Source: Oenococcus kitaharae DSM 17330
GTDB lineage: Bacteria > Bacillota > Bacilli > Lactobacillales > Lactobacillaceae
NCBI RefSeq assembly: GCF_000241055.1
Contig: NZ_CM001398.1
Coordinates: 1,537,163-1,601,162 of the forward strand
DNA: 64,000 nucleotides
Direction: 5' to 3'
The notes below the pieces were generated by a model. That model did no database searches, was not told the DNA's origin, and saw only the letters and a program-made list of their open reading frames with translations. This document shows, one piece after another, positions 1 through 64,000 of the stretch. Within the stretch, counting starts at the first letter, position 1; each line of letters opens with the position of its first letter. The position numbers and the translations under genes were made by a program.

Positions 1-478
1 AAGTCCAATCATTTTCCTCGTCAGTACCCAAAATAAAGCGGACCTTATGCTTGAGCGGCAAAGCAAGGTCATGGACTGTTTTTAATGCATGATAGGCAGC
101 CAAAGCCGGGCCCTTATCATCAGAACTGCCGCGGCCATAAAGGCGGCCGTTCTTTTCTACAGCAGTAAACGCATCCGTCGTCCAACCGTCTCCAGCAGGC
201 ATTTCATCAACATGGGCCAAAAGCGCAATATATTGATCGTCAGCGGATTCGGGTGCATATTCAACATACCCGACCAGATTAGCCAAATTATGAAATTCAA
301 AACCGTCACGCTCGGCAAACTCACCAAACTTCAGCAATCCGTCACGCGGTCCAGGGCCTAACGGTGCACCTTCAACTGCTTGACTGTCGTCTCTGACGGA
401 GGCAACCGCAATTAAATCTTTTAAATCAGCAATCAGCTGAGTCTGATTGGCCTGTACGGCTTCTTTCCAATTAGTCAT
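1..478 (-). CDS. pepV: PepV-type dipeptidase (M20 family), 5' part only
   Basis: This is the N-terminal 159 codons of a zinc metallopeptidase that cleaves dipeptides in the cytoplasm; the rest lies beyond the left edge. The first metal-binding motif HVDEMPAGDGW is near residue 88, the second, GRGSSDDKGP, is near residue 114, and GTDEEND, carrying the catalytic glutamate pair, is just before the edge. These are the hallmarks of PepV among M20 enzymes. The ATG at 478 has AAAGGA upstream, inside the end of the flippase gene, so translation is probably coupled. It is the last visible gene of the opp block, and a dipeptidase there fits digestion of imported peptides. Confidence 0.93.
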   Translation of the reverse strand, partial: MTNWKEAVQANQTQLIADLKDLIAVASVRDDSQAVEGAPLGPGPRDGLLKFGEFAERDGFEFHNLANLVGYVEYAPESADDQYIALLAHVDEMPAGDGWTTDAFTAVEKNGRLYGRGSSDDKGPALAAYHALKTVHDLALPLKHKVRFILGTDEENDWT

Positions 479-484
479 ATCAAG

Positions 485-2161
485 TTAATTCCTTTCTTTT
501 AAAAAACGTGCCGGGATAAAACGCTGCAGCAAGTCGCCGGCAACTTTTAATTTGACCAGCAGCCAGATGCCGACTGCCCCGCCTGCCCCAACTGCCGGAA
601 TCAAGACAATAATCTGAGCAAATCTGGTAAGCGGCAGAACACTCTCTAGCCCTGTAACAACCAGCCAAGCAGTAACTAAAACCGAAATTGCAATAAGAAC
701 TGTTTTGAATAAATCATCTTGTGTGTCTGCGACATCAACCTGATAAAACCGCTTAATCGCTAAAGACAAATAACAGCAGCTGAAAACAAAGCCAATTAAA
801 GTACTAAGCATGGCACCTGTGGCCTGGAATAAAAAGATCATCGGCAATTGGAAGACAATCTTCAAAATAAGACCATAAAGCAGTGACTTCACAGCTATTC
901 TAGAATGATTCAGTCCTTGGATAATAAAGGCCAGTACTGTGAAAAAACCATAAAAAATCGCGACAACCGCGTTTACTCGCAAGAGGCCGACCCCTGCTTG
1001 AAGGTTCGGATCACTCGTGCCATAAAAGACTGTATACATAGGCAGTGCTACGGCATACAAACCAAAAGCACTCAGGAACATGGCCACATAAAATAAACGG
1101 TAAATGTTTTTTATTTGTTTGCGAACGCTCGGCACATCCCGATTAGCATAGGCATTAGAAAGCATCGGCAGACTTGTTTCAGCAATTGCCCCTGCGATCG
1201 GCACAATGATCAGCACTAATTTATTCGCATTAGCATTAAAACGTGCAAATTGCACAATTAATTCTTGGTCAGAAAAGGAGAAGAAACGGTTCATAGACAC
1301 AAAAAAAGTATATTGATCAATTAATTGATAAAACGTGACCGCCGATGCCACGATAACAAATGGGATTGATTGTCTCAAAATATGCCAGATCAGCCTGCCG
1401 GCCTTAATGTGAATCTTCTTAAGAGATTGTCTGGCCTGCAAAATAAATTGGCCGCGCCGCAACGAAAAAGCGTATAAAAGATAAATAAGCCCCAGCAAAG
1501 CGCCTACAAAAGCTGCAAAAGTAGACTGTATAACCGCCCCTCGCCAATTATCAGCGTTGACACGCAAAACGACAAAAGTGCCGACCAGCATGTAAACAAT
1601 CCGGGCAAATTGTTCGATAATCTGGCTAATAGCAGATTCCTTCATCATCTGGTTTCCCTGAAAAAACCCGCGAAACATTGACATAATCGGGAAAATAAAC
1701 ACAGCCGGAACCAAAGACCATAGCACCAGTGCCAAAGATTGATGGCCGGCAGCTAGTATTGGCGCCAAAAAGCCCAAAATCAAAGCTGACAGAATTCCTG
1801 TTAGTAACGCCACCTTCAATCCTTGCCAAAGCAGCCTCAAAGAAGTTTGTGCTTCTGAGATGGCATTGTAGTGTGCTACTAAATTACTGATCGCTGTCGG
1901 AATTCCGGCTGTTGAAATCATTAAAAAAAGTGCATAGATCGTATATCCCATGTTAAACAAGCCGTTAGCTTCCGTGGAATATCGGCCGATAATCATGGTC
2001 CAAGGAATAATATAGAGTGCCCCTAAGATACGCGAAAACAAATTGCCAAAACTCAGCCAAGCCGATCCTGCAACCAATTGTTTTTCTAAATTACCAGTAT
2101 GAGTCACCGAAGACCCATGTGATTGTTTTTCCCTATTTTCCAAAAGAACAGCTGTTTCCAT
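485..2161 (-). CDS. MurJ/YtgP-like flippase of the MOP superfamily
   Basis: This polytopic membrane protein of about 558 residues has the length and roughly 14 hydrophobic segments of the Firmicutes YtgP (MurJ) group, which flips lipid II or a related lipid-linked polymer precursor across the membrane. The N-terminal region with SAWLSFGNLFSRILGALY is typical of the family. The ATG at 2161 is preferred; a TTG at 2179 in the same frame is possible, and neither has a good Shine-Dalgarno site. It follows oppF by about 30 bases and precedes pepV by 6, so it seems to be co-transcribed with peptide uptake genes. The substrate cannot be decided from sequence; polysaccharide export is the alternative. 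Confidence 0.85.
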   Translation of the reverse strand: METAVLLENREKQSHGSSVTHTGNLEKQLVAGSAWLSFGNLFSRILGALYIIPWTMIIGRYSTEANGLFNMGYTIYALFLMISTAGIPTAISNLVAHYNAISEAQTSLRLLWQGLKVALLTGILSALILGFLAPILAAGHQSLALVLWSLVPAVFIFPIMSMFRGFFQGNQMMKESAISQIIEQFARIVYMLVGTFVVLRVNADNWRGAVIQSTFAAFVGALLGLIYLLYAFSLRRGQFILQARQSLKKIHIKAGRLIWHILRQSIPFVIVASAVTFYQLIDQYTFFVSMNRFFSFSDQELIVQFARFNANANKLVLIIVPIAGAIAETSLPMLSNAYANRDVPSVRKQIKNIYRLFYVAMFLSAFGLYAVALPMYTVFYGTSDPNLQAGVGLLRVNAVVAIFYGFFTVLAFIIQGLNHSRIAVKSLLYGLILKIVFQLPMIFLFQATGAMLSTLIGFVFSCCYLSLAIKRFYQVDVADTQDDLFKTVLIAISVLVTAWLVVTGLESVLPLTRFAQIIVLIPAVGAGGAVGIWLLVKLKVAGDLLQRFIPARFLKERN

Positions 2162-2190
2162 TTTACTAAAGAAGTGCAATAAAAAAGCAG

Positions 2191-3111
2191 TTAGTTTTTA
2201 GAAAACTCAGCTGCTTCTTCATCTGTTGACAAAACAAAATGTCCCGGATGGATCTCATGCATGGTACGAGCTTTTCCATCAGTCTCCATTGCTGGATCAT
2301 AATCAATTGGCTCCCTAGCCAACTCAACCTCTGGATCTGGAATCGGAATTGCGCTTAGCAGGCTCTTTGTATAAGGATGGATCGGATGCCCATAAACTTC
2401 ATCCGATGTCCCAATTTCCAATATTTTGCCCCAGTGCATGACTGCAATTCTATCGGAAATATACTTAACCATCGAAAGATCATGCGCAATGAACAAATAA
2501 GTGAGTTTTTCTTCTTTTTGAAGCTTCTTCATCAAATTCACCACTTGGGCTTGAATAGAAACATCCAAAGCAGAAATAGGCTCATCAGCAATAATGAACT
2601 TTGGCCTTACAGCTAAAGCCCTCGCAATGCCGATTCTTTGACGCTGCCCGCCGGAAAATTCATAAGGATAACGGCTGGCATGGTCTTCATTCAATCCGAC
2701 CAGCTTTAACAAGCGTTCTACCTGTGCATCTCGGTCTGCTTTGTTTTTAGCTAAATGATGTATGTCGATACCTTCGGCAATGATATCCTTAACTTTCATT
2801 CGGCCATTCAAACTCGCTTGCGGATCTTGGAAGATCATTTGTGCATCTTTGCGAAACGTTTTTGCTTCAGCAGAAGATTGTTTCAAAACATCATGTCCCT
2901 CGAACTTAATTTCGCCACTTTGTGGTGTATACAATTTCAGGATAGTACGTCCGATTGTTGTCTTCCCTGATCCAGACTCGCCTACTAATCCGAAAACCTC
3001 GCCTTCATAAATGTCAAAACTGACATTATCGATCGCTTTGACTTCATTGGCCTTCCCAGGATTGAAGGATAATTTTAAATTCTTAACTTCGAGAATTTTT
3101 TTGTCCGTCAT
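2191..3111 (-). CDS. oppF: Oligopeptide ABC transporter ATP-binding protein OppF
   Basis: This is the second ATPase of the oligopeptide importer and works with OppD on the cytoplasmic face of OppBC. Walker A is GESGSGKT near residue 44, the signature is FSGGQRQR near residue 153, and Walker B is followed by DEPISALD. The 306-residue length and the C-terminal oligopeptide-transporter extension (HPIHPYTKSLLSAIP) are typical. The ATG at 3111 overlaps the oppD stop by 4 bases, so translation is coupled. Confidence 0.95.
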   Translation of the reverse strand: MTDKKILEVKNLKLSFNPGKANEVKAIDNVSFDIYEGEVFGLVGESGSGKTTIGRTILKLYTPQSGEIKFEGHDVLKQSSAEAKTFRKDAQMIFQDPQASLNGRMKVKDIIAEGIDIHHLAKNKADRDAQVERLLKLVGLNEDHASRYPYEFSGGQRQRIGIARALAVRPKFIIADEPISALDVSIQAQVVNLMKKLQKEEKLTYLFIAHDLSMVKYISDRIAVMHWGKILEIGTSDEVYGHPIHPYTKSLLSAIPIPDPEVELAREPIDYDPAMETDGKARTMHEIHPGHFVLSTDEEAAEFSKN

Positions 3112-4265
3112 GCTTGATCCTTTCTGGCTAATTCAGCACCAGACTTTGGGCTAGCCGTTTCTTTAGCTGTCTTTTTCCTACCAGGAACGCCTGATTTAGA
3201 AATTTTAGGAAAATTATCTTTCCCAGCAATTTTCTTCCACTTGGCCCAACGCTTTAAAATGGCCGCTGGCGGTGTCACTTTGGGCGCACGCTTATCAAGC
3301 AGCCAAGTAGCGGCATAATGCGTATCACTAACTTGGAAGAACGGTGGTTCTTCCTCATAATCAATGTCCAAAGCATACTTATTACGTGCTGCAAAAGCAT
3401 CACCTTTAGGCGGATCAAGCAGATCCGGAGGCGTACCAGGAATTGAAGAAAGCTCATCTGTTTCAATGTCGGTCGTCGGCATTGAATCCAAAAGTCCCCA
3501 TGTATAAGGATGCTGAGGATTATAGAAAATTTCCTGTGTAGTGCCGTATTCAACGATTTTGCCTGCATACATGACAGCTACCTTATCAGCCATACCAGCA
3601 ACAACACCTAAATCATGCGTAATAAAAATAATCGAAGAATCGATTTCAGATTGAATACCCTTCATCAGATGCAGAATTTGTGCCTGAATCGTAACATCAA
3701 GAGCAGTAGTTGGTTCATCAGCAATTAAAATGCCAGGATTACCAGCTAAGGCAATCGCAATCACGGCACGTTGACGCATACCGCCAGACCACTGGTGCGG
3801 ATAATCATTAAAATGTTCTGATGCATTGGGAATACCAACCTGCTCCATTAATTTCAAAGCACGGTCGGCAGCTAATTTATCATCGGCATTTTCATCATGG
3901 AGCAGAATCACTTCCATAATCTGTTTGCCGATCTTCATGGTTGGATCCAAGCTGGTCATAGGATCTTGAAAGATCATCGCAATTTCGCCGCCACGCAGTT
4001 CTTCGAACTCGTCTTCGTCAAACTTCAGCAAATCTTTTCCTTTATAGAAAATATTGCCGGATGAAATGGTGGCATTACCAGCATTCAAGCCCATTAAGGT
4101 ATGCGTAGTAACAGATTTTCCGGAACCGGATTCGCCAACAATCGCCAGCGTCTGCCCTTGATATAGGTCAAAGGAAACGTCACGAATTGCTCGAACTGTA
4201 CCAGCATAGGTATGAAATTCTACTGACAAATTTTTAACTTGTAATATTGGTTTTTCTGGCATCAT
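3108..4265 (-). CDS. oppD: Oligopeptide ABC transporter ATP-binding protein OppD
   Basis: This is the first ATPase of the oligopeptide importer. Walker A is GESGSGKS, the signature is WSGGMRQR and Walker B leads into DEPTTALD; the C-terminal oligopeptide-type domain includes NPQHPYTWGLLDSMP. The ATG at 4265 shares one base with the oppC stop (TGATG) and has GTGAGGA upstream; a TTG at 4268 and an ATG at 4262 are adjacent alternatives. The protein has about 385 residues and ends with a lysine-rich tail of about 40 residues beyond the usual domain. The tail is odd and of unknown role. Confidence 0.95.
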   Translation of the reverse strand: MMPEKPILQVKNLSVEFHTYAGTVRAIRDVSFDLYQGQTLAIVGESGSGKSVTTHTLMGLNAGNATISSGNIFYKGKDLLKFDEDEFEELRGGEIAMIFQDPMTSLDPTMKIGKQIMEVILLHDENADDKLAADRALKLMEQVGIPNASEHFNDYPHQWSGGMRQRAVIAIALAGNPGILIADEPTTALDVTIQAQILHLMKGIQSEIDSSIIFITHDLGVVAGMADKVAVMYAGKIVEYGTTQEIFYNPQHPYTWGLLDSMPTTDIETDELSSIPGTPPDLLDPPKGDAFAARNKYALDIDYEEEPPFFQVSDTHYAATWLLDKRAPKVTPPAAILKRWAKWKKIAGKDNFPKISKSGVPGRKKTAKETASPKSGAELARKDQA

Positions 4266-5272
4266 CAATCCTCACTGCTTTTAGGATCAAAAGCGTCTCT
4301 TAAACCATCACCAAATAGGTAGAAAGCTAAGGAAATTAATACTAATACGGTGCCGGGAATAAAAATAAGATAGGGATAGTACTGCAATTGATCTCGAGCA
4401 TCATTAATCATGGAACCCAAAGAAGACGTTGGCGGTTGAACACCAAGACCCAAAGCGGATAGAATCGCTTCAGAAGTAATAGACTGGGGAATCGTCATCA
4501 TTAACTGCACGATGATCGTTGAACTGATATTCGGAATAATATGTTTTAAAGCAATTTTGAGAGGTCTTTCACCCAAAACAGTTGCGGCCAAAACATAATC
4601 CTGCTCTTTGACTGATAGGGTCTGGGCACGGATCTGACGCGCCATATTGATCCAGCCACTTAAAATCAAAGAAATAATAACCGACCAAATGCCGGCACCC
4701 AGCAACAACGTAAACAGGGTGACAATGACAATAAAAGGCACAGAACTCAAAATTTCAATGATACGCTGCAAGACAAGGTCTATCCATCCGCCCTTCCAGG
4801 CTGAATAGACACCATAGCTGACACCAATGATCAAGTCTCCCAAAGACGAAACCAAGGCGATTGTTAGAGAAATACGCATACCGACAATAACTCTTTTTGC
4901 AATAGAGCGGCCAGTCTGGTCGGTTCCTAGAATAAAGTTACGCCCTGCGGGAACATTTTGATCCTCATAAGGGTCATCTGAACCATGTTTCCCCTGCCAG
5001 CCAGGAATCGGCAAACCAGACTTAGGCGGCAAATTTTTATAAATTGAAATTTCATTAGGGTTAAAACGATTGGCCTGATTCTGACTCAAAAACGGAATCA
5101 TAATAATCGTAAAAACAGAGATCACAATCAAGAACCACATCGAGATAATGGCTGCCTTGTTCTTTTTTAAACGACGCCATGCATCCTGCCAGAAGGTCAA
5201 TGATGGTTTTTCAATTTTTTCATTATCAGCACCAGCTTCGATACCGACGACTTGGAAGTTTTCCTCAGCCAT
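4265..5272 (-). CDS. oppC: Oligopeptide ABC transporter permease OppC
   Basis: This is one of the two membrane subunits of the Opp importer. It has an N-terminal cytoplasmic stretch, a first membrane helix around residues 38-58, a large extracytoplasmic loop, then five more helices. The EAA-type loop that contacts the ATPases is seen around VLGERPLKIALKHIIPN. The length of 335 residues is normal. Its ATG overlaps the oppB stop as TAATG. Confidence 0.94.
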   Translation of the reverse strand: MAEENFQVVGIEAGADNEKIEKPSLTFWQDAWRRLKKNKAAIISMWFLIVISVFTIIMIPFLSQNQANRFNPNEISIYKNLPPKSGLPIPGWQGKHGSDDPYEDQNVPAGRNFILGTDQTGRSIAKRVIVGMRISLTIALVSSLGDLIIGVSYGVYSAWKGGWIDLVLQRIIEILSSVPFIVIVTLFTLLLGAGIWSVIISLILSGWINMARQIRAQTLSVKEQDYVLAATVLGERPLKIALKHIIPNISSTIIVQLMMTIPQSITSEAILSALGLGVQPPTSSLGSMINDARDQLQYYPYLIFIPGTVLVLISLAFYLFGDGLRDAFDPKSSED

Positions 5273-6195
5273 TATCTATTTCCTCCAAAACGAATTCTCG
5301 GGTCGGCAATCGCAGTCGCAATATCACCAATTAAAATCATTACCTGAAGCATTACCGTATAAACGATCGTAGTGCCCATAATCACCGGATAATCCTTTGA
5401 AGAAATCGAAGCCACAAACTGATTTCCAATTCCAGGAATAGAATAAATCGTCTCAATCAAGGCGGAGCCCGTTAACAGACCGGCTGTTAATGGACCTAAT
5501 AACGTTAATACCGGAATCAAAGAATTTCGGACGGCGTGCTTCAAAATTACCTGTCCCTCATTAAGTCCCTTGGCATAAGCCAATTGGATCTGATCTGAGT
5601 CCAGAGTCTCTAGCGTTTGAGATCGTGTAAAACGAGCAACAAAGGCAATCACGCCCATGCCGAGCGCGAGAGTCGGCAATACACTGGACATCCATGAATC
5701 CCAGCCGGTAATCGGGAAAATAGGAAAATCAATTGCGAAGAAGACCATCAGCAGCATAGCAAGCAGGAAATCAGGCAATGCCGTGAAAATCAGCGTTACT
5801 ACACTAAGGCTATAATCTGTAGCAGTGTTTTTCCTCATGGCCTGCCATGTACCAACATACATTCCTAGCGGAACACCAACGATCAGAGCCTGAAAGCCTA
5901 ACTGCATTGAAACCGGCAGCCGTTGGCCAATCATGAGAGAAACACTTTGCCCTGTATTAATGTAAGAAGTACCAAAGTCGAAATGCAGTGCATTCACTAG
6001 ATACTGCCAAAACTGAACCAGAACTGGTTTATCCAATCCATATTGCCTGCTTAAAGCGGCAATTTGAGAAGCTGAGAGCTTCGGATTATTAAAGGGGGAA
6101 CCTGGCATCCACCGCATCATGATAAACGTCAGAGCCGTAACCACAAACACGGTTACCACCATCATTGCTATTCTCTTTAAGATGTATCTTGCCAT
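5272..6195 (-). CDS. oppB: Oligopeptide ABC transporter permease OppB
   Basis: This is the partner permease of OppC. The start is taken at the ATG at 6195 (MARYILKRIAMM), preceded by AAGGGCGAAGG; a longer open frame reaching 6321 would run back into oppA and has no ribosome site. The resulting 307 residues match the family. The first helix follows the start at once, and the EAA-type loop is near LNEGQVILKHAVRNSL. A 64-base gap holding a perfect hairpin separates it from oppA. Confidence 0.94.
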   Translation of the reverse strand: MARYILKRIAMMVVTVFVVTALTFIMMRWMPGSPFNNPKLSASQIAALSRQYGLDKPVLVQFWQYLVNALHFDFGTSYINTGQSVSLMIGQRLPVSMQLGFQALIVGVPLGMYVGTWQAMRKNTATDYSLSVVTLIFTALPDFLLAMLLMVFFAIDFPIFPITGWDSWMSSVLPTLALGMGVIAFVARFTRSQTLETLDSDQIQLAYAKGLNEGQVILKHAVRNSLIPVLTLLGPLTAGLLTGSALIETIYSIPGIGNQFVASISSKDYPVIMGTTIVYTVMLQVMILIGDIATAIADPRIRFGGNR

Positions 6196-6225
6196 ACCTT
6201 CGCCCTTTTTCAATTCAATATGTAG

Positions 6226-6249
6226 GAGAAAACCCAAAAGGGTTTTCTC
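6226..6249 (-). other. Intercistronic hairpin between oppA and oppB
   Basis: A perfect inverted repeat has 10-bp arms (GAGAAAACCC and GGGTTTTCTC) around a 4-base loop. It lies just after the oppA stop and before the oppB ribosome site, and no long T run follows it. It is therefore more likely an mRNA-stabilising or partial-termination element that raises binding-protein levels above permease levels than a full terminator. This role is inferred from position. Confidence 0.6.
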
Positions 6250-6259
6250 AAAAACAATG

Positions 6260-7924
6260 TTACTTAGTCTTGCTTGCATTCCAGAAATAATATGGTGCGC
6301 CAGATGAGAAGTACTGAACACCCTTCACATTAGATTTAGAAAGCGTAGCCGCGTTCATCCAATCAACAGGGTTGACAGCTGCTTGATCATACAGAATCTT
6401 TTCTGATTTGATCTCGTTTGAAATACGACTCTTGTTGTTCAAAGCAAACTTGACAGATGCATTTTGAATCGTCTGGTCATAAGCTTTGTTAGTCCACTTG
6501 CCATCGTTATTCGGGCCATCGGTCACGAACATATTCAAGAAGGTTTGCGGTTCAGCATAATCAGCACCCCATGCTGTCAAAAGAACATCGAAGTTTTGAT
6601 TAATCGCATCCTGCAGACGCTGCTTGAAAGGCACAAACTTTTCTTTAACTGTCAAACCTGGCAGTTGCTGCCATGATTGTTGAATTGTATCAACAGTCGG
6701 CTTGGTAGTCGAGGAATCAGCCGATGCTTCAACAGTCAACGTGAGTTTTGACATGCCAAGCTCTTTCATACCTTGGGCAAACAGGCGACGTGCCCTTGCA
6801 ATATTGTAAGTGTATGAAGTTGACTTAGCAGCTGCCTTGGCGAAATCACTATTCGTATCAGTTAATGCCAAGCCTGCTGGTGTCATACCAGTAGCAGCTG
6901 TATCCAAACCTTCGGAAATCGCTTGAGAAATTGAACGGCGATCAGTAGCCAAGTTCAAAGCCTGACGAATCTTCAAGTTAGTCAATGCACGAACAGTACC
7001 AGTCTGGTTATATTCAATGTAATCAGTCCGGGAATCGTTCTGAATCTTAAAGTCCTTAGCATTCCGATACTTCTTAATCTGTTCAGGTGTACCAAGCGTT
7101 GTCTGATCAAGCTGGCCCTTGTTATAAAGCGCCAGTGAGGCCGTTGGATCCATGATAACTCTGAAGTCAACGCCGTCATTTTTAACTGCTTTGGCATTCC
7201 AATAATTCTTGTTTGGAACTAACTTGAAACGTTTGTTAGAACCATTCCAGCCAACGAAGGTATAAGGGCCGCTGTAGACTTGCCGAGCAGAACTCGTACC
7301 AACTTTTTTGCCTAATGGTGCAACGAACTTTTTGTCTTGGGCGAAGAACACTGGAAAGGCCATTAAGTTTTCAAACTGAGGCATTGGATGCTCCAACGTC
7401 ACAACCAAGGTGGTACTATTTTCAGCTTTAATGCCTAATGAATTCAAATTCTTGTTCTTGCCGGAATTGATCGCATCGGCATTCTTGATACCGGAATAAA
7501 TATATGCGTACTGGCTAGCCGTCTTAGGACTTACCGTGCGGCGCCATCCGTATACAAAGTCGGATGCTGTCAGCGGATCACCGTTGGACCACTTCAGACC
7601 CTTGCGCAGATTGAAAGTCCAAGTCAAGCCGTCTTTTGAGTGCGACCAGGTTTTTGCCAAACCTGCTGCAGGCGCGCCATTAGCTTTTCTTGAAAGCAGA
7701 CCCTGCTGTACGTTACCAGCGACTTCAAACGCGTACTGATCTGTCATCTGAGACAAATCCTGCGTCGTCATATCAGTTGGCAGATACTCGTTTAAAGTAT
7801 TTGTACTTGTTGCTGAATTGCCATTACGCGTAACGCCGTAAACGACGCCGCCAATGACAACAACGGCAACAACTGCAGTGACAGCAGCTTTCTTACCTGT
7901 TGACCATTTTTTCTTTTTTGCCAT
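6260..7924 (-). CDS. oppA: Oligopeptide-binding protein OppA, copy next to oppB
   Basis: This is the extracellular peptide receptor of the Opp importer (SBP family 5, 554 residues). It starts with a lysine-rich stretch and a hydrophobic segment at about residues 12-31, ending in VVYGVTRNG. There is no cysteine at the end of that segment, so no lipobox; the protein may stay anchored by an uncleaved N-terminal helix. The mature part has family motifs such as GLTWTFNLRKGLKWSNGDPLTA. The ATG at 7924 follows GGGAGAGAG. A second, highly similar oppA lies directly upstream with the same promoter type. Confidence 0.93.
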   Translation of the reverse strand: MAKKKKWSTGKKAAVTAVVAVVVIGGVVYGVTRNGNSATSTNTLNEYLPTDMTTQDLSQMTDQYAFEVAGNVQQGLLSRKANGAPAAGLAKTWSHSKDGLTWTFNLRKGLKWSNGDPLTASDFVYGWRRTVSPKTASQYAYIYSGIKNADAINSGKNKNLNSLGIKAENSTTLVVTLEHPMPQFENLMAFPVFFAQDKKFVAPLGKKVGTSSARQVYSGPYTFVGWNGSNKRFKLVPNKNYWNAKAVKNDGVDFRVIMDPTASLALYNKGQLDQTTLGTPEQIKKYRNAKDFKIQNDSRTDYIEYNQTGTVRALTNLKIRQALNLATDRRSISQAISEGLDTAATGMTPAGLALTDTNSDFAKAAAKSTSYTYNIARARRLFAQGMKELGMSKLTLTVEASADSSTTKPTVDTIQQSWQQLPGLTVKEKFVPFKQRLQDAINQNFDVLLTAWGADYAEPQTFLNMFVTDGPNNDGKWTNKAYDQTIQNASVKFALNNKSRISNEIKSEKILYDQAAVNPVDWMNAATLSKSNVKGVQYFSSGAPYYFWNASKTK

Positions 7925-7986
7925 TAAATTTACTCTCTCCCTTTTAGAATTTTATCTCCCCTTAAAAGTGAAAATAAAATTGAATT

Positions 7987-8016
7987 ATTATATGCGCTAA
8001 TTTTCTAAAAAATCAA
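7987..8016 (-). promoter_or_regulatory. Promoter of oppA (oppB-proximal copy)
   Basis: On the minus strand TTGATT (8011-8016) and TATAAT (7987-7992) are 18 bases apart, about 60 bases upstream of the start codon. The block GCGCATATAAT and the following leader are repeated at the other oppA. Confidence 0.7.
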
Positions 8017-8084
8017 GTCGCGAATTGTCAAGATTTAACAATTTAATAGAACAAACGCCGATATAACAAGGATTGAGAAATTTT

Positions 8085-9749
8085 TTACTTTGTCCGATGA
8101 GCGTCCATGTAGTAGTAGCTGGCGCCCGAAGAGAAGAAGTGAATACCCTTAACCTTCGGGTTGTGAAGCTGAGCTGAGTTGACCCAGTAAACAGGGTTGA
8201 CAGCAGCTTGATCATACAGAATCTTTTCAGACTCGACTTCGTTTGCAATCCGCTTCTTGTTATTCAAAGCATATTTAGCAGATGCATTGGTAATCGTCTG
8301 ATCGAACTGCTTATTTGTCCAGCCGCCATCATTGTTTGGTCCGCCTGTAACAAACAGATTCAAGAAGGTCTGTGCTTCAGCATAGTCAGCATACCAAGCA
8401 GCCAGCATAACATCAAAGTTGTGGTTTGTCTGGTCTTGCAGACGCTGCTTAAACGGCACAAGCTTTTCTTTGACAGTCAAACCTGGCAATTGCTGCCATG
8501 ACTGCTGAATGGTATCCAAGCTTGGCTTTGCGACTGCAGAATCAGAGGTAGCCTCAATTGTCAGAGTAACGCTTGTCAAACCTAATTCTTTCATGCCTTG
8601 AGCAAATAATCTCTTAGCTCTAGCAACGTTGTAGGTATAGTTAGTACCCTTAGCAGCTGTCTTAGCAAAGTCTGCACCTGTATCGGTACGTGCCAGCCCT
8701 GCTGGTGTAACACCAGTTGCAGCTGTATCCAAACCTTCAGAAATAGAATTAGCAATACCACTGCGGTCTGTCGCCAAATTCAAGGCCTGACGAATCTTCA
8801 AGTTAGTCAATGCTTTTACTCTGCCAGTCTGGTTGTATTCGATATAGTTCAAACCAGATTGCGGGATAACCTGCAGTGCCTTAGAATTCTTGTACTTTCT
8901 GATCTGTTCTGGTGTGCTCAAAGTAACCGAATCTAGCGAACCCTTGTTATAAAGAGCCAAGGAAGCTGTCGGATCGGTAATAACACGATAGTTGACACCA
9001 TCATTTTTAACAGCTTTAGCATTCCAATAGTTCTTGTTTGGAACCAGCTTGAAGCTCTTGTTAGAACCATTCCAACCAACAAAACGATATGGGCCGCTAT
9101 AAACCTGTCGAGCCGAACTAGTTCCGACTTTCTTGCCCAAAGGCGCTTCGAATTTCTGATCCTGAGCAAAGAACACTGGGAAGGCCATCAAGTTTTCAAA
9201 CTGGGGCATTGGGTGTTCCAAAGTAACAACCAGCGTTGTAGCACCCTTAGCTGTAATACCCAAAGAATTCAAGTTCTTATCTTTACCAGAATTAATCGCA
9301 TCGGCATTCTTGATACCAGAATAGATATAAGCATACTGGCTTGCCGTCTTCGGGCTAACCGTACGACGCCAAGCATAGACGAAATCACGTGCAGTCAGCG
9401 AATCCCCGTTTGACCACTTCAAGCCCGGACGCAAATGGAATGTCCAAGTCAAACCATCTTTAGAATGCGACCAAGTCTTGGCCAAGCCGGCTTTAGGACT
9501 GCCGTCAGGATTACGTGATAGTAATCCTTCTTGTGCGTTTCCAGCGACTTCAAAAGCATAACTATCAGTCATCTGCGACAAATCCTGTGTCGTCATATCG
9601 GCACCAAGATATTCGTTAATAACGTTCGTTCCTGTCGCTGACTTGCCATTGCGTGTCACCCCATAAACGACACCGCCAATGACAACAACCGCAACTACGG
9701 CTGTAATCCCGACTTTAGCACCAGTCGACATTTTCTTCTTTTTTGCCAT
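8085..9749 (-). CDS. oppA: Oligopeptide-binding protein OppA, second paralog
   Basis: This tandem paralog of the neighbouring oppA has the same length (554 residues) and near-identical N-terminal and central parts; differences concentrate in ligand-domain positions and in the C-terminal fifth. It carries the same uncleaved-looking N-terminal hydrophobic segment and no lipobox cysteine. The start at 9749 is chosen because GGAGGAG sits at proper spacing; an upstream start at 9782 would include the promoter leader. It is probably a second receptor with altered peptide preference feeding the single OppBCDF machine. The similarity extends into the promoter, so this was a recent segmental duplication. 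Confidence 0.92.
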   Translation of the reverse strand: MAKKKKMSTGAKVGITAVVAVVVIGGVVYGVTRNGKSATGTNVINEYLGADMTTQDLSQMTDSYAFEVAGNAQEGLLSRNPDGSPKAGLAKTWSHSKDGLTWTFHLRPGLKWSNGDSLTARDFVYAWRRTVSPKTASQYAYIYSGIKNADAINSGKDKNLNSLGITAKGATTLVVTLEHPMPQFENLMAFPVFFAQDQKFEAPLGKKVGTSSARQVYSGPYRFVGWNGSNKSFKLVPNKNYWNAKAVKNDGVNYRVITDPTASLALYNKGSLDSVTLSTPEQIRKYKNSKALQVIPQSGLNYIEYNQTGRVKALTNLKIRQALNLATDRSGIANSISEGLDTAATGVTPAGLARTDTGADFAKTAAKGTNYTYNVARAKRLFAQGMKELGLTSVTLTIEATSDSAVAKPSLDTIQQSWQQLPGLTVKEKLVPFKQRLQDQTNHNFDVMLAAWYADYAEAQTFLNLFVTGGPNNDGGWTNKQFDQTITNASAKYALNNKKRIANEVESEKILYDQAAVNPVYWVNSAQLHNPKVKGIHFFSSGASYYYMDAHRTK

Positions 9750-9805
9750 TAATAATCTCTCCTCCGCTTCTAGTTTCACCATGACAGTGAAAATAAAATT
9801 GCGTC

Positions 9806-9835
9806 ATTATATGCGCAGCAAAAGTCGAAAATCAA
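9806..9835 (-). promoter_or_regulatory. Promoter of upstream oppA paralog
   Basis: TTGATT (9830-9835) and TATAAT (9806-9811) are separated by 18 bases on the minus strand, the same arrangement and the same flanking GCGCA as at 7987-8016. Confidence 0.7.
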
Positions 9836-9946
9836 GTAATATGTCAGCTTTTCTAACAAAAAATACGTACTTTTCGTAGGCGTTTTTTGACCAAAAAAGC
9901 CCAAAAAACGCAAATGTAACCGCTTAAATATGACAATATTACAAAT

Positions 9947-9972
9947 AAAAAAGATTCTCACTGAGAACCTTT
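9947..9972 (-). terminator. Terminator of leuS
   Basis: A 9-bp stem with one mismatch (AAAG-TTCTC with GAGAA-CTTT) is followed on the minus strand by six T residues, just past the leuS stop. Confidence 0.7.
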
Positions 9973-9984
9973 GGATTGTCTAAC

Positions 9985-12417
9985 TTATTTCACGACAATA
10001 TTAATAATTTTTCCGGGAATCGCAATCACTTTAACAACCTGTTTGCCTGCTAATTGTTTTTTAACTTCCGCGTCTGCTCGAGCTAATTCAGCTAAATCCT
10101 GCGATGAAATTTTGACTGGGCTCGTAATTTTAGATCTAACATGCCCATTAATCTGCACAGCCATTTCAATTTGTTCCTCAGCCAAAGCCGAGGCATCATA
10201 AGTCGGCCAAGCAGCATAAGTAATCGTTTCCTGGTGACCCATCCGCTGCCACAGCTCTTCAGTTAGGTGCGGTGCGACTGGATTAAGCAGTTGTAAAAAG
10301 GCATCCATATATTTTTTAGGCAGCTGATCATCTTTAAAACATTCGTTGATAAAGACCATCATTTGCGAAATTGCGGTATTAAAATGCATAGCCGAATAAT
10401 CATCAGTCACTTTTTTAACTGTTTGGTTATAGATTTTGTCCAGTTTGCCATCATTTTCATCAACAATTGCCGGATTAATACCCTCTCCGTCATTTGTGAA
10501 AATACGCCAAACACGATCCAGATATCGACGAATACCCGCCAGACTATCGGTATTCCAGGGCTTGGATTGAGTCAGCGGCCCCATGAACATCTCATAGACA
10601 CGTAGTGCATCGGCACCATATTCAGCCACAATATCATCAGGATTAACCACATTGCCCTTGGATTTGGACATTTTTTCATGATTTTCGCCAAGAATCATGC
10701 CCTGATTGACTAATTTTTGGAATGGTTCTTTAGTAGGGACGACACCGATATCATATAAGAATTTATGCCAAAAACGTGCGTAAAGCAGATGCAAAACGGC
10801 ATGCTCAGCACCACCGACGTAAAGATCAACATTCATCCAATACTTCAATTTCGCTGGATCCGCGAGTACCTGTGCATTATGCGGATCAATATAACGCAAG
10901 AAATACCATGAGGAACCGGCCCATTGCGGCATCGTATTGGTCTCGCGGCGTCCGACGACACCGTCTTCCCGCGTTACTTTCAGCCATTCCGTATCGTTTG
11001 CCAAGGGTGATTCGCCATTGCCGGATGGTTTCATTTGTTCTTGATTTAGATGCGGCAGACGCAAAGGCAGCTGATCTTCGGGGACTAAGGTCTGAGTGCC
11101 GTCTTCCCAATGAATCACAGGAATAGGCTCGCCCCAATAGCGCTGACGCGAAAAAATCCAATCGCGTAGTTTGTAATTCACCTGTTGATGACCGACTTTA
11201 TTCTCCTGCAGCCAATCGATCGCTTTAGCAATCGCACTTTTTTTGTCCAAACCATCTAAAAAGCCAGAATTGACATGCAGGCCATCCCCTGTATAAGCTT
11301 CTTTTTCAATATCACCGCCAGCAATGACCGCTTTAATCGGCAGATGAAACTTTTTAGCAAAATCATAATCACGCGTATCGTGTGCCGGCACAGCCATGAT
11401 GGCACCCGTACCATAACTAGAAAGCACATAATCAGCAATCCAAATTGGTAATTTTTCTCCGTTAATCGGGTTAATCCCATAGGCGCCCGTGAAGACACCA
11501 GTCTTTTCTTTGGATAAATCGGTTCGTTCCAAATCGGACTTAGAGGCAATCTTAGCCTGGTATGCAGCCACTGCGTCTTTTTGCCCGTCAGTCGTAATTT
11601 GTGCAACCAGCGGGTGCTCGGGAGCTAGAACCATATAAGTAGCACCGAAAAGCGTATCGGGTCGAGTCGTGTAAACTTCGACTTGTGCGTTTTTATTGCC
11701 ATCAACTGCAAAAAAGACTGAAGCACCAACCGACTTGCCAATCCAATTACGCTGCTGTTCTTTAATCGCTTCGGGCCAGTCCAAATCGTCTAAATCGCTA
11801 AGAAGCCGGTCAGCATATTTGGTAATTCTTAAGACCCACTGACGCATAGGCACACGGTAGACAGGATAGCCGCCACGCTCCGTCTTGCCGTCAATGACTT
11901 CCTCGTTAGCGACAACACTGCCGCCTCCTGGAAAATCAGGCGCCCAATTGACCATGACTTTGTCTTCGTAGGCTAGGCCCTTTTTATAAAGCTGTTCAAA
12001 GATCCATTGAGTCCATTTATAGTATTCAGGATCAGTGGTATTGATTTCACGATCCCAATCATATGAAAAACCCAGAGATTTAATCTGTGTCTTGAAGTGT
12101 TTGATATTTTCATTCGTAAAATCAGCCGGATTGTGCCCAGTCTTGATCGCATATTGTTCAGCTGGCAGGCCAAAAGCGTCCCAGCCCATTGGCTGAAGCA
12201 CGTTAAAGCCCAGCATCCGTTTAAAACGTGCCATAATGTCTGTTGCTGTATAAGATTCCGGATGGCCAACATGCAGCCCCTGTCCAGAAGGATACGGGAA
12301 CATGTTCATAACATAATATTTTTTCTTGCCGGAACTTTCCGGAGCCGTTTTGAAGGTCTTATGCTCATCCCAATAGTTTTGCCACTTTTTTTCAATGGCT
12401 TTGTGATCGTAGCTCAT
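9985..12417 (-). CDS. leuS: Leucyl-tRNA synthetase
   Basis: This class I aminoacyl-tRNA synthetase charges tRNA-Leu in the cytoplasm. The HIGH-type motif lies in [17 protein letters not shown] near residue 42, and KMSKSKGN is near residue 577. The CP1 editing domain lies between them ([20 protein letters not shown]), and the C-terminal anticodon-binding domain follows. The 810-residue length is that of bacterial LeuRS. GAGAGGAA precedes the ATG. Expression is expected to respond to uncharged tRNA-Leu through the upstream T-box leader. Confidence 0.98.
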
Positions 12418-12444
12418 AAATTCCTCTCATTTCTTGGATGCCAA

Positions 12445-12628
12445 ACAAAAAATCCGCCTGTAAATAATCACAGGACGGATTTTCCGCGGTACCACCTGAA
12501 TTCGCTGACGCGCACTCAATATTTTAATTAGTCTACCCTCAGCCGAGTTCGATTTTCGAACATGCAGACTCGCAATAACCGTCTGCTCCCTGTAATGCTT
12601 TCAAATCTAATACTGCTAATTGCTTTTC
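12445..12628 (-). promoter_or_regulatory. T-box leader of leuS
   Basis: The minus-strand leader holds the conserved T-box core AGGTGGTACCGCGG at 12484-12497. It is followed by an intrinsic terminator at about 12451-12482 (AATCCG-CCTGT pairing with ACAGG-CGGATT, then a T run). Further upstream are the Stem I hairpins GCAGAC/GTCTGC and GTTCGA/TCGAAC. A CTC triplet after the second hairpin is a possible Leu specifier, but the specifier loop was not folded. A TATAAT box lies at about 12630, beside the end of metK. The known mechanism is antitermination when uncharged tRNA-Leu binds. Confidence 0.9.
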
Positions 12629-12636
12629 ATTATAAC

Positions 12637-13803
12637 TTACTTTTCAATCAAAGCCTTGATTTTATCAACCTGATCCAATTTTTCCCATGGCAAATCAAGA
12701 TCTGAACGCCCAAAGTGGCCAAATGTTGCTGTCTGCAAATAAATCGGCCGGCGCAGATCAAGCTGGTTAATAATAGCTAGCGGCCGAAAATCAAATAACT
12801 GATCAATAATTGCGTAAATTTGATCCAATGGCACTTTTTCAGTGCCGAAGGTATCAAGATTAATCGAGACCGGTTGAGCAACACCAATTGCATAACCAAC
12901 CTGAATTTCCAATTGTTCCGCCAAACCGGCTGCAACCAAGTTTTTAGCAACGTAGCGGGCATAATAAGCACCAGAACGGTCCACTTTAGTAGCATCTTTA
13001 CCAGAAAAAGCACCGCCGCCATGATGTGCAGCACCACCATAAGTATCGACAATAATTTTACGTCCGGTCAAGCCAGAATCAGCTTGAGGGCCGCCCAAAG
13101 ACCACAGCCCAGCCGGATTAATAAAGAATTTAGTATTTTCATCAACCAGTTCAGTGGGCAGAACCGGTGCAATCACATCTTCTGTGATCCGTGCACGTAA
13201 ATCTTCAAGCTCGATTCCTTCGATATGCTGAGCCGATAAAACAACCGCAGAAATGCGTTTCGGTTTGCCATCATCCCCATATTCGACGGACACCTCTCCT
13301 TTTCCATCAGGACGCAGATAACTGGCAGAACCGCCCTTTTGACGAACAATTTTTAATTGCTTCATCAATTTATGTGATAACTGCAGGGCTAACGGAATAT
13401 AATCGCTAGTCTCATTATCGGCATAACCATAAATAATCCCCTGGTCACCTGCGCCGAGCTGATCCGGGTCATCATCTGCCTGACTAACAGCTTTGGAAAT
13501 TTCTTTTGATTGTTCTACGATTTGATTGGAGATGTTGACCGAATCATAGGTGAAACCAAGTTTTGGTTCGACGTAACCAATATTTTTGATCGTCTGAGTC
13601 GCAATTTCGCGGACATTGACATAAGCTGTGGTCGATAGTTCTCCAAAAATCGACACATTGCCTGTCGAAACCGTGACTTCAATCGCGCTTCTCGCCATTG
13701 GATCTTGTTTTAGAACTTCGTCTAAAATCGCATCGGCGATTTGGTCGGCAACTTTATCCGGATGCCCAACAGCAACGGACTCGCTAGTAAAAAATTTTCT
13801 CAT
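12637..13803 (-). CDS. metK: S-adenosylmethionine synthetase
   Basis: This enzyme makes S-adenosylmethionine from methionine and ATP. Family motifs are GHPDKVADQ near residue 17, [11 protein letters not shown] near residue 118 and the lysine/aspartate-bearing [16 protein letters not shown] near residue 262. The 388-residue length is typical. Its leader has a SAM-type riboswitch, consistent with feedback by the product. Confidence 0.97.
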
Positions 13804-13828
13804 TATTAAAATTCTCTTTCCAACAAAA

Positions 13829-13936
13829 ACAGACCGCAGGGCCTGTCTAGACCCTATCGTTTACCACAGGGGCACCTTACCAGAGCAGGTTGCCGGCAGA
13901 TTATCGGGTGGTATCCCTAGCTGCACTCAAAATAGG
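13829..13936 (-). promoter_or_regulatory. SAM-I (S-box) type riboswitch of metK, variant
   Basis: Read on the minus strand, CCTAT and ATAGG can form P1. GCAG/CTGC and GGG/CCC form a two-part P2 with a GATAAT bulge in the kink-turn position. The P2 loop TACCA can pair with TGGTA after the GGTGCC element, like the S-box pseudoknot. The hallmark CCGGCAACC is present. A terminator hairpin ACAGGCC/GGTCTGT with a T run follows at 13829-13846. Between GGTGCC and P1 there is too little sequence for a usual P4, so it may be a SAM-I/IV-like compact form. Ligand is inferred from the gene and the core motif. Confidence 0.75.
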
Positions 13937-13976
13937 TTTAACTGTTAATGTTAATTAAAGTGTAGCGAATTTCATT

Positions 13977-13982
13977 TATAAT
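13977..13982 (+). promoter_or_regulatory. -10 box for a probable leaderless transcript
   Basis: A perfect TATAAT ends 5 bases before the first ATG (13988) of the downstream gene, so transcription would begin at or inside the start codon. No ribosome binding site is present. The -35 region is weak. Confidence 0.5.
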
Positions 13983-13987
13983 TGCTA

Positions 13988-14794
13988 ATGATGGATTCAA
14001 AAAATTTGAAAAAGAATTTAGCCCATACAGATGCAGCCGCAAGCAGTTCGATGATTTCAGCATCTGTGAGAAACAGCCGCTTCAAGGGCCGAATATTCCC
14101 TTTGTTAATGACTTTATTGGCTTTTAATACAGCTTGGTGGCACTATTCCGATATTAATCAGAATGTTAGTCAGCTGTTTGTAAAAAATGGTACTACCTGG
14201 CTTTTGCTCTTTTATACAGTACTGATTGCACTGGCATTTTTTGCCAGCTTTAGTCAAAACAGCTTTAGGTTCTCTGGTGTAGTGTTGACTATTTTATCGG
14301 GTCTGCCAATCCTTTTCATAGGGAATCGATTGGATTCTCATATTTCCGAACTGCTGCTTCTCATTTCAGCTTTCCTGTTGCTGCTGCAGATTCATGCTTT
14401 TAATCTGAAGTCTGTGTATGGTATGCTCGCTTTTTCCTTTATGGCCGGAGCGGCCGTCCCAACAGCTATCTTCTGTTTGCAAAATGGTCACGTTAATCGT
14501 GCATTTCTGTACTCTTTGATTCCGCTCAGTATGACTTTCGCCTTCTTCTTAACACCGATTTTCATCCCTAAAGGCTTATTTAAAAGCGTTTTGTCAATGC
14601 TGATCGGCCTAGCCTTAATTATTTATACGCTCACGGAAGCTGTCAACGTTTGGTTTTTCTTAAATCTCCTGGTGTTACTGCTCACTTGGGCTATATTTAT
14701 TAATTTAAAACTGAAAGCTAAATATCATTTATCCATATATCTCACTATGATGTTTCTATCTATTTTGTTCTTGACAGCACAGATGAGCCTTTGA
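13988..14794 (+). CDS. Multi-pass membrane protein of unknown function
   Basis: I do not recognise this protein. It has about 268 residues: a polar N-terminal segment of about 35 residues rich in Ser, Ala and Lys, then about eight or nine hydrophobic helices with short loops. No enzymatic or transport motif stands out. Two adjacent ATGs (13988, 13991) are possible starts, and neither has a Shine-Dalgarno site; an exact TATAAT just upstream suggests a leaderless mRNA. It ends against the convergent HAD gene with almost no gap. Confidence 0.75.
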   Translation: MMDSKNLKKNLAHTDAAASSSMISASVRNSRFKGRIFPLLMTLLAFNTAWWHYSDINQNVSQLFVKNGTTWLLLFYTVLIALAFFASFSQNSFRFSGVVLTILSGLPILFIGNRLDSHISELLLLISAFLLLLQIHAFNLKSVYGMLAFSFMAGAAVPTAIFCLQNGHVNRAFLYSLIPLSMTFAFFLTPIFIPKGLFKSVLSMLIGLALIIYTLTEAVNVWFFLNLLVLLLTWAIFINLKLKAKYHLSIYLTMMFLSILFLTAQMSL

Positions 14795-14795
14795 A

Positions 14796-15617
14796 TCAAT
14801 TAGCCAAGAGCAGTTTGTCAATCATGTCCAAAACACCATCGTGATTGTTGTCTAGATCAGTCTTCAAATTAATTTTGCGATGCATGGACGGATCCGCATT
14901 GGTCATCAAATAACCAGCAGGATAATTTTTCAGCATTTCCAAATCATTTTCATTATCGCCAAAAGCCACCACTTGGTCATCAGATACACCCCAGCGCTGC
15001 TGCAAATATCTGAGTCCGGTGGCTTTATTTGTATTGGCTGCCAAAACATCCACATTGCCAAAACCTGATCCAGTCGAATGAACCTCATCGCCAAAAACCT
15101 GTCGCAGTCGACGAACCTGTTTGACCACGTCAGCATTTTGCCATAAAAATGTGACCTCGAGGATCTTCTCACCCGCCTCCATCAATTTATCAATCTGTTT
15201 GATATCGTGGTACCATTCGGAAATCGTCTTAATCAATTCAGGGGTCGCGTGGTTGGACACATATGATCGGTATAGCCCGGTCAAAATAACAAAATTGCCT
15301 TCGGAATCCGGATTTTCAGCATTCCAAGTAATGACCTTCTGAATCTGGTCATCAGATAGAAAAGCCGCGTGCACAAGGGTATCTTGATCGTATGAAGCAG
15401 CGCCGTTGGAAGAAACATAATTAATCTGGTAACCGCGCTCTAAAATCGGTTGGAAAATCGACCGAAGATGAGAAAATTTATTTCCAGAAGCCGCAACAAA
15501 TTTAATATCACGTTTCTGCATTTCATCCAATTGTTCGCAGAAACGGTCAATATCGTAATTTTTATCGTCACTTAAAAAAGTGCCATCCATGTCGCTTGCA
15601 ATAATTTTTAAATTCAT
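14796..15617 (-). CDS. HAD-superfamily Cof-type sugar phosphatase
   Basis: This cytoplasmic phosphatase probably acts on sugar phosphates or related metabolites. Motif I is DMDGT near residue 8 with the nucleophile Asp, motif II is the AASG segment near residue 42, and motif IV is GDNENDLEML near residue 218. The large alpha/beta cap between them defines the Cof (IIB) group. The start at 15617 is set by GGAGGTG; an earlier in-frame start at 15629 would include that site. A paralog lies at 49282-50106. Substrate is unknown. Confidence 0.88.
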   Translation of the reverse strand: MNLKIIASDMDGTFLSDDKNYDIDRFCEQLDEMQKRDIKFVAASGNKFSHLRSIFQPILERGYQINYVSSNGAASYDQDTLVHAAFLSDDQIQKVITWNAENPDSEGNFVILTGLYRSYVSNHATPELIKTISEWYHDIKQIDKLMEAGEKILEVTFLWQNADVVKQVRRLRQVFGDEVHSTGSGFGNVDVLAANTNKATGLRYLQQRWGVSDDQVVAFGDNENDLEMLKNYPAGYLMTNADPSMHRKINLKTDLDNNHDGVLDMIDKLLLAN

Positions 15618-15751
15618 GCGCACCTCCAAAAATATATCGAATTATTTTAACACACGAGGTCGCGATTAATAAAAGTGTCCATGAATTAAAAAGTTTTCAG
15701 ATATTGCCTTTAAGATCGAACATTTGTTCGTATTTATTCTAATATAATAGC

Positions 15752-16003
15752 ATGGATGCAAAAATAATTAGTAATCAAGGCAGGATCATTTATGATGACC
15801 AAGATGAGAATAAGCTGATTGCCTATTATCATTTAAATGACTACTTTATGTCGCATCCAATAGGCCCAAAGACCGCGGATGCTTTCTACCCGGACTTCAG
15901 TCAGGATTCCTGGATTTTGAAATACCCAAGTATCATTGAACGATATGCCCAGCCTGCTTTGGTAGAACGCCTGCACCGGCTCCAGCACAACAACCTTTCC
16001 TAA
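15752..16003 (+). CDS. Small hypothetical protein (83 residues)
   Basis: I do not recognise this small soluble protein. It is rich in Tyr, Asp, His and Pro (IAYYHLNDYF, FYPDFSQDSW) and has no membrane segment. There is no ribosome binding site. Overlapping TAATAT (15740-15745) and TATAAT (15743-15748) boxes sit directly before the ATG, so if expressed it may be leaderless. It lies between a divergent HAD gene and a candidate small RNA. Confidence 0.5.
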   Translation: MDAKIISNQGRIIYDDQDENKLIAYYHLNDYFMSHPIGPKTADAFYPDFSQDSWILKYPSIIERYAQPALVERLHRLQHNNLS

Positions 16004-16040
16004 TTGACAGCAGCTACTCATGCATTGTGCTAATATAGCT

Positions 16041-16055
16041 TTGTAAGCGCTTGCT
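16041..16055 (+). promoter_or_regulatory. Predicted CcpA (cre) site
   Basis: TTGTAAGCGCTTGCT matches every fixed position of the cre consensus WTGNAANCGNWNNCW. It covers the predicted start point of the small RNA transcript, a position expected to give carbon catabolite repression. The extended -10 TGCTAATAT lies just before it at 16028-16036. Confidence 0.6.
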
Positions 16056-16152
16056 AATTTGTCGAACAAACACTTACAGTTTCAATTCAATTTAATGCTT
16101 GACCCGTAAGAATCAGTTCTAAAACTGTCCCTTCACTTCTTACGGGTTTTTA
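16043..16152 (+). ncRNA. Candidate small regulatory RNA
   Basis: An extended -10 (TGCTAATAT) predicts a start near 16043, and an 11-bp perfect terminator stem with a T run ends at about 16152, giving an RNA of about 110 nt with no credible reading frame. Its 5' part can fold through TGTAAG/CTTACA and TTTGT/ACAAA, and the terminator loop holds a CAGTT/AACTG hairpin. I do not match it to 6S, SRP RNA or tmRNA. The neighbour 15752-16003 reads in the same direction, so a long 3' UTR is the alternative. Confidence 0.45.
16102..16152 (+). terminator. Strong plus-strand terminator
   Basis: ACCCGTAAGAA pairs perfectly with TTCTTACGGGT across a 24-base loop, and TTTTT follows only on the plus strand. 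It therefore serves the upstream plus-strand transcript, not the minus-strand nuclease gene beyond it. Confidence 0.75.
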
Positions 16153-16163
16153 TTTGTTCTCAA

Positions 16164-17366
16164 TCAGGGCTCTGTCTTGGAATGCCTTTTGTGCTGATCC
16201 AAAGCCTGCTGTTCCGTCATTTGGATGACACGCGATTTATTCGTATTGCTGGGCATGGCATCCTCGCTATACCAATAGACTGGCGACCGGCCATCCCCTG
16301 TCACATAAACAATTCGCTGATGTGGATCGGCAGAGGTATTTGGGCTGGCAGCTGGTTTAGAAGAAGAGATCGCAGCGGCTTGAGAGCGGCCGTTGGGCAC
16401 CGTATTGACTGCCTGCCCGCTTTGATAATCCAGTTTGGCGTTCGGGCTTTGATTGTTGAGATACACAATCCTAGCATCGCCATTGCCCTCCTGCTCTTTT
16501 GCTGCATCCAATATAATAGGCAGCGTTCTTCCCTGACTATCAATACCGACATAAGCCAAGCGAACCTGTCGAGGCACCAGTTCACTGCCCTGATAAAGCG
16601 GCGTCACTTGGTAATCTAAATAATAATCAGGATGAAGAGACAACCAATTATCCAGACCCTCTTCATAAAAAAGCATTGAGTCAGTATTTTCGACATCAGT
16701 ACCAACATAATTGCCAGTATTCAGCCAGGCGGTCTCCGCCACTAAATTTCGTCCCTCATCGTTAAGACCGGAAAATTGATAGCCAACTAAATGACCGCGA
16801 TTCATCAGCCAAGCCATTTTCGTCTGGCCGTCGCTACTTCTATAGAAGAAACGATAATTATGCCAGCCCGCAGGATCATAATTTAAATATGGTTCTCTTT
16901 TCACGGCCGGTTCATCACTATTGCGTAATTGAATATGCGAATCGCGTGCACGCCCTAAAGCGTCCAAACTAGCCAGTTGTAGTTGTTTCTGATGACGAAA
17001 AGGCAAGGGTTTTTGGACAAAACCTTGAAAATCATGGTTTTCATCTTTGACAACGCTAACAACCGAGCTAGTGCTGGAGGCCGCCTGTGATGACGCTTGT
17101 TTACTCGCCTGAGATGAAGAGGATGCAGTGGAGGAAACGGTCGTCTCAGATGGATCAGCTTCTTGGCGAAACGCTGTCTGTGCGTGTCTATGCACAGCTT
17201 TATCGGAATGACCACCCGAAAATGCAGAAAAACTAAACGCAAGCAGGATTAAGCTTGCAAAAACAACCAGCCCTACATGAATCCGTCGAGCCTTCAAACC
17301 TGCTCTAAAGGCAGGCAGGCAGCAAAGGCCCAATACAACAATGGCAAACAGCAACAAAAACAGCAT
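16164..17366 (-). CDS. Membrane-anchored DNA/RNA non-specific endonuclease (EndA-like)
   Basis: This protein of 400 residues has two N-terminal membrane helices, a Ser/Ala/Gln-rich linker at about residues 75-105 and a C-terminal nuclease domain. The NRGHLVGYQFSG motif contains the catalytic His of the beta-beta-alpha metal nucleases and matches the DRGH motif of streptococcal EndA. It likely degrades extracellular DNA at the cell surface; EndA homologs also act in DNA entry. The start is placed at the ATG at 17366, 4 bases after AGGGGA; the neighbouring ATG at 17369 is too close to that site. Confidence 0.85.
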   Translation of the reverse strand: MLFLLLFAIVVLGLCCLPAFRAGLKARRIHVGLVVFASLILLAFSFSAFSGGHSDKAVHRHAQTAFRQEADPSETTVSSTASSSSQASKQASSQAASSTSSVVSVVKDENHDFQGFVQKPLPFRHQKQLQLASLDALGRARDSHIQLRNSDEPAVKREPYLNYDPAGWHNYRFFYRSSDGQTKMAWLMNRGHLVGYQFSGLNDEGRNLVAETAWLNTGNYVGTDVENTDSMLFYEEGLDNWLSLHPDYYLDYQVTPLYQGSELVPRQVRLAYVGIDSQGRTLPIILDAAKEQEGNGDARIVYLNNQSPNAKLDYQSGQAVNTVPNGRSQAAAISSSKPAASPNTSADPHQRIVYVTGDGRSPVYWYSEDAMPSNTNKSRVIQMTEQQALDQHKRHSKTEP

Positions 17367-17433
17367 CATTTCCCCTAATAAAAAAATTATGCACTTTTAT
17401 TAGCAGCTCGAGCAACAAAAAATATCAAAATAG

Positions 17434-18444
17434 TCAAGCCAAAAGCAGCTGAATTAGCAGAATCGCACAAAGTGCTTGAAAAATCAAGGTCAATAGGCCA
17501 TAGGCCAAATATTTCTGTCCGGAGGCTTTGATTGTCTGCCATTTCAAATTCAAACCGATACCCGCTAAATTGACAACACCGAAGAAACTTGAAACGGTTT
17601 TTGCACTGTCATTCACAAAATTCGGCAAAGACAAAAAAGAATTGATTAGGACAAAAACGATAAAAGTCATCACAAACCAAGGCACAGACACTTTTTTAAC
17701 TGCGCGAACAGCTGTCTCTTCTTCGCCCTGGCCCTGATCCTTTTTTGCCGCAATTCGAGCAAACACGAACACAACCACTGACAGCAGAATCACGCGCAGC
17801 ATCTTAAATAATGTCGCAAAAGTCACAACAGTCGGATTCACCAAGGCTGCAGTTCCAACAACTTGCCCGACAGACTGGACTGTCCCGCCAATCAAAGCTG
17901 AAATCAGCAAATTTTGCTGGCCGAACAGAACCGGACCCAGTACTGGCAAAGCAAATAGTAAAACGACCCCGCTCAAGGATACTGTGGCCACCGCTGTACG
18001 TCTTTGGTCATCATTGGCGCCAATGGCTGGAGCAACCGAGGCAATCGCACTTGATCCACAGACAGCGTTTCCGCTAGCCATCAGCATAGCTGATTTGCTT
18101 GGTACTTTGATTAAGCGTTGCCCGATCCACATGACAAACAAAATCGTGGCTGTCATCTGCAGCACAATAAAAATAACGCCTTGGATTCTCAAGGAAGCAA
18201 TTGTCCGCAAAGTAACGGTCAATCCCATCAAAGCAATACCAATTTCAATTGGGTACTTTTCAGCCCACTTCACGCCAGCTGACCACTTTGATCCCGTAAA
18301 AATCGTGTTGCCAACGATAATGCCCAGCAGCATAGCAATCGCTTCAGCACCCAAATTCGGCAAATATTGTGCCAAAAATCTTGCCGCAACAGACAAAATT
18401 AAGGTGAGGCAGATACCGTTGATCATGTTTCTTTTAATTCTCAT
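17434..18444 (-). CDS. YeiH/UPF0324-family membrane transporter
   Basis: This is a 10-helix membrane protein of about 336 residues matching the YeiH family of putative sulfate or small-anion exporters. The segment SGNAVCGSSAIASVAPAI in the middle is the family signature. The start at 18444 follows GGAG; the in-frame ATG at 18456 lacks one. A LysR-type gene is divergent from it, the usual arrangement for this family, and probably controls it. The true substrate is unproven. Confidence 0.85.
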   Translation of the reverse strand: MRIKRNMINGICLTLILSVAARFLAQYLPNLGAEAIAMLLGIIVGNTIFTGSKWSAGVKWAEKYPIEIGIALMGLTVTLRTIASLRIQGVIFIVLQMTATILFVMWIGQRLIKVPSKSAMLMASGNAVCGSSAIASVAPAIGANDDQRRTAVATVSLSGVVLLFALPVLGPVLFGQQNLLISALIGGTVQSVGQVVGTAALVNPTVVTFATLFKMLRVILLSVVVFVFARIAAKKDQGQGEEETAVRAVKKVSVPWFVMTFIVFVLINSFLSLPNFVNDSAKTVSSFFGVVNLAGIGLNLKWQTIKASGQKYLAYGLLTLIFQALCAILLIQLLLA

Positions 18445-18482
18445 AAAAAGCTCCAATAGCGTTATTTAAACATGAACATATT

Positions 18483-18507
18483 CATTTGTAAAATAAATGT
18501 TTATAAT
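18483..18507. promoter_or_regulatory. Dyad and promoter between YeiH and LysR genes
   Basis: CATTT (18483-18487) and AAATG (18495-18499) form a dyad with 7 bases between the arms, resembling a T-N11-A LysR box. TATAAT at 18502-18507 is the likely -10 of the LysR gene. The LysR protein probably binds here to regulate both directions. Confidence 0.45.
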
Positions 18508-18539
18508 GTTTACTATTAAATATTTTAATGGAAGTGACC

Positions 18540-19370
18540 ATGTTCAAACTCTTAGAAAGTTTTATTGCGGTATATGAAACACGAAATTTTTCCAAAGCTG
18601 CTGCGGAACTTTTTCTATCACAACCAACTATCAGCGTACGTATCAGTCGGCTTGAGTCCCAATTAGATACAACTTTGTTTGACCGAAAAGGCCGCACAGA
18701 AATTCAAGCAACAGAAAATGCCAAACGCTTTTATCCGACAGCTCTTAAGATCTTAGCTGACTGGCGGGCAGCACAAAGCACGATAGCCGACCATCAGCAG
18801 ACAAAATGGCCCTTTAAAATTGCTGCTTCTCATACAACGGCGACAACTTTGCTGCCGACAATTGTCCGCGGCTTAATACCCTATATTGCTCAGTTGCAAC
18901 TGGAAATTAGTCTGCATAACTCCGACGATATTTTAGCTATGCTGGCCGAACATCAAGCAGATCTCGGGCTGATTGAAAAACCCAGCATTCAAGATGGCGT
19001 TTCCCGATACGAAATCGCCCGGGACCAATTAGTCTTGGCAGGTAACTTGAAAAGCCCCATTTGGCTGCTTCGCGAACAGGGATCCGGTGTCCTTCACTAC
19101 ACCCAGCAATACCTGCGTGCTAAAAATATCGTGCCGGAACAAATTGTCCGTGTCAAAAGCAATACTATGATTGCGGCTTTACTCGCAGAAGGCTTGGGGC
19201 AATCAATTATTTCAAAAGACACTTTGATTCCAGACACACCCTTTGTCGATATTGGTGAAGATTTTCATCGCTCTCTCTATTTGCTGACTCCAGAGCACGC
19301 ACAAAATTCTGAAAACGCCGTCATCATTGCACAGCTTTTGCAGGCCATACAAGATCATAAGTCTCTATAA
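18540..19370 (+). CDS. LysR-family transcriptional regulator
   Basis: This has an N-terminal winged helix-turn-helix (residues 1-60, with NFSKAAAELFLSQPTISVRI as the recognition unit) followed by a periplasmic-binding-like effector domain, about 276 residues in all. The start at 18540 (MFKLLESF) is supported by GGAAGTG upstream and by family N-termini; an ATG at 18528 overlaps that site. It likely regulates the divergent YeiH-family transporter. Confidence 0.9.
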   Translation: MFKLLESFIAVYETRNFSKAAAELFLSQPTISVRISRLESQLDTTLFDRKGRTEIQATENAKRFYPTALKILADWRAAQSTIADHQQTKWPFKIAASHTTATTLLPTIVRGLIPYIAQLQLEISLHNSDDILAMLAEHQADLGLIEKPSIQDGVSRYEIARDQLVLAGNLKSPIWLLREQGSGVLHYTQQYLRAKNIVPEQIVRVKSNTMIAALLAEGLGQSIISKDTLIPDTPFVDIGEDFHRSLYLLTPEHAQNSENAVIIAQLLQAIQDHKSL

Positions 19371-19456
19371 AAGTTACCTGATTCTCATTTTTATTATGAA
19401 AACTGTGTTTAAAATGGGGTTAGTTTTAGATGGGTGACTAGCGAGGAGGAACAACC

Positions 19457-19867
19457 ATGGATGAAACAAATCGATTTTTTAAATCACTGCTTTTCTTTAT
19501 CAAGCTTTTCCTAACAGTTGTCAGTTTTTGCATCACTTTTATGCTTGTTAGCCAGATTATCAGAAACTATTTATTCTTTTATTGGGTTGCAGTGTACAGC
19601 GGTACTTTTTTTGGTTTCTTCCCTTATCTGGCGGTCTTGAGCAGCTTGCTAAACATCTTCCAGCCTATTTGTCTCTTCATAGAACCGACAAAATTCACAA
19701 AAGTATTTCTGCTGGCCAGTGTTATTGTTAACTCGCTTGCTTTAATCTTGCTGGCTCTCATTTGGCATCAAGTCTTCTTCATCGCTTTTCTGAATATGAT
19801 TATTAGTGCACTGGAGGCGGCGGCTTTCTATTCGCGCGCCACTTTTGCATATCAATCAAATAAATGA
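19457..19867 (+). CDS. Small four-helix membrane protein, unknown
   Basis: This 136-residue protein is almost entirely hydrophobic, with four predicted helices and many Phe residues. A strong GAGGAGG precedes the ATG. I see no domain that names a function. It lies alone between the LysR gene and a convergent acetyltransferase gene. Confidence 0.75.
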   Translation: MDETNRFFKSLLFFIKLFLTVVSFCITFMLVSQIIRNYLFFYWVAVYSGTFFGFFPYLAVLSSLLNIFQPICLFIEPTKFTKVFLLASVIVNSLALILLALIWHQVFFIAFLNMIISALEAAAFYSRATFAYQSNK

Positions 19868-19898
19868 ATTAACAGCTTCTCAATTGGAAAAATCATTA

Positions 19899-20798
19899 TC
19901 ACTTTTCTAGATACCACGGGCCTTGTTCAGCTTGTAAATAAAAAATTTCGCCCTCGTCTTTAAAAGCAGCTTTGCGGTAGACGTGATGTGCTGCTGGATT
20001 GTCGCTTTCAACGGCCAACTTAAAAGAATGATGCCGTACAGCTGCAAGTTGTTGTGTTAATTGAACAATAAACCGGCTTCCTAGTCCTCGACCGCGATAG
20101 TTCTTAGCAATGAATAGACCAAACAAATAATCATACTCACCAAAATCCACGGCACAGTAACCAATCATTTGGCCTTGATAACGGCAGACATAGCCGAAGC
20201 TGCCATCGGCTTGCAGATTTTCAGTTAAATAGTGCTTGGCCTCCTCTTTATTGCTATCTGGAAAAGCGTCGACATAGGCTGGTAAAAGAGCTGGGATATC
20301 AGCTGCCTGCATCGCCGTCACATTAAGATCAGGATCTTTTTCCTGATGGCCGTTAACTTTTAATGTCATCTGAAATTCGCTCACAGGATCGGCAACCAGC
20401 CCTGTATTGGCTAAGAAATCTGGCGCGGTCTTTAAAAACGTCTTCTCAGCCAAAAAATCGGCCTCATAATAACCATATTGTCGCAAAACAAGCCGTGCTG
20501 CCTGCCATAATTGTTTGGCCACGCCTTGTCGCCGCCAAGCTGGCACAACATTCAAAGTCACATCAACACTGCCGCTAGGATCTTCGTCAGCATAAAGTGT
20601 CAGCAGGCCAATTAGCTCTTGACCATGCAAGGCCAAAAAGAAAGCCGGCATGTCCGCAAAATAATTGAAACGATTGCTTAAATAAGGATCGCGAAATGTC
20701 TGATCGTGCTCGTGCACTTTGCTGATCAAATGTTGGGCCGCCACCGTTTGCTGGGAACTCAATTTTGTTATTGAAATAATTACGATATTTTCTGCCAT
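19899..20798 (-). CDS. GNAT-family N-acetyltransferase with two GNAT folds
   Basis: This protein of about 299 residues has two acetyltransferase modules. The first, to about residue 140, has VVPAWRRQGVAKQLW, and the second, from about residue 150, has IAKNYRGRGLGSRFI; both resemble the acetyl-CoA-binding R/Q-x-x-G-x-G/A motif. The start at 20798 is chosen for AGGAAA upstream; an in-frame ATG at 20855 would run through the terminator of the next gene. Substrate is unknown. Confidence 0.85.
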   Translation of the reverse strand: MAENIVIISITKLSSQQTVAAQHLISKVHEHDQTFRDPYLSNRFNYFADMPAFFLALHGQELIGLLTLYADEDPSGSVDVTLNVVPAWRRQGVAKQLWQAARLVLRQYGYYEADFLAEKTFLKTAPDFLANTGLVADPVSEFQMTLKVNGHQEKDPDLNVTAMQAADIPALLPAYVDAFPDSNKEEAKHYLTENLQADGSFGYVCRYQGQMIGYCAVDFGEYDYLFGLFIAKNYRGRGLGSRFIVQLTQQLAAVRHHSFKLAVESDNPAAHHVYRKAAFKDEGEIFYLQAEQGPWYLEK

Positions 20799-20827
20799 GA
20801 TATTTCCTGATGAACAGCTTAACAAAC

Positions 20828-20853
20828 AAAAAACGGGCGAAAACCCGTTTTTC
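20828..20853 (-). terminator. Terminator after the NADP oxidoreductase gene
   Basis: ACGGG and CCCGT form a stem extended by A/T pairs, with A and T runs on both sides. It lies just past the stop at 20873. Confidence 0.7.
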
Positions 20854-20872
20854 AAACATATTGATCAGAAAT

Positions 20873-21448
20873 TTATTTAAGTAAACTAAATCCGCCATTC
20901 CAACTGATCTTTTCAGAAGCGGCCAGTGTCATTTGGAAGAAACCAAGTTCCTCTAGCTCTTTAGCACGCTTTAATGAACCGGCATCAACGATAGCCAAAT
21001 TGCTGCCAGACAAAGCCTGCGCAATCGTTTCCTTAGCCGAATCATCATCAGAAGCCAGCAGCACCGTGGTTGTTTGTGCATCCCCAACTTTTTTGCTTAA
21101 CAAAGTCGAAGCAAAATTCGTATTGAAGCCCTTAACAATTTTTGCATCAGGCAATAATTGGGCTAATTCCTGTGCCGCTGAGCTATCAGTCGGAACTGTC
21201 AAACTATCAAAAGTGTCGAAATTCACCGGATTTGTAATATCAATGACGATTTTACCGACCAGTTGTGCAACATACTTTTCGGCAATGTCTTTCAAAGCGG
21301 CATAAGGGACAGCCAAAACGACAATGTCGCCCAAGGTTTCCGGTCGATCACTGTGTCCCAGATAAGTCACTGCATTGCCGCCATCAGCAAAATTGCCGCC
21401 AATTGCTTTACCCATATTGCCTTTTCCAAAAATTGTTACTTCTGCCAT
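20873..21448 (-). CDS. F420-dependent-type NADP oxidoreductase (NADPH-binding)
   Basis: This 191-residue Rossmann protein begins with GKGNMGKAIG, a dinucleotide-binding loop of the NADP-oxidoreductase/F420 group. It continues with DIVVLAVPYAAL and an ITNPVNFD segment typical of that family. Lactic acid bacteria lack F420, so it probably uses NADP(H) on an unknown substrate. CAGGAG precedes the ATG. Its promoter carries the TACTTACT dyad shared with three other redox genes in the window. Confidence 0.85.
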   Translation of the reverse strand: MAEVTIFGKGNMGKAIGGNFADGGNAVTYLGHSDRPETLGDIVVLAVPYAALKDIAEKYVAQLVGKIVIDITNPVNFDTFDSLTVPTDSSAAQELAQLLPDAKIVKGFNTNFASTLLSKKVGDAQTTTVLLASDDDSAKETIAQALSGSNLAIVDAGSLKRAKELEELGFFQMTLAASEKISWNGGFSLLK

Positions 21449-21470
21449 TAGAATTTACTCCTGTTCTTTT

Positions 21471-21490
21471 TACTTACTATTTGATAGTAA
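21471..21490 (-). promoter_or_regulatory. TACTTACT dyad operator, site A
   Basis: TACTTACTATTTGATAGTAA contains inverted TTACTAT/ATAGTAA arms overlapping the probable -10 region of the minus-strand oxidoreductase gene. It shares the exact 8-mer TACTTACT with sites at 37812, 39128 and 45997. The position suggests a repressor site. Confidence 0.55.
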
Positions 21491-21595
21491 ATCATTCACA
21501 TATAAAAGTAAATTAGATTTTGATAGAAATTTCAAAAATACGATAAAGCTTCACTTCTCATTCACAAGTGTGCTGACGATATGCTGCATAATTAA

Positions 21596-22300
21596 ATGGT
21601 GCAGCAATTAACAGACGCAATTCTAAGAAAATACAAAAAAAATTGGGAAAAGTTTTTTGTGGTGACATTGACCGGCTCCGTATCGGTCGGCAAATCGACT
21701 ATTTCCAAACAATTGGCCCAATCATTAGAGAGAAGTTTTCCAGGTTTGACTGTGTCGATTATGTCAGTCGATTCATTTATTTATCCAAATCGCGTTTTAC
21801 AAGAACGTGGGATTTTCAATCAGAAAGGTTTTCCAGAAAGTTACGATTTACAGGCTCTTTCGACTAAAATTACCGACCTGCGTGCCGGACAAGACCAGAT
21901 CGAAATCCCTTTGTACAGGCAGGAAATTAACGATATTGACGCTTCTCAGACTGTCATTGTAAAGCGGCCTAAGATTTTAATCGTAGAAGGCGTGACAGCC
22001 TTGCGGCTTAAGAACGCTGATTATGCCATTTATATCGATGCTGACGAAAAAGACATTTATCAGTGGTTTTTAAAACGGACTTTGGCCTTTATCCGGGAAA
22101 ATCGGCAAATTCCGGGAAGTTTTTACTACACCCTTTCAAAAAAACCTGTCACAGAAATTATGTCCTTGATTCAAAAAACATGGATCCAGACAAATCTGAA
22201 AAATCTTAAAACTTATATTGAGCCTCAAAAATCCAAGACTGATGCCATAATTCATAAAAAGCAGAATCATGAAATTGATCGGATTACATTTCAAAAATAG
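21596..22300 (+). CDS. coaA: Pantothenate kinase, type I, short form
   Basis: This phosphorylates pantothenate, the first step of coenzyme A synthesis. The P-loop GSVSVGKST is near residue 27, and MSVDSFIYPN, LQERGIFNQKGFPESYD and the GVTAL segment match CoaA. At 234 residues it is shorter than the usual 305-315: the region before the P-loop is about 60 residues shorter than in typical CoaA. There is no ribosome site, and a CATAAT element sits 3 bases before the ATG, so it may be leaderless. It pairs with the downstream coaBC in the same pathway. Confidence 0.88.
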   Translation: MVQQLTDAILRKYKKNWEKFFVVTLTGSVSVGKSTISKQLAQSLERSFPGLTVSIMSVDSFIYPNRVLQERGIFNQKGFPESYDLQALSTKITDLRAGQDQIEIPLYRQEINDIDASQTVIVKRPKILIVEGVTALRLKNADYAIYIDADEKDIYQWFLKRTLAFIRENRQIPGSFYYTLSKKPVTEIMSLIQKTWIQTNLKNLKTYIEPQKSKTDAIIHKKQNHEIDRITFQK

Positions 22301-22351
22301 TGCTATTTTAAGCCGCGTATAATTGAAAATAGGATCAATAAAGGAAAGCCA

Positions 22352-23548
22352 ATGTTCCAAAATAAACATATTTTATTAATTGTCAGCGGCAGTGTCGCAG
22401 CCTATAAATCTGCCTATTTTTTGAGATTGCTGATAAAACAAGGTGCTCAAGTACACGTGTCTATGACAGCTGCAGCAGAAAAATTTGTTAGTCCGCTGAC
22501 TTTTGCAACATTAAGCCGTTTTCCGGTGCTCACTGATATTTTTCAAGCAGAAGATGGCAGCGTGCCGCATATCGAATGGGCACAGTGGGCCGATTATATT
22601 TTCGTCCTCCCGGCCAGTGCTGATATTATCGCCAAAATTGCTAACGGCATCGCTGACGACACAGCCTCAACGATCATATTAGCCAGTCAAGCTAAGAAAA
22701 TCGTCGCGCCGGCTATGAACGACCAGATGTGGGATAACCCTGCTACGGTCCGCAATATCCAACAACTGAAAAGAGATGGCATTCTCATCATCGATCCGGC
22801 TGATGGTTTCTTGGCTGAAGGATACGAAGCAAAAGGTCGTTTGCCCGAACCCGAGGATATCTTAGAACAAGCACAAATGCGTCTTTTGGCAGAACACGGC
22901 TCCCTGCATGGCAAAAATATCCTCATCACTGCTGGCGGCACACGAGAAGCCATCGATCCGGTCCGTTATATCAGCAACCGGTCATCAGGCAAAATGGGCT
23001 ACGCGCTGGCACAAGCGGCCGCTGAAGCTGGTGCTAAAGTCACGCTGATTGCAACTCAAATCCGTCATCTGCCTTATTCAGTATCTTTGATTAAGGTAGA
23101 AAGTGCCCAAGAGATGCTGCAAGCAGTCCAAGACCAGTTCCCCCAACAAGATATTTTCATTTCGGCCGCAGCTGTTTCTGATTATCGAATTGTTCATCCT
23201 GCCAAAGAAAAAATTAAAAAAACAGGCAAAAATGACCTAACACTTGTTTTGCAGCAGAATCCCGATATCTTAGCCGATGCTGGTTCGCACAAAACAGGTC
23301 ATCAATTCGTTGTCGGTTTTGCGGCGGAAACACAGAATTTGGCTGTTTATGCACAAGAAAAGCTCGTCAAAAAACATGCTGATATGATTATCGCAAATGA
23401 TGTCTCAAGTACAGCGTCTGGGTTTAACAGCGATCAAAATCAAGTCACAATTTTTCAAAACAAAAAAACAGCCATTACCCTGCCCTTGCAAGACAAGCAA
23501 AAACTAGCTCGCGGCATTATGACTGAAATTTCAAATAGTATCCAATAA
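22352..23548 (+). CDS. coaBC: Phosphopantothenoylcysteine decarboxylase / phosphopantothenate-cysteine ligase
   Basis: This bifunctional enzyme of 398 residues covers the second and third CoA steps. The N-terminal CoaC flavoprotein domain (to about residue 180) has GSVAAYK and the APAMNDQMW substrate motif. The C-terminal CoaB domain starts near residue 188 with ITAGGTREAIDPVRYISNRS and ends with the FAAET and IIANDV segments. AAAGGAAAG precedes the ATG, and a separate TATAAT lies 30 bases upstream. A terminator with CTTTTTTT follows the stop. Confidence 0.96.
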   Translation: MFQNKHILLIVSGSVAAYKSAYFLRLLIKQGAQVHVSMTAAAEKFVSPLTFATLSRFPVLTDIFQAEDGSVPHIEWAQWADYIFVLPASADIIAKIANGIADDTASTIILASQAKKIVAPAMNDQMWDNPATVRNIQQLKRDGILIIDPADGFLAEGYEAKGRLPEPEDILEQAQMRLLAEHGSLHGKNILITAGGTREAIDPVRYISNRSSGKMGYALAQAAAEAGAKVTLIATQIRHLPYSVSLIKVESAQEMLQAVQDQFPQQDIFISAAAVSDYRIVHPAKEKIKKTGKNDLTLVLQQNPDILADAGSHKTGHQFVVGFAAETQNLAVYAQEKLVKKHADMIIANDVSSTASGFNSDQNQVTIFQNKKTAITLPLQDKQKLARGIMTEISNSIQ

Positions 23549-23572
23549 GCGGTTTATTCCCGCCTTTTTTTG
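23549..23572 (+). terminator. Terminator of coaBC
   Basis: A GCGG/CCGC stem with a 7-base loop is followed by a run of seven T. It overlaps the last codons of the convergent surface-protein gene. Confidence 0.5.
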
Positions 23573-24537
23573 ATTTTTGTATGAACATAAATAGCAGCAA
23601 ACACAGCAACCATCACTGCAACTGTTTCTAAAATGGTTTGAAATATTTGTCCGACAATTGATAATTGCCCTTTTTTATGCTGATTTGTCAACAACAAAGT
23701 TGGCGCGGTCGAGCTGACAGAGGTTGTATTACCCAAAGATAACTGCGAGCTCTGTAAAGCCGAGGATGCTGCAGCTGACCTAGATTGGCTTTTTTTAGAA
23801 GTTGAGGTAGAACTACTTTGCTTTTTAGCTGGATTCGGCTGTGAACTAGCAGCTGTGCTGCTGTTAATTTTTGCATAGACAAAGACAACCACCCGTCCCT
23901 GCTGACTCAACTGACCGCTCATCTGTCCTTTGACTTCACGTAAATAGTAGCCATCAATATTTCTTCTAACCGCCGTATAACTGTCACCAATCTGTCCCTG
24001 AATCAAACTGCTTTGAGAAATGTTTCGGCCCTTATCGTCGACATATTGAACTGTCACCGGCGCAGCTGCAGCGGCTTGACTATCGAAAGACAAATTAAAT
24101 AGAAGACTAAATGGCCCACTGAAACCATCAATTTTGATCGGTAATGATACGCCTCCCTGATAACCGCTTCCCGATTCACTAAAGGCGTAGTTCCGGTCGG
24201 ACAAATCTTTATAAGATACTGAATTTGGATTATTCAAAGTAAAATCAATCTGAGTGCCGTCATCTGAGGGCTTAGCTGTGTAAGATATTCTCGGGTTAGC
24301 AAATCCAGTCAGAAGGCTAGTGGAAGACCAATTTTGATCCAGACTGGGAATGCCCAAATTCGCGGTCGAAATTTGAAAATGGCGATAGTTGTTTGGGTTC
24401 AGATGTAAAGCAGCCTGCGAACGCCAAATAGTTGCTGGGGCAATCTCAACGGAATGAAATCCTTTTAGTGAGGCAAATTGTAGACCATCGGGAAAAATGA
24501 GTCGTAAATCATGGCTCAAGACTAAGGTTGTCTTGCT
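23554..24537 (-). pseudogene. MucBP-domain surface protein, 3' part after an in-frame stop
   Basis: This part encodes about 328 codons: a beta-rich region, one MucBP-like repeat (VTVQYVDDKGRNI through YYLREVKGQ), a Ser/Thr/Gln-rich linker and a C-terminal membrane helix with a KIKKRRE tail. No LPxTG sorting motif is present. The only possible separate start is a TTG at 24519 with no ribosome site. It is in the same reading frame as the upstream fragment and continuous with it apart from the TAA at 24538-24540. It is therefore best read as the second half of one broken gene. Confidence 0.75.
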
Positions 24538-25104
24538 TTAGAAATCGTTAGCCGTACCAAACCATTTTGACCAAGAAAATGAGGCAGGCTTGTTGTTCCA
24601 TAAGGTTTCATTATTTTTATCAGCTAATACTTCAATACGAATGGATCTAAAATATTCCAGCCCGGCCGTGCTCGTGATTTGCAGAAACTGATCAGTTGTA
24701 ATCGTAATATCAGCCTGCAAACAATCTGCCACGGTAATTAATTCAATCGGTTTCCCAATTTTCTTGGCAACAATATCTCGCAGAACGGGATCCGGAAGGA
24801 GATTTACGATCGGCGTGTTTTGGTCAATCGATGAATCAGCCTGACCCGGAGCTGGAGTCTGCGGTGCTAATGGTGCAGAGGGCGCAGACGGCCTTATGCT
24901 GCCTGTAGATTCAGCTTGTATAGATTTTGCTGGTAAAAATAGATTGTTTAAGAAAAAAATCAGCAGGAAAAATAAAATCCATCGAAGAAGATTTTCATAG
25001 TTAAATTTCCCTTGTCTAGTTGTGCGTGCTTTTACCCAAATCATGGCCAACTCGAAATCAAGTGAGATACGATTATCATTCATTCTAGCAAAAAAGGATT
25101 TCAA
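24538..25104 (-). pseudogene. Surface protein, 5' part with signal peptide, ended by premature TAA
   Basis: 188 codons encode a long N-terminal region, a hydrophobic signal segment at about residues 40-58 with a likely cut after SIQA, and a Pro/Ala-rich stretch. A cap-like segment follows (LPDPVLRDIVAKKIGKP, VADCLQADITIT, GLEYF) like those that precede leucine-rich repeats in lactobacillar MucBP proteins. The frame closes with TAA at 24538-24540 and then runs open in the same frame for another 327 codons. A nonsense mutation in a 516-codon gene explains this most simply; secretion of a short product is the alternative. Confidence 0.75.
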
Positions 25105-25122
25105 ACAATTTACAGCATTATT

Positions 25123-25914
25123 TTAGCGTGTAATAAACAACAGCAGAATTATCAGCAGCCAGGCAGCCATAACAACTGTATCCACCTGCCGCCAATGCAT
25201 AACGCGAAAACGCGTACGATGCCGGCCATCTGTGTAACCTCGCATAATCATCGCGGCCGCAAGGTCTTCGGCACGTTTGACACTATTTAAAAATAGTGGT
25301 GCCATGACAGGAACATACATTTTCATACGATGCAGCAGAGATCCACGATTGAAAACTGCCCCTCTGGATTTTTGCGCATCCAAAATACTGGAGAATGTGG
25401 CAATCATTGTCGGCACGAAACGCAAAGCAATCGAGAGGGTCAGTGTGATATCATCGATTGGCAATTTGAAAACTTTCAAGGGCGACAGGAAAAAAGCCAA
25501 AGTATCGCTAATGGCAATTGGTGAGGTTGTCAATAAGAACACAGTCATCGCAACCAGCGCCGTTAAAAAACGGAGAAAGAAAATCACGCCGGTTTGAAGG
25601 CCCATCTGCGTCAGGTACAAAAATCCCCAACTAAAAATAACTTGCCCGCCAGGGCTGAAAAACAGCTGAAGAACAGCCGTTAAAAAAATCATAAAAACAA
25701 AAAAACGAATGCCGCGAAGGAAAAAGCCCAAATTTAGTTTGGCTAATCTAACCGACAACAGGCTAATAAACAAAAAAAGAAGCAGCCAAAAGCAAGATTT
25801 CGTAAGAAGGCTCGATGCAATTATTAGCAAGACAGAAATCAGCTTATTTCGCGCATCGAGATCGTGAATGAAAGATTTGCCAGGCATAAATTGGCCAAAA
25901 ATAAAATCAGGCAT
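25123..25914 (-). CDS. ecfT: Energy-coupling factor transporter transmembrane protein EcfT
   Basis: This is the membrane scaffold of the ECF vitamin importer that links the two ATPases to exchangeable substrate-binding subunits. It has about six helices and the two coupling-helix motifs, here AQKSRGA near residue 181 and AMIMRGY near residue 222. The length of 263 residues is normal. The ATG overlaps the end of ecfA2 by 8 bases. Confidence 0.94.
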   Translation of the reverse strand: MPDFIFGQFMPGKSFIHDLDARNKLISVLLIIASSLLTKSCFWLLLFLFISLLSVRLAKLNLGFFLRGIRFFVFMIFLTAVLQLFFSPGGQVIFSWGFLYLTQMGLQTGVIFFLRFLTALVAMTVFLLTTSPIAISDTLAFFLSPLKVFKLPIDDITLTLSIALRFVPTMIATFSSILDAQKSRGAVFNRGSLLHRMKMYVPVMAPLFLNSVKRAEDLAAAMIMRGYTDGRHRTRFRVMHWRQVDTVVMAAWLLIILLLFITR

Positions 25915-26797
25915 TCGGCATTGTTTCCTTTCCTAATGGTTCTTCTGATAGTGCTTGCTGCAAAAATGAAATCAGTTCTTTTTCACTAATGGGCAATTTC
26001 TGATTCTTATATCCTGTTTTCGCGGTGAATCTGCTTGCAAATGCGGTCACTTTCGGCAGGGCTAGAATTTTTTGAAAAACAAGCCCTTTTTCCTGAAACA
26101 TGTCCTTGGGAGATGCCTGCTTGACTAATTTTCCCTGCTGCATCAGCAAAATTTGATCCGCGAATTCCGCTGCTGCATCCATGTCATGCGTTGCCATTAA
26201 AATCGTTAAATGCTCATCCTGCTGCAGTTTCTTAAATAATGTCATCACACGTTTTGTTGTCGAAGGATCCAGGCCTGCAGTCGGTTCATCTAAAAGCAGG
26301 ATTTGCGGTTCTGTCGCCAAGACACCAGCCAAAGCCGCTAAACGCTGCTGGCCGCCAGACAAATTGATTGGTGGTTGATTGGCCAGCGTCATATCAAAAC
26401 CAAGCATGTTCAGCGTTTCTTTAGCAGTCTGCTCAGCCGACGACTTTGTCTGGCCGAAGTTTTCCGGTCCAAAAGCAACATCTTCCAGCACAGTCGGGGC
26501 AAACAATTGTGTTTCCGGAAATTGAAACAAAAAACCCACGCGTTTTCTCAGATCAGCCAGATCTTTTTCCGATGTTCTGGCATTAATAGCCTGATCGCCG
26601 ACTAGTACTTGGCCGCTGCTAGGCTTTAATAAACCGTTAATATGTTTTAAAAGCGTTGTCTTACCGCTTCCTGTCTGTCCGATCAAAGCTGTAAAAGAGC
26701 CGTCCGTCAGACGAAAACTGACATTTTTCAATAGCTGAAAAGCATTCGGCGTTTTCGATTGATAGCTGTAATTCACTTCTTTGAATACAATTGCCAT
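25907..26797 (-). CDS. ecfA2: Energy-coupling factor ATPase EcfA2
   Basis: This is the second ATPase of the ECF module. Walker A is GQTGSGKTTL near residue 40, the signature is LSGGQQRL, and Walker B is followed by DEPTAGLDP; the Q-loop lies in LFQFPETQLF, typical of EcfA. The start overlaps the ecfA1 stop region by 25 bases, implying coupled translation. The 296 residues include the normal C-terminal extension. Confidence 0.95.
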   Translation of the reverse strand: MAIVFKEVNYSYQSKTPNAFQLLKNVSFRLTDGSFTALIGQTGSGKTTLLKHINGLLKPSSGQVLVGDQAINARTSEKDLADLRKRVGFLFQFPETQLFAPTVLEDVAFGPENFGQTKSSAEQTAKETLNMLGFDMTLANQPPINLSGGQQRLAALAGVLATEPQILLLDEPTAGLDPSTTKRVMTLFKKLQQDEHLTILMATHDMDAAAEFADQILLMQQGKLVKQASPKDMFQEKGLVFQKILALPKVTAFASRFTAKTGYKNQKLPISEKELISFLQQALSEEPLGKETMPNA

Positions 26798-27618
26798 AAT
26801 TGATCTATCAACTCCTCTTCGCTTAAATAGCCAGATGGCAACGCAATCGATAATGTCAGCAGGTCACGCTGGACAATACGGCTCAGCGGCAGTTCAATAC
26901 CAAATCCAGCTAAAGCCTGATCTTGAACTAGAATTTGCGACGGCCTGCCTTGTAAAGCGATGCTGCCATGATCCATTACGAGAATTTGATCAGCCAAAAA
27001 TGTCTCTTCAATATCATGTGTCACAGACAGGATGGTCATGCCAAAATGATTTTGAAGCTGTTTGACTAAAGCCAGCAAGGACTGTCTTCCTATTGGATCA
27101 ATCATACTGGTTGCCTCATCTAAGATAATCAGGTCAGACTGTAAAGCCAGCACGCCGGCCAAAGCAACACGCTGTTTTTGTCCTCCGGATAAACGCGCCG
27201 GTTCCCAGTCGTAAAAATCCTGCATCCCCACATTTTCTAAAGCCTCTTTGACTCTTTGCTCCATATGGTCACGGCTTAAACCTAAATTTTCCAAACCAAA
27301 AGCAACATCATCAGCGACAGTCGGTCCGACAAACTGATTATCGGGGTTTTGAAAAACGAGGCCGATATGCGAACGTATCTCGTCAACAGTATCCTCACTC
27401 AAAACCCGGCCAAACAGCCTAATCGCATCTTGTGATTGATTTTCTAATAAGCCAGTTAACAGTTTGATTAAAGTGGACTTCCCGCTGCCGTTTCGACCAA
27501 TAATTGTGGTCCAACTGCCCTTTTGAATAGACAGGCTGAGATGGTCTAAGGTCGTGTTGTCCTGCTGCTGGGCGTAGTGGAATGATAAATCTTTTATTTT
27601 GATCAGAGCGTCGGCCAA
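26773..27618 (-). CDS. ecfA1: Energy-coupling factor ATPase EcfA1
   Basis: This is the first ATPase of the ECF module, with Walker A GRNGSGKSTL near residue 39, Q-loop FQNPDNQFVG, signature LSGGQKQR and Walker B LIILDEATSMIDP. The length is 281 residues. It is the first ATPase gene after the PanT-like substrate subunit, 27 bases downstream, and both are read from the same strand. Confidence 0.95.
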   Translation of the reverse strand: MADALIKIKDLSFHYAQQQDNTTLDHLSLSIQKGSWTTIIGRNGSGKSTLIKLLTGLLENQSQDAIRLFGRVLSEDTVDEIRSHIGLVFQNPDNQFVGPTVADDVAFGLENLGLSRDHMEQRVKEALENVGMQDFYDWEPARLSGGQKQRVALAGVLALQSDLIILDEATSMIDPIGRQSLLALVKQLQNHFGMTILSVTHDIEETFLADQILVMDHGSIALQGRPSQILVQDQALAGFGIELPLSRIVQRDLLTLSIALPSGYLSEEELIDQLWQLYSKK

Positions 27619-27645
27619 TCCTGTCCTCCTACTTTTAAAACGGCT

Positions 27646-28245
27646 TTAATCAGCCTTGCGAATATAGTTATAAAGCGGCAATGCAATCACTGGCGTCACG
27701 ATGGCAGCTAAAATAGCTTCTGGGATGCCGTTAGTGCCGATGACGGTCAGCAACAGTCCGCCAATCAATGAAGGATTAGCCACACCATATGCACTCGCGA
27801 CCTCCGGCGTGCGGTAAAACAAATAAATCATGCCCAAAACAAGCACCGTGTTGGTCAAGGCCCCTGCTAATCCAGCCAGCATCATGGCAAAGGCTTTTTT
27901 AACCCGGATCTTGGTCAAGAAAATAAATAAATAAGCAGCCGCAACTGCAATCAGGATTCTTGGCAGAATTGCGATCAAGGGATTTGTGAAAATCAGCGGT
28001 TCAACCGGACTGGTCGGTGCAGTGAAAGCGCGGATTAACGAAAGCAGTCCCCAGACAGCACCTAAAATGCCGCCAGGCAAGGGCCCTAGAACGATTGCAG
28101 CAATAATGACCGTGATGTGAATGGTTGTCAAGCTTAATGGCCCGATCGGAATATAGCCGAACAAAGGAACAAAATTTTGAATCAGAATAAAGGCGATAAA
28201 CAATGCCAAAATAGCTAGTTTAAAAGCTCTGGTCTTTCTAATCAT
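27646..28245 (-). CDS. ECF transporter substrate-specificity subunit, PanT-like
   Basis: This 199-residue membrane protein has six hydrophobic helices and the segment IPIGPLSLTTIHITVIIAA, typical of the ECF S-component group that includes pantothenate-specific PanT. It is a membrane vitamin-binding subunit that docks on EcfT. Linkage to coaA and coaBC favours pantothenate as substrate, but the assignment is inference, and other small vitamins are possible. GAGGAG precedes the ATG. The leader holds a GCATG/CATGC hairpin just before the ribosome site. Confidence 0.75.
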   Translation of the reverse strand: MIRKTRAFKLAILALFIAFILIQNFVPLFGYIPIGPLSLTTIHITVIIAAIVLGPLPGGILGAVWGLLSLIRAFTAPTSPVEPLIFTNPLIAILPRILIAVAAAYLFIFLTKIRVKKAFAMMLAGLAGALTNTVLVLGMIYLFYRTPEVASAYGVANPSLIGGLLLTVIGTNGIPEAILAAIVTPVIALPLYNYIRKAD

Positions 28246-28508
28246 CTGGATACTCCTCTAGCATGGCTTTTTTATCATGCAGCCGCCTTGCTGCCAGTCT
28301 TGATGATCAAAAAGATCTTAAAAACCGGTCAATCATTATCATACAATATCCGAGATAGGCAAAACAGGTCTAGCAGACTCACAAGCAGCTGTCAAATAAA
28401 ATGATTCAGGCTGTGCACCTTAATTCATGTTTATTCAACGCTGCTCAATTTTTGATTGTCATATTTTCAGACTATACTAGTGGCGAAAGAAAAAAATGGA
28501 GGGAAATC

Positions 28509-29567
28509 ATGACTGAAAATACAGCATCAGAAATTAAGATTCCCACAGAAATGGCTGCTTGGGAAATCATCAAAAATGGCCCGATAGCCGATCCTGCGGC
28601 ACCCATTCGTTTTGTAAAACGGCCGGTACCGACCCCTGGTCCTGGCGAAGTCTTAGTCAAAGTAATCGTCTGCGGCATCTGCCGAACTGATCTGCACGTG
28701 ATTGAAGGCGACCTGCCGATTCATCGTCAAAATCTGATTCCAGGTCACCAGATTATCGGCAAAGTGGTCAAAGAAGGTCCTGGTGCCAGCCGTTTTGCGA
28801 TTGGAGACCGGATTGGAGTTCCTTGGCTGCGCCACACTTGCGGCGTTTGCAAATATTGCCGTTCTGGTCGAGAAAATCTGTGTGAAAAATCAGTCTACAC
28901 AGGCTGGGATGCTGACGGCGGCTATGCCGAATATACGACTGTTCCTGAAGGCTATGCCTACCGTATCCCTCATCAATTTGACTCGCAGGCAGCAGCACCA
29001 TTATTGTGTGCCGGAATTATTGGTTATCGCGCATTGAAACGAGCACAAATTCCTGCTGGCGGCAGTCTGGGTATTTACGGTTTTGGCAATTCAGCTCATT
29101 TAACAGCACAATTGGCCATTGCTCAAGGTACACAGGTGCACGTCTTCACTCGCGGCGAAGATGCGAAAAAATTCGCTTTAAGTCTGGGAGCAGCATCTGC
29201 GCAAGGTGATTTAGATCCATCACCAGTACCATTGGATTCAGCAATTATTTTTGCACCAGTCGGCGACTTGATTCCAGCTGCCTTAACAGCTGTCGCACCA
29301 GGAGGCACAGTTGTTTCGGCGGGTGTTCATATGAGCGATATTCACGAATTAAATTACGAAAAACATCTTTTTCATGAAAAGAGCGTGACCAGTGTTGAAA
29401 GCAATACGCGTCGAGACGGTGAAGAATTCCTGACTTTAGCTTCACGGCTGGATATTCATCCAACGATTCACCGCTACGCTCTAAAAGATGCCTTAAAAGC
29501 ACTGATTAGAGTTTCAAAAGGTGATGCCGCCGGTGCCTGTGTGCTGCAAATCAGCCAAGAAGATTAA
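28509..29567 (+). CDS. Zinc-dependent alcohol dehydrogenase
   Basis: This medium-chain dehydrogenase of 352 residues interconverts alcohols and aldehydes with NAD(P). Catalytic zinc ligands lie in CGICRTD and GHQ; the structural zinc site has the four cysteines of CGVCKYCRSGRENLC. The nucleotide loop is GIYGFGNSAH near residue 182. The ATG at 28509 follows GGAGGG; an ORF extension back to 28401 lacks one. The substrate-range call is family-level; it resembles AdhA-like enzymes. Confidence 0.9.
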   Translation: MTENTASEIKIPTEMAAWEIIKNGPIADPAAPIRFVKRPVPTPGPGEVLVKVIVCGICRTDLHVIEGDLPIHRQNLIPGHQIIGKVVKEGPGASRFAIGDRIGVPWLRHTCGVCKYCRSGRENLCEKSVYTGWDADGGYAEYTTVPEGYAYRIPHQFDSQAAAPLLCAGIIGYRALKRAQIPAGGSLGIYGFGNSAHLTAQLAIAQGTQVHVFTRGEDAKKFALSLGAASAQGDLDPSPVPLDSAIIFAPVGDLIPAALTAVAPGGTVVSAGVHMSDIHELNYEKHLFHEKSVTSVESNTRRDGEEFLTLASRLDIHPTIHRYALKDALKALIRVSKGDAAGACVLQISQED

Positions 29568-29572
29568 GGGCC

Positions 29573-31009
29573 TTAAATAATCTGACGCATCTGATTTATC
29601 GAACCGGCTTTGACCAGGCAGATTAAGACATCATTGGCTTGAATGCTTGTCTTGCCGTTTGCGGAAATTGATTGACTACCCCTTCTTATAGAAAGAATCA
29701 GACATCCTTCAGGCCAAACAACCTCTGACACGGTTTGACCGACTAGTTTTGAATCGCTAGGAATCGGAAATTCAAACAGCTCTCGATGAGCTGTTTTTGT
29801 TTTGCCGGATTGATGAGAAAGCAGCGCCAGCATGAGACTTTCGTAAATTGGTTTGCCGGAAAAAGCATCAACAATCAGATAAGCAACCAGTGTCGTAAGC
29901 CCTAATGGCATAATATGCTCCAAACTGCCAACCATTTCAGTCACAAGAATAATCGCGGTTAACGGCGCCATGGAAATACTGCCAAAATAGGCTGCCATAC
30001 CAATCGTGATAAAAACGCTGGCATCCGCAGCTGGAATGACGGCCAGCTGGTGTAGCAAAGTATAAAAGAAATAACCGATTAAAGCGCCAAGAGTCAAGAT
30101 CGGCAAAAAGATACCACCAGGGACACCAGAAGCAAATGTCAGCAGAGAATAGACGTAGCGCAACACAAAAATCAGGGCTATCGCAATTAAAGTCAAGTGG
30201 GCAGCTGGCAAAGCTAAAATTAGGCGATTGCCGCCGCCAACAATTTCTGGCAGGAAATAAATGACAGGAATAGATAACAATAATGGGATAAAAATATAAA
30301 AAGACGCTTTAATCGGCAATTTAGCATACAGGCGCGGCAGGCTGAGTGTATTTTTCTGATACAAAACAGCCAGCAGGCCGATCACAACAGCCATGGGCAA
30401 TAGCCAGAGATAGCTGCCGAGGCTCAAGGCAGCGACCTGATCAAAATGCAGCACGGGCCGTAAGCCGAAGAATGTTAACGAGACAAAATCAGCAGTCAGT
30501 GAAGCAATAAAAGCTGAAATCCAGACCAATGGCGAAAAATTATGATGCATTTCTTCGACAACGAATAAGACTGCCGCAATCGGTGCATTAAAAGCTGCTG
30601 ATAATCCTGCTGCGGCACCAGCCGATAACAAGATCCGTTTTTCTGTATTAGACGCGTGACGATTTTCAGCAAGCCCCTGCCCTAAAGCCGCTCCTAATTG
30701 AATGGACGGGCCTTCACGACCTAACATTAGGCCAGTTGACAAGGCTAAAACGGCGGCCGCAAATTTTCGCAGCAGCACAGACAGCCAATGAATATCCAGA
30801 CGATTAATCAGCTGTGCTTCGACCTGAGGAATTCCCGACCCTTTGATGTTTGGATCCTGCCTGACCAATAAAGATAAAATCCAGCCGATTACTAACAATA
30901 GCGGCAGAATCAGCAGCCAGTAAAGCGCATTTTGATGTGCCTGAGCGTACAAAAACAAGCTTCCCTGCAGGCCATAAGTAATTGCTAGTCGAAAAACCGA
31001 CACAATCAA
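29573..31009 (-). CDS. ClC-type chloride/proton antiporter with C-terminal TrkA-C domain
   Basis: This membrane antiporter carries the selectivity motif GSGIPQ, the gating glutamate in GREGPSIQLG and the proton glutamate in FVVEEM, so it is a Cl-/H+ exchanger rather than a fluoride-type ClC. A cytoplasmic TrkA-C-like domain occupies about the last 75 residues. The annotated start is a TTG within the first helix. The frame stays open and protein-like (about 39 codons, including AEIFPFKASKKVL) further upstream but has no standard start, while an ATG at 31131 lies one frame off. The N-terminus is probably longer or damaged. Confidence 0.88.
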   Translation of the reverse strand: MIVSVFRLAITYGLQGSLFLYAQAHQNALYWLLILPLLLVIGWILSLLVRQDPNIKGSGIPQVEAQLINRLDIHWLSVLLRKFAAAVLALSTGLMLGREGPSIQLGAALGQGLAENRHASNTEKRILLSAGAAAGLSAAFNAPIAAVLFVVEEMHHNFSPLVWISAFIASLTADFVSLTFFGLRPVLHFDQVAALSLGSYLWLLPMAVVIGLLAVLYQKNTLSLPRLYAKLPIKASFYIFIPLLLSIPVIYFLPEIVGGGNRLILALPAAHLTLIAIALIFVLRYVYSLLTFASGVPGGIFLPILTLGALIGYFFYTLLHQLAVIPAADASVFITIGMAAYFGSISMAPLTAIILVTEMVGSLEHIMPLGLTTLVAYLIVDAFSGKPIYESLMLALLSHQSGKTKTAHRELFEFPIPSDSKLVGQTVSEVVWPEGCLILSIRRGSQSISANGKTSIQANDVLICLVKAGSINQMRQII

Positions 31010-31133
31010 CCCGACAAGTAAACCGATGATGAGACTGAAAACTACCAGTACTTTTTTAGATGCTTTAAAAGGAAAGATTTCTGCTGCTATTTGATGATTG
31101 ATTTTCCTGCCCCTTCGTTTAATAATCTCATGA

Positions 31134-31237
31134 TAGAATAAAAACAGTTAATTAAATAACTTTTTGGTTGAAGCCGCTGCTTTCAAGAATTTTTCTCTGT
31201 TTGGGTTATCAGAGAATTTTGATCGTCGGCTTTTTTT
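31134..31237 (+). promoter_or_regulatory. Promoter plus attenuator leader of the CPA2-FluC genes
   Basis: An extended -10, TGATAGAAT, ends at 31139. A long hairpin follows: outer arms AGCCG (31172-31176) and CGGCT (31227-31231), inner arms TTCTCTG and CAGAGAA, then seven T residues at 31231-31237. It lies between a promoter and the first gene, with the upstream gene on the other strand, so it cannot be the end of another plus-strand gene. A conditional terminator is the natural reading; the signal is unknown. Confidence 0.6.
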
Positions 31238-31259
31238 ATTGATGTAAGGGAGGCACAGA

Positions 31260-32399
31260 ATGGCATTTTTAGGAATCTTGTGTTTAATCCTGCTCATGAC
31301 AACACTAGCTGGACAGCTCAGTGCCAAAGCTAATTTGCCAGTCGTAATTGGCCAGTTGGTCGTGGGTGTTGTGATTGGGCCGGCTGTTTTGAATTGGGTT
31401 CAGCCAAACGATTTGACTCAGATCTTTTCTGAAATCGGCGTCGTCATTCTCATGTTTATGGCCGGTCTAGAAAGTGATCTGCATTTATTGAGGCGTTTTA
31501 TGAAACCGAGCCTGCTGGTCGCTGTGACAGGCATGCTGCTGCCGCTGATTAGTTTTTTTGCAGTCGGCGAACTTTTTGGCCTGAATCGCACAGAGAGCTT
31601 ATTTTTAGCCCTGATTTTTTCAGCGACTTCCGTCTCGATCACGGTCGAAGTGCTAAAGGAAATGAATCGCCTCAACAGCCGCGAAGGCATTACAATCCTC
31701 GGTGCGGCAGTAGCTGATGATATTTTGTCGGTCATTTTATTGAGCTTGATTAGCGGTGATACGGGTGCATCAAACATTTTACGAACAATCATTAGCCAAA
31801 TAGCCTTCTTTGTCATTCTTATCGCAGCAGCACGCTGGCTGATTCCGCAATTAATGAAATGGAGCGGCATTTTTGATCTTCGTGTGTCCGAAGTGCTCAT
31901 GGCACTGATTCTGTGTTTCGCCTTTAGTTATCTAGCCGACTTAATGGGTCTCAGCAGTGTCATCGGTGCCTTTTTCTCAGGCATTGCCATTGGGCAGACT
32001 TCCTTTAAGCAGATCATCAATGAAGGTATCCAGCCAATCGGGTATGCCCTTTTTATTCCTATTTTTTTCGTCAGTATCGGTTTGGACCTGCGATTAACTG
32101 GTCTCATCGATGATTGGCTATTCTTCACCATTCTCACAATCATCGCGGTGCTGAGTAAAACGCTGGGAGCGGGTTTGGGTGCACGCCTATTTTCTTTTTC
32201 TTATCGCAGCTCGCTGATGATTGGTTTTGGTATGGTCTCGCGTGGCGAAATGGCTTTAATTATTGCTCAAATCGGTTTTCAAGATAAATTGCTCTCTAGC
32301 GACCGTTATTCAGCCGTGATCGCTGCCATTTTTGCCGCTACATTAATTGCCCCATTTTTGTTAAGAGCGATCATCGGTTCTCATCCAAAAAACACTTAA
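31260..32399 (+). CDS. CPA2-family cation/proton antiporter (NapA-like)
   Basis: This 379-residue membrane protein has about 12 helices and the CPA2 features GQLVVGVVIGP near residue 31, FMAGLE near residue 66 and an ILGAAVADDILS segment with the transport aspartate pair near residue 155. It likely exchanges Na+ or K+ for protons. AGGGAGG precedes the ATG. A probable attenuator lies just upstream and a FluC pair downstream. Confidence 0.9.
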   Translation: MAFLGILCLILLMTTLAGQLSAKANLPVVIGQLVVGVVIGPAVLNWVQPNDLTQIFSEIGVVILMFMAGLESDLHLLRRFMKPSLLVAVTGMLLPLISFFAVGELFGLNRTESLFLALIFSATSVSITVEVLKEMNRLNSREGITILGAAVADDILSVILLSLISGDTGASNILRTIISQIAFFVILIAAARWLIPQLMKWSGIFDLRVSEVLMALILCFAFSYLADLMGLSSVIGAFFSGIAIGQTSFKQIINEGIQPIGYALFIPIFFVSIGLDLRLTGLIDDWLFFTILTIIAVLSKTLGAGLGARLFSFSYRSSLMIGFGMVSRGEMALIIAQIGFQDKLLSSDRYSAVIAAIFAATLIAPFLLRAIIGSHPKNT

Positions 32400-32432
32400 T
32401 TGCTATAATTTGTAATTAATGCGGGGGAAGTT

Positions 32433-32810
32433 TTGCTGAGAAACAGTATCATTGTTTTAATTTGTGCATTTGTTGCGGGTGCTTTAAGGGAATTACTGGA
32501 ATTATCTTTTCAAAGCCCTTTCCATTGGATCACAATAATCATCAATTTGGCCGGTGCCTTTCTAATGGGTATGACCTATGAATACGTTAGGATTGCCAAG
32601 AAAAACGCTGCGAATTTTTCATTAATCGCTGGTACAGGCCTGATTGGCAGCTTCACCACTTTTTCGACTTTTATTTCAGAGATTTATGCCTTGGCCGCTC
32701 GTCAGCAATTTTTGTCAGCGGTGATTTACTTGGCAGTATCAACATTTTTTGGCATTCTTCTACTGGTTAGCGGCAAAAAAATTGTCCAGGTCGTGAAACA
32801 TGCTGATTAA
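32433..32810 (+). CDS. crcB1: Fluoride channel subunit FluC (CrcB) 1
   Basis: This 125-residue protein has four membrane helices and the FluC motifs GALRELLE, NLAGAFLMG and GLIGSFTTFSTF. FluC dimers let fluoride leave the cytoplasm. The start is a TTG after GGGGGAAG. It overlaps the second subunit by 11 bases, and lactic acid bacteria commonly encode such pairs as heterodimers. Confidence 0.94.
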   Translation: MLRNSIIVLICAFVAGALRELLELSFQSPFHWITIIINLAGAFLMGMTYEYVRIAKKNAANFSLIAGTGLIGSFTTFSTFISEIYALAARQQFLSAVIYLAVSTFFGILLLVSGKKIVQVVKHAD

Positions 32811-33162
32811 ACTAACCTTAATTTCAGCTTTAGGTACTGCCCTTGGCGGCGAAGCTAGATACTTGATTTCGCGCTATCCGCGCTTTGATCGCCTGTTCGG
32901 CTTTTCACTGGCAACGATTCTGATCAATATTATCGGCTCTTTTCTGCTGGCAATTGTATTAAATAGTCCCCTTGCTCTGACTTGGCGAACTTTTTTTGGC
33001 AGTGGTATTATCGGTGGATTGACGACTTTTTCAACCTTTATTTTAGAAACAATCAATTTATCGTCTAGACAAACAGGTCAGAAATCTCTGTTGTACTTCG
33101 CCGCTTCCTTATTCTTGTCCCTAGCAGCTTTCGCCTTGGGCGTCTGGCTGATAGGACAATAA
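32800..33162 (+). CDS. crcB2: Fluoride channel subunit FluC (CrcB) 2
   Basis: This second subunit of 120 residues has GGEARYLIS, NIIGSFLLA and GIIGGLTTFSTF, the same motif order as its partner. It begins inside the end of crcB1, which suggests coupled translation and a heterodimeric channel. Confidence 0.94.
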   Translation: MLIKLTLISALGTALGGEARYLISRYPRFDRLFGFSLATILINIIGSFLLAIVLNSPLALTWRTFFGSGIIGGLTTFSTFILETINLSSRQTGQKSLLYFAASLFLSLAAFALGVWLIGQ

Positions 33163-33184
33163 AAAATCCAGCCTTCAGCTGGAT
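33160..33184 (-). terminator. Terminator of the MFS-DUF4811 operon
   Basis: ATCCAGC and GCTGGAT form a 7-bp stem with a 5-base loop. Six T residues follow on the minus strand. It may also slow plus-strand transcription leaving crcB2. Confidence 0.7.
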
Positions 33185-33193
33185 ATAAATAGA

Positions 33194-33928
33194 TTATTTG
33201 TTCAATTTTGAGACAGTTTCTTGAATTAGCTGCATTTGAAAATCAGCCGCAAATTGTTTGCCTAAGCGCTGTTGTGCTTGACGGTCAGCTGCTAAAGATG
33301 GCTGTTTGGCAATCGCTGCCTGCATCTGTGCCTGCACATATGCAGCTCCTTGTGACTTAGCTTGTGCTTGGAACTTAGCACTGCTCATTTGTTTTTGCAA
33401 GGCTTTTGCTTGAATTGTCGACAAGCGCAGCCAAGATTTCGGCAAGTAGAAGCGATTAACTCGGTGTGTTAATTCGTGGCCGTTTCCTGCAAGGCCAAAC
33501 AATAAACGATTAAAAGCAGAACGATATTCCCAGCGTGTTTCACTTGTCTGCAAACGTGCATTTTCAGAAGAGACACGCGTCAGACGGTTCTTCGTCATGG
33601 CATCAGCCTGCGTGTGGCTCGGTTTTTTCTGATTGGACTTTGTCGCGTAAATATAGACATTATCTTTGCCGCTAGTACCGATTGGCTGATATAGCAACAA
33701 ACCAATCGGCATTTTGCTGCCTGCCGCAGAATAAATTTTGAAACTCCGCTGTGTTGTGACTTTTTGCAATCCGAAGTGATCATGAAAATTAGCAACTATG
33801 GCAATTAAAGATAAAATCAGTACAACCCCTGAAATAAGAGTCAGCAAAGTTCGTGGAAAAAGACGGTCAACATAGATAAAACTCATGAAAAAAGCAACCG
33901 CGGAAAGAATCAGTAGAATTAAAATCAT
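33194..33928 (-). CDS. DUF4811-type membrane protein
   Basis: This 244-residue protein has two N-terminal membrane helices and an extracytoplasmic part rich in Gln and Ala in its last 80 residues. Its layout matches the DUF4811 proteins that accompany drug-exporter genes in lactic acid bacteria; the match is from memory of the family. It overlaps the exporter gene by 4 bases. A helper of the exporter is a reasonable guess, but its function is unknown. Confidence 0.7.
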   Translation of the reverse strand: MILILLILSAVAFFMSFIYVDRLFPRTLLTLISGVVLILSLIAIVANFHDHFGLQKVTTQRSFKIYSAAGSKMPIGLLLYQPIGTSGKDNVYIYATKSNQKKPSHTQADAMTKNRLTRVSSENARLQTSETRWEYRSAFNRLLFGLAGNGHELTHRVNRFYLPKSWLRLSTIQAKALQKQMSSAKFQAQAKSQGAAYVQAQMQAAIAKQPSLAADRQAQQRLGKQFAADFQMQLIQETVSKLNK

Positions 33929-35427
33929 GCTTCACCTCCCTGAGCGAGCGGTTCTTTAGCGTCTTGTACGGCGTCTTCTAAGAAATTTTTCTCTTCTTTA
34001 TTTTTCATAAAGAATGCGATCACAAAGCCGGCAGCACAGAAAGCAACAGCAATCCAGAAGGCAGCATGATACCCTGACATGGTTGCATTAAAGGCTTTCA
34101 CTTGATATGCCAGAGGCGATGATTTTAACAAACCCTGATTCGGCATTTGATTGTTAGTGACATTAGACAAAATAGAAATCAATATCGCAGTCCCGATCGA
34201 ACTGGCTACTTGACGAACTGTGTTGTTAACAGCTGTACCATGAGCAATCAGATTAGTCGGCAGTGCATTCATACCAGCTGTCGTTGCCGGCATCATGACC
34301 ATCGAAATACCAAACATACGCAGTGCATACAAGATCGTGATGTAGATAACAGGCGTTGTCTGCGTGATCATCACAAAGGACAAGGTTCCGGCCGTTAATA
34401 AGAAGAGTCCGGCAATCGATAAACGTTTTGCACCAATACGGTCGAAGGCGCGGCCCGTAATCGGGCTCATGACTGCCATCATTAAAGCACCCGGCAGCAG
34501 TGTCAAACCTGAATGCAAAGCACTCATATGATGAACAATCTGCAAATAAAGCGGCACGATCATTTCAACACCAACCATTGCAATCATGACAACCGAACTT
34601 AATGCAGTCGCAATTGTGAAAGTTGAAGATGAGAAGACGCGCAGCTGCAAAAAGGGTGTTTTCATAGTCAATTGGCGCCAGACGAATAAAACAATCAAAA
34701 TTAAACCAATGATCAAGCAGGACAAAACTATTCTAGATCCCCAGCCGTCATCGCCAACTGACGAAAAGCCATACAGCAGAGCACCGAATCCAGCCGTTGA
34801 TAGGGCTAGAGACAACCAATCCAGTTTTGGACGCGATGTCTCGATAACCGGCTTCATAAAGAAGAAAGCAGCCAGCAGCACAAGTGCAACGATCGGGATA
34901 ATCATGCCGAACAAGTCACGCCATTGCCAGGTATCAATGATCCAGCCGGACAATGTCGGTCCGATAGCCGGTGCAACGCCGATGACAATCCCGGCCATCC
35001 CCATCGCTGCTCCACGTTTGTCAGGTGGAAAGATAGACAGCATAATATTCTGCAGCAAAGGCATCGAAATGCCGACGCCGACAGCTTGGATCAGACGTCC
35101 AGATAAAAGAAAGGCAAAACTCGGAGCTGCCCAGGCCATAATCGTTCCAATCTCAAAAATGGCCATGGATGAAATGTAAAGCCATTTAGAGTTAAAACGA
35201 TTGGATAACCAGGCCGAAACAGGAATCATAATCCCATTTACCAGTAGAAAACCAGTGGTTAGCCATTGGACTGTCGAAGTCGAAATATTGAAAGCCTTCA
35301 TAAGAGTTGGAAAGGCCGTTGCGAGAATTGTCTGATTGAGTACAGTACAAAAAGTACCAACTAATAAGACAACAATCATCATCAAGCGGTTATAGGGCTG
35401 ACCCTTAGAGTCAATTGCTTTTGACAT
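33925..35427 (-). CDS. DHA2-family MFS multidrug exporter
   Basis: This proton-driven drug exporter has 14 helices in about 500 residues. The motif C region of antiporters is seen at GVAPAIGPTLSGWII near residue 150, and motif A-like GRLIQAVGVGISMP is near residue 110. The start at 35427 follows AGAAGG; an in-frame start at 35484 lies inside the promoter. A MerR-type regulator is divergent. Confidence 0.92.
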   Translation of the reverse strand: MSKAIDSKGQPYNRLMMIVVLLVGTFCTVLNQTILATAFPTLMKAFNISTSTVQWLTTGFLLVNGIMIPVSAWLSNRFNSKWLYISSMAIFEIGTIMAWAAPSFAFLLSGRLIQAVGVGISMPLLQNIMLSIFPPDKRGAAMGMAGIVIGVAPAIGPTLSGWIIDTWQWRDLFGMIIPIVALVLLAAFFFMKPVIETSRPKLDWLSLALSTAGFGALLYGFSSVGDDGWGSRIVLSCLIIGLILIVLFVWRQLTMKTPFLQLRVFSSSTFTIATALSSVVMIAMVGVEMIVPLYLQIVHHMSALHSGLTLLPGALMMAVMSPITGRAFDRIGAKRLSIAGLFLLTAGTLSFVMITQTTPVIYITILYALRMFGISMVMMPATTAGMNALPTNLIAHGTAVNNTVRQVASSIGTAILISILSNVTNNQMPNQGLLKSSPLAYQVKAFNATMSGYHAAFWIAVAFCAAGFVIAFFMKNKEEKNFLEDAVQDAKEPLAQGGEA

Positions 35428-35472
35428 TAAAATACCTTCTTTCTTGTGTTTGTGAATTCTGCTCGTTAAAAA

Positions 35473-35509
35473 ACAACTAGTCAAATATAACGCTTTAGCA
35501 GGTAGTTGT
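35473..35509 (-). promoter_or_regulatory. Inverted repeat spanning the exporter promoter
   Basis: On the minus strand TTTACA and TATATT, 17 bases apart, form a promoter for the exporter. The arms ACAACTA (overlapping the -35) and TAGTTGT (past the -10) enclose it with 23 bases between. The divergent MerR protein is the obvious candidate binder. Confidence 0.45.
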
Positions 35510-35568
35510 AAACATTTGTCATACTATTATTATTAAAAATATATAGATTCTAGGATTCGTAGTAACTT

Positions 35569-36060
35569 TTGCATGATAAAATAGACACATTGGCAACAGA
35601 TATGAGTGACATACAAGTAAACACACAATTCAATGATTTCATAGATTTTCGTCCTTTAATTCAATCGATTATTAAAGATGACAAAGTCTTAATCGGCATC
35701 GCTGATCTTGCATTGGCGACCGGCGTTTCCCAGACACAACTGCGTTATTGGCTAGAAAAGGGCTATATCATTAGTGGTGGCGACCCGAAAAAGAAAAAGT
35801 TTTCCTACGGAACTGTCTTTCGTGTGGCTATTATCAAGCATCTGCAGGATGAAGGTTTTACATTAGCGGCGGCCGTCGCTAAAGCCGATCATCATTCAGC
35901 CATTGTCAAAGCTTTTAAGCATCTTGTTGCAGACCGCCTTACCGGTATTCAGGAGACTGATACGGCGACATTTATTGACTTCGGCAGTTTTGACCCCCAG
36001 CCTGACAAACATTTAATCGCCAAAGTCACAGATAAGGAAACACATTTTCTCGTCCAATAG
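35569..36060 (+). CDS. MerR-family transcriptional regulator
   Basis: This protein of up to 163 residues has a MerR-type helix-turn-helix at about residues 40-90 (ATGVSQTQLRYWLEKGYI) and a short C-terminal part without cysteines, so it is not a metal sensor of the classical kind. The start is uncertain: TTG 35569, TTG 35590 and ATG 35602 are in frame, and none has a good ribosome site. It is divergent from the drug exporter and probably controls it. Confidence 0.82.
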   Translation: MHDKIDTLATDMSDIQVNTQFNDFIDFRPLIQSIIKDDKVLIGIADLALATGVSQTQLRYWLEKGYIISGGDPKKKKFSYGTVFRVAIIKHLQDEGFTLAAAVAKADHHSAIVKAFKHLVADRLTGIQETDTATFIDFGSFDPQPDKHLIAKVTDKETHFLVQ

Positions 36061-36114
36061 GCTGCCTGTGCCTATAATTAAGGGAAGATAATCAGACTGA
36101 GCGAGGCCCAAACC

Positions 36115-37032
36115 ATGGCAGAGAAACACATCATTTTAGATTGCGATCCCGGCGTTGACGACGCTTTTGCAATTGCCGCTGCAATCTTAGATCCGGCAAT
36201 TAAATTAGACTTGATTTCAACCGTTGCCGGTAATGTCAGCGTTGACCGAACGACGAAAAATGCACTTTATTTGGTACAGGATATGAAAGCCAAAGTCCCA
36301 GTTGCCTCCGGTGCAGCTCGCCCTTTATTGCGAGAATTAGAAAGCTACGAGCCCTGGTTTGGCGAAAGCGGTCTGGGTGATTACGCCAACGGTGATTTGG
36401 TGATTTCTGAGACTGATGAAAATGCCGTTGCCAAAATCTACGAAACACTGATTGACAGTTCCCAACCAATGACTATCGTTGGGACTGGCGCCTATACCAA
36501 CCTAGCATTGCTGCTGGTCGAGCATCCGGATATCAAGCCAAAAATCAAAGAATTTATTCTCATGGGCGGTACCTTATCTCAAGGCAATATGTCCAGCGTC
36601 GCTGAATTCAATATTTATTGCGATCCAGAAGCTGCCGATTTGATTTATCGTTCAGGAATTCCAATTGTGACTGCCGGAATTGACGTTTCGCAAAAAGCAT
36701 TGATCAAATTTCAGACAAATGATCAGCTGGCAGGATTTGGTTTTGTCGGAGATAAACTGGCAACGTTATTGAAAGATTACGCTGAACGCCAAGAAAATGG
36801 TTTTATCGTCTATGATCTCAACACGATTGCTTACCTGCGGCATCCAGAATTTTATAAAAGCCGTAATTACTATATGGCCATTCAAAAAGATGGTCCGGCT
36901 CGTGGTGCTAGCGTAGCTGATTTATCTGATCGCAAAGATACAAATGTCAAAGTTTTGACCGATGTTGACAGTCAGCAATTAAACGATTGGCTGATCAAAG
37001 AGCTAGCTCCCCTATCTAAAATCAGCGAATAA
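36115..37032 (+). CDS. Ribonucleoside hydrolase
   Basis: This enzyme hydrolyses nucleosides to base and ribose. The N-terminal DCDPGVDDA motif binds the catalytic calcium, and ILMGGT and the AEFNIYCDPEAA segment are also present. The 305-residue length matches the RihA/B/C group. A TATAAT lies about 40 bases upstream. Base preference cannot be read from sequence. Confidence 0.93.
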   Translation: MAEKHIILDCDPGVDDAFAIAAAILDPAIKLDLISTVAGNVSVDRTTKNALYLVQDMKAKVPVASGAARPLLRELESYEPWFGESGLGDYANGDLVISETDENAVAKIYETLIDSSQPMTIVGTGAYTNLALLLVEHPDIKPKIKEFILMGGTLSQGNMSSVAEFNIYCDPEAADLIYRSGIPIVTAGIDVSQKALIKFQTNDQLAGFGFVGDKLATLLKDYAERQENGFIVYDLNTIAYLRHPEFYKSRNYYMAIQKDGPARGASVADLSDRKDTNVKVLTDVDSQQLNDWLIKELAPLSKISE

Positions 37033-37058
37033 AAAACCTTCCTATTCGGAAGGTTTTT
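37033..37058. terminator. Bidirectional terminator
   Basis: AAACCTTCC and GGAAGGTTT form a stem with A and T runs on both sides, shared by two convergent genes. Confidence 0.85.
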
Positions 37059-37062
37059 ATTG

Positions 37063-37659
37063 TTAAAGCAAAACAAAAGCGATTAGAAAACCCAAAATGC
37101 TGCAGACAGCACCCCAGATAATTTCCTGTACCGTATGTCTTCCTAAATATAGTGAAGCCCAAATGACGATCACGACAGCGATCCCTAACCAGAATCCATA
37201 ACCTAGCCCCAAAGAAAAAGTAGCCATTAAATACGGTCCAACCGTGCCGCAAGTATGTCCACTGGCGCGAATGTGAAGGACTTTATTAAAAATAACGAGA
37301 AAAATGGCTGAAATTAGGTAAGTCAGCAGCAGTTTAAAAGTAATGGTTTTAACAGAAAAAAGCAATGCATATAAAACAGCCAGGATGTAACCTATTGGAT
37401 AAACATAGAAGGCAATTCGCCGTTTCCCCTCTGGCCCACGACGGCGGACCTGTGGGATAAAATCAGCTAACAAATAAGAAGCCAAGGGCAGGACAACTAG
37501 CAGTGCCAAAACGACAGTAATCTGATCTAAAGCAGTCAAAAGACCAGTCATGTAAAAGATAGCCATCAGGTAAACAGTGATCATTGGCGGTTCGCATAAT
37601 GCTCGAATCAGTTTGGCTAAATTTGTTAAAATTTTCGGATGAACGATTGGATGAATCAT
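37063..37659 (-). CDS. PAP2-like membrane phosphatase
   Basis: This 198-residue protein has about six membrane helices. ASGHTCG resembles PAP2 motif 2, and SLYLGRHTVQEIIWG resembles motif 3 with its catalytic His. The first motif (KxxxxxxRP) is only weakly suggested by a basic RRRGPEGKRR loop. It may act on lipid phosphates or carrier pyrophosphates; low conservation of motif 1 leaves activity open. Confidence 0.7.
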   Translation of the reverse strand: MIHPIVHPKILTNLAKLIRALCEPPMITVYLMAIFYMTGLLTALDQITVVLALLVVLPLASYLLADFIPQVRRRGPEGKRRIAFYVYPIGYILAVLYALLFSVKTITFKLLLTYLISAIFLVIFNKVLHIRASGHTCGTVGPYLMATFSLGLGYGFWLGIAVVIVIWASLYLGRHTVQEIIWGAVCSILGFLIAFVLL

Positions 37660-37811
37660 AGAAATAAACCCGCTTTCTCATCAAATAAATTATTGTTCAA
37701 TGATTAACATCTTAGTGCATCGAATAAGAAAATCCAACCCATTTCTCGATGCTATCTGAAAATGATGGCAAATAATGGATCATTGGAATAGTAAATAAGT
37801 ATTTTGGTTGC

Positions 37812-37827
37812 TATACTAAAGTAAGTA
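37812..37827 (+). promoter_or_regulatory. TACTTACT dyad operator, site B
   Basis: TATACTAAAGTAAGTA (reverse complement begins TACTTACT) overlaps the TATACT -10 of the next gene and its start point, which is a repressor position. Confidence 0.5.
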
Positions 37828-37842
37828 AAAAGGAGATTAAAA

Positions 37843-38496
37843 ATGAAATTAACAGTAATTGGTGCAACTGGCATGGCCGGATCAGCAATCGTCTTAGAAG
37901 CCGCTAGACGAGGCCATGACGTCACTGCGATTGCACGGTCGGCAGAAAAATTAGCTGATTTAAAGGCGAAGGTGCCAACCGCTCAAACTTTGATCAAAGA
38001 CGCCTTTGCCCTGACCAAAGATGATCTATCAAACAGCGATGTCGTGATCGATGCCTTTGCCAGCAGTCCGAAAACAGCTTATCTGCACGTTGATTTAGCG
38101 GCCAAATTGGTTGCCCTTTTTCGCCAAAGCAGCCAGCCGCGTTTATTCTTTATTTTGGGCGCGGGCAGCCTGCACATTGGCGAAGACCATCATCTGGCTG
38201 TCAAAGATATGGAAAAAGATCCGCAAAACGATTCTTTTATTTCAGTACCACAAAACCAATTGAAGGAGCTGCAATTTTTGCAAAACGTCGATGATGTTAA
38301 TTGGGTTGCCGTATCCCCTGCCGCCTCATTTCACACCGGTGCTGCGACAACTATATTAAAAGGCAAAGATGACCTGCTGTTTAATCAAACTGGCCAATCC
38401 GAAACTTCGTCAGGAACCATGGCCAAGGCAATTTTGGATGAAATTGAACAGGAAAATTATCATCAAACACGTTTTACAATTGCTGATGGTGATTAA
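37843..38496 (+). CDS. NAD(P)-binding atypical short-chain dehydrogenase
   Basis: This 217-residue Rossmann protein begins with IGATGMAGSAIV, the atypical SDR dinucleotide loop, and the NmrA/YwnB-like continuation AARRGHDVTAIARS. It probably senses or reduces with NAD(P)H; the substrate is unknown. AAGGAG precedes the ATG. It shares the promoter dyad with the convergent FMN reductase gene. Confidence 0.85.
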   Translation: MKLTVIGATGMAGSAIVLEAARRGHDVTAIARSAEKLADLKAKVPTAQTLIKDAFALTKDDLSNSDVVIDAFASSPKTAYLHVDLAAKLVALFRQSSQPRLFFILGAGSLHIGEDHHLAVKDMEKDPQNDSFISVPQNQLKELQFLQNVDDVNWVAVSPAASFHTGAATTILKGKDDLLFNQTGQSETSSGTMAKAILDEIEQENYHQTRFTIADGD

Positions 38497-38501
38497 AAAT
38501 A

Positions 38502-38535
38502 AAAACCATGCAATGATAAAGTTGCATGGTTTTTA
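38502..38535. terminator. Bidirectional terminator
   Basis: AAAACCATGCAA and TTGCATGGTTTT form a 12-bp stem shared by two convergent redox genes. Confidence 0.85.
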
Positions 38536-38557
38536 TTATATGAAGAGCAAACAGCTA

Positions 38558-39112
38558 TTACGAAAACCGTTTTACTAAATCTACAAAAGTATTGATAGCG
38601 GTTTGCAAAAATGCAGTTGTACCGGGGTTAATAATTTTAAGGTTATCATCCAAAAGATCGCGCACCTTCCCTATATATACCTCAGGCTGAGCTACTACCG
38701 GCATGTTCAAAAAGACCAGGGACTGCCGTAAATGATGGTTGGCACCAAATCCAGAAATGTTGCCAGGAGAGACGCTGATAATCAAAGCAGGTTTGCCATT
38801 CCAGATACTTTGCCCGACTGGCCGAGAGCCTACATCTAAAGCATTCTTTAGTGCAGCCGGCATGGAGCGATTATATTCTGGTGTTGCAAAAATCACTGCA
38901 TCAATGTCAGCCATTTGCTTTCGAAACCGCTGCCAGCTCTCCGGAACCTGATTCTCATCGTCAAAATCTTGATTATAGAGTGCTAGATCCGAAATTTTCA
39001 TATCGACGAGTTCAAAACCCTTAGGCAATAAGGCAGCTGCTTGTGTGCCAACGGCTCGTGTATAAGATTTTTTCCTTAAACTGCCAACAATTAAGGCAAT
39101 TTTTTTAGTCAT
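38558..39112 (-). CDS. NADPH-dependent FMN reductase / quinone reductase
   Basis: This 184-residue flavodoxin-like protein has the FMN-binding GSLRKKSYTR loop near residue 10 and the TPEYNRSMPAALKNALD motif near residue 78, typical of the YieF/azoreductase group. It likely reduces quinones or flavins with NADPH. Its promoter (TTGATT, 17 bases, TATATT) is followed at once by the TACTTACT dyad, consistent with induction by quinone or electrophile stress. Confidence 0.9.
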   Translation of the reverse strand: MTKKIALIVGSLRKKSYTRAVGTQAAALLPKGFELVDMKISDLALYNQDFDDENQVPESWQRFRKQMADIDAVIFATPEYNRSMPAALKNALDVGSRPVGQSIWNGKPALIISVSPGNISGFGANHHLRQSLVFLNMPVVAQPEVYIGKVRDLLDDNLKIINPGTTAFLQTAINTFVDLVKRFS

Positions 39113-39127
39113 GATACTTTTTTGATC

Positions 39128-39146
39128 TACTTACTTTTTGTAAGTT
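39128..39146 (-). promoter_or_regulatory. TACTTACT dyad operator, site C
   Basis: TACTTACTTTTTGTAAGTT has inverted arms ACTTAC and GTAAGT. It lies at about +1 to +20 of the FMN reductase promoter. Confidence 0.6.
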
Positions 39147-39193
39147 AAATATAACGCTAAAAAATATGTAAATCAAGCAGCAAAAATCGCTTT

Positions 39194-40096
39194 TTATAAA
39201 GAATGATGATGATGGAGATAAATAATCAACGCGACCATTAAAATAACGGTGACAATTAACGAAATCAACCATGCAAGCGACCCTGCAGCCAGCGGCAAAT
39301 GCATATTCATACCATAGAAACCGCTCACGATTGGCGGAATAGCGAGTAACAAAGACCAAACCGTCAAAAAACGCATAATGGCATTCAGGTCATTATTAAT
39401 CAAGCGATCATAGGCATCACTTAACTGTTCAACATTTTCGGATATCAAATCGATTAATCTAGTTGACTGGCGAACTGCAAGATTGAGTTTCCTAAGTTTA
39501 CGTGCGGCGGTCGTCTGAACTTCGACATGTGCATCCTTGAAAAACGCATGAATTTGAGAAAAACAATCAGCATTCTCTTTGACTGCAGACCGGAGAAAAA
39601 CCACGCTCCGGTTCACTCTTGTCAGATTTTCAAAATTTCTGCTATTACGGTGGGAACTCAAATGTGTCTGAATATGTTCCGTTCGCTCGAACAAATTCGA
39701 GATGATATCCAAATATTTATTTAGTGTCAGCTGCAAAAGATCCAACAAAAAATTGACACGGTCGCCTTCTGACTGTTCTAACAAATCCATGATGGTATCA
39801 TGAATAAAAATCATTTTTGAATTAAGGAATACAAACATCTGCTGTTTGTGAAAAATGACAGAAATAGGTTCGGAATGTGATCTTTCACTAATTGGTACCC
39901 AAAAAACAATCACGGTATCCTCTAGGGAGTCGTCGCTTTCAATTCGTGCTGGGCCATTTTTATCATCGACATACTCAAGCAGCAGCGGATCAATCTGGAA
40001 TTGTTTTTCGAGCAGGTCCCTATCAGCCTTAGCATAATCTTCGACCAAAATGAGATCGAAACGGCGGCTGCTGTCTGATGCATATTTCTTCAACAA
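39194..40096 (-). CDS. CorA-family magnesium transporter
   Basis: This is a divalent-cation channel of about 300 residues: a cytoplasmic domain with long helices (residues about 100-230), then two C-terminal membrane helices. The YGMNMHLPLA loop holds the GMN selectivity motif. The start is uncertain. A TTG at 40096 has AGGAG 11 bases before it and gives a family-like N-terminus. An ATG at 40198 lacks a ribosome site, and a TAATAT promoter box lies between the two. A histidine-rich tail (HHHH) ends the protein. Confidence 0.88.
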   Translation of the reverse strand: MLKKYASDSSRRFDLILVEDYAKADRDLLEKQFQIDPLLLEYVDDKNGPARIESDDSLEDTVIVFWVPISERSHSEPISVIFHKQQMFVFLNSKMIFIHDTIMDLLEQSEGDRVNFLLDLLQLTLNKYLDIISNLFERTEHIQTHLSSHRNSRNFENLTRVNRSVVFLRSAVKENADCFSQIHAFFKDAHVEVQTTAARKLRKLNLAVRQSTRLIDLISENVEQLSDAYDRLINNDLNAIMRFLTVWSLLLAIPPIVSGFYGMNMHLPLAAGSLAWLISLIVTVILMVALIIYLHHHHSL

Positions 40097-40244
40097 AGTC
40101 CGGGCTTCTCCTATTGCTGTGATTAGTCGCGCAAATATAAATTTGTTCCTGGAAGCGCTTAATATTAGTTTAACCCTTAGTTGATAAAATGAGGTCATCG
40201 GTAAAAAACCGGTATAAATATGATCATTTCCAAGGAGGAACAGC

Positions 40245-40442
40245 ATGTCCGTTAAGGAAGATAAAGCGAATTCACTCAAGGAACACAATCACAAGCAGGC
40301 ACCTGAGGCAGAAGAGAAGGAAGCTCAAGACCAATTAAAACTCGCTAAAGGAAAAAGCGATCAGCTGCTAAGCCAAGCCGAAAAAAAGCTCTATGCTTTA
40401 AAAGATGCTGCTAAAGATAAAATCAGCGAAATAAATAAATAA
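40245..40442 (+). CDS. Small charged helical protein, weakly CsbD-like
   Basis: This 65-residue protein is rich in Lys, Glu, Asp and Ala with no hydrophobic core, suggesting a long amphipathic helix. AAGGAGG precedes the ATG, so it is clearly a gene. It resembles small stress proteins of the CsbD kind in composition only. The promoter is shared with the divergent corA. Confidence 0.75.
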   Translation: MSVKEDKANSLKEHNHKQAPEAEEKEAQDQLKLAKGKSDQLLSQAEKKLYALKDAAKDKISEINK

Positions 40443-40484
40443 AAAACCTGCAATTGGGGATTCCTCAAAATACAGGTTTTTTAT
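40443..40484. terminator. Terminator between convergent genes
   Basis: AAAACCTG and CAGGTTTT form the stem, with T runs on either strand. Confidence 0.75.
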
Positions 40485-41377
40485 TTTATATAACGATTCA
40501 GCGAAGTCACGATATCAGTCGCGACCTGCTGCTGATAAGCTGGGCTCTTGATATAAGAAAAATCAAAATCGCTATCCATGAATCCCATTTCAATCAAGAC
40601 AGCTGGTCGCCGATTATCCCGCAAGACTTGAAAGTTGCCGTAGGAAATTCCGCGATCATATAATGACAAGTTATGAAAACCCTGATCGAGAATAGCTGCC
40701 AGCTGGTCGGCATTATGATGATATTTAAAGACCTCATAGCCATAAGCTAAATTGCGCTGCCCTGCAGAATTAAAATGAAAGCTGATAAACAAGGTTGCCT
40801 TGACACGATTAGACATCGCCGGCCGTGCCGCCAAACTAACCGACTTATCACTGTGCCTCGTCATCAGCACGCGCGCATGCTGAGTTTTTAGCAGCCGATA
40901 GGTTTTTAGGGCTGTCGGCAGCGTATAACTTTTTTCCATTGCACCGTCAGGTGCCAAGGTGCCAGAATCAGTACCGCCGTGGCCAGGATCCAGTACAATT
41001 GTGCTTTCAGCTAAACGGCTGCTCCTGGCCGCATCGTAACTCTGATCTTTTAAAAGCCAGGCCGCCACCCAGCCTTTACTCGAAGCTGATTGGACATAAT
41101 ACCAGTCGGTTTGCTGATTACGCTTAAGAACAGTCACTCGTTTGCCTCTAACTATACGGCGAATAATACGCGACCGTGGTGATGGCGAAGCACACAAATT
41201 AACCGAACTTGCCTGGACAGTTAATTGCGAGGCCCGATGCAGCAGATAAAATGATCCCGCGGCTAGTAAAATCAGCAGAACAAAAATAATAATCAACCTT
41301 CGACGTCTTTTTTGGACCGACAAATGGTTGATGAATTTTTTTTGCTGCCAAATATTCAAACTGCGGCCGCCAAACAA
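40481..41377 (-). CDS. N-acetylmuramoyl-L-alanine amidase (Amidase_3) with SH3 domain
   Basis: This is a peptidoglycan hydrolase exported through an N-terminal membrane helix (about residues 28-48). A bacterial SH3 domain covers about residues 55-110, then comes the zinc amidase domain with LDPGHGGTDSG, the FHFNSA motif and IEMGFMDS carrying the catalytic Glu. The start is uncertain: the TTG at 41377 overlaps the regulator gene by 22 bases, and no ribosome site is visible. Co-transcription with the upstream Fur-family gene looks likely. Confidence 0.9.
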   Translation of the reverse strand: MFGGRSLNIWQQKKFINHLSVQKRRRRLIIIFVLLILLAAGSFYLLHRASQLTVQASSVNLCASPSPRSRIIRRIVRGKRVTVLKRNQQTDWYYVQSASSKGWVAAWLLKDQSYDAARSSRLAESTIVLDPGHGGTDSGTLAPDGAMEKSYTLPTALKTYRLLKTQHARVLMTRHSDKSVSLAARPAMSNRVKATLFISFHFNSAGQRNLAYGYEVFKYHHNADQLAAILDQGFHNLSLYDRGISYGNFQVLRDNRRPAVLIEMGFMDSDFDFSYIKSPAYQQQVATDIVTSLNRYIK

Positions 41378-41796
41378 TCAGCACAGACACCAAAAAGTTC
41401 AAAATCCGTTGAATTAATTTCACAGTCAGGAATTTGTTTTTGGAAATCTGTTAAATCCGGTCGTTTTAATTCAATCACACGGCGGCATTTTTCACAGATA
41501 AAGTGGCAGTGTTTCAGATTCTTAAAATCACATTGGTATTTCACACAAAGACCATTTTTAAAATTACGTGTCTCAAGCACTGAAATCTTTTCGAGTTCCT
41601 GAACATTTCGATAAACCGTTTCATAACTCATATGCTTATAAGTCTGGCGCAGAAAAAGGTCAATCTCCTTGATTGGCAGATAATAATCCTGTCGATCCGC
41701 TAAATATTGCAGCATATCGCTTCTTTGATTTGTAATTTTCAGGCCATTTTTTTTCATGACCTCAAGTGCTTCGCCGATACCAGCTGTTTTTATCAT
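41356..41796 (-). CDS. Fur-family regulator, probably Zur
   Basis: This 146-residue protein has a winged helix (about residues 15-80) and a dimer domain with two CxxC pairs, CEKC and CADC, that form the structural zinc site of Fur proteins. The HCHF segment lies before the first. Being beside a zinc importer, it is probably a zinc-sensing Zur; iron or peroxide sensing is the alternative. AGAAGG precedes the ATG. Confidence 0.85.
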   Translation of the reverse strand: MIKTAGIGEALEVMKKNGLKITNQRSDMLQYLADRQDYYLPIKEIDLFLRQTYKHMSYETVYRNVQELEKISVLETRNFKNGLCVKYQCDFKNLKHCHFICEKCRRVIELKRPDLTDFQKQIPDCEINSTDFELFGVCADCLAAAV

Positions 41797-41820
41797 GCTT
41801 ATATACCTTCTAAAACCATC

Positions 41821-41830
41821 TGACTAGTCA
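41821..41830 (-). promoter_or_regulatory. Palindrome upstream of the Fur-family gene
   Basis: TGACTAGTCA is a perfect 10-base palindrome 25 bases before the start codon. It could be an autoregulatory site, but it is short. Confidence 0.3.
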
Positions 41831-41884
41831 AAATGGCCTTCTTTTAAAACAATAGCATAGCTTTCTATAGGAAACACAATTGTT

Positions 41885-42682
41885 CTACTTTCGTGCTTTG
41901 ATGGATTTCACAAATAAACTGGCTAAATAGAAGAAAGTCTCGATCGCTGCAATGAAAAATGTGACCGGCCAATTAGTTTCATATGCCAGATACAGGCCAA
42001 GCCAAGTACCGATCAAAGAAAGGCCGATGCTGATAAAAATCATAGCTGAAACAGACCGGGCATAAAACTGTGCTGTATATGCCGGTAATGTCAGCAAAAT
42101 AAAAATCAGCAAGGCCCCAACAATTTGTGAAGCAACACTTACGCTTAACGCCATCATCACAATGAAAATGATATTAATATAATTATTTTTTCTATCTGTG
42201 ATTTGATAACCAATCTGATCAAAAGAATCAAATTTCAAACGTCGATAAATCAACATCGTCAGAATCATGACAATCATAGAAACCACAATGATTTGAATCA
42301 CGTTGCCAAAACTGATTCCGACGATACTACCGAACAAAATACTCGTCGTATAAGAAGCGTTTTTGCTGGAAAAAGAAAGAAATAAGACACCCAAGCCCAT
42401 AAATAAAGCCGAAACGGAGCTGGTCGCTGCATCTCTTCTCTGCTGATTAACACCAATGCGGCTGGCTAAAATCGAGCTCAGAAAAGTGAATAAAATCATC
42501 GACTGAAAAGGCGCCCACCCGATCCAGACACCAAAAGCTGCACCGGAAAAACCGATTTCAGAAAGCGTGTGAGCAAGAAAAGATAATTTTCTAGCAACCA
42601 CGAAAACACCGACAATGCCGCATAAGATCGCGACAACAGTTCCCGCTTCATAGGCATGCTGCATAAAATCTAACGATAACAT
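41885..42682 (-). CDS. Zinc/manganese ABC transporter permease (AdcB/ZnuB-like)
   Basis: This 265-residue membrane protein has eight or nine helices of the ABC-3 family, with the coupling segment SFLAHTLSEIGFSGAAFGV. It forms the channel of the metal importer encoded with the ATPase and binding protein upstream. AGGAG precedes the ATG. Confidence 0.92.
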   Translation of the reverse strand: MLSLDFMQHAYEAGTVVAILCGIVGVFVVARKLSFLAHTLSEIGFSGAAFGVWIGWAPFQSMILFTFLSSILASRIGVNQQRRDAATSSVSALFMGLGVLFLSFSSKNASYTTSILFGSIVGISFGNVIQIIVVSMIVMILTMLIYRRLKFDSFDQIGYQITDRKNNYINIIFIVMMALSVSVASQIVGALLIFILLTLPAYTAQFYARSVSAMIFISIGLSLIGTWLGLYLAYETNWPVTFFIAAIETFFYLASLFVKSIKARK

Positions 42683-42693
42683 GGGTTCTCCTT

Positions 42694-43377
42694 TCAGTTT
42701 TCAGCCAAATCGGCTACTTTACCATATTTAAATTTGCCGGGAAACAATTCCAGATAATGTTTCCCATACTTTTTGACCAGTGGCCAATCATGAGAGATGA
42801 AAATAATTGTGGTTTGATTTTCTCGATTTAATTTAGCTACCAGATCCAAGACATCGTATTTAGACTGCTGGTCAAGGCTTGCAGTTGATTCATCTAAAAT
42901 CAAAAGTTTAGGCTGGTTTAGGATCGCTTGTGCTAAATATGCACGTTGCTTTTCGCCGCCGGATGCCTTGCCCATAATTTGTTTTCGCTTCTGCCAAAGA
43001 TTGGTCTTTTCAAGTGCCTGGCGTACCTGCAGGCGTTCGGAACGGCTTAGCCAAGGCCTGAGAGAATGGCTTAGCTTCAGTGCGACGAAATTTTCGATTG
43101 AGAGCGGGTAATTTTCTTCAATGTTGCGAAACTGCGGGACATAACCGATATCGTTTTTTGTCATCATCTCAGGATTAAGCCAAATTTTACCATCGCTAGG
43201 GGTTAAGAGGCCTAACAACAGGTATATGAGGGTTGTCTTGCCGGTACCGTTAGATCCTAACAGACAAAAAAAATCCCCCTTTTGAATATCCAAGTTCAGA
43301 TGTTCATAAAGGACACGATTTTTAAAAGTCATTTTCAGATCAACAAAAGAAATAATTGCTTGTGCTGCTTCTGTCAA
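42694..43377 (-). CDS. Zinc/manganese ABC transporter ATPase (AdcC/ZnuC-like)
   Basis: This 227-residue ATPase has Walker A GSNGTGKTTL, signature ASGGEKQR and Walker B LLILDESTASLD. The start is a TTG preceded by AAGGAG. It lies between the binding-protein and permease genes, the usual order. Confidence 0.93.
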   Translation of the reverse strand: MTEAAQAIISFVDLKMTFKNRVLYEHLNLDIQKGDFFCLLGSNGTGKTTLIYLLLGLLTPSDGKIWLNPEMMTKNDIGYVPQFRNIEENYPLSIENFVALKLSHSLRPWLSRSERLQVRQALEKTNLWQKRKQIMGKASGGEKQRAYLAQAILNQPKLLILDESTASLDQQSKYDVLDLVAKLNRENQTTIIFISHDWPLVKKYGKHYLELFPGKFKYGKVADLAEN

Positions 43378-43416
43378 ATGTTTTTCTCCTTAATTAGAAA
43401 AGGTTCTAATCATAAA

Positions 43417-44331
43417 TTACTTAGCTTGATTTTGAATCCGACCTACTTGATTATACTGGCTGAGCATCCATTGTTTGTAAGTCTTGCCTTTTGGTTTTGT
43501 TTCGGTCACTTTCAGAACCGGTACCTGATACTTTTTTGCTAATTTAACCAGATTACCGACAGTTTTATCAGTAGCCTGCGTATTTTGAACAAAAAAGGCA
43601 ATTTTCCGCTCGCGGATATCCTGCTGCATGTTGGCAACATCCTTAGGTGCAGGATCTGTGCCATCTTCAACCGACTTAGCAAATCCAGTGTTGTTTTCCT
43701 TATATCCGAGGCTTGCAAGTGCATAGTCAAACACGGGTTCACTGACATCAACTAATTTTCCGTTGCTTTTTTTACTTAAAGAAGCAATTTTACGGTTAAT
43801 CGGCCGAATGTTCTTTTGAATATACTTTTTAGCATTTGCTTTGAAATAAGCTTTTTCACTTGGCTTCAAAGCTGCAAAATGTTTTGCCAGATAATTGGCA
43901 ACTTTCGGCATTGTTTTGCGGTTGTACCAAAGATGCGGGTTGTCGCCGTTTTTGCGGTCCATAATATTTTCACCCACACGAATAGCTAAAGCACGCTTGT
44001 TATTCTGAGCTAATTTTGACATCCAGCTGTCATATCCGATACCATTGTAGAGAAGCACGTCAGCAGCGTCAGCCTGCTTAGCAACATTAGTTGTTGGCTG
44101 ATAATCATGCGGATCAATGCTGGTCTTTTTGATCACGTTTTCAACGGTTCCTTGATTGCCTAAGACCGCTTTAGCAACCTCACCATAGAAATCCACTGAT
44201 GAGAGCACTTTGATTTTGCCTTTGACCTCTTTTGCACTAGCTGCCTGCTGGTTGCCAAACGCGCAAAACAGGCTTAGCGACGCGATTAAAGCCGCGATTA
44301 ACAAGCAGCCCTTTTTAAAACTCTTAACCAT
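43417..44331 (-). CDS. Zinc-binding protein of the metal ABC importer (AdcA/ZnuA-like)
   Basis: This metal receptor of 304 residues belongs to SBP family 9, with DPHDYQPT near residue 73, NPHLWYN near residue 130 and the EPVFDYAL segment near residue 199. Only a short or no His-rich loop is visible, which leaves Zn versus Mn open; the Fur-family neighbour suggests Zn. The signal peptide contains one Cys (LSLFCAFG), but Phe at -1 is a poor lipobox. GGAGGG precedes the ATG. Confidence 0.92.
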   Translation of the reverse strand: MVKSFKKGCLLIAALIASLSLFCAFGNQQAASAKEVKGKIKVLSSVDFYGEVAKAVLGNQGTVENVIKKTSIDPHDYQPTTNVAKQADAADVLLYNGIGYDSWMSKLAQNNKRALAIRVGENIMDRKNGDNPHLWYNRKTMPKVANYLAKHFAALKPSEKAYFKANAKKYIQKNIRPINRKIASLSKKSNGKLVDVSEPVFDYALASLGYKENNTGFAKSVEDGTDPAPKDVANMQQDIRERKIAFFVQNTQATDKTVGNLVKLAKKYQVPVLKVTETKPKGKTYKQWMLSQYNQVGRIQNQAK

Positions 44332-44355
44332 ATTCCCTCCAATTCCTTGTTTAAA

Positions 44356-44370
44356 TAGTAAATATTACTA
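44356..44370 (-). promoter_or_regulatory. Operator-like dyad upstream of adcA
   Basis: TAGTAAATATTACTA is a perfect inverted repeat (6-base arms, 3-base spacer) 25 bases before the start codon of the metal-binding protein gene. It is a likely metal-regulator site. Confidence 0.5.
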
Positions 44371-44496
44371 ATAAATCCTAACATACAAATCTATCAAAAT
44401 ATGTTCGAAATAGTAATTTTTTCTCTTTTCTGTCGAATTTTCGGCCAAAAACGCTCACTATTAACTTATTTCACAAAGATTTTGGCAGGCTGCACG

Positions 44497-44520
44497 AAAA
44501 ACCGCCATAACCAGGCGGTT
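44497..44520 (-). terminator. Terminator of the FAD oxidase gene
   Basis: AACCGCC and GGCGGTT form the stem, with T residues following on the minus strand. It overlaps the stop codon region. Confidence 0.75.
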
Positions 44521-45917
44521 TAATTAATTTTTCTTTTTGGATTCAAAATACCCATGGGATCAAAAAGATTTTTCAGCTGGTGCTGAATCACATCGACGTC
44601 ATCACCCAGTTCTTCGTTGGTCCATAGGTTTTTTGACATGCCAACCGCGTGCTCACCGGAAATTGTCCCGCCCAGCGCCAAGGTCTTATAAAATAAGCGG
44701 CGGATGCCTTCAATCACGGTGTCTGGCGGTGTTGGCTGACCGTCCCAAAGCAAGCTTGGATGCAGATTGCCATCCCCAGCATGTCCGGCCGTGTAAATAT
44801 CTAACGATAAGTCTTTGGCCGTCTGATCAATAAAATCCGTCATCACGGCTAATTGTGATAAAGGCACAGCCATGTCTTCCATGATGTGATACTTCGTATT
44901 GGCAAAAACAGCCGGCAGCATGTCCTGACGCAGTTTGACCAATTGTGCTGCTTTAACTGGATCATCAGTGACCGTAATATTCCAAGCCTGATGTTCCTTT
45001 AAAATTTTTTCAGAAACTTGGAGTTGCGTGTTGCTGGCACCATCGAAACCGAAAATCAGCATGGCTGAACTGGCCGTTTTGGCAAAATGACTGTGTTCGT
45101 ATTGGTCCAAAGCCTGAACTGTTTTTCCGTCTAAAGCTTCCAGCATTGTCGGATACAGGCCGGACATCCGTAAGGCCTGAACACCCTTGGCCAGTTTGGT
45201 CATATCATCAAAGAAAGCAATGCCGCGGATCGTCTTGCCATAAGGGATTGGAAACAATTTAACCGTCACTTCTGTAATAATGCCAAAAGTACCTTCGGAA
45301 CCGACAAAAAGCTGCGTTAAGTCATAACCAAAAGCTTGTTTCAACGTCCGGCCGCCAAGTTTGATTTCATGGCCGTTTGCCAGCATCACTTTCAAACCTA
45401 GCACTGAATCTTTAGTCGCCCCGTAACGTGCCCCGCTAAGGCCGCCAGCATTCGTCGAAGCATTGCCGCCGATCGAAGATAATGGCTTAGAGGCTGGATC
45501 CGGCGCATAAAACAAGCCTTGTTTGCGGGCAGCTGTATCCAAATCCTGATTAATCACGCCAGGCTCGACGACAGCTAATCCGTCGCCTTGGCTGATCTCA
45601 ATAATATGATTCAGCTTGGCAACTGAGAGAATAATTCCACCATTAACGCCGTCAGCACCAATCACAGTACTGGTATCAGCACCTTGAGCGACAATCGGTA
45701 AATGGAATTTCATGGCGGTTTTTAAAACGCCGCGGATGTCATCTTTGTCGCCGACGACCACATAAGCGAAAATTTTGCCGTCAATCTGGTCTTGCGCCCG
45801 CCCATTAGCCGTGTGTTCCTCAGCTGGCCGATCGCCGATATGAATTTCGGCATGAGGCGCAGACCGTTTCAAATAATCAAGCATTTCCTGATTGCTGTAA
45901 GCTGTAAAAACTGCCAT
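44520..45917 (-). CDS. FAD-linked oxidase, GlcD/D-lactate dehydrogenase type
   Basis: This 465-residue flavoprotein has an FAD-binding PCMH domain (VVAQGADTS-type loop; SIGGNASTNAGGLSGARYG near residue 150) and a C-terminal FAD-oxidase domain ending with HAGDGNLHPSLL and SGEHAVGMSKN. It oxidises a 2-hydroxy acid such as glycolate or D-lactate; the acceptor is unknown. AAAGGA precedes the ATG. The promoter TTGACA-17-TAAAAC is followed by the shared TACTTACT dyad. Confidence 0.9.
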   Translation of the reverse strand: MAVFTAYSNQEMLDYLKRSAPHAEIHIGDRPAEEHTANGRAQDQIDGKIFAYVVVGDKDDIRGVLKTAMKFHLPIVAQGADTSTVIGADGVNGGIILSVAKLNHIIEISQGDGLAVVEPGVINQDLDTAARKQGLFYAPDPASKPLSSIGGNASTNAGGLSGARYGATKDSVLGLKVMLANGHEIKLGGRTLKQAFGYDLTQLFVGSEGTFGIITEVTVKLFPIPYGKTIRGIAFFDDMTKLAKGVQALRMSGLYPTMLEALDGKTVQALDQYEHSHFAKTASSAMLIFGFDGASNTQLQVSEKILKEHQAWNITVTDDPVKAAQLVKLRQDMLPAVFANTKYHIMEDMAVPLSQLAVMTDFIDQTAKDLSLDIYTAGHAGDGNLHPSLLWDGQPTPPDTVIEGIRRLFYKTLALGGTISGEHAVGMSKNLWTNEELGDDVDVIQHQLKNLFDPMGILNPKRKIN

Positions 45918-45996
45918 TTTAAGATCCTTTCAAGATGAATTGCTGCATTTTTTTAGTCCGTTTGAAATGGTGTTTTTAAAAAAACATGCAACCATT

Positions 45997-46012
45997 TACT
46001 TACTAAAAGTAA
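45997..46012 (-). promoter_or_regulatory. TACTTACT dyad operator, site D
   Basis: TACTTACTAAAAGTAA has arms TTACT and AGTAA. It lies some 15-30 bases downstream of the probable -10 of the FAD oxidase gene. Confidence 0.6.
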
Positions 46013-46150
46013 CAATAAATCAGTTTTACAGCGAATAAGCAAACATGTCAAGGATTAAAAGTATTTGTGAACCAATCATTCAAATAAAGACGGTCAAAAT
46101 AAAAAACCAGCCTTAATTTGAGACCAGTTTTTAATGAAAAGTGAATTAAG

Positions 46151-46402
46151 TCATTTATTACTTTTTGTCGTTAACCAAGAAACAATTAAGACCACGACAA
46201 CGGCGCCAATAATGGATTGGAAAATAGCAATTCCTGCAACGTGCCAACCCCAGTCTCCGAGAATGGTTTCGCCGAGCCATGAACCAACCAAGCCGGCAAC
46301 AATATTGGCAATCCAGCCCATTGACTGGCCTTTACTTGTAATCGCACCAGCGATTGCACCGATGATCGCACCGATGATTAATACCCAAAGCAAATGAAAC
46401 AT
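46151..46402 (-). CDS. GlsB/YeaQ/YmgE-family membrane protein
   Basis: This 83-residue protein has three hydrophobic helices rich in Gly and Ile and the family pattern IGAIAGAI, GWIANIVAGLVGSWLG. The family is linked with stress responses; the exact role is unknown. GGAAAGGA precedes the ATG. Confidence 0.9.
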   Translation of the reverse strand: MFHLLWVLIIGAIIGAIAGAITSKGQSMGWIANIVAGLVGSWLGETILGDWGWHVAGIAIFQSIIGAVVVVLIVSWLTTKSNK

Positions 46403-46545
46403 GATAATTCCTTTCCGGAGCTATTTTATGGGCCTCACTTGGCCACAACTCCATTTTAACAAAAATCACAAAGTCATCTTTTTTCCGTATTAAACACCCG
46501 ATTGATTTTGGAAACATTCGGCTTTTGTATAATTGAAGTATTGGT

Positions 46546-46560
46546 AAGCGCTTTCCGATT
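46546..46560 (+). promoter_or_regulatory. AAGCGCTT element, cre-like
   Basis: AAGCGCTTTCC lies about 13 bases downstream of a TATAAT (46528-46533) that probably serves the RibD-C gene. It mismatches the cre consensus at two fixed positions, so CcpA binding is doubtful. Confidence 0.25.
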
Positions 46561-46589
46561 ATCAAAATAATCTCTGAGGAAGAATACAA

Positions 46590-47165
46590 ATGAGAAAACT
46601 AGTTCTGTTTTTACATGCTTCACTTGATGGTTTTGTAGAAGGGCCCAAGGGCGCCATGGATATTGGCTGGATTGCCTATGATTCTGATTTGGAAAAATAT
46701 GCAGAAAAAGTTCTGAGCACTGCCGACACTGTTATTTGGGGCCGCGGAACATATCAGATGATGTATGATTATTGGCCGACAGTTCCAACTAACCCATCAG
46801 CTTCACCATATGAAAGGCGTCATGCCGATTGGATAGAAAAGGTAGACAAGGTTGTGTTTTCCAAAACACTCACGGAAGTCGAATGGCATCACACACGGCT
46901 TGTCAAAGATCATATCGAAAAAGAAATCAATCGCCTAAAACAGCGGCCAGGTCAAGACCTGGTGATACTCGGAAGCCCTAGACTAGCCCACTCTTTGATG
47001 GCACTGGATTTAATTGATGAGTATAAGATCACCATTTCACCTGTCCTGCTTGGCCAGGGGCTGCCTTTATTTCAGGGCCTTAAGCAGAAAGTTAACTTAA
47101 AACTGCTTGAAAATCAAAGCTTTGATTCCGGCGCCCTAGGCCTGACTTATCAAGCGATACGGTAG
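46590..47165 (+). CDS. Dihydrofolate reductase family protein (RibD C-terminal type)
   Basis: This 191-residue protein begins with LFLHASLDGFVEG, and it has WGRGTYQMM and VILGSPRLAHSLMALDLIDEYKI, the motifs of the RibD-C reductases related to dihydrofolate reductase. It binds NADPH; the substrate is unknown. GAGGAAG precedes the ATG. Confidence 0.9.
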   Translation: MRKLVLFLHASLDGFVEGPKGAMDIGWIAYDSDLEKYAEKVLSTADTVIWGRGTYQMMYDYWPTVPTNPSASPYERRHADWIEKVDKVVFSKTLTEVEWHHTRLVKDHIEKEINRLKQRPGQDLVILGSPRLAHSLMALDLIDEYKITISPVLLGQGLPLFQGLKQKVNLKLLENQSFDSGALGLTYQAIR

Positions 47166-47260
47166 AGCTATCGCAAACATTTTTTGTCTGTCATTTGCTA
47201 CAATCAACTACAAAACAAGTTGATCTTGCCAGCTGGTGGAGCGGAAAAATAATCGGATAG

Positions 47261-47773
47261 ATGCTGCAGATAAGATTCCTAAATGAAAATGATTTTGACC
47301 AATATCGACAAGTACGATTAGCTGCTTTATTGTCGGATCCTAACGCATTTGGCTCAACTTATGGAGAAGAAAGCCATTATCCGGCCCAGCATTTTGAAGA
47401 CCGCCTCCAAAACAATAATGGTCGCTTTATCGTAGGGGCTTTTATGGGATCTGATTTGATTTGTATTGCGGCTCTTAGAAGGCTAAGCAATCAAAAAGAG
47501 CAGCATAAAGCAGAATTAGTCTCAGTCTATTGTTTACCGGAATATCGCCATCAGGGTATCGCACGGAAAACAATTCAATTCTGCATTGACCGGGCTCGGC
47601 AAGCCGAGGGTCTGAGACAAATTCTACTGGCCGTTTCAGCCCATAATCAACAAGCAATCAGTTTATACAGATCGCTAGGCTTTACCAAATACGGCACCGA
47701 ACCCGATTCCTTATTCGATGGCAAACGATATTTCGATGAAGACTTAATGATTCTCATGTTAAAAAAAGACTAA
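47261..47773 (+). CDS. GNAT-family N-acetyltransferase
   Basis: This single acetyltransferase domain of 170 residues has VYCLPEYRHQGIARKTIQF as the acetyl-CoA-binding motif near residue 90 and the LYRSLGFTKYG ending. There is an in-frame stop directly before the ATG, so the start is fixed at or after 47261. A GGTGGAG lies 20 bases upstream, further than usual. Confidence 0.88.
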   Translation: MLQIRFLNENDFDQYRQVRLAALLSDPNAFGSTYGEESHYPAQHFEDRLQNNNGRFIVGAFMGSDLICIAALRRLSNQKEQHKAELVSVYCLPEYRHQGIARKTIQFCIDRARQAEGLRQILLAVSAHNQQAISLYRSLGFTKYGTEPDSLFDGKRYFDEDLMILMLKKD

Positions 47774-47777
47774 TATT

Positions 47778-48182
47778 TCACTCGGCCACTGTTACTTCGA
47801 CTTTGATACGGTCGGGATCCTCAAAATATAAGGCATAATAACCCTCGCCGCCAGCATAAGGATAACGGTCGGCATAGAGTTCTTTATAAGCTTTGTCGGC
47901 TAGCTCTTTTCTTAAATGATCAATTTCCTGCCTGCTGGACATATAAAAAGCCAAATGATTCAGGCCAATATGCGTGCGATTGTAATTAAAAGCCAGTTTG
48001 TCCTGATCCGTTTGGGTAAACACCAAATATGTGTCATTCAAAATGAAACTGATGCCCTTATCCCACTGCTGGTAGATTTTGTAATTCAGATGCGAGACCA
48101 ACAACCATGACCAGAATTTTGTCGTAGCTGCGAGATCGGAAACATAGATTTCAACGTGGCTGATACCGCCTTTTTTAATCAT
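47778..48182 (-). CDS. VOC-superfamily (glyoxalase-like) protein
   Basis: This 134-residue protein has two beta-alpha-beta-beta-beta units. ISHVEIYV (His) starts the first, and IGLNHLAFY (His) and YALYFEDPDRIKVEV (Glu) form the second, matching glyoxalase-type metal ligands. Its substrate is unknown. It is 8 bases after the HIT gene, an operon. Confidence 0.88.
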   Translation of the reverse strand: MIKKGGISHVEIYVSDLAATTKFWSWLLVSHLNYKIYQQWDKGISFILNDTYLVFTQTDQDKLAFNYNRTHIGLNHLAFYMSSRQEIDHLRKELADKAYKELYADRYPYAGGEGYYALYFEDPDRIKVEVTVAE

Positions 48183-48190
48183 AAAAACTC

Positions 48191-48661
48191 CTAGTTATTT
48201 TCGTCGGCCAACAGGACTTTTTTCAAAGCCGCGGCAAGCGCGCTTTTCATATTAGATAATTCAGCTGGTGACGGCCGATTATCATTTGAAAACATCTTCT
48301 CTTTTGGCAGCCACCAAACCGGACCCGCAATTGGCATATCATTTTCTCGCCGAGGAAACAAATGCCAATGCAGATGGGCATCCCCGTTTCCCAACAGCTC
48401 GCAATTCATTTTTTCAGCCATAAAAGCGTCAGAGACTGCCTGGCTCACAAGACTCATTTCGTGAAGAAACAAATCTTCATAAGCCCTTGGCAAAAAGTGC
48501 AGTTCTGTCTCGTGCTCTTTGCATAAAAATAAGGTGTAGCCCTTGAAAAATTGATGATCACCGAGGACAACATACCCGGTTTGTAATTCAGCGACAAAAT
48601 AAGGATTGGTGCCCTTTTTAATCATGTCGATTCGGCGGCAAATTTCACAATTATCTGTCAT
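48191..48661 (-). CDS. HIT-family nucleotide hydrolase or transferase
   Basis: This 156-residue protein has the His triad HLHWHLFPR near residue 96 and two N-terminal cysteines (CEIC) that may bind zinc. HIT proteins split phosphate bonds of nucleotide derivatives. AAAGGAG precedes the ATG. It is transcribed with the VOC gene. Confidence 0.92.
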   Translation of the reverse strand: MTDNCEICRRIDMIKKGTNPYFVAELQTGYVVLGDHQFFKGYTLFLCKEHETELHFLPRAYEDLFLHEMSLVSQAVSDAFMAEKMNCELLGNGDAHLHWHLFPRRENDMPIAGPVWWLPKEKMFSNDNRPSPAELSNMKSALAAALKKVLLADENN

Positions 48662-48751
48662 GGATGCTCCTTTGAATACAACAGTATCATAAGCAGGTCC
48701 AGACCTAATCTAATTGCGCTCTGTCATGAAAACGCAGAAACGGAGAAATTA

Positions 48752-48979
48752 TTATTCGAGCAGCTTTGATAGTTTGTCAGGCCTAAATCCAGACCAGCTT
48801 TCACCAGCAGCAACCACATATGGCGTTTGTTTGATGCCACGAGCTCGTAACCATGCCAACTGTTTAGCATTCGACGGATCGCTGATATTAATTGAATCAA
48901 AAGGTATATCGCGTTCCCGCAGCCAGCGCATCGTGGCATGGCACTGCGGGCAATTGTCTTTAATATAAATCGTCAGCAT
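48752..48979 (-). CDS. nrdH: NrdH-like glutaredoxin
   Basis: This 75-residue redoxin starts with MLTIYIKDNCPQCHATMRWL, carrying the CxxC pair, and ends with WSGFRPDKL, a pattern of NrdH proteins that reduce class Ib ribonucleotide reductase. The start at 48979 is chosen for homology; the open frame runs further back without support. The nrdEF genes are not in the window. Confidence 0.88.
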   Translation of the reverse strand: MLTIYIKDNCPQCHATMRWLRERDIPFDSINISDPSNAKQLAWLRARGIKQTPYVVAAGESWSGFRPDKLSKLLE

Positions 48980-49144
48980 GGTTTTATCCACTACTAACAA
49001 TATACAAATACTGCCGACAAATTGACTTATTTTAAACGAATTTTCAGATTTGACTCTTTGAAAAAGGGACAGTGCGCATGACAAGAGTACAAAAAAAGCG
49101 CTATATCCCGCATTGACAAGAAATGCAGATAATAAACGCTGGTC

Positions 49145-49215
49145 AGGTGGTAACGGGAATCGGACCCGTGATAACGGTTTTGCAGACCGTCGCCTTACCG
49201 CTTGGCTATACCACC
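49145..49215 (-). tRNA. tRNA-Cys (GCA)
   Basis: The 71-base minus-strand sequence folds into a cloverleaf: acceptor arms GGTGGTA/TACCACC, an anticodon stem ACGGT/ACCGT around CTGCAAA with anticodon GCA, and a T-arm ACGGG/CCCGT. The discriminator is T as expected for tRNA-Cys. CCA is not encoded. Confidence 0.96.
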
Positions 49216-49269
49216 AAAAAGTCACCTTTAAAATCATAGCAAAAAGGACAGGTAAATGTTTTTAAACTT

Positions 49270-49275
49270 TATAAT
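49270..49275 (+). promoter_or_regulatory. -10 box for a probable leaderless transcript
   Basis: A perfect TATAAT ends 6 bases before the ATG at 49282, the usual distance to a transcription start. No ribosome site lies between. AGGACA at 49245-49250 is a poor -35. Confidence 0.55.
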
Positions 49276-49281
49276 TTAAGT

Positions 49282-50106
49282 ATGGACACGATTAAGCTAT
49301 TCGCAAGCGATCTCGACGGTACCTTTGTAACCGACAAAAAGACTTTTGATACGAAATATTTCAAAAACACGATCGAACAATTAGCAGCAAATCAGCAATT
49401 TTTTGTCGCTTCCTCTGGACGTTCATTTAACGGAATCGCGATGATTTTCAAAAGCTACATTAAAAAGTATAACATCAGCTTGGTCTCGCAGAACGGTGCT
49501 TCTGTTTTTGCGGACGGCCGCAACATTTTTCGCTCCGATATTGACCCGAATATTTTGGAAAAAATTTATACAGTCATTCCTGAACTCAGTGTCAAACCAG
49601 ATCGAATCATTTTCGAGGGGGATGACACGACTTACGCGCCAGATTATCAAAAGCAGGCTAATCTGGAAAAAATCAGTTTCTATAATCCAAAAATGAAAAC
49701 CATTCACCGTTTTTCAGAAATTAACGAACCTATCGAAAAGATTGCGATTTTCTGGCATGACAGCGATCAAAAACTCATGGCCGAAGAATTAATCGCCAAA
49801 ACTAAAATTCAAGGAGTCCGGGCTACTTCTTCAGGTTATGGTGCGATTGACATCATTAACCGCGGCATTTCTAAAGCAATCGGTTTGCAAAAATTAGGCT
49901 CGTATCTGGGCTTGCACCATGACCAGATGGCCGCCTTCGGGGATGGCGAAAATGACCTGGAAATGCTCTACTACGTGGCTCATCCCTACGTTATGCCTAA
50001 TGCACCGGACTTCATCAAAAAAGAGTTTGCAGGCGACCAAATTGCCCTGGCTGACAATAACCACGATGGTGTCTTAAAGACAATCAACCAAATCATTGCA
50101 AAATAA
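49282..50106 (+). CDS. HAD-superfamily Cof-type phosphatase
   Basis: This 274-residue phosphatase has DLDGTF near residue 10 as the nucleophile motif, SSGRSF near residue 43, a lysine in the ISKAIGLQKL segment and GDGENDLEML near residue 215. It is a paralog of the HAD protein at 14796-15617; both end with a DNNHDGVL segment. There is no Shine-Dalgarno site, and the -10 box position predicts a leaderless mRNA. Substrate is unknown. Confidence 0.88.
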   Translation: MDTIKLFASDLDGTFVTDKKTFDTKYFKNTIEQLAANQQFFVASSGRSFNGIAMIFKSYIKKYNISLVSQNGASVFADGRNIFRSDIDPNILEKIYTVIPELSVKPDRIIFEGDDTTYAPDYQKQANLEKISFYNPKMKTIHRFSEINEPIEKIAIFWHDSDQKLMAEELIAKTKIQGVRATSSGYGAIDIINRGISKAIGLQKLGSYLGLHHDQMAAFGDGENDLEMLYYVAHPYVMPNAPDFIKKEFAGDQIALADNNHDGVLKTINQIIAK

Positions 50107-50146
50107 AAACCACGATCGGTTATCTGAGCCTCATCGTGGTTTTTAT
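50105..50146. terminator. Bidirectional terminator
   Basis: AAACCACGAT and ATCGTGGTTT form a 10-bp stem flanked by A and T runs between two convergent genes. Confidence 0.85.
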
Positions 50147-50148
50147 TT

Positions 50149-52539
50149 TTAAGCCAAACGCAAGCTTATTTGGCTAGCTGTATTTGGAACAGTCACGGTA
50201 ACAAGCCCTTCTGATTGTGCCGCCTCACAGGTTTGGCCATCAATTTTCAAATCCATCACCTGTTTGGCATGAATGACGAATTGGAAATGATCATATTGCT
50301 GAGTGTATTGAGCTGTCGGCTCACTAATTTGGATCGTTAATTGATCGCCCTTTCTGATCTGACGAAAATCATAGAGATTATAGACACCATCACGATAGTC
50401 GAAACTTTCACCATCATCACGATAATGTTCATAAAGACTTTGCCCATCATCAGTCAGAGGATAAACATCTAGGGTCAGTTCTGTAATTTGCTTCTCGCCA
50501 ACATAATTTTGCACCGGATACAAAGGTATTGTGCTTCCCTCCTTGACATAAATCGGGCAGGTATCCAAAGGTGTTTGCTTGACAATATACTGACCGCCCT
50601 GAAAAATTTCCTGGGTCCAATAATCAATCCAGCGATTGCCCTTTGGCAGATAAACGGTCCGCGCCTTTTGACCTTGTGCCACAACTGGCGCGACAAGCAG
50701 ATTAGAGCCGCTCATGAATTCATCATTAATTTCGTAAACAGCTTCATCATCTTGATAATCCAACAGCAAAGGCCGAATCATGGCCAGGCCGCTGCTTTCT
50801 TCAGCGTGCATGATGTCGTAAAAATAAGGGAGCAGACGGTACCGCAGTCTGATGTATTTGCGATTAATCGCCTCAGTCTGCTGATCAAAGGCCCAAGGTT
50901 CCTGATCGCGCGTGAAGACACTGGAATGATTTCGGAAAAGTGCCGTAAAAGTACCAACCTGCACCCAGCGTGACAAAAGTTCAGCTGTTGCATCAAAGCC
51001 AAATCCACCAACATCAGTTCCACTAAAGGCAAATCCGCTCAGACCCAAATTCATCAGCATCGGCAACGACATGCGCAAATGTTCCCATAAACTTTGATTA
51101 TCGCCAGTCCAGATCGTTGAATATTTCTGCGTGCCGGCATAGGCTGCCCGCGTAATCACAAATGGACGTTTGTTCGTGGCTGCCTTAATCCCTTTGTAGG
51201 TCGCTTTGGACATATAGAGCCCATAGACATTGTGAATTTCGCGATGATCAGTCAGACGCCCATCGTTGTTGAATTGCACATCATCCGGCAAAGGTCCGTT
51301 AAAACTAGCCGGTTCATTCATATCGTTCCAAACACCAGCGACACCATGATTGACGAGGATTTTCTGATTCTCAGCCCACCATTTCCGAACCGGTTGATTT
51401 GCGAAATCAGGATATAAAGCGTCTCCAGGCCAGACACGATTCACATAGGGCAGCCCGTCTTTATCAGTCGCAAAATAGTGATTTTCGACACCTTGATCGT
51501 AAATGGCATAACCTTGATCCTTTTTAACACCAGGATCGATGATTGTAACCACTTTAAATCCTTTATCCTGCAGTTTTTTCAGCATCTTCTCATGATCGGG
51601 AAACTTTTTGTCGTCCCAAGTGAAGACACGATAACCATCCATGTAATCAATATCAAGATACAAAACATCACACGGAATGCCCTTTGCTCGAAAATCGTCA
51701 GCAATCTCTTCTAAACGTTTTTCCGGCGCATAAGACCATCTTGACTGCTGGTAACCAAGTGTCCATAACTGCGGCAGTGGTGTCCGGCCAGTCAAAAAAG
51801 TATAACCGCTGACTACTTCTTTAGACGAGGGACCATAAATAAAGTAGTAATCAAGATTGCCATCAACCGCGCTGAATGAGTAGTAGCGACTGTTTTCCTT
51901 GCCAAAGTCAAAGAACGTTTTGTAACTATTATCAAAGAAAATACCATAAGCGATCTTGTTTGTCAGAGCGATGAAAAAAGGAATCGATTTGTAAAGACTC
52001 TCAAAGCTTTCAACATGTGGATTTGGATCGTCTGTATTCCACATCTTATAGTGATAGCCGCGCTTATTTAAATGGCCTGTTTTATCTCCCAAGCCATAGA
52101 AATAGCTATCTGGCTGCAATTGCTTTAGAACACGGATTTTCTGAGCCGCCTGCTCGGCTTCGAATTTGTGCCCTTCCTCAGCTGCCATATCCAAGTCGCT
52201 TCCGGTGCCGTGGCGGACAAAGGGCCGATCCTCACCACGATAATCAGCACAAAGCAGATTACCAGCCAAATCGTAAATATCGACGATAAAATTATCAGCA
52301 ATTACGGCTTTTAATCGGCTTGTATAGATGAGCACTTGGCCATCTATAAAATCTGTCTTGACCTCACCCGGAGCCGGCTGTAAATCTTCGATTGCTTTAG
52401 ACAGATGCCGCTCTGAAGAGATCGGCGAGAAAAAATTGATAATCGATGGCGTGATAACCGTAACGTCGGCTTTGCCATGTTCAAATTCAATTGAAACAAC
52501 ATTGTCCTTCACTCCGTAATACTTAATTTTTCCAAACAT
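50149..52539 (-). CDS. GH31 alpha-glucosidase
   Basis: This 796-residue glycoside hydrolase has the GH31 nucleophile motif GVWNDMNEP near residue 405 and the acid/base aspartate in SGTDVGGFGF near residue 508. An N-terminal beta domain and C-terminal beta domains flank the barrel. There is no signal peptide, so it acts in the cytoplasm on imported alpha-glucosides. It is the last gene of a carbohydrate locus with its own LacI regulator. Alpha-xylosidase activity is possible in this family. Confidence 0.93.
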   Translation of the reverse strand: MFGKIKYYGVKDNVVSIEFEHGKADVTVITPSIINFFSPISSERHLSKAIEDLQPAPGEVKTDFIDGQVLIYTSRLKAVIADNFIVDIYDLAGNLLCADYRGEDRPFVRHGTGSDLDMAAEEGHKFEAEQAAQKIRVLKQLQPDSYFYGLGDKTGHLNKRGYHYKMWNTDDPNPHVESFESLYKSIPFFIALTNKIAYGIFFDNSYKTFFDFGKENSRYYSFSAVDGNLDYYFIYGPSSKEVVSGYTFLTGRTPLPQLWTLGYQQSRWSYAPEKRLEEIADDFRAKGIPCDVLYLDIDYMDGYRVFTWDDKKFPDHEKMLKKLQDKGFKVVTIIDPGVKKDQGYAIYDQGVENHYFATDKDGLPYVNRVWPGDALYPDFANQPVRKWWAENQKILVNHGVAGVWNDMNEPASFNGPLPDDVQFNNDGRLTDHREIHNVYGLYMSKATYKGIKAATNKRPFVITRAAYAGTQKYSTIWTGDNQSLWEHLRMSLPMLMNLGLSGFAFSGTDVGGFGFDATAELLSRWVQVGTFTALFRNHSSVFTRDQEPWAFDQQTEAINRKYIRLRYRLLPYFYDIMHAEESSGLAMIRPLLLDYQDDEAVYEINDEFMSGSNLLVAPVVAQGQKARTVYLPKGNRWIDYWTQEIFQGGQYIVKQTPLDTCPIYVKEGSTIPLYPVQNYVGEKQITELTLDVYPLTDDGQSLYEHYRDDGESFDYRDGVYNLYDFRQIRKGDQLTIQISEPTAQYTQQYDHFQFVIHAKQVMDLKIDGQTCEAAQSEGLVTVTVPNTASQISLRLA

Positions 52540-52577
52540 AAATCTGAGATAATCCTTTCAATTGAATTTTTGTGAAA

Positions 52578-53276
52578 CTATTTTGCCTGTTGCGTATCAT
52601 TGGCCCGTTTGCTGATTTCTTTATCCAGACTTTTTTTGAAATAATGCATGACTAAAAGCACACAGATACCAGGAAACAGAATTGGCAATAAAGGCGGGAA
52701 AGTCGCCCACAATAGAAAAGCGATTCCCGCCACGTCAATCATCATGAGAAAGCTGTTAACGGGATGGGCAACCAGCATAAAAAAGCTATTAGCAGCATAA
52801 GCCCGATAAGACAACTGTTGATCTACAAGAAAACTGTAGAGAACTAAGAAGAAAAAAGGCAGCAGAACAAGTAGAACAATGAATACAGCGGCTAGAAAAG
52901 TGAATATCCGTGCATAATACCTCGCAGAGACGTAGAAGATAATCAGTAGGAACAAATTAACAAGGCCAAAAATGAGACTTTTTAAATAATCACGGCGGTA
53001 ATAGAATAGTCCCGTTTTCCAAGATGGGAAATGATGGCCATCTTTAAAATATCTCCTAGCTAAAGCGAGCGTTGTGACAGTTGCAGGGATTGCAGATATA
53101 GGCATGAAAAGCAGCCCGCTGGCAACGGCCGTTTGCACCATAGCACTATTCTTAGCCGTGAAAATCATGACCGCCAACAAAGCATAGGGAAAGTTCAATA
53201 CCCACCATATAGCCGATAAAAACAAAACTGGCGAAACAACATTAACAATCGTTCTACTTAACTTAATCCAATTCAT
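52578..53276 (-). CDS. DUF624 (YesL-like) membrane protein
   Basis: This 232-residue protein has about five membrane helices and a layout like the YesL family, usually found beside carbohydrate ABC transporters of this type. The gene order here (transporter, YesL-like, glycosidase) agrees. Function is unknown. Confidence 0.8.
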   Translation of the reverse strand: MNWIKLSRTIVNVVSPVLFLSAIWWVLNFPYALLAVMIFTAKNSAMVQTAVASGLLFMPISAIPATVTTLALARRYFKDGHHFPSWKTGLFYYRRDYLKSLIFGLVNLFLLIIFYVSARYYARIFTFLAAVFIVLLVLLPFFFLVLYSFLVDQQLSYRAYAANSFFMLVAHPVNSFLMMIDVAGIAFLLWATFPPLLPILFPGICVLLVMHYFKKSLDKEISKRANDTQQAK

Positions 53277-53295
53277 TTAATCCCTCTTCACGAAA

Positions 53296-54177
53296 TCAGC
53301 CTTTAACCGATCCGATGACCAGCCCGGTTGTAAAGTACTTCTGCAAGAATGGGTACACTGCCAGCACCGGCAGAATTGAGACGACAATTTTAGCTGCATT
53401 CAAAGTTTTATTGGAAACAGACGCCAAAGCTTTTAATTGTGACGGATCGGTAATCTTAGTCATGTCAACATTCAACTGCTGGATGTAAGTCTGCAAAGGA
53501 TAATTCGCTGGATTATTCATATAAAGCAATCCGCTGAAATAATCGTTCCAGTGACCCACGATTGCAAAAAGGCCAATCGTCGCTAAAGCCGGTACAGAAA
53601 TGGGCAGATATATTTTGAATAAAATTGTGAGTTTGGAAGCACCATCCATCATAGCAGCCTCCTCTAAAGATTCCGGCACACTTTTAAAGAAATTCATCAG
53701 TAAAATCACATCAAAAATCGGTACTGCACCTGGTAGGATTAATGCCCAAATTGTATTCATCAGTCCTAAGCCTTTAACAACCAAGAATAGTGGGATCATG
53801 CCGCCAGAAAAGAGCATTGTAAAAATCAAGATATTCATATAGATATTGCGGGCGGCAAACTGCTTGGTCGTTTTCGATAAGGGATAGGCCATCAAGACAC
53901 TAAGGAGCAAATTCAGTGAAGTACCAATAACCACTCGTTCAATCGAAATGAGAAATGAGCGCCAAAACTGCCCATCTTCAAGCAGAAGACTATAAGAATT
54001 CAAATTAAAGTGAACTGGCAGCAAGCCGACTTGATTCGCCGATGCTGCCGAACTGTTACTGAACGAAATGGAGACCATGTTCATCATCGGGACAAAACAT
54101 AATGCGGTCAGCGCAAGCAGAACTATCCAAATAATGACGTAAGATAAACGACTACCGAATGATTTTGATCTAATCAT
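53296..54177 (-). CDS. Carbohydrate ABC transporter permease (LplC/YtcP-like)
   Basis: This 293-residue permease has six helices and the EAA loop ESLEEAAMMDGASKLTIL. It is of the CUT1 subclass for oligosaccharides or polysaccharide fragments. It follows its partner permease by 16 bases. The ATPase is not encoded here, so a shared MsmX-type ATPase is expected. Confidence 0.92.
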   Translation of the reverse strand: MIRSKSFGSRLSYVIIWIVLLALTALCFVPMMNMVSISFSNSSAASANQVGLLPVHFNLNSYSLLLEDGQFWRSFLISIERVVIGTSLNLLLSVLMAYPLSKTTKQFAARNIYMNILIFTMLFSGGMIPLFLVVKGLGLMNTIWALILPGAVPIFDVILLMNFFKSVPESLEEAAMMDGASKLTILFKIYLPISVPALATIGLFAIVGHWNDYFSGLLYMNNPANYPLQTYIQQLNVDMTKITDPSQLKALASVSNKTLNAAKIVVSILPVLAVYPFLQKYFTTGLVIGSVKG

Positions 54178-54193
54178 ATTTTATACGCCCCCT

Positions 54194-55093
54194 TTAGAAA
54201 ATCCGCATGTTGGCAAATCTGATTGATAATTTATTCGCTGAGATCAATAATACAAAGGACACGACTGATTTCAGTAAACCAATGGCCGTCGCAAAACTAT
54301 ATTGTTGTCCTAATAGGCCGACACGATAAACATAAGTATCGATCACATCACCAGTCTCATAAACAATCGGATTGTACAAAGCATAAATCTGATCAAAACC
54401 AGCATTGAGAATATTGCCTAAATTCAAAGCTGAAATAAGCATGATCGTTGGCAAAATACCTGGAAGTGTGACGTGCAGCAGCTGTTTGAAACGGTTAGCA
54501 CCATCCATCGCTGAGGCCTCGTACAGACCAGGGTCGATACCGGTTAATGCCGCCAAATAGACAATGGCACCGTAACCAAAATTCTTCCAAACATCTGTCC
54601 CAATCATGATTTTTCTAAACCAATGATTACTGGCCAAAAACATAATCGGGTGCATACCCAAACCAGTTAAAAAGTTATTAATTGGTCCTGTGTAATCAAA
54701 GACATTAATGACAATCGCAGCCACTACGGCCCAAGAAAGAAAATTTGGTAAATAAACAATTGTTTGCATCGTTTTCTTGGCCCACTTCAGCCTAACTTCG
54801 TTCAGCAGCAATGCGAATATAATTGGCACAATTGTACCGAAAATAATTTTTCCTAAAGCAATAATGACCGTGTTCCGCAAAATATTCCAACTGTCCGGAA
54901 TTTGCAGCATATACTGAAAGTTTTCCAGTCCAACCCACTTGGAACCAAAAATTCCTTGAGCCGGCACATAATTTTCGAAGGCCATGATAATTCCCAGCAT
55001 TGGAACGAAGCTGAAAACAATGAGAAAAATCATTCCCGGCGCCATCATGAAGTGATAAGCTAATTGGCCAGTGCGGCCTTTATTTTTATGCAT
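54194..55093 (-). CDS. Carbohydrate ABC transporter permease (LplB-like)
   Basis: This 299-residue permease has six helices and the EAA loop YEASAMDGANRFKQLLHVTLPG. It pairs with the LplC-like protein and receives substrate from the large binding protein encoded just upstream. Confidence 0.92.
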   Translation of the reverse strand: MHKNKGRTGQLAYHFMMAPGMIFLIVFSFVPMLGIIMAFENYVPAQGIFGSKWVGLENFQYMLQIPDSWNILRNTVIIALGKIIFGTIVPIIFALLLNEVRLKWAKKTMQTIVYLPNFLSWAVVAAIVINVFDYTGPINNFLTGLGMHPIMFLASNHWFRKIMIGTDVWKNFGYGAIVYLAALTGIDPGLYEASAMDGANRFKQLLHVTLPGILPTIMLISALNLGNILNAGFDQIYALYNPIVYETGDVIDTYVYRVGLLGQQYSFATAIGLLKSVVSFVLLISANKLSIRFANMRIF

Positions 55094-55174
55094 TCAAATT
55101 CCCTCTTCAATCAACTTTTTAAAATATGGATGCAGTGTTTACCGCATCCATATCAAGATCTAGAATGTTTGATT

Positions 55175-56824
55175 CTATTTCACCGCTTGTGAAACTTCTT
55201 TTGTGATCTGAGTTCCACCTTGCTGGTGCCATTGCCGAACAAATGTGTTGAAATAACTAACAGGTTTTTGTCCAGTCACAATTTGCAAGAAGGCTTCATC
55301 TTCAAGTTTTTGAAGATTAGACCACTTGAGCTGCATGCTCTTAGTCTGCCCAAAATACAAGGAGTTCACATTCTTGACTTTGGTTGTGGCCATTAACTTA
55401 GCGCCTAGCATCCTAGACCAATAACTGCTTTTCGCATTCACAGGTGCATTTTTCGGATCCTTCAAATAAGTCTTGATGGCGTTGTACGAGGTTGTATCGT
55501 CCAAAGTCAGTGTTTTAGGATCTTTCTTGCCATCAACCGTTGCTTGCAAATGCTTATACATTTGTGCGGTAGCATTGTCGAAATTTACCAAAACATTAAT
55601 TGGTTTTCCGCCATCATAACCACCCTGGACAAAGTCAACAATCGGCTTGTAGTTCTTGTCCTTACGAACAAGTCTGTCACTGAGAGCGCTTACAATTTTG
55701 GGAAGAATTTCTGGGTGCGCATAACCTTTTTTAACAACATAAAACTCTGAATCTGGATCTTGTGTATAGGCACTGATACTGCCATTACCAGTTTTGGAAA
55801 TAATATATGGTTTCCAATCTGCTTTAGGATCTTTCTGTAAGGCACTATTGATTGGATAATCGCCAGACCACCAAGGGCCAAAGAATGCGCCGGCTTTGCC
55901 GCTGATAATCAGAGATTCAATACTGTCTCGTACAGCCATTTGTGGATCAATCAAACCCTTTTTGTACCAGCTGGCCAATTTTGCAAGTCCCTGCTTTGTT
56001 TGATTAGTTGTTGATCCATAAACAACTTTGCCATTCTGTTTAATCCATTGACGCGGATAAGAATTGTAAGTGGAGAAAAGACTATCAGCTACAAAAAGTC
56101 CACCATATTCACCACCGACTGATTTTGAAAGTGCTAGGCCAATCGTGTTGCCCTTGCCATTGTTACCAGGGTCTCTATCAACAAAGGCCTGCAAAACTTT
56201 CTGCAATTGCCCAATGGTTTTTGGTGCCTGAAGACCAAGCTTATCCAACCAGTCCTGGCGAATCCAAAGCATTGTTGGGACGTTAGCATTTTGTGTTGAC
56301 GGCATCGCCATTAGTTTCCCATTAAAGGTCGCTTCTTTTAGTGCACGGCCATGATAGGAGTTATACATCGCTTTAATGTATGGAGTCGTACTACTCTTAT
56401 AGACACTCGACAAATCCTGAATTTCATTGTTGGCAACCAATTCTCTTAAAGTGTTCAGGTCAACTGACATAATATCAGGTAAATCGCTGGAAGCAACGGC
56501 CATAGAAACTTTTTGATTATATGAATCACCGGTCTCGGCCTCAAACGTATCTTTATTTCGAATATTCAAAAGCTGTTTCAGATATTTTGTATAAGCATTA
56601 TTTTCATAAGTTGACCCCTTTGGGAGTTTTGGAATTCCTGGAGTTGACTTGCCGATCGTATATGTAATCGTTTTTTTGTATTTACCAAACGGCTTCAATT
56701 CTTGTTTTGTCGCAGCTGCTGCGTTCAAATTGCCAATAGAAGGTCCTGGCAATTCTGCTAGGCCCACAGCACTGCTGGCCAGCATAATGCTCGCTGCAAT
56801 ACCCGCAATTAATTTTTTCTTCAT
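55175..56824 (-). CDS. Carbohydrate ABC transporter binding protein (LipO/YtcQ-like)
   Basis: This extracellular solute-binding protein of 549 residues has an N-terminal signal segment (MKKKLIAGIAASIMLASSAV). There is no cysteine, so it lacks the expected lipobox; an Ala-rich stretch near residue 35 could be a cleavage site. The large size fits the subgroup that binds oligosaccharides. GGAGG precedes the ATG. It is the first gene of the LacI-linked carbohydrate operon. Confidence 0.9.
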   Translation of the reverse strand: MKKKLIAGIAASIMLASSAVGLAELPGPSIGNLNAAAATKQELKPFGKYKKTITYTIGKSTPGIPKLPKGSTYENNAYTKYLKQLLNIRNKDTFEAETGDSYNQKVSMAVASSDLPDIMSVDLNTLRELVANNEIQDLSSVYKSSTTPYIKAMYNSYHGRALKEATFNGKLMAMPSTQNANVPTMLWIRQDWLDKLGLQAPKTIGQLQKVLQAFVDRDPGNNGKGNTIGLALSKSVGGEYGGLFVADSLFSTYNSYPRQWIKQNGKVVYGSTTNQTKQGLAKLASWYKKGLIDPQMAVRDSIESLIISGKAGAFFGPWWSGDYPINSALQKDPKADWKPYIISKTGNGSISAYTQDPDSEFYVVKKGYAHPEILPKIVSALSDRLVRKDKNYKPIVDFVQGGYDGGKPINVLVNFDNATAQMYKHLQATVDGKKDPKTLTLDDTTSYNAIKTYLKDPKNAPVNAKSSYWSRMLGAKLMATTKVKNVNSLYFGQTKSMQLKWSNLQKLEDEAFLQIVTGQKPVSYFNTFVRQWHQQGGTQITKEVSQAVK

Positions 56825-57022
56825 AAATTGTTCCTCCTCACTTTTCTCTATCTGGGAAAAATGATCTTACCAATCTAAATCGATTCCTAAATCTGACTTT
56901 CATCCCTGGTGTTGACAGTAGGACCAATGATTTAGCCTCCAGCCAAATAACACTGGTCCAACAACCTTTCCCATCACCCTCTCTCATAACTTTGAGTTAG
57001 GTGTTACGTGACACCTAAACAA
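56825..57022 (-). other. Long 5' leader of the carbohydrate operon
   Basis: The gap between this operon and lacI is about 300 bases. From the predicted start at about 57022 the leader runs nearly 200 bases to the ribosome site. GGACCA and TGGTCC within it can form a 6-bp stem around 33 bases. No riboswitch core or T-box motif was recognised. Confidence 0.4.
56997..57018 (-). promoter_or_regulatory. LacI-type operator
   Basis: Arms TTAGGTGT and ACACCTAA surround TACGTG with CG at the centre, as in LacI-family operators. It covers about +4 to +26 of the predicted transcript, so the adjacent LacI protein probably represses here. Confidence 0.6.
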
Positions 57023-57029
57023 CAAATAT

Positions 57030-57058
57030 ATCCTATCATAAAAGTAAAGCGCTTACAA
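57030..57058 (-). promoter_or_regulatory. Promoter of the carbohydrate operon with cre-like element
   Basis: TTGTAA (57053-57058) and TAGGAT (57030-57035) are 17 bases apart on the minus strand. TTGTAAGCGCTTTACT overlaps the -35 and differs from the cre consensus by one fixed base, suggesting catabolite control. Confidence 0.5.
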
Positions 57059-57073
57059 TATAAAAAAGATAAT

Positions 57074-57093
57074 AAAAAAGCACCCTCAGGTGC
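57074..57093 (-). terminator. Terminator of lacI
   Basis: GCACC and GGTGC form a 5-bp stem, with six T residues following on the minus strand. Confidence 0.65.
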
Positions 57094-57130
57094 ATATAAG
57101 GCCACCTCTGCCATCACTTTGTAAAATTCG

Positions 57131-58174
57131 TCAGACGGTTTCAGGTATCTTCGCTGTGCTTCCCTGCACAATTAATTCTGTTTCCAATAAAATGTTAATT
57201 TTTTGACCAGCATGTTTGCTCTGAATTCTTTCCACTAGATAATCCACCGCAAGTACTGCCTTCTGATTCACATTTTGACCGATTGTCGTCAATTTTGGAC
57301 GAATTTGTTCCGAAAAAATATTGTGATCAAAACCCGTGATCGAGAAATCTCTAGGGATCTGAATGCCATTATCATAAAAAACATTTATTGCATCTGCTGC
57401 TAGAAAATCCGAAGTGAAAACTAAAGCTGTATAATTCTTTAACTGATCTTGACTAATTTCTTTCAAAAAAGCATGCCGTTTTTCCGCGCGATAATCTAAG
57501 GCAAAAAAATCTTTCTGCTGAAAATTAATGCCTGCTTCAGATAAAGCCTGCTTATAGCCTAAGAAACGTTTTTCATCCACGCCAATTAAGTGGTCACCAT
57601 CCGCAAAGAAAGCAATTTTGCGATGCCCCAGACTGATCAGGTATTTCGTGATATCATAGCCGCCTTGGAAATCCTGCAGTCCGACATTGATAAAGCCATC
57701 CTTCATAAAGGATTCGTCAACATAAGTGTCAATAAAAGCTAGAGGCCTTTGCTGCTGTTGGATGAATTTTTTGGCATCCTCTGGAAGCGACCCGAGAATA
57801 ATCAACCCTTCAATGTCCCAAGCAGCCGCCAAACGGAGACTTTCTACAACACTTCCGGAAGTATAGAGCATCATAAAATAGCCTTGCTTGCGAATTTCTT
57901 CCTCAAGAAAACCAATAATTTGATCATAAAACGGATCAGAGACGATATTGACTTCAGCACGGCGATCGAAATTTAAAATGACAGCAATAATTTTTGAACC
58001 ATGATGTCCTAACAAGCGACCACCCATATTAGAAATATAATTCGTGTCTTTTAGGGCTAAATTGATTTTTTTGTAATTTTCAGCTGAAACTTTCCCTTTG
58101 TGACCATGGATGACATTTGAAACCGTAGTGGGGCTTAAGTTAACAAGTTTAGCTATTTCCTTTATTGTTACCAT
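57131..58174 (-). CDS. LacI-family transcriptional regulator
   Basis: This 347-residue repressor has an N-terminal LacI helix-turn-helix (VTIKEIAKLVNLSPTTVSNV) with the hinge helix beginning near residue 50, and a periplasmic-binding-like sugar domain. It heads the carbohydrate locus and probably binds the dyad at 56997-57018. The inducer is likely the transported oligosaccharide or its product. Confidence 0.93.
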   Translation of the reverse strand: MVTIKEIAKLVNLSPTTVSNVIHGHKGKVSAENYKKINLALKDTNYISNMGGRLLGHHGSKIIAVILNFDRRAEVNIVSDPFYDQIIGFLEEEIRKQGYFMMLYTSGSVVESLRLAAAWDIEGLIILGSLPEDAKKFIQQQQRPLAFIDTYVDESFMKDGFINVGLQDFQGGYDITKYLISLGHRKIAFFADGDHLIGVDEKRFLGYKQALSEAGINFQQKDFFALDYRAEKRHAFLKEISQDQLKNYTALVFTSDFLAADAINVFYDNGIQIPRDFSITGFDHNIFSEQIRPKLTTIGQNVNQKAVLAVDYLVERIQSKHAGQKINILLETELIVQGSTAKIPETV

Positions 58175-58287
58175 CTATTTCATCGCTCCTGTTTCATTCA
58201 AAAATTCGTTTTCGAATATACAAAAAACAATAATGGATATTATCATTTTAGAAGAACAATGTTACAGAGTCGATACTAAAAAACCAA

Positions 58288-58323
58288 ACAAAAACCTCGA
58301 AGATAACCAGTACCTTCAAGGTT
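58288..58323 (-). terminator. Terminator of typA
   Basis: AACCTCGAAG and CTTCAAGGTT form a 10-bp stem with one mismatch, and T residues follow on the minus strand. Confidence 0.7.
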
Positions 58324-58335
58324 CAAACTTACTTA

Positions 58336-60171
58336 TTAGTTGCCCTTATGACGGCCCACTTTTTCACGCTCGTTAGTCTGCAGAATAATCTTGCGCAGAC
58401 GCGTATGCTCAGGTGTCACTTCGACCAATTCATCGTCATTCAAGAATTCGATTGATTCTTCCAATGTCAGATGTGTTGGCGTCTTAATAATGGCTGTCTG
58501 ATCCTTCGTCGAAGAACGAACGTTACTTTGTGCTTTCATTCGTGTGATATTAACTGAAATATCATTTTCACGTGAATTAGAGCCAACAATCATGCCTTCA
58601 TAAACTTCTGTACCAGGATCAACAAAAACAGTTCCACGATCTTCAATCTGCATGATCGCATAAGTTGTCACAGTTCCTTGGCTGATAGCAACCAATGTAC
58701 CGTTACGACGGCCTGGATTCCATCCTGTGATCACTGGTCGATAATCCAAGAAAGTATGGTTATAAATACCATAGCCGCGTGTTGAACTCAAAAATTCGTT
58801 AGAATAACCAATCAAGCCGCGAGATGGCGCAACGAAGTGTAGACGTGTCTGGCCATTACCTTGTGGTTCCATGTTCAGCATCTCGCCTTTTCTTTCAGAT
58901 AAGGCTTGAATGATAGCACCGGAATACTCTTCTGGTGTGTCGATTTGAACATCTTCAAATGGCTCGCAGCGCTGACCATTAATTTCACGATAGATAACCT
59001 TTGGACGACCAGCTTGTAATTCATAGCCTTCACGACGCAGCGTTTCAATTAAAATCGACAAATGCAGTTCGCCTCGGCCAGAAACTGTCCAAATACCTGG
59101 CATGTCAGTATCGTCAACACGCAGTGAGACATCGGTATGAAGTTCCTGCTTAAGACGGTCTTCTAGCTGGCGGGCAGTGACAAACTTACCCTCTTTGCCT
59201 GCAAAAGGCGAATCGTTCGTACGGAATGTCATCTGCAGCGTTGGCGGGTCAATTCTCAATGGCGGCAAGGCTTCAGGATGATCAGCGGCTGAAACCGTCT
59301 CACCAACATTAATTTCTTCCATACCGGAAACAGCGATCAAATCCCCCGCTTCGGCTTGGTTGATATCAATACGCTTCAGTCCCAAAAAGCCCATCAAACG
59401 TGTGACACGGAAATTCTTCTGAGACCCGTCCAGCTTCATAACTGTGACGTTGTCGCCAACTTTGATCTTGCCACGAACAACACGGCCAATTCCAATACGG
59501 CCGACAAATTCGTTATAGTCCAGCATAGCCACTTGGAACTGCAAAGGTTCATCAGAATTATCAATCGGTGCCGGAATCGTCTTGAATACCGTATCAAAAA
59601 TCGGCTTCATCGTATGTTCCTGCTTGCTGACAACTGGTGAAAAGCTGCTCGTGCCATTCATAGCTGATGCGTAAATAACTGGGAATTCCAGCATTGAATC
59701 ATCTGCACCAAGTTCAATAAAGAGATCCAAAACCTCGTCAACAACTTCCAAAGGACGAGCACCAGGACGGTCAACTTTATTAATAATGACAATCGGGGTC
59801 AAATGTTGTTCAAATGCTTTTTTCAGCACAAAACGTGTCTGCGGCATCGTGCCTTCAAACGCATCCACGACCAAAAGCACCCCATCAACCATGGTCATGA
59901 TTCGCTCAACTTCACCACCAAAGTCCGCATGTCCAGGTGTATCAACGATGTTAATCTGTTTATCGCCGACTTTGATTGCTGTCGTCTTTGACAAAATCGT
60001 AATGCCGCGTTCCTTTTCAATTGGATTTGTATCCATTGCACGGTCAGCAATCTGAGTATGAGAGTCAAAAGTATCCGACTGCTTCAGCATCTCGTTAACT
60101 AAGGTCGTCTTACCATGATCGACATGGGCAATAATCGCAATATTTCTAATATTTTCTCGTGTTTTTACCAT
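58336..60171 (-). CDS. typA: Ribosome-associated GTPase TypA/BipA
   Basis: This 611-residue translational GTPase acts on the ribosome during stress and in ribosome assembly. The N-terminal GTPase motifs are AHVDHGKTTL, DTPGHADF and NKVD; domains like EF-G II, III and V and the TypA-specific C-terminal domain (GRGELHLSILIETLRREGYE to the end) follow. The ATG at 60171 has AAAGGA 6 bases upstream; a TTG at 60177 is less likely. Confidence 0.97.
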   Translation of the reverse strand: MVKTRENIRNIAIIAHVDHGKTTLVNEMLKQSDTFDSHTQIADRAMDTNPIEKERGITILSKTTAIKVGDKQINIVDTPGHADFGGEVERIMTMVDGVLLVVDAFEGTMPQTRFVLKKAFEQHLTPIVIINKVDRPGARPLEVVDEVLDLFIELGADDSMLEFPVIYASAMNGTSSFSPVVSKQEHTMKPIFDTVFKTIPAPIDNSDEPLQFQVAMLDYNEFVGRIGIGRVVRGKIKVGDNVTVMKLDGSQKNFRVTRLMGFLGLKRIDINQAEAGDLIAVSGMEEINVGETVSAADHPEALPPLRIDPPTLQMTFRTNDSPFAGKEGKFVTARQLEDRLKQELHTDVSLRVDDTDMPGIWTVSGRGELHLSILIETLRREGYELQAGRPKVIYREINGQRCEPFEDVQIDTPEEYSGAIIQALSERKGEMLNMEPQGNGQTRLHFVAPSRGLIGYSNEFLSSTRGYGIYNHTFLDYRPVITGWNPGRRNGTLVAISQGTVTTYAIMQIEDRGTVFVDPGTEVYEGMIVGSNSRENDISVNITRMKAQSNVRSSTKDQTAIIKTPTHLTLEESIEFLNDDELVEVTPEHTRLRKIILQTNEREKVGRHKGN

Positions 60172-60234
60172 TCGCAATCCTTTACAAACAAAAAGCCGCT
60201 TATGCAGCCACTGACATACTATGATACACGATAA

Positions 60235-60263
60235 TTGGACGATTGGCTAGTCTGGTATACAAT
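60235..60263 (+). promoter_or_regulatory. Promoter of def giving a leaderless transcript
   Basis: TTGGAC (60235-60240) and TACAAT (60258-60263) are exactly 17 bases apart. The start point predicted 7 bases past the -10 is the ATG of def at 60271. No ribosome binding site lies between. Confidence 0.7.
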
Positions 60264-60270
60264 TGAAAAT

Positions 60271-60837
60271 ATGATATTAATGGAAGATATTGTACGTGAT
60301 GGAAACCCAATATTACGCGCTCAGGCAGCGCCCGTGACATTTCCGCTAGATCCTCAAGTCAAGGAACTGGGGCACCGGATGCTCGAGTTTTTAGAGGTTT
60401 CCCAAGATAAAGAAGAAAATGAAAAATACCACCTCAGGCCAGGTGTCGGACTCGCCGGCCCGCAAGTCGATAAGTCCTTGCAAATGACCGCTCTGCTGAT
60501 CCCGGCCTTAAATCCAGAAGAAGACCCGGCTCCTTACTTCAAAGGAATCGTCTTCAACCCGCAAATTACGCGAGAATCAGTGAAAAGAGCCGCTCTGGAA
60601 GCCGGAGAAGGTTGCCTATCCAAAGATGAGGATACACCTGGAATTGTGCTGAGAGCCGATAAAATTACCGTAGAATACGATGATGAAAGCGGCCAGCACC
60701 ACTCCATCCGATTGAAAGATTATCCAGCAATTGTGTTCCAGCACGAGATCGATCATTTGCGCGGCATCATGTATTACGACCACATTAACAACTTGGATCC
60801 TTGGACAGTTGCCGAAGATGTTGTCTTGATAAAATAA
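60271..60837 (+). CDS. def: Peptide deformylase
   Basis: This metalloenzyme removes the formyl group from nascent proteins. Motif 1 GVGLAGPQ is near residue 54, motif 2 EGCLS near residue 115 and motif 3 QHEIDHL near residue 158. The start at 60271 (MILMEDIVRDG) matches the family N-terminus. The in-frame TTG at 60235 coincides with the -35 box, so it cannot be the start of this transcript. The 188-residue length is normal for Firmicutes type II forms. Confidence 0.96.
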   Translation: MILMEDIVRDGNPILRAQAAPVTFPLDPQVKELGHRMLEFLEVSQDKEENEKYHLRPGVGLAGPQVDKSLQMTALLIPALNPEEDPAPYFKGIVFNPQITRESVKRAALEAGEGCLSKDEDTPGIVLRADKITVEYDDESGQHHSIRLKDYPAIVFQHEIDHLRGIMYYDHINNLDPWTVAEDVVLIK

Positions 60838-60862
60838 AAAAGACCTGATGGTCTTTTTTTTA
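60838..60862. terminator. Bidirectional terminator
   Basis: AAAAGACC and GGTCTTTT form a stem with a 4-base loop and T runs on both strands, shared by def and the convergent hydrolase gene. Confidence 0.85.
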
Positions 60863-60866
60863 ATAC

Positions 60867-61946
60867 TTATTTGATAACCGTACCTGCAAAACTCGGCATG
60901 AAGTACCTTGAAATTGTCTGAACTTCGACGTTTCGGCCAGGAACCGGTGCAGCCACATATTGGTTATTCCCGATATAAATGGCGACATGGTAAGTAGCAC
61001 CAGCATTTCCCCAGAATAATAAATCGCCAGGTTTAGCCGCTGACACAGCATGTTTAGACACATAGCCTTCTTGTGAAACAGTATATGGGGTCATCGAAAT
61101 GCCGGCAGCATGCTGGAAAACATAAGAAACCAGACCGGAACAGTCAAAGCCTGCTGTTGTATGTCCACCCCAAACGTAAGGAATCCCTTGCCTTGACAGC
61201 TGCAAAGCCAGATTAATAATCGCTGTAACGCTGCCGCTTTGTGCAGAAACACCTAGTTTTGCAGGTGCAGCAGGCTTAACCGGCGCTGCACTTGCTGGTT
61301 TGCTGGCTGCAGCACTTGCTGCGGCTGCTGAAGAAGCATCGTAAGCACTTGCTGCGGCTGTCGCAGCTGCCTGACTAGCAGCAACTGATGAATTATAGGC
61401 ACTTTGTGCAGATGATGCAGCAGCAGAACTAGCTGCCGCCGGTGCACTGCTGGCAGGTGCGGCCTGACTGTCTGCAGGCAGCTTAATCTGGAGCACTTGC
61501 CCTATTGTGATCAGGCTCTTGCCGCCATTTGACTGAAGCAGATCATTTACCTGAGCACCTGTATTCTGTGCAATCTGCCATAGAGAATCACCGGCTTTAA
61601 CTGTATAACTGATGGTCTTGACAGATCCGCTGTTAGCTGCTGGTGCCGTTGCAACAGCGGCAGTGGATGATGATGCTGCCTGCTGAGCTGGTGTGGCAGC
61701 AGCCGAAGACGCCTGATCAGGAATGTCGAGCGTTTGGCCGGCAACAATCAAATTTGGATTGACAATATTATTGTGGCTGGCCAGTTCACTGACGCTTAAA
61801 CCACTTTTTTGCGAGAGAGACCAGAGTGAATCACCGGCTTTAACCGTATACATTTTAGCCTGGGCAGCAACAACTGCTGTACCAGTGACGCTCAATGCCG
61901 AAATAGCTGTGAGCAATGCTTTGGATTTTAAAGAAGCTTTTTTCAT
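60867..61946 (-). CDS. LysM-NlpC/P60 peptidoglycan hydrolase
   Basis: This exported cell-wall hydrolase of 359 residues has a signal peptide (to about residue 30), two LysM wall-binding modules (about residues 32-76 and 111-156) and an Ala/Ser-rich linker of about 75 residues. A C-terminal NlpC/P60 domain follows, with the catalytic Cys in FDCSGL and His in HVAIYIG. It cuts gamma-D-glutamyl-diamino acid bonds in stem peptides. The promoter carries a WalR-like box. GAGGT precedes the ATG. Confidence 0.95.
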   Translation of the reverse strand: MKKASLKSKALLTAISALSVTGTAVVAAQAKMYTVKAGDSLWSLSQKSGLSVSELASHNNIVNPNLIVAGQTLDIPDQASSAAATPAQQAASSSTAAVATAPAANSGSVKTISYTVKAGDSLWQIAQNTGAQVNDLLQSNGGKSLITIGQVLQIKLPADSQAAPASSAPAAASSAAASSAQSAYNSSVAASQAAATAAASAYDASSAAAASAAASKPASAAPVKPAAPAKLGVSAQSGSVTAIINLALQLSRQGIPYVWGGHTTAGFDCSGLVSYVFQHAAGISMTPYTVSQEGYVSKHAVSAAKPGDLLFWGNAGATYHVAIYIGNNQYVAAPVPGRNVEVQTISRYFMPSFAGTVIK

Positions 61947-61967
61947 TTTCTACCTCGTATGCTTCAA

Positions 61968-62011
61968 ATTCTAGTCGCTTACGAGCGGTTTTGGGTTTCA
62001 GAGGTATTACA
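61968..62011 (-). promoter_or_regulatory. WalR-like box and promoter of the hydrolase
   Basis: TGTAAT-N5-TGAAAC (62011 to 61995 on the minus strand) matches the WalR consensus TGTWAH-N5-TGTWAH at 11 of 12 positions. A TAGAAT -10 lies at 61968-61973. Control of wall hydrolases by WalKR is established in Firmicutes. Confidence 0.45.
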
Positions 62012-62127
62012 AAAAATTTCGTTTCCTTTTCAAACAAGTGTTTGGATTCAGTGGAAATTAATCGCGTTTTTTACGAACGTATGGTTGAAAAAAACTTTCT
62101 TGTAGCATGCAATTTTGATTTTTATTT

Positions 62128-62150
62128 AAAAAAAGTGCCTATCCGGCACG
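62128..62150 (-). terminator. Terminator of the tautomerase gene
   Basis: GTGCC and GGCAC form the stem, and seven T residues follow on the minus strand. Confidence 0.75.
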
Positions 62151-62180
62151 AACAAACACTTTTTGAATGTTACAGAATTG

Positions 62181-62366
62181 TTACATCTCCGATTTAAGAA
62201 CACCGCCGACTGCGATATGGTCTTTACGGGATTCGCGTACGACAATGTTGACTGCATCAGCTGATGCATTGGCATCGTTGACCATCACTTCTGTAATGTC
62301 TTTAACAACCTTCTTAATCTGCTCAGCAGAGCGCCCTTCCAGCATATCAATTTGAATGTATGGCAT
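62181..62366 (-). CDS. 4-oxalocrotonate tautomerase family protein
   Basis: This 61-residue protein starts MPYIQIDMLEGRS, where Pro after Met is the catalytic base of the family after Met removal. It assembles as small hexamers in other bacteria. AAAGGTGG precedes the ATG at 62366. It begins 20 bases inside the end of the YitT gene. The natural substrate is unknown. Confidence 0.92.
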   Translation of the reverse strand: MPYIQIDMLEGRSAEQIKKVVKDITEVMVNDANASADAVNIVVRESRKDHIAVGGVLKSEM

Positions 62367-63273
62367 CTTTGTCCACCTTTCTGTTTTTAATATCTGCCTG
62401 TCTGTCCGCATCCAGCCAAAGGCCGCTGACAGATATTGTACTAAGAATATCAATAAAAGCATGCGGATCGATGTCACGGACGATATTCTCCATATCATAT
62501 AGCTCTACGCGGTTAATTACCATCATCAGTGTCGATGACTGATGATGCGAAAAAGCACCAACCGACGGCAGTATCGTAATACCGCGTACCAGCTCTTTTT
62601 GCAGCGTTTTCGTTAGTAAATCAGCTTTTTCAGTGACAATCAAGGCTGTGAGCTTGCGCTGGCCGGTATAAATAGCATCAATCACCTGCCCGCTGGCAAA
62701 AATTCCGATTAAGGTATACAAAGCGTTCGGCCAGCCGATAAACATCCCGGCAATCAGCACAATTGCCGCGTTAATCGTATTGCTGATCACACCGACTGAA
62801 CGCCCCGTCTTCTTCTGGACAATCATAGCAATAATGTCCATGCCGCCAGTAGAAAAGCCAAAACGCATCGATAATCCCGTTGCCATACCGACTAAGACAC
62901 CGGAAAATAATGACGCCAGCAAACTGTTTTTGGCAACGTCAATGACAGGCACATACAAAATCAGCAAAGACGTGAAAATAGAGTTGGCCGTGCTAAGAAT
63001 CGTAAAACGCGATCCGACTAGTTTCCAGCCAACGACACCGATAACCAAACTGCTGACCAGCAAGAAAATTCCTGTATTAATCTGATAGGCAAATAAGTGG
63101 CGGCTGGCTAAAGACAGCAGCTGCGAAATACCATTAAAGCCGCCTGTAAAAATATGACTGGGCGTCAAAAACATATTCATCGCAATAACTTCTAAAAAAG
63201 CTGTAAACACGAGAATCAGCAGCTGCAAAAGCAGCTGAGGAATTTTATTTTGAATTCTTCTAATCTTTGTCAT
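62347..63273 (-). CDS. YitT-family membrane protein (DUF2179 C-terminal domain)
   Basis: This 308-residue protein has five or six N-terminal membrane helices (EVIAMNMFLTPSHIFTGGFNGI is typical) and a C-terminal cytoplasmic DUF2179 domain beginning at about residue 215. The family's function is not settled. It overlaps the tautomerase gene start. Confidence 0.9.
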   Translation of the reverse strand: MTKIRRIQNKIPQLLLQLLILVFTAFLEVIAMNMFLTPSHIFTGGFNGISQLLSLASRHLFAYQINTGIFLLVSSLVIGVVGWKLVGSRFTILSTANSIFTSLLILYVPVIDVAKNSLLASLFSGVLVGMATGLSMRFGFSTGGMDIIAMIVQKKTGRSVGVISNTINAAIVLIAGMFIGWPNALYTLIGIFASGQVIDAIYTGQRKLTALIVTEKADLLTKTLQKELVRGITILPSVGAFSHHQSSTLMMVINRVELYDMENIVRDIDPHAFIDILSTISVSGLWLDADRQADIKNRKVDKDAIHSN

Positions 63274-63284
63274 TAATTTTCCCG

Positions 63285-63310
63285 ATAAAAAAAGAGCTCT
63301 TTTAAGCCCT
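63285..63310 (-). terminator. Terminator of rplS
   Basis: AGGGCT and AGCTCT form a 6-bp stem with one G-U pair, and seven T residues follow on the minus strand. Confidence 0.7.
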
Positions 63311-63318
63311 TTCCAATA

Positions 63319-63705
63319 TTACTTTGATGCAGTCTTCTTGGCGGTGCCCTTAAAATTAAGGTTTTCCTTAATACGAGCTGCCTTACCGCGAAGTGCCCGC
63401 AAATAATACAACTTAGCACGACGGACGTGACCGCGGCGAGTAACCTCGATCTTATCAACACGTGGTGAGTTTAGCGGGAAGGTACGTTCCACGCCAACAC
63501 CGGAAGATACTTTTCTAACGGTATAGCTGGCTGTGATACCAAATCCCTTGCGCTTAACGACAACGCCTTCAAACAATTGGACACGTTCACGTTCGCCTTC
63601 GACAATACGGGCATAAACCTTAACATTGTCTCCAGGACGAAAGTCTGGAATGTCGGTACGCAACTGTGACTGCGTCAGCTTTTCTAATACTTGGTTCTGT
63701 TTCAT
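63319..63705 (-). CDS. rplS: 50S ribosomal protein L19
   Basis: This 128-residue ribosomal protein lies at the subunit interface. [20 protein letters not shown] and [14 protein letters not shown] are family motifs. The start at 63705 follows GGGAGT and matches L19 N-termini; the frame runs open further back. A Lys/Ala-rich tail extends the C-terminus. It lies downstream of trmD as in most Firmicutes. Confidence 0.97.
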
Positions 63706-63799
63706 TTTATACTCCCAACGAAAACATTGATATTCAATACCTTGGTACAACAGCGCAATGTTAGTAATTGGCAAAAAATAGCCAAGTTGTATTGTATCA
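63706..63799 (-). promoter_or_regulatory. rplS promoter and structured leader
   Basis: An extended -10, TGATACAAT, lies at 63791-63799 just after trmD. The 80-base leader can form TTGGC/GCCAA or, alternatively, CTTGG/CCAAG. An L19-leader type autoregulatory RNA is plausible from position, but I cannot confirm its consensus. Confidence 0.4.
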
Positions 63800-63803
63800 G
63801 TTT

Positions 63804-64000
63804 TCACTGTTTAGAATCAAGGGATTCTTCATATTTAATATCATCAAGAAAATCGCGTTCTTCTTTAGTCAGCTGCCTATGTGCTAAGAGGTCTGGCCGC
63901 CGCAGATAAGTCCGCCGCAAAGATTCTTTTAGACGCCAACGCCGGATTTTCTCATGATCGCCGCTGATTAACACATCCGGTACTTTCATGCCCTGAAAAT
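63804..64000 (-). CDS. trmD: tRNA (guanine-N1)-methyltransferase, C-terminal part
   Basis: The final 65 codons encode [15 protein letters not shown] and [20 protein letters not shown], the conserved C-terminal region of TrmD, which methylates G37 of tRNAs using S-adenosylmethionine. The rest lies beyond the right edge. It sits before rplS in the classical rpsP-rimM-trmD-rplS order. Confidence 0.95.

Follow-up and report, generated by a model that had tools for sequence, protein, structure and literature searches.

Redox genes and palindromic sites in the window

The window analysed was a 64-kb stretch of the O. kitaharae genome starting at C1:1537163. It carries genes on the minus strand for an NADP oxidoreductase of the F420_oxidored family (191 aa, 20873..21448; Pfam F420_oxidored), an NAD(P)H-dependent FMN reductase-family protein (184 aa, 38558..39112; Pfam FMN_red, 9e-42) and a GlcD-like FAD-linked oxidase (465 aa, 44520..45917; Pfam FAD_binding_4 and FAD-oxidase_C), on which TIGR00387 scored under its cut-off. 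An NAD(P)-binding protein (217 aa, 37843..38496; Pfam NAD_binding_10) is encoded on the plus strand. The first-pass annotation had reported four exact copies of TACTTACT before these genes, each followed by an inverted AGTA. The four copies were borne out, at 21471, 37820 (minus strand), 39128 and 45997; 0.92 were expected and none of 100 shuffles contained four. AGTA followed within 8 bases in three of the four (spacings 7, 2 and 3) and was missing at 39128, the FMN-reductase site.

As a motif definition, TACTTACT plus AGTA was not supported, and TACTTACT was rejected: 5 of its 21 genome copies scored at least 17 with the operator matrix. The palindrome ACTTAC-N5-GTAAGT describes the motif better and replaces it. 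With at least 10 of 12 bases matching, it occurred at exactly three window sites, 39129-39145 (12), 45998-46014 (10) and 21472-21488 (10). The operator matrix was built from 55 such palindromes outside Oenococcus, and is not fully independent because these training sites were chosen by a motif first seen in the O. kitaharae genome. It ranked the same sites highest in the window, at 27.2 (FMN reductase, site 3), 21.5 (FAD oxidase, site 4) and 20.1 (NADP oxidoreductase, site 1); the next score was 6.8, and the maximum over 30 shuffles was 17.6.

The top-scoring predicted operator, ACTTACAAAAAGTAAGT (39129..39145, minus strand), lies 2 bases past the putative -10 of the FMN reductase gene. Both promoters proposed earlier were present in the sequence. 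For the FMN reductase gene, consensus matches suggest a -35 TTGATT (39171..39176, minus strand) and a -10 TATATT (39148..39153, minus strand) with a 17-base spacer; for the FAD oxidase gene they suggest TTGACA (46046..46051, minus strand) and, 17 bases on, the weaker match TAAAAC (46023..46028, minus strand). The predicted operator of the latter gene, TGTTACTTTTAGTAAGT (45998..46014, minus strand), matched the palindrome at 9/12 bases in the sister genome G029. For the NADP oxidoreductase gene, the predicted operator is ACTATCAAATAGTAAGT (21472..21488, minus strand), which was kept in G029 and additionally holds TACT-N7-AGTA.

HxlR as the candidate regulator

A genome search gave a single HxlR match, at C1:1496899-1497168. 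This lies 40 kb before the window, in agreement with the earlier statement that the window encodes no such regulator. The HxlR domain (PF01638) scored 66.9 bits on the Oenococcus protein against a curated cut-off of 20.8. Its structure model (pLDDT 91.2) adopted a winged-helix fold like that of YodB/QsrR; QsrR and YodB were its best PDB matches (TM-score 0.7-0.9) and the nearest solved structures by sequence and fold. The palindrome lies directly 5' of the hxlR ATG in Oenococcus, suggesting that HxlR may regulate its own promoter. An operon of hxlR and the FMN reductase gene was rejected, with none of the query genes found in 79 hxlR loci, many of them only ~2 kb long.

The N-terminal sensing cysteine was absent from Oenococcus HxlR (G000, G029, G121, G095, G065, G122 and O. 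oeni, L069) and present in 66/66 other Lactobacillaceae homologues. We therefore refer to the Oenococcus protein as an HxlR-family regulator and not as a YodB-type thiol sensor. It keeps Cys47, which stands directly before the DNA-recognition helix in 67/67 aligned Lactobacillaceae homologues and in 0/7 outside the family. Cys47, which lies on the DNA-binding side, might conceivably have taken over sensing in Oenococcus, with the regulon retained after the N-terminal cysteine was lost, although we consider this doubtful. If true, a relocated thiol switch of HxlR would govern the thioredoxin system itself.

The regulator class, HxlR/DUF24, is already known. The YodB operator is TACT-N7-AGTA; the conserved element here reads ACTTAC-N5-GTAAGT and may differ from it. 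YodB differs from Oenococcus HxlR in its N-terminal cysteine. In Bacillus subtilis, the YodB regulon includes azoR1 and yodC (PMC6943732, PMC6798810). YodB is of the same family and fold as Oenococcus HxlR, and flavin/azo-reductase and nitroreductase-type targets are shared with the predicted Oenococcus set; thioredoxins, TrxB and luciferase-like monooxygenases (LLM) set the predicted Oenococcus targets apart. QsrR of Staphylococcus aureus, the best structural match and likewise of HxlR/DUF24 fold, senses through Cys5, which Oenococcus HxlR lacks (PMC6798810). The QsrR targets considered here include quinone reductases, a nitroreductase, dioxygenases and an FMN-linked monooxygenase; thioredoxin genes, predicted targets in Oenococcus, do not appear among them. 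Through the FMN reductase, and a nitroreductase among the targets in G121 and G095, the predicted Oenococcus set would include the flavin/quinone reductases and nitroreductases typical of YodB/QsrR.

A predicted 'HxlR' regulon appears in Table 2 of PMC3616900 (Ravcheev 2013), where it is classed as mosaic and confined to Lactobacillaceae; the genome set included O. oeni PSU-1, and regulon members and motif are placed in a supplementary file. Motif work in PMC2174512 gives LexA and one other motif for the L. plantarum peroxide set and no motif for the trxB1-overexpression set. HxlR went unmentioned in two network papers (PMC10949432 and PMC10886434), and PMC5453994, which the literature search on the regulon also turned up, does not deal with it.

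Distribution of the palindrome within and across genomes

The bare palindrome was not enriched across the O. kitaharae genome, with 38 places at up to two mismatches vs 87 for the reversed pattern, and 6 vs 6 at one mismatch. When the 38 places were ranked by the matrix, the eight best all lay before redox genes or hxlR, and the high-scoring sites included thioredoxin genes. A site at C1:271867 was rejected, being inside a gene with a score of 0.3. The first-pass annotation would have abandoned the regulon if the motif were as frequent inside genes as in promoters; this held for the bare pattern insofar as it is unenriched and many weak matches are intragenic, but not for the eight top-scoring places.

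For hxlR and for the FMN-reductase, LLM and thioredoxin genes, conservation was assessed at a threshold of at least 10/12 bases. The palindrome was found upstream of 16/73 hxlR homologues outside core Oenococcus. Since k-mer enrichment of these upstream regions was swamped by other conserved words, an inverted-repeat search was used instead, and it recovered ACTT-N9-AAGT (13 vs 0.55) and ACTTA-N7-TAAGT (7 vs 0). Other dyads were also prominent in the hxlR upstream regions: GAAA-N9-TTTC (13 vs 0.65) and AAGG-N13-CCTT (7 vs 0.25).

Among predicted targets, the palindrome preceded 26/50 FMN-reductase orthologues (50 of 53 matches covered), 29/30 LLM genes (30 of 44) and 13/30 thioredoxins (30 of 48). 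Two of the window sites were poorly conserved, that of the FAD oxidase (6/30 best loci, four from one genus) and that of the NADP oxidoreductase (4/23). With HxlR status taken from the best match in each genome, the FMN-reductase operator occurred in 26/38 genomes with an HxlR orthologue vs 0/12 without (p = 2.2e-5). By genus the counts were 11/14 vs 0/3 (p = 0.029), a comparison that depends on three HxlR-less genera.

A predicted redox-stress regulon

Three of the four sites resemble operators of a compact set of redox-stress genes that is conserved widely and is probably under the control of the single HxlR protein. We put the probability at roughly 0.8 that 39129-39145, 45998-46014 and 21472-21488 are operators of a single HxlR/DUF24 protein, which would repress its targets and be released by oxidants or electrophiles. 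For these sites the redox regulon first proposed is well supported: putative autoregulatory sites occur in other genera, orthologous promoters carry the palindrome, it co-occurs with the regulator, and thioredoxin genes have high-scoring sites. Site 2 does not share in this. We infer from sequence the binding, the repression, the inducer and the assignment to HxlR rather than another protein of the same distribution. Without stress, an HxlR dimer on ACTTAC-N5-GTAAGT, at the -10 or next to it, would keep transcription off. Its release would induce the window's flavin reductase, FAD oxidase and NADP oxidoreductase, as well as a luciferase-like flavin monooxygenase, thioredoxin reductase, two thioredoxins and HxlR. 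Published O. oeni data are mixed and do not point to simple co-regulation: wine stress raises trxB but lowers trxA transcripts, and SO2 raises trxA3 but lowers trxA2. The predicted regulon covers flavin reductases and the thioredoxin system. For lactic acid bacteria, the wine bacterium's genus among them, it would supply a defined operator, a target list and a candidate single regulator, and it opens to test how an HxlR without the usual sensing cysteine could govern a redox regulon.

The evidence is correlative throughout, and a different transcription factor of the same distribution, acting on hxlR as merely one target, would leave identical sites. We regard this as improbable, given the palindrome at hxlR in many genera, the missing FMN-reductase operator in all 12 HxlR-less genomes, and target classes (quinone/flavin reductase, nitroreductase, dioxygenase-type) that match those of YodB/QsrR. 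That the four TACTTACT copies are a functionless chance cluster is very improbable: the word is often intragenic among its genome copies and its palindrome lacks genome-wide enrichment, but three of the four copies far outscore shuffles under the matrix built on other genera, and orthologous promoters in 11 genera retain one of them.

Site 2, GCTATACTAAAGTAAGT (37810..37826, plus strand), is a GTAAGT half-site next to a TATACT hexamer before the NAD(P)-binding-protein gene. At 5.3 bits and window rank 12 it was rejected as an operator, and the membership once claimed for this gene is unsupported. It is unlikely that site 2 acts as an operator all the same, as a half-site or with other spacing: among the 30 best loci, 1 orthologue carried the palindrome at 10/12 or better (0.3 expected) and 7 at 9/12 or better (2.85 expected). 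On the other side, TATACTAANGTAAG was retained at site 2 in G000, G029, G121 and G095, ACTGACTAAAAGTAAGG precedes the gene in L255, and in G065, where the gene is divergent from the FMN reductase, ACTAACTAAAAATTAGT lies before it.

Predicted operator sites in the window and the genome

The first-pass annotation had proposed that four redox promoters share TACTTACT followed by an inverted AGTA half-site. All four copies of the 8-mer are present in the window, against an expectation of 0.92; 0/100 shuffles reached four. The AGTA partner was found at three of the four copies, at three differing spacings, and was absent from the FMN reductase site. Genome-wide, TACTTACT occurs 21 times (1.84 Mb, two contigs), with many copies within ORFs. 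Alignment of the sites by symmetry gave the palindrome ACTTAC-N5-GTAAGT, which is perfect at the FMN reductase gene, and matches 10/12 bases at both the FAD oxidase and NADP oxidoreductase genes; the NAD(P)-binding protein gene has one half-site only. The bare palindrome was not enriched in the genome, with either up to two mismatches (38 places vs 87 for the reversed pattern) or up to one (6 vs 6), and requires support of another kind.

A symmetric operator matrix was built from 55 distinct sites, all outside Oenococcus. Its three highest scores in the window fell at the FMN reductase (27.2), FAD oxidase (21.5) and NADP oxidoreductase (20.1) sites; the next was 6.8, and 30 shuffled windows reached at most 17.6 (mean of maxima 11.5), a test that is not fully independent because the training sites were selected for resemblance to the motif originally noticed in this genome. 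The site at the NAD(P)-binding protein gene, previously counted as a fourth operator, could not be retained: it scored 5.3, ranked 12 in the window, and had a counterpart in 1/30 orthologous promoters (best 30 loci). In G065, of the same genus, the gene for the NAD(P)-binding protein diverges from its neighbour, that for FMN reductase, with operator-like sites between the two (C1:1051548-1053034); in the window the neighbouring pair is convergent.

When the 38 own-genome places with up to two mismatches were ranked, the eight best (27.2 to 17.5) all lay 5' of redox genes or hxlR: FMN reductase, luciferase-like monooxygenase (LLM), hxlR, FAD oxidase, NADP oxidoreductase, a second thioredoxin (identified as such only after scoring), trxA and trxB (TIGR01292, above its cut-off). 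The ninth place (13.2, C1:400441) has no redox gene alongside, and the tenth (13.1) is 5' of a gene for a glutathione-reductase-like protein. Elsewhere in the window (32433-33162, plus strand), two adjoining CrcB-family genes probably encode a two-subunit fluoride exporter.

Orthologous promoters and co-occurrence with HxlR

Orthologous promoters were scored at a threshold of at least 10/12 matched bases, covering 50 of 53 matches for FMN reductase, 30 of 44 for LLM and 30 of 48 for thioredoxin. Sites were found in 29/30 LLM promoters (shuffled 0.2; the gene is TIGR03858, above its cut-off), in 16/30 FMN reductase promoters (shuffled 0.3) and 10/20 of the next 20, and in 13/30 thioredoxin promoters (shuffled 0.4), three of which belong to a different family of the same order. 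The incomplete Oenococcus genome G123 had no thioredoxin site. FAD oxidase promoters carried a site in 6 of the best 30 loci, four from one genus, and NADP oxidoreductase promoters in 4/23, two being the own genome and its sister G029, whose counterparts of the window proteins are 90-95% identical. Among 60 FAD oxidase and NAD(P)-binding loci used as a control, 14/146 upstream regions of ORFs of at least 150 aa held a site, all 14 at the query gene, FMN reductase or a divergent neighbour. In genus g25 (L178, L179, L183, L184), the ACTAACAATTTGTAAGG-like operator of the FAD oxidase gene extends over the ribosome-binding site, and a divergent membrane-protein-like gene shares it.

Genomes were taken to have an HxlR orthologue at E below 1e-17 and to lack one when there was no match or the best E was above 1e-10. 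The FMN reductase operator was present in 26/38 genomes with HxlR vs 0/12 without (Fisher p 2.2e-5); since genomes of the same genus are not independent, the count by genus is safer (11/14 vs 0/3, p 0.029). Thioredoxin promoters of four HxlR-less genomes (G001, G003, G006, G008) had no site.

HxlR and its own promoter

The genome encodes a single HxlR-family protein, of 102 residues, with the same sequence as HxlR of O. kitaharae CRBO2176. Its gene is flanked by an rRNA-methyltransferase-like gene and by one that, judged from its sequence, we take to be pheS. Both sequence and predicted fold place the protein closest to YodB and QsrR. HxlR matches occurred in 112/121 Lactobacillaceae genomes searched, some being distant paralogues only. 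The palindrome GCTTATAATATGTAAGT lies immediately 5' of the hxlR ATG, where it overlaps a TATAAT resembling a -10, a layout that may yield a leaderless message. At both hxlR (L022:1810-1826) and the second thioredoxin gene (L030:1501-1517; TAAAAT hexamer, GTAAGT, ATG), GTAAGT abuts the ATG with the -10-like hexamer just upstream; neither has a ribosome-binding site, and leaderless messages are possible.

Inverted repeats were sought without a preset motif in 73 hxlR upstream regions (66 from Lactobacillaceae and 7 from outside it, with six core-Oenococcus loci excluded) and compared with shuffles. The top 4-base dyad was ACTT-N9-AAGT (13 vs 0.55; commonest shuffled dyad of any kind, 12) and the top 5-base dyad ACTTA-N7-TAAGT (7 vs 0; largest shuffled value, 5), while CTTAC-N5-GTAAG occurred 4 times vs 0.03. 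Further dyads were prominent too, such as GAAA-N9-TTTC (13 vs 0.65). The window motif reached at least 10/12 in 16/73 regions (shuffled mean 0.87, largest 3).

HxlR/DUF24 regulators are described as sensing via an N-terminal cysteine (PMC7835342, PMC6943732). This residue is present in 66/66 non-Oenococcus Lactobacillaceae homologues (62 in the alignment, four more by inspection) and missing from HxlR of the own genome, G029, G121, G095, G065, O. oeni (L069) and G122; in G123 a cysteine lies three residues further along. Cys47 is present in 67/67 homologues (the same 66 plus G122), also in Oenococcus proteins lacking the N-terminal cysteine, and in 0/7 from outside Lactobacillaceae; YodB and QsrR have isoleucine there. 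In the predicted structure it lies two residues before helix 49-61, by homology the recognition helix. For Oenococcus the options are that Cys47 (or Cys69/70) acts as the switch, that this HxlR senses in a thiol-free manner, or that use of the start codon or of the protein differs.

Proposed repression, published expression and sister species

A repressor bound over or beside the -10 would block RNA polymerase, and the operator placement fits this; at trxA, the operator occupies the spacer between TTGCAT and TACAAT. HxlR binding, repression and the inducer are proposed by analogy with the family. The regulator class is an established one, and a 2013 study (PMC3616900, Table 2) names an HxlR regulon for Lactobacillaceae. 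A literature search covering few subscription papers found no report of the operator, target set or cysteine change.

Published expression of regulon-type genes is mixed. In Lactobacillus acetotolerans exposed to ethanol, hxlR rose at each of the two time points and trxA at the second (PMC5453994), and HOCl raised trxABD in L. reuteri (PMC6722424). With SO2, O. oeni trxA3 and quinone oxidoreductase rose and trxA2 fell (PMC8510247); under wine-like stress, trxB transcript rose and two trxA transcripts fell (PMC5044463).

Among sister species, G121 has sites before trxB and a nitroreductase gene, G065 before trxB, G095 before a nitroreductase gene, G123 before a glyoxalase/dioxygenase-superfamily gene, and G122 before hxlR and an ADH_N gene. 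Reductases and dioxygenases of these kinds appear among the genes given for QsrR and YodB in PMC6798810. Remaining sites were within genes or 5' of unrelated genes. In G121 and G095 (L078 and L080, position 1501), an exact ACTTAC-N5-GTAAGT whose spacer is rich in G+C lies some 40 bases upstream of luxS. In G122 (68% complete), matches with up to one mismatch occurred at 13 places vs 2 for the reversed pattern, 8/13 outside larger ORFs, an excess that suggests an enlarged regulon.
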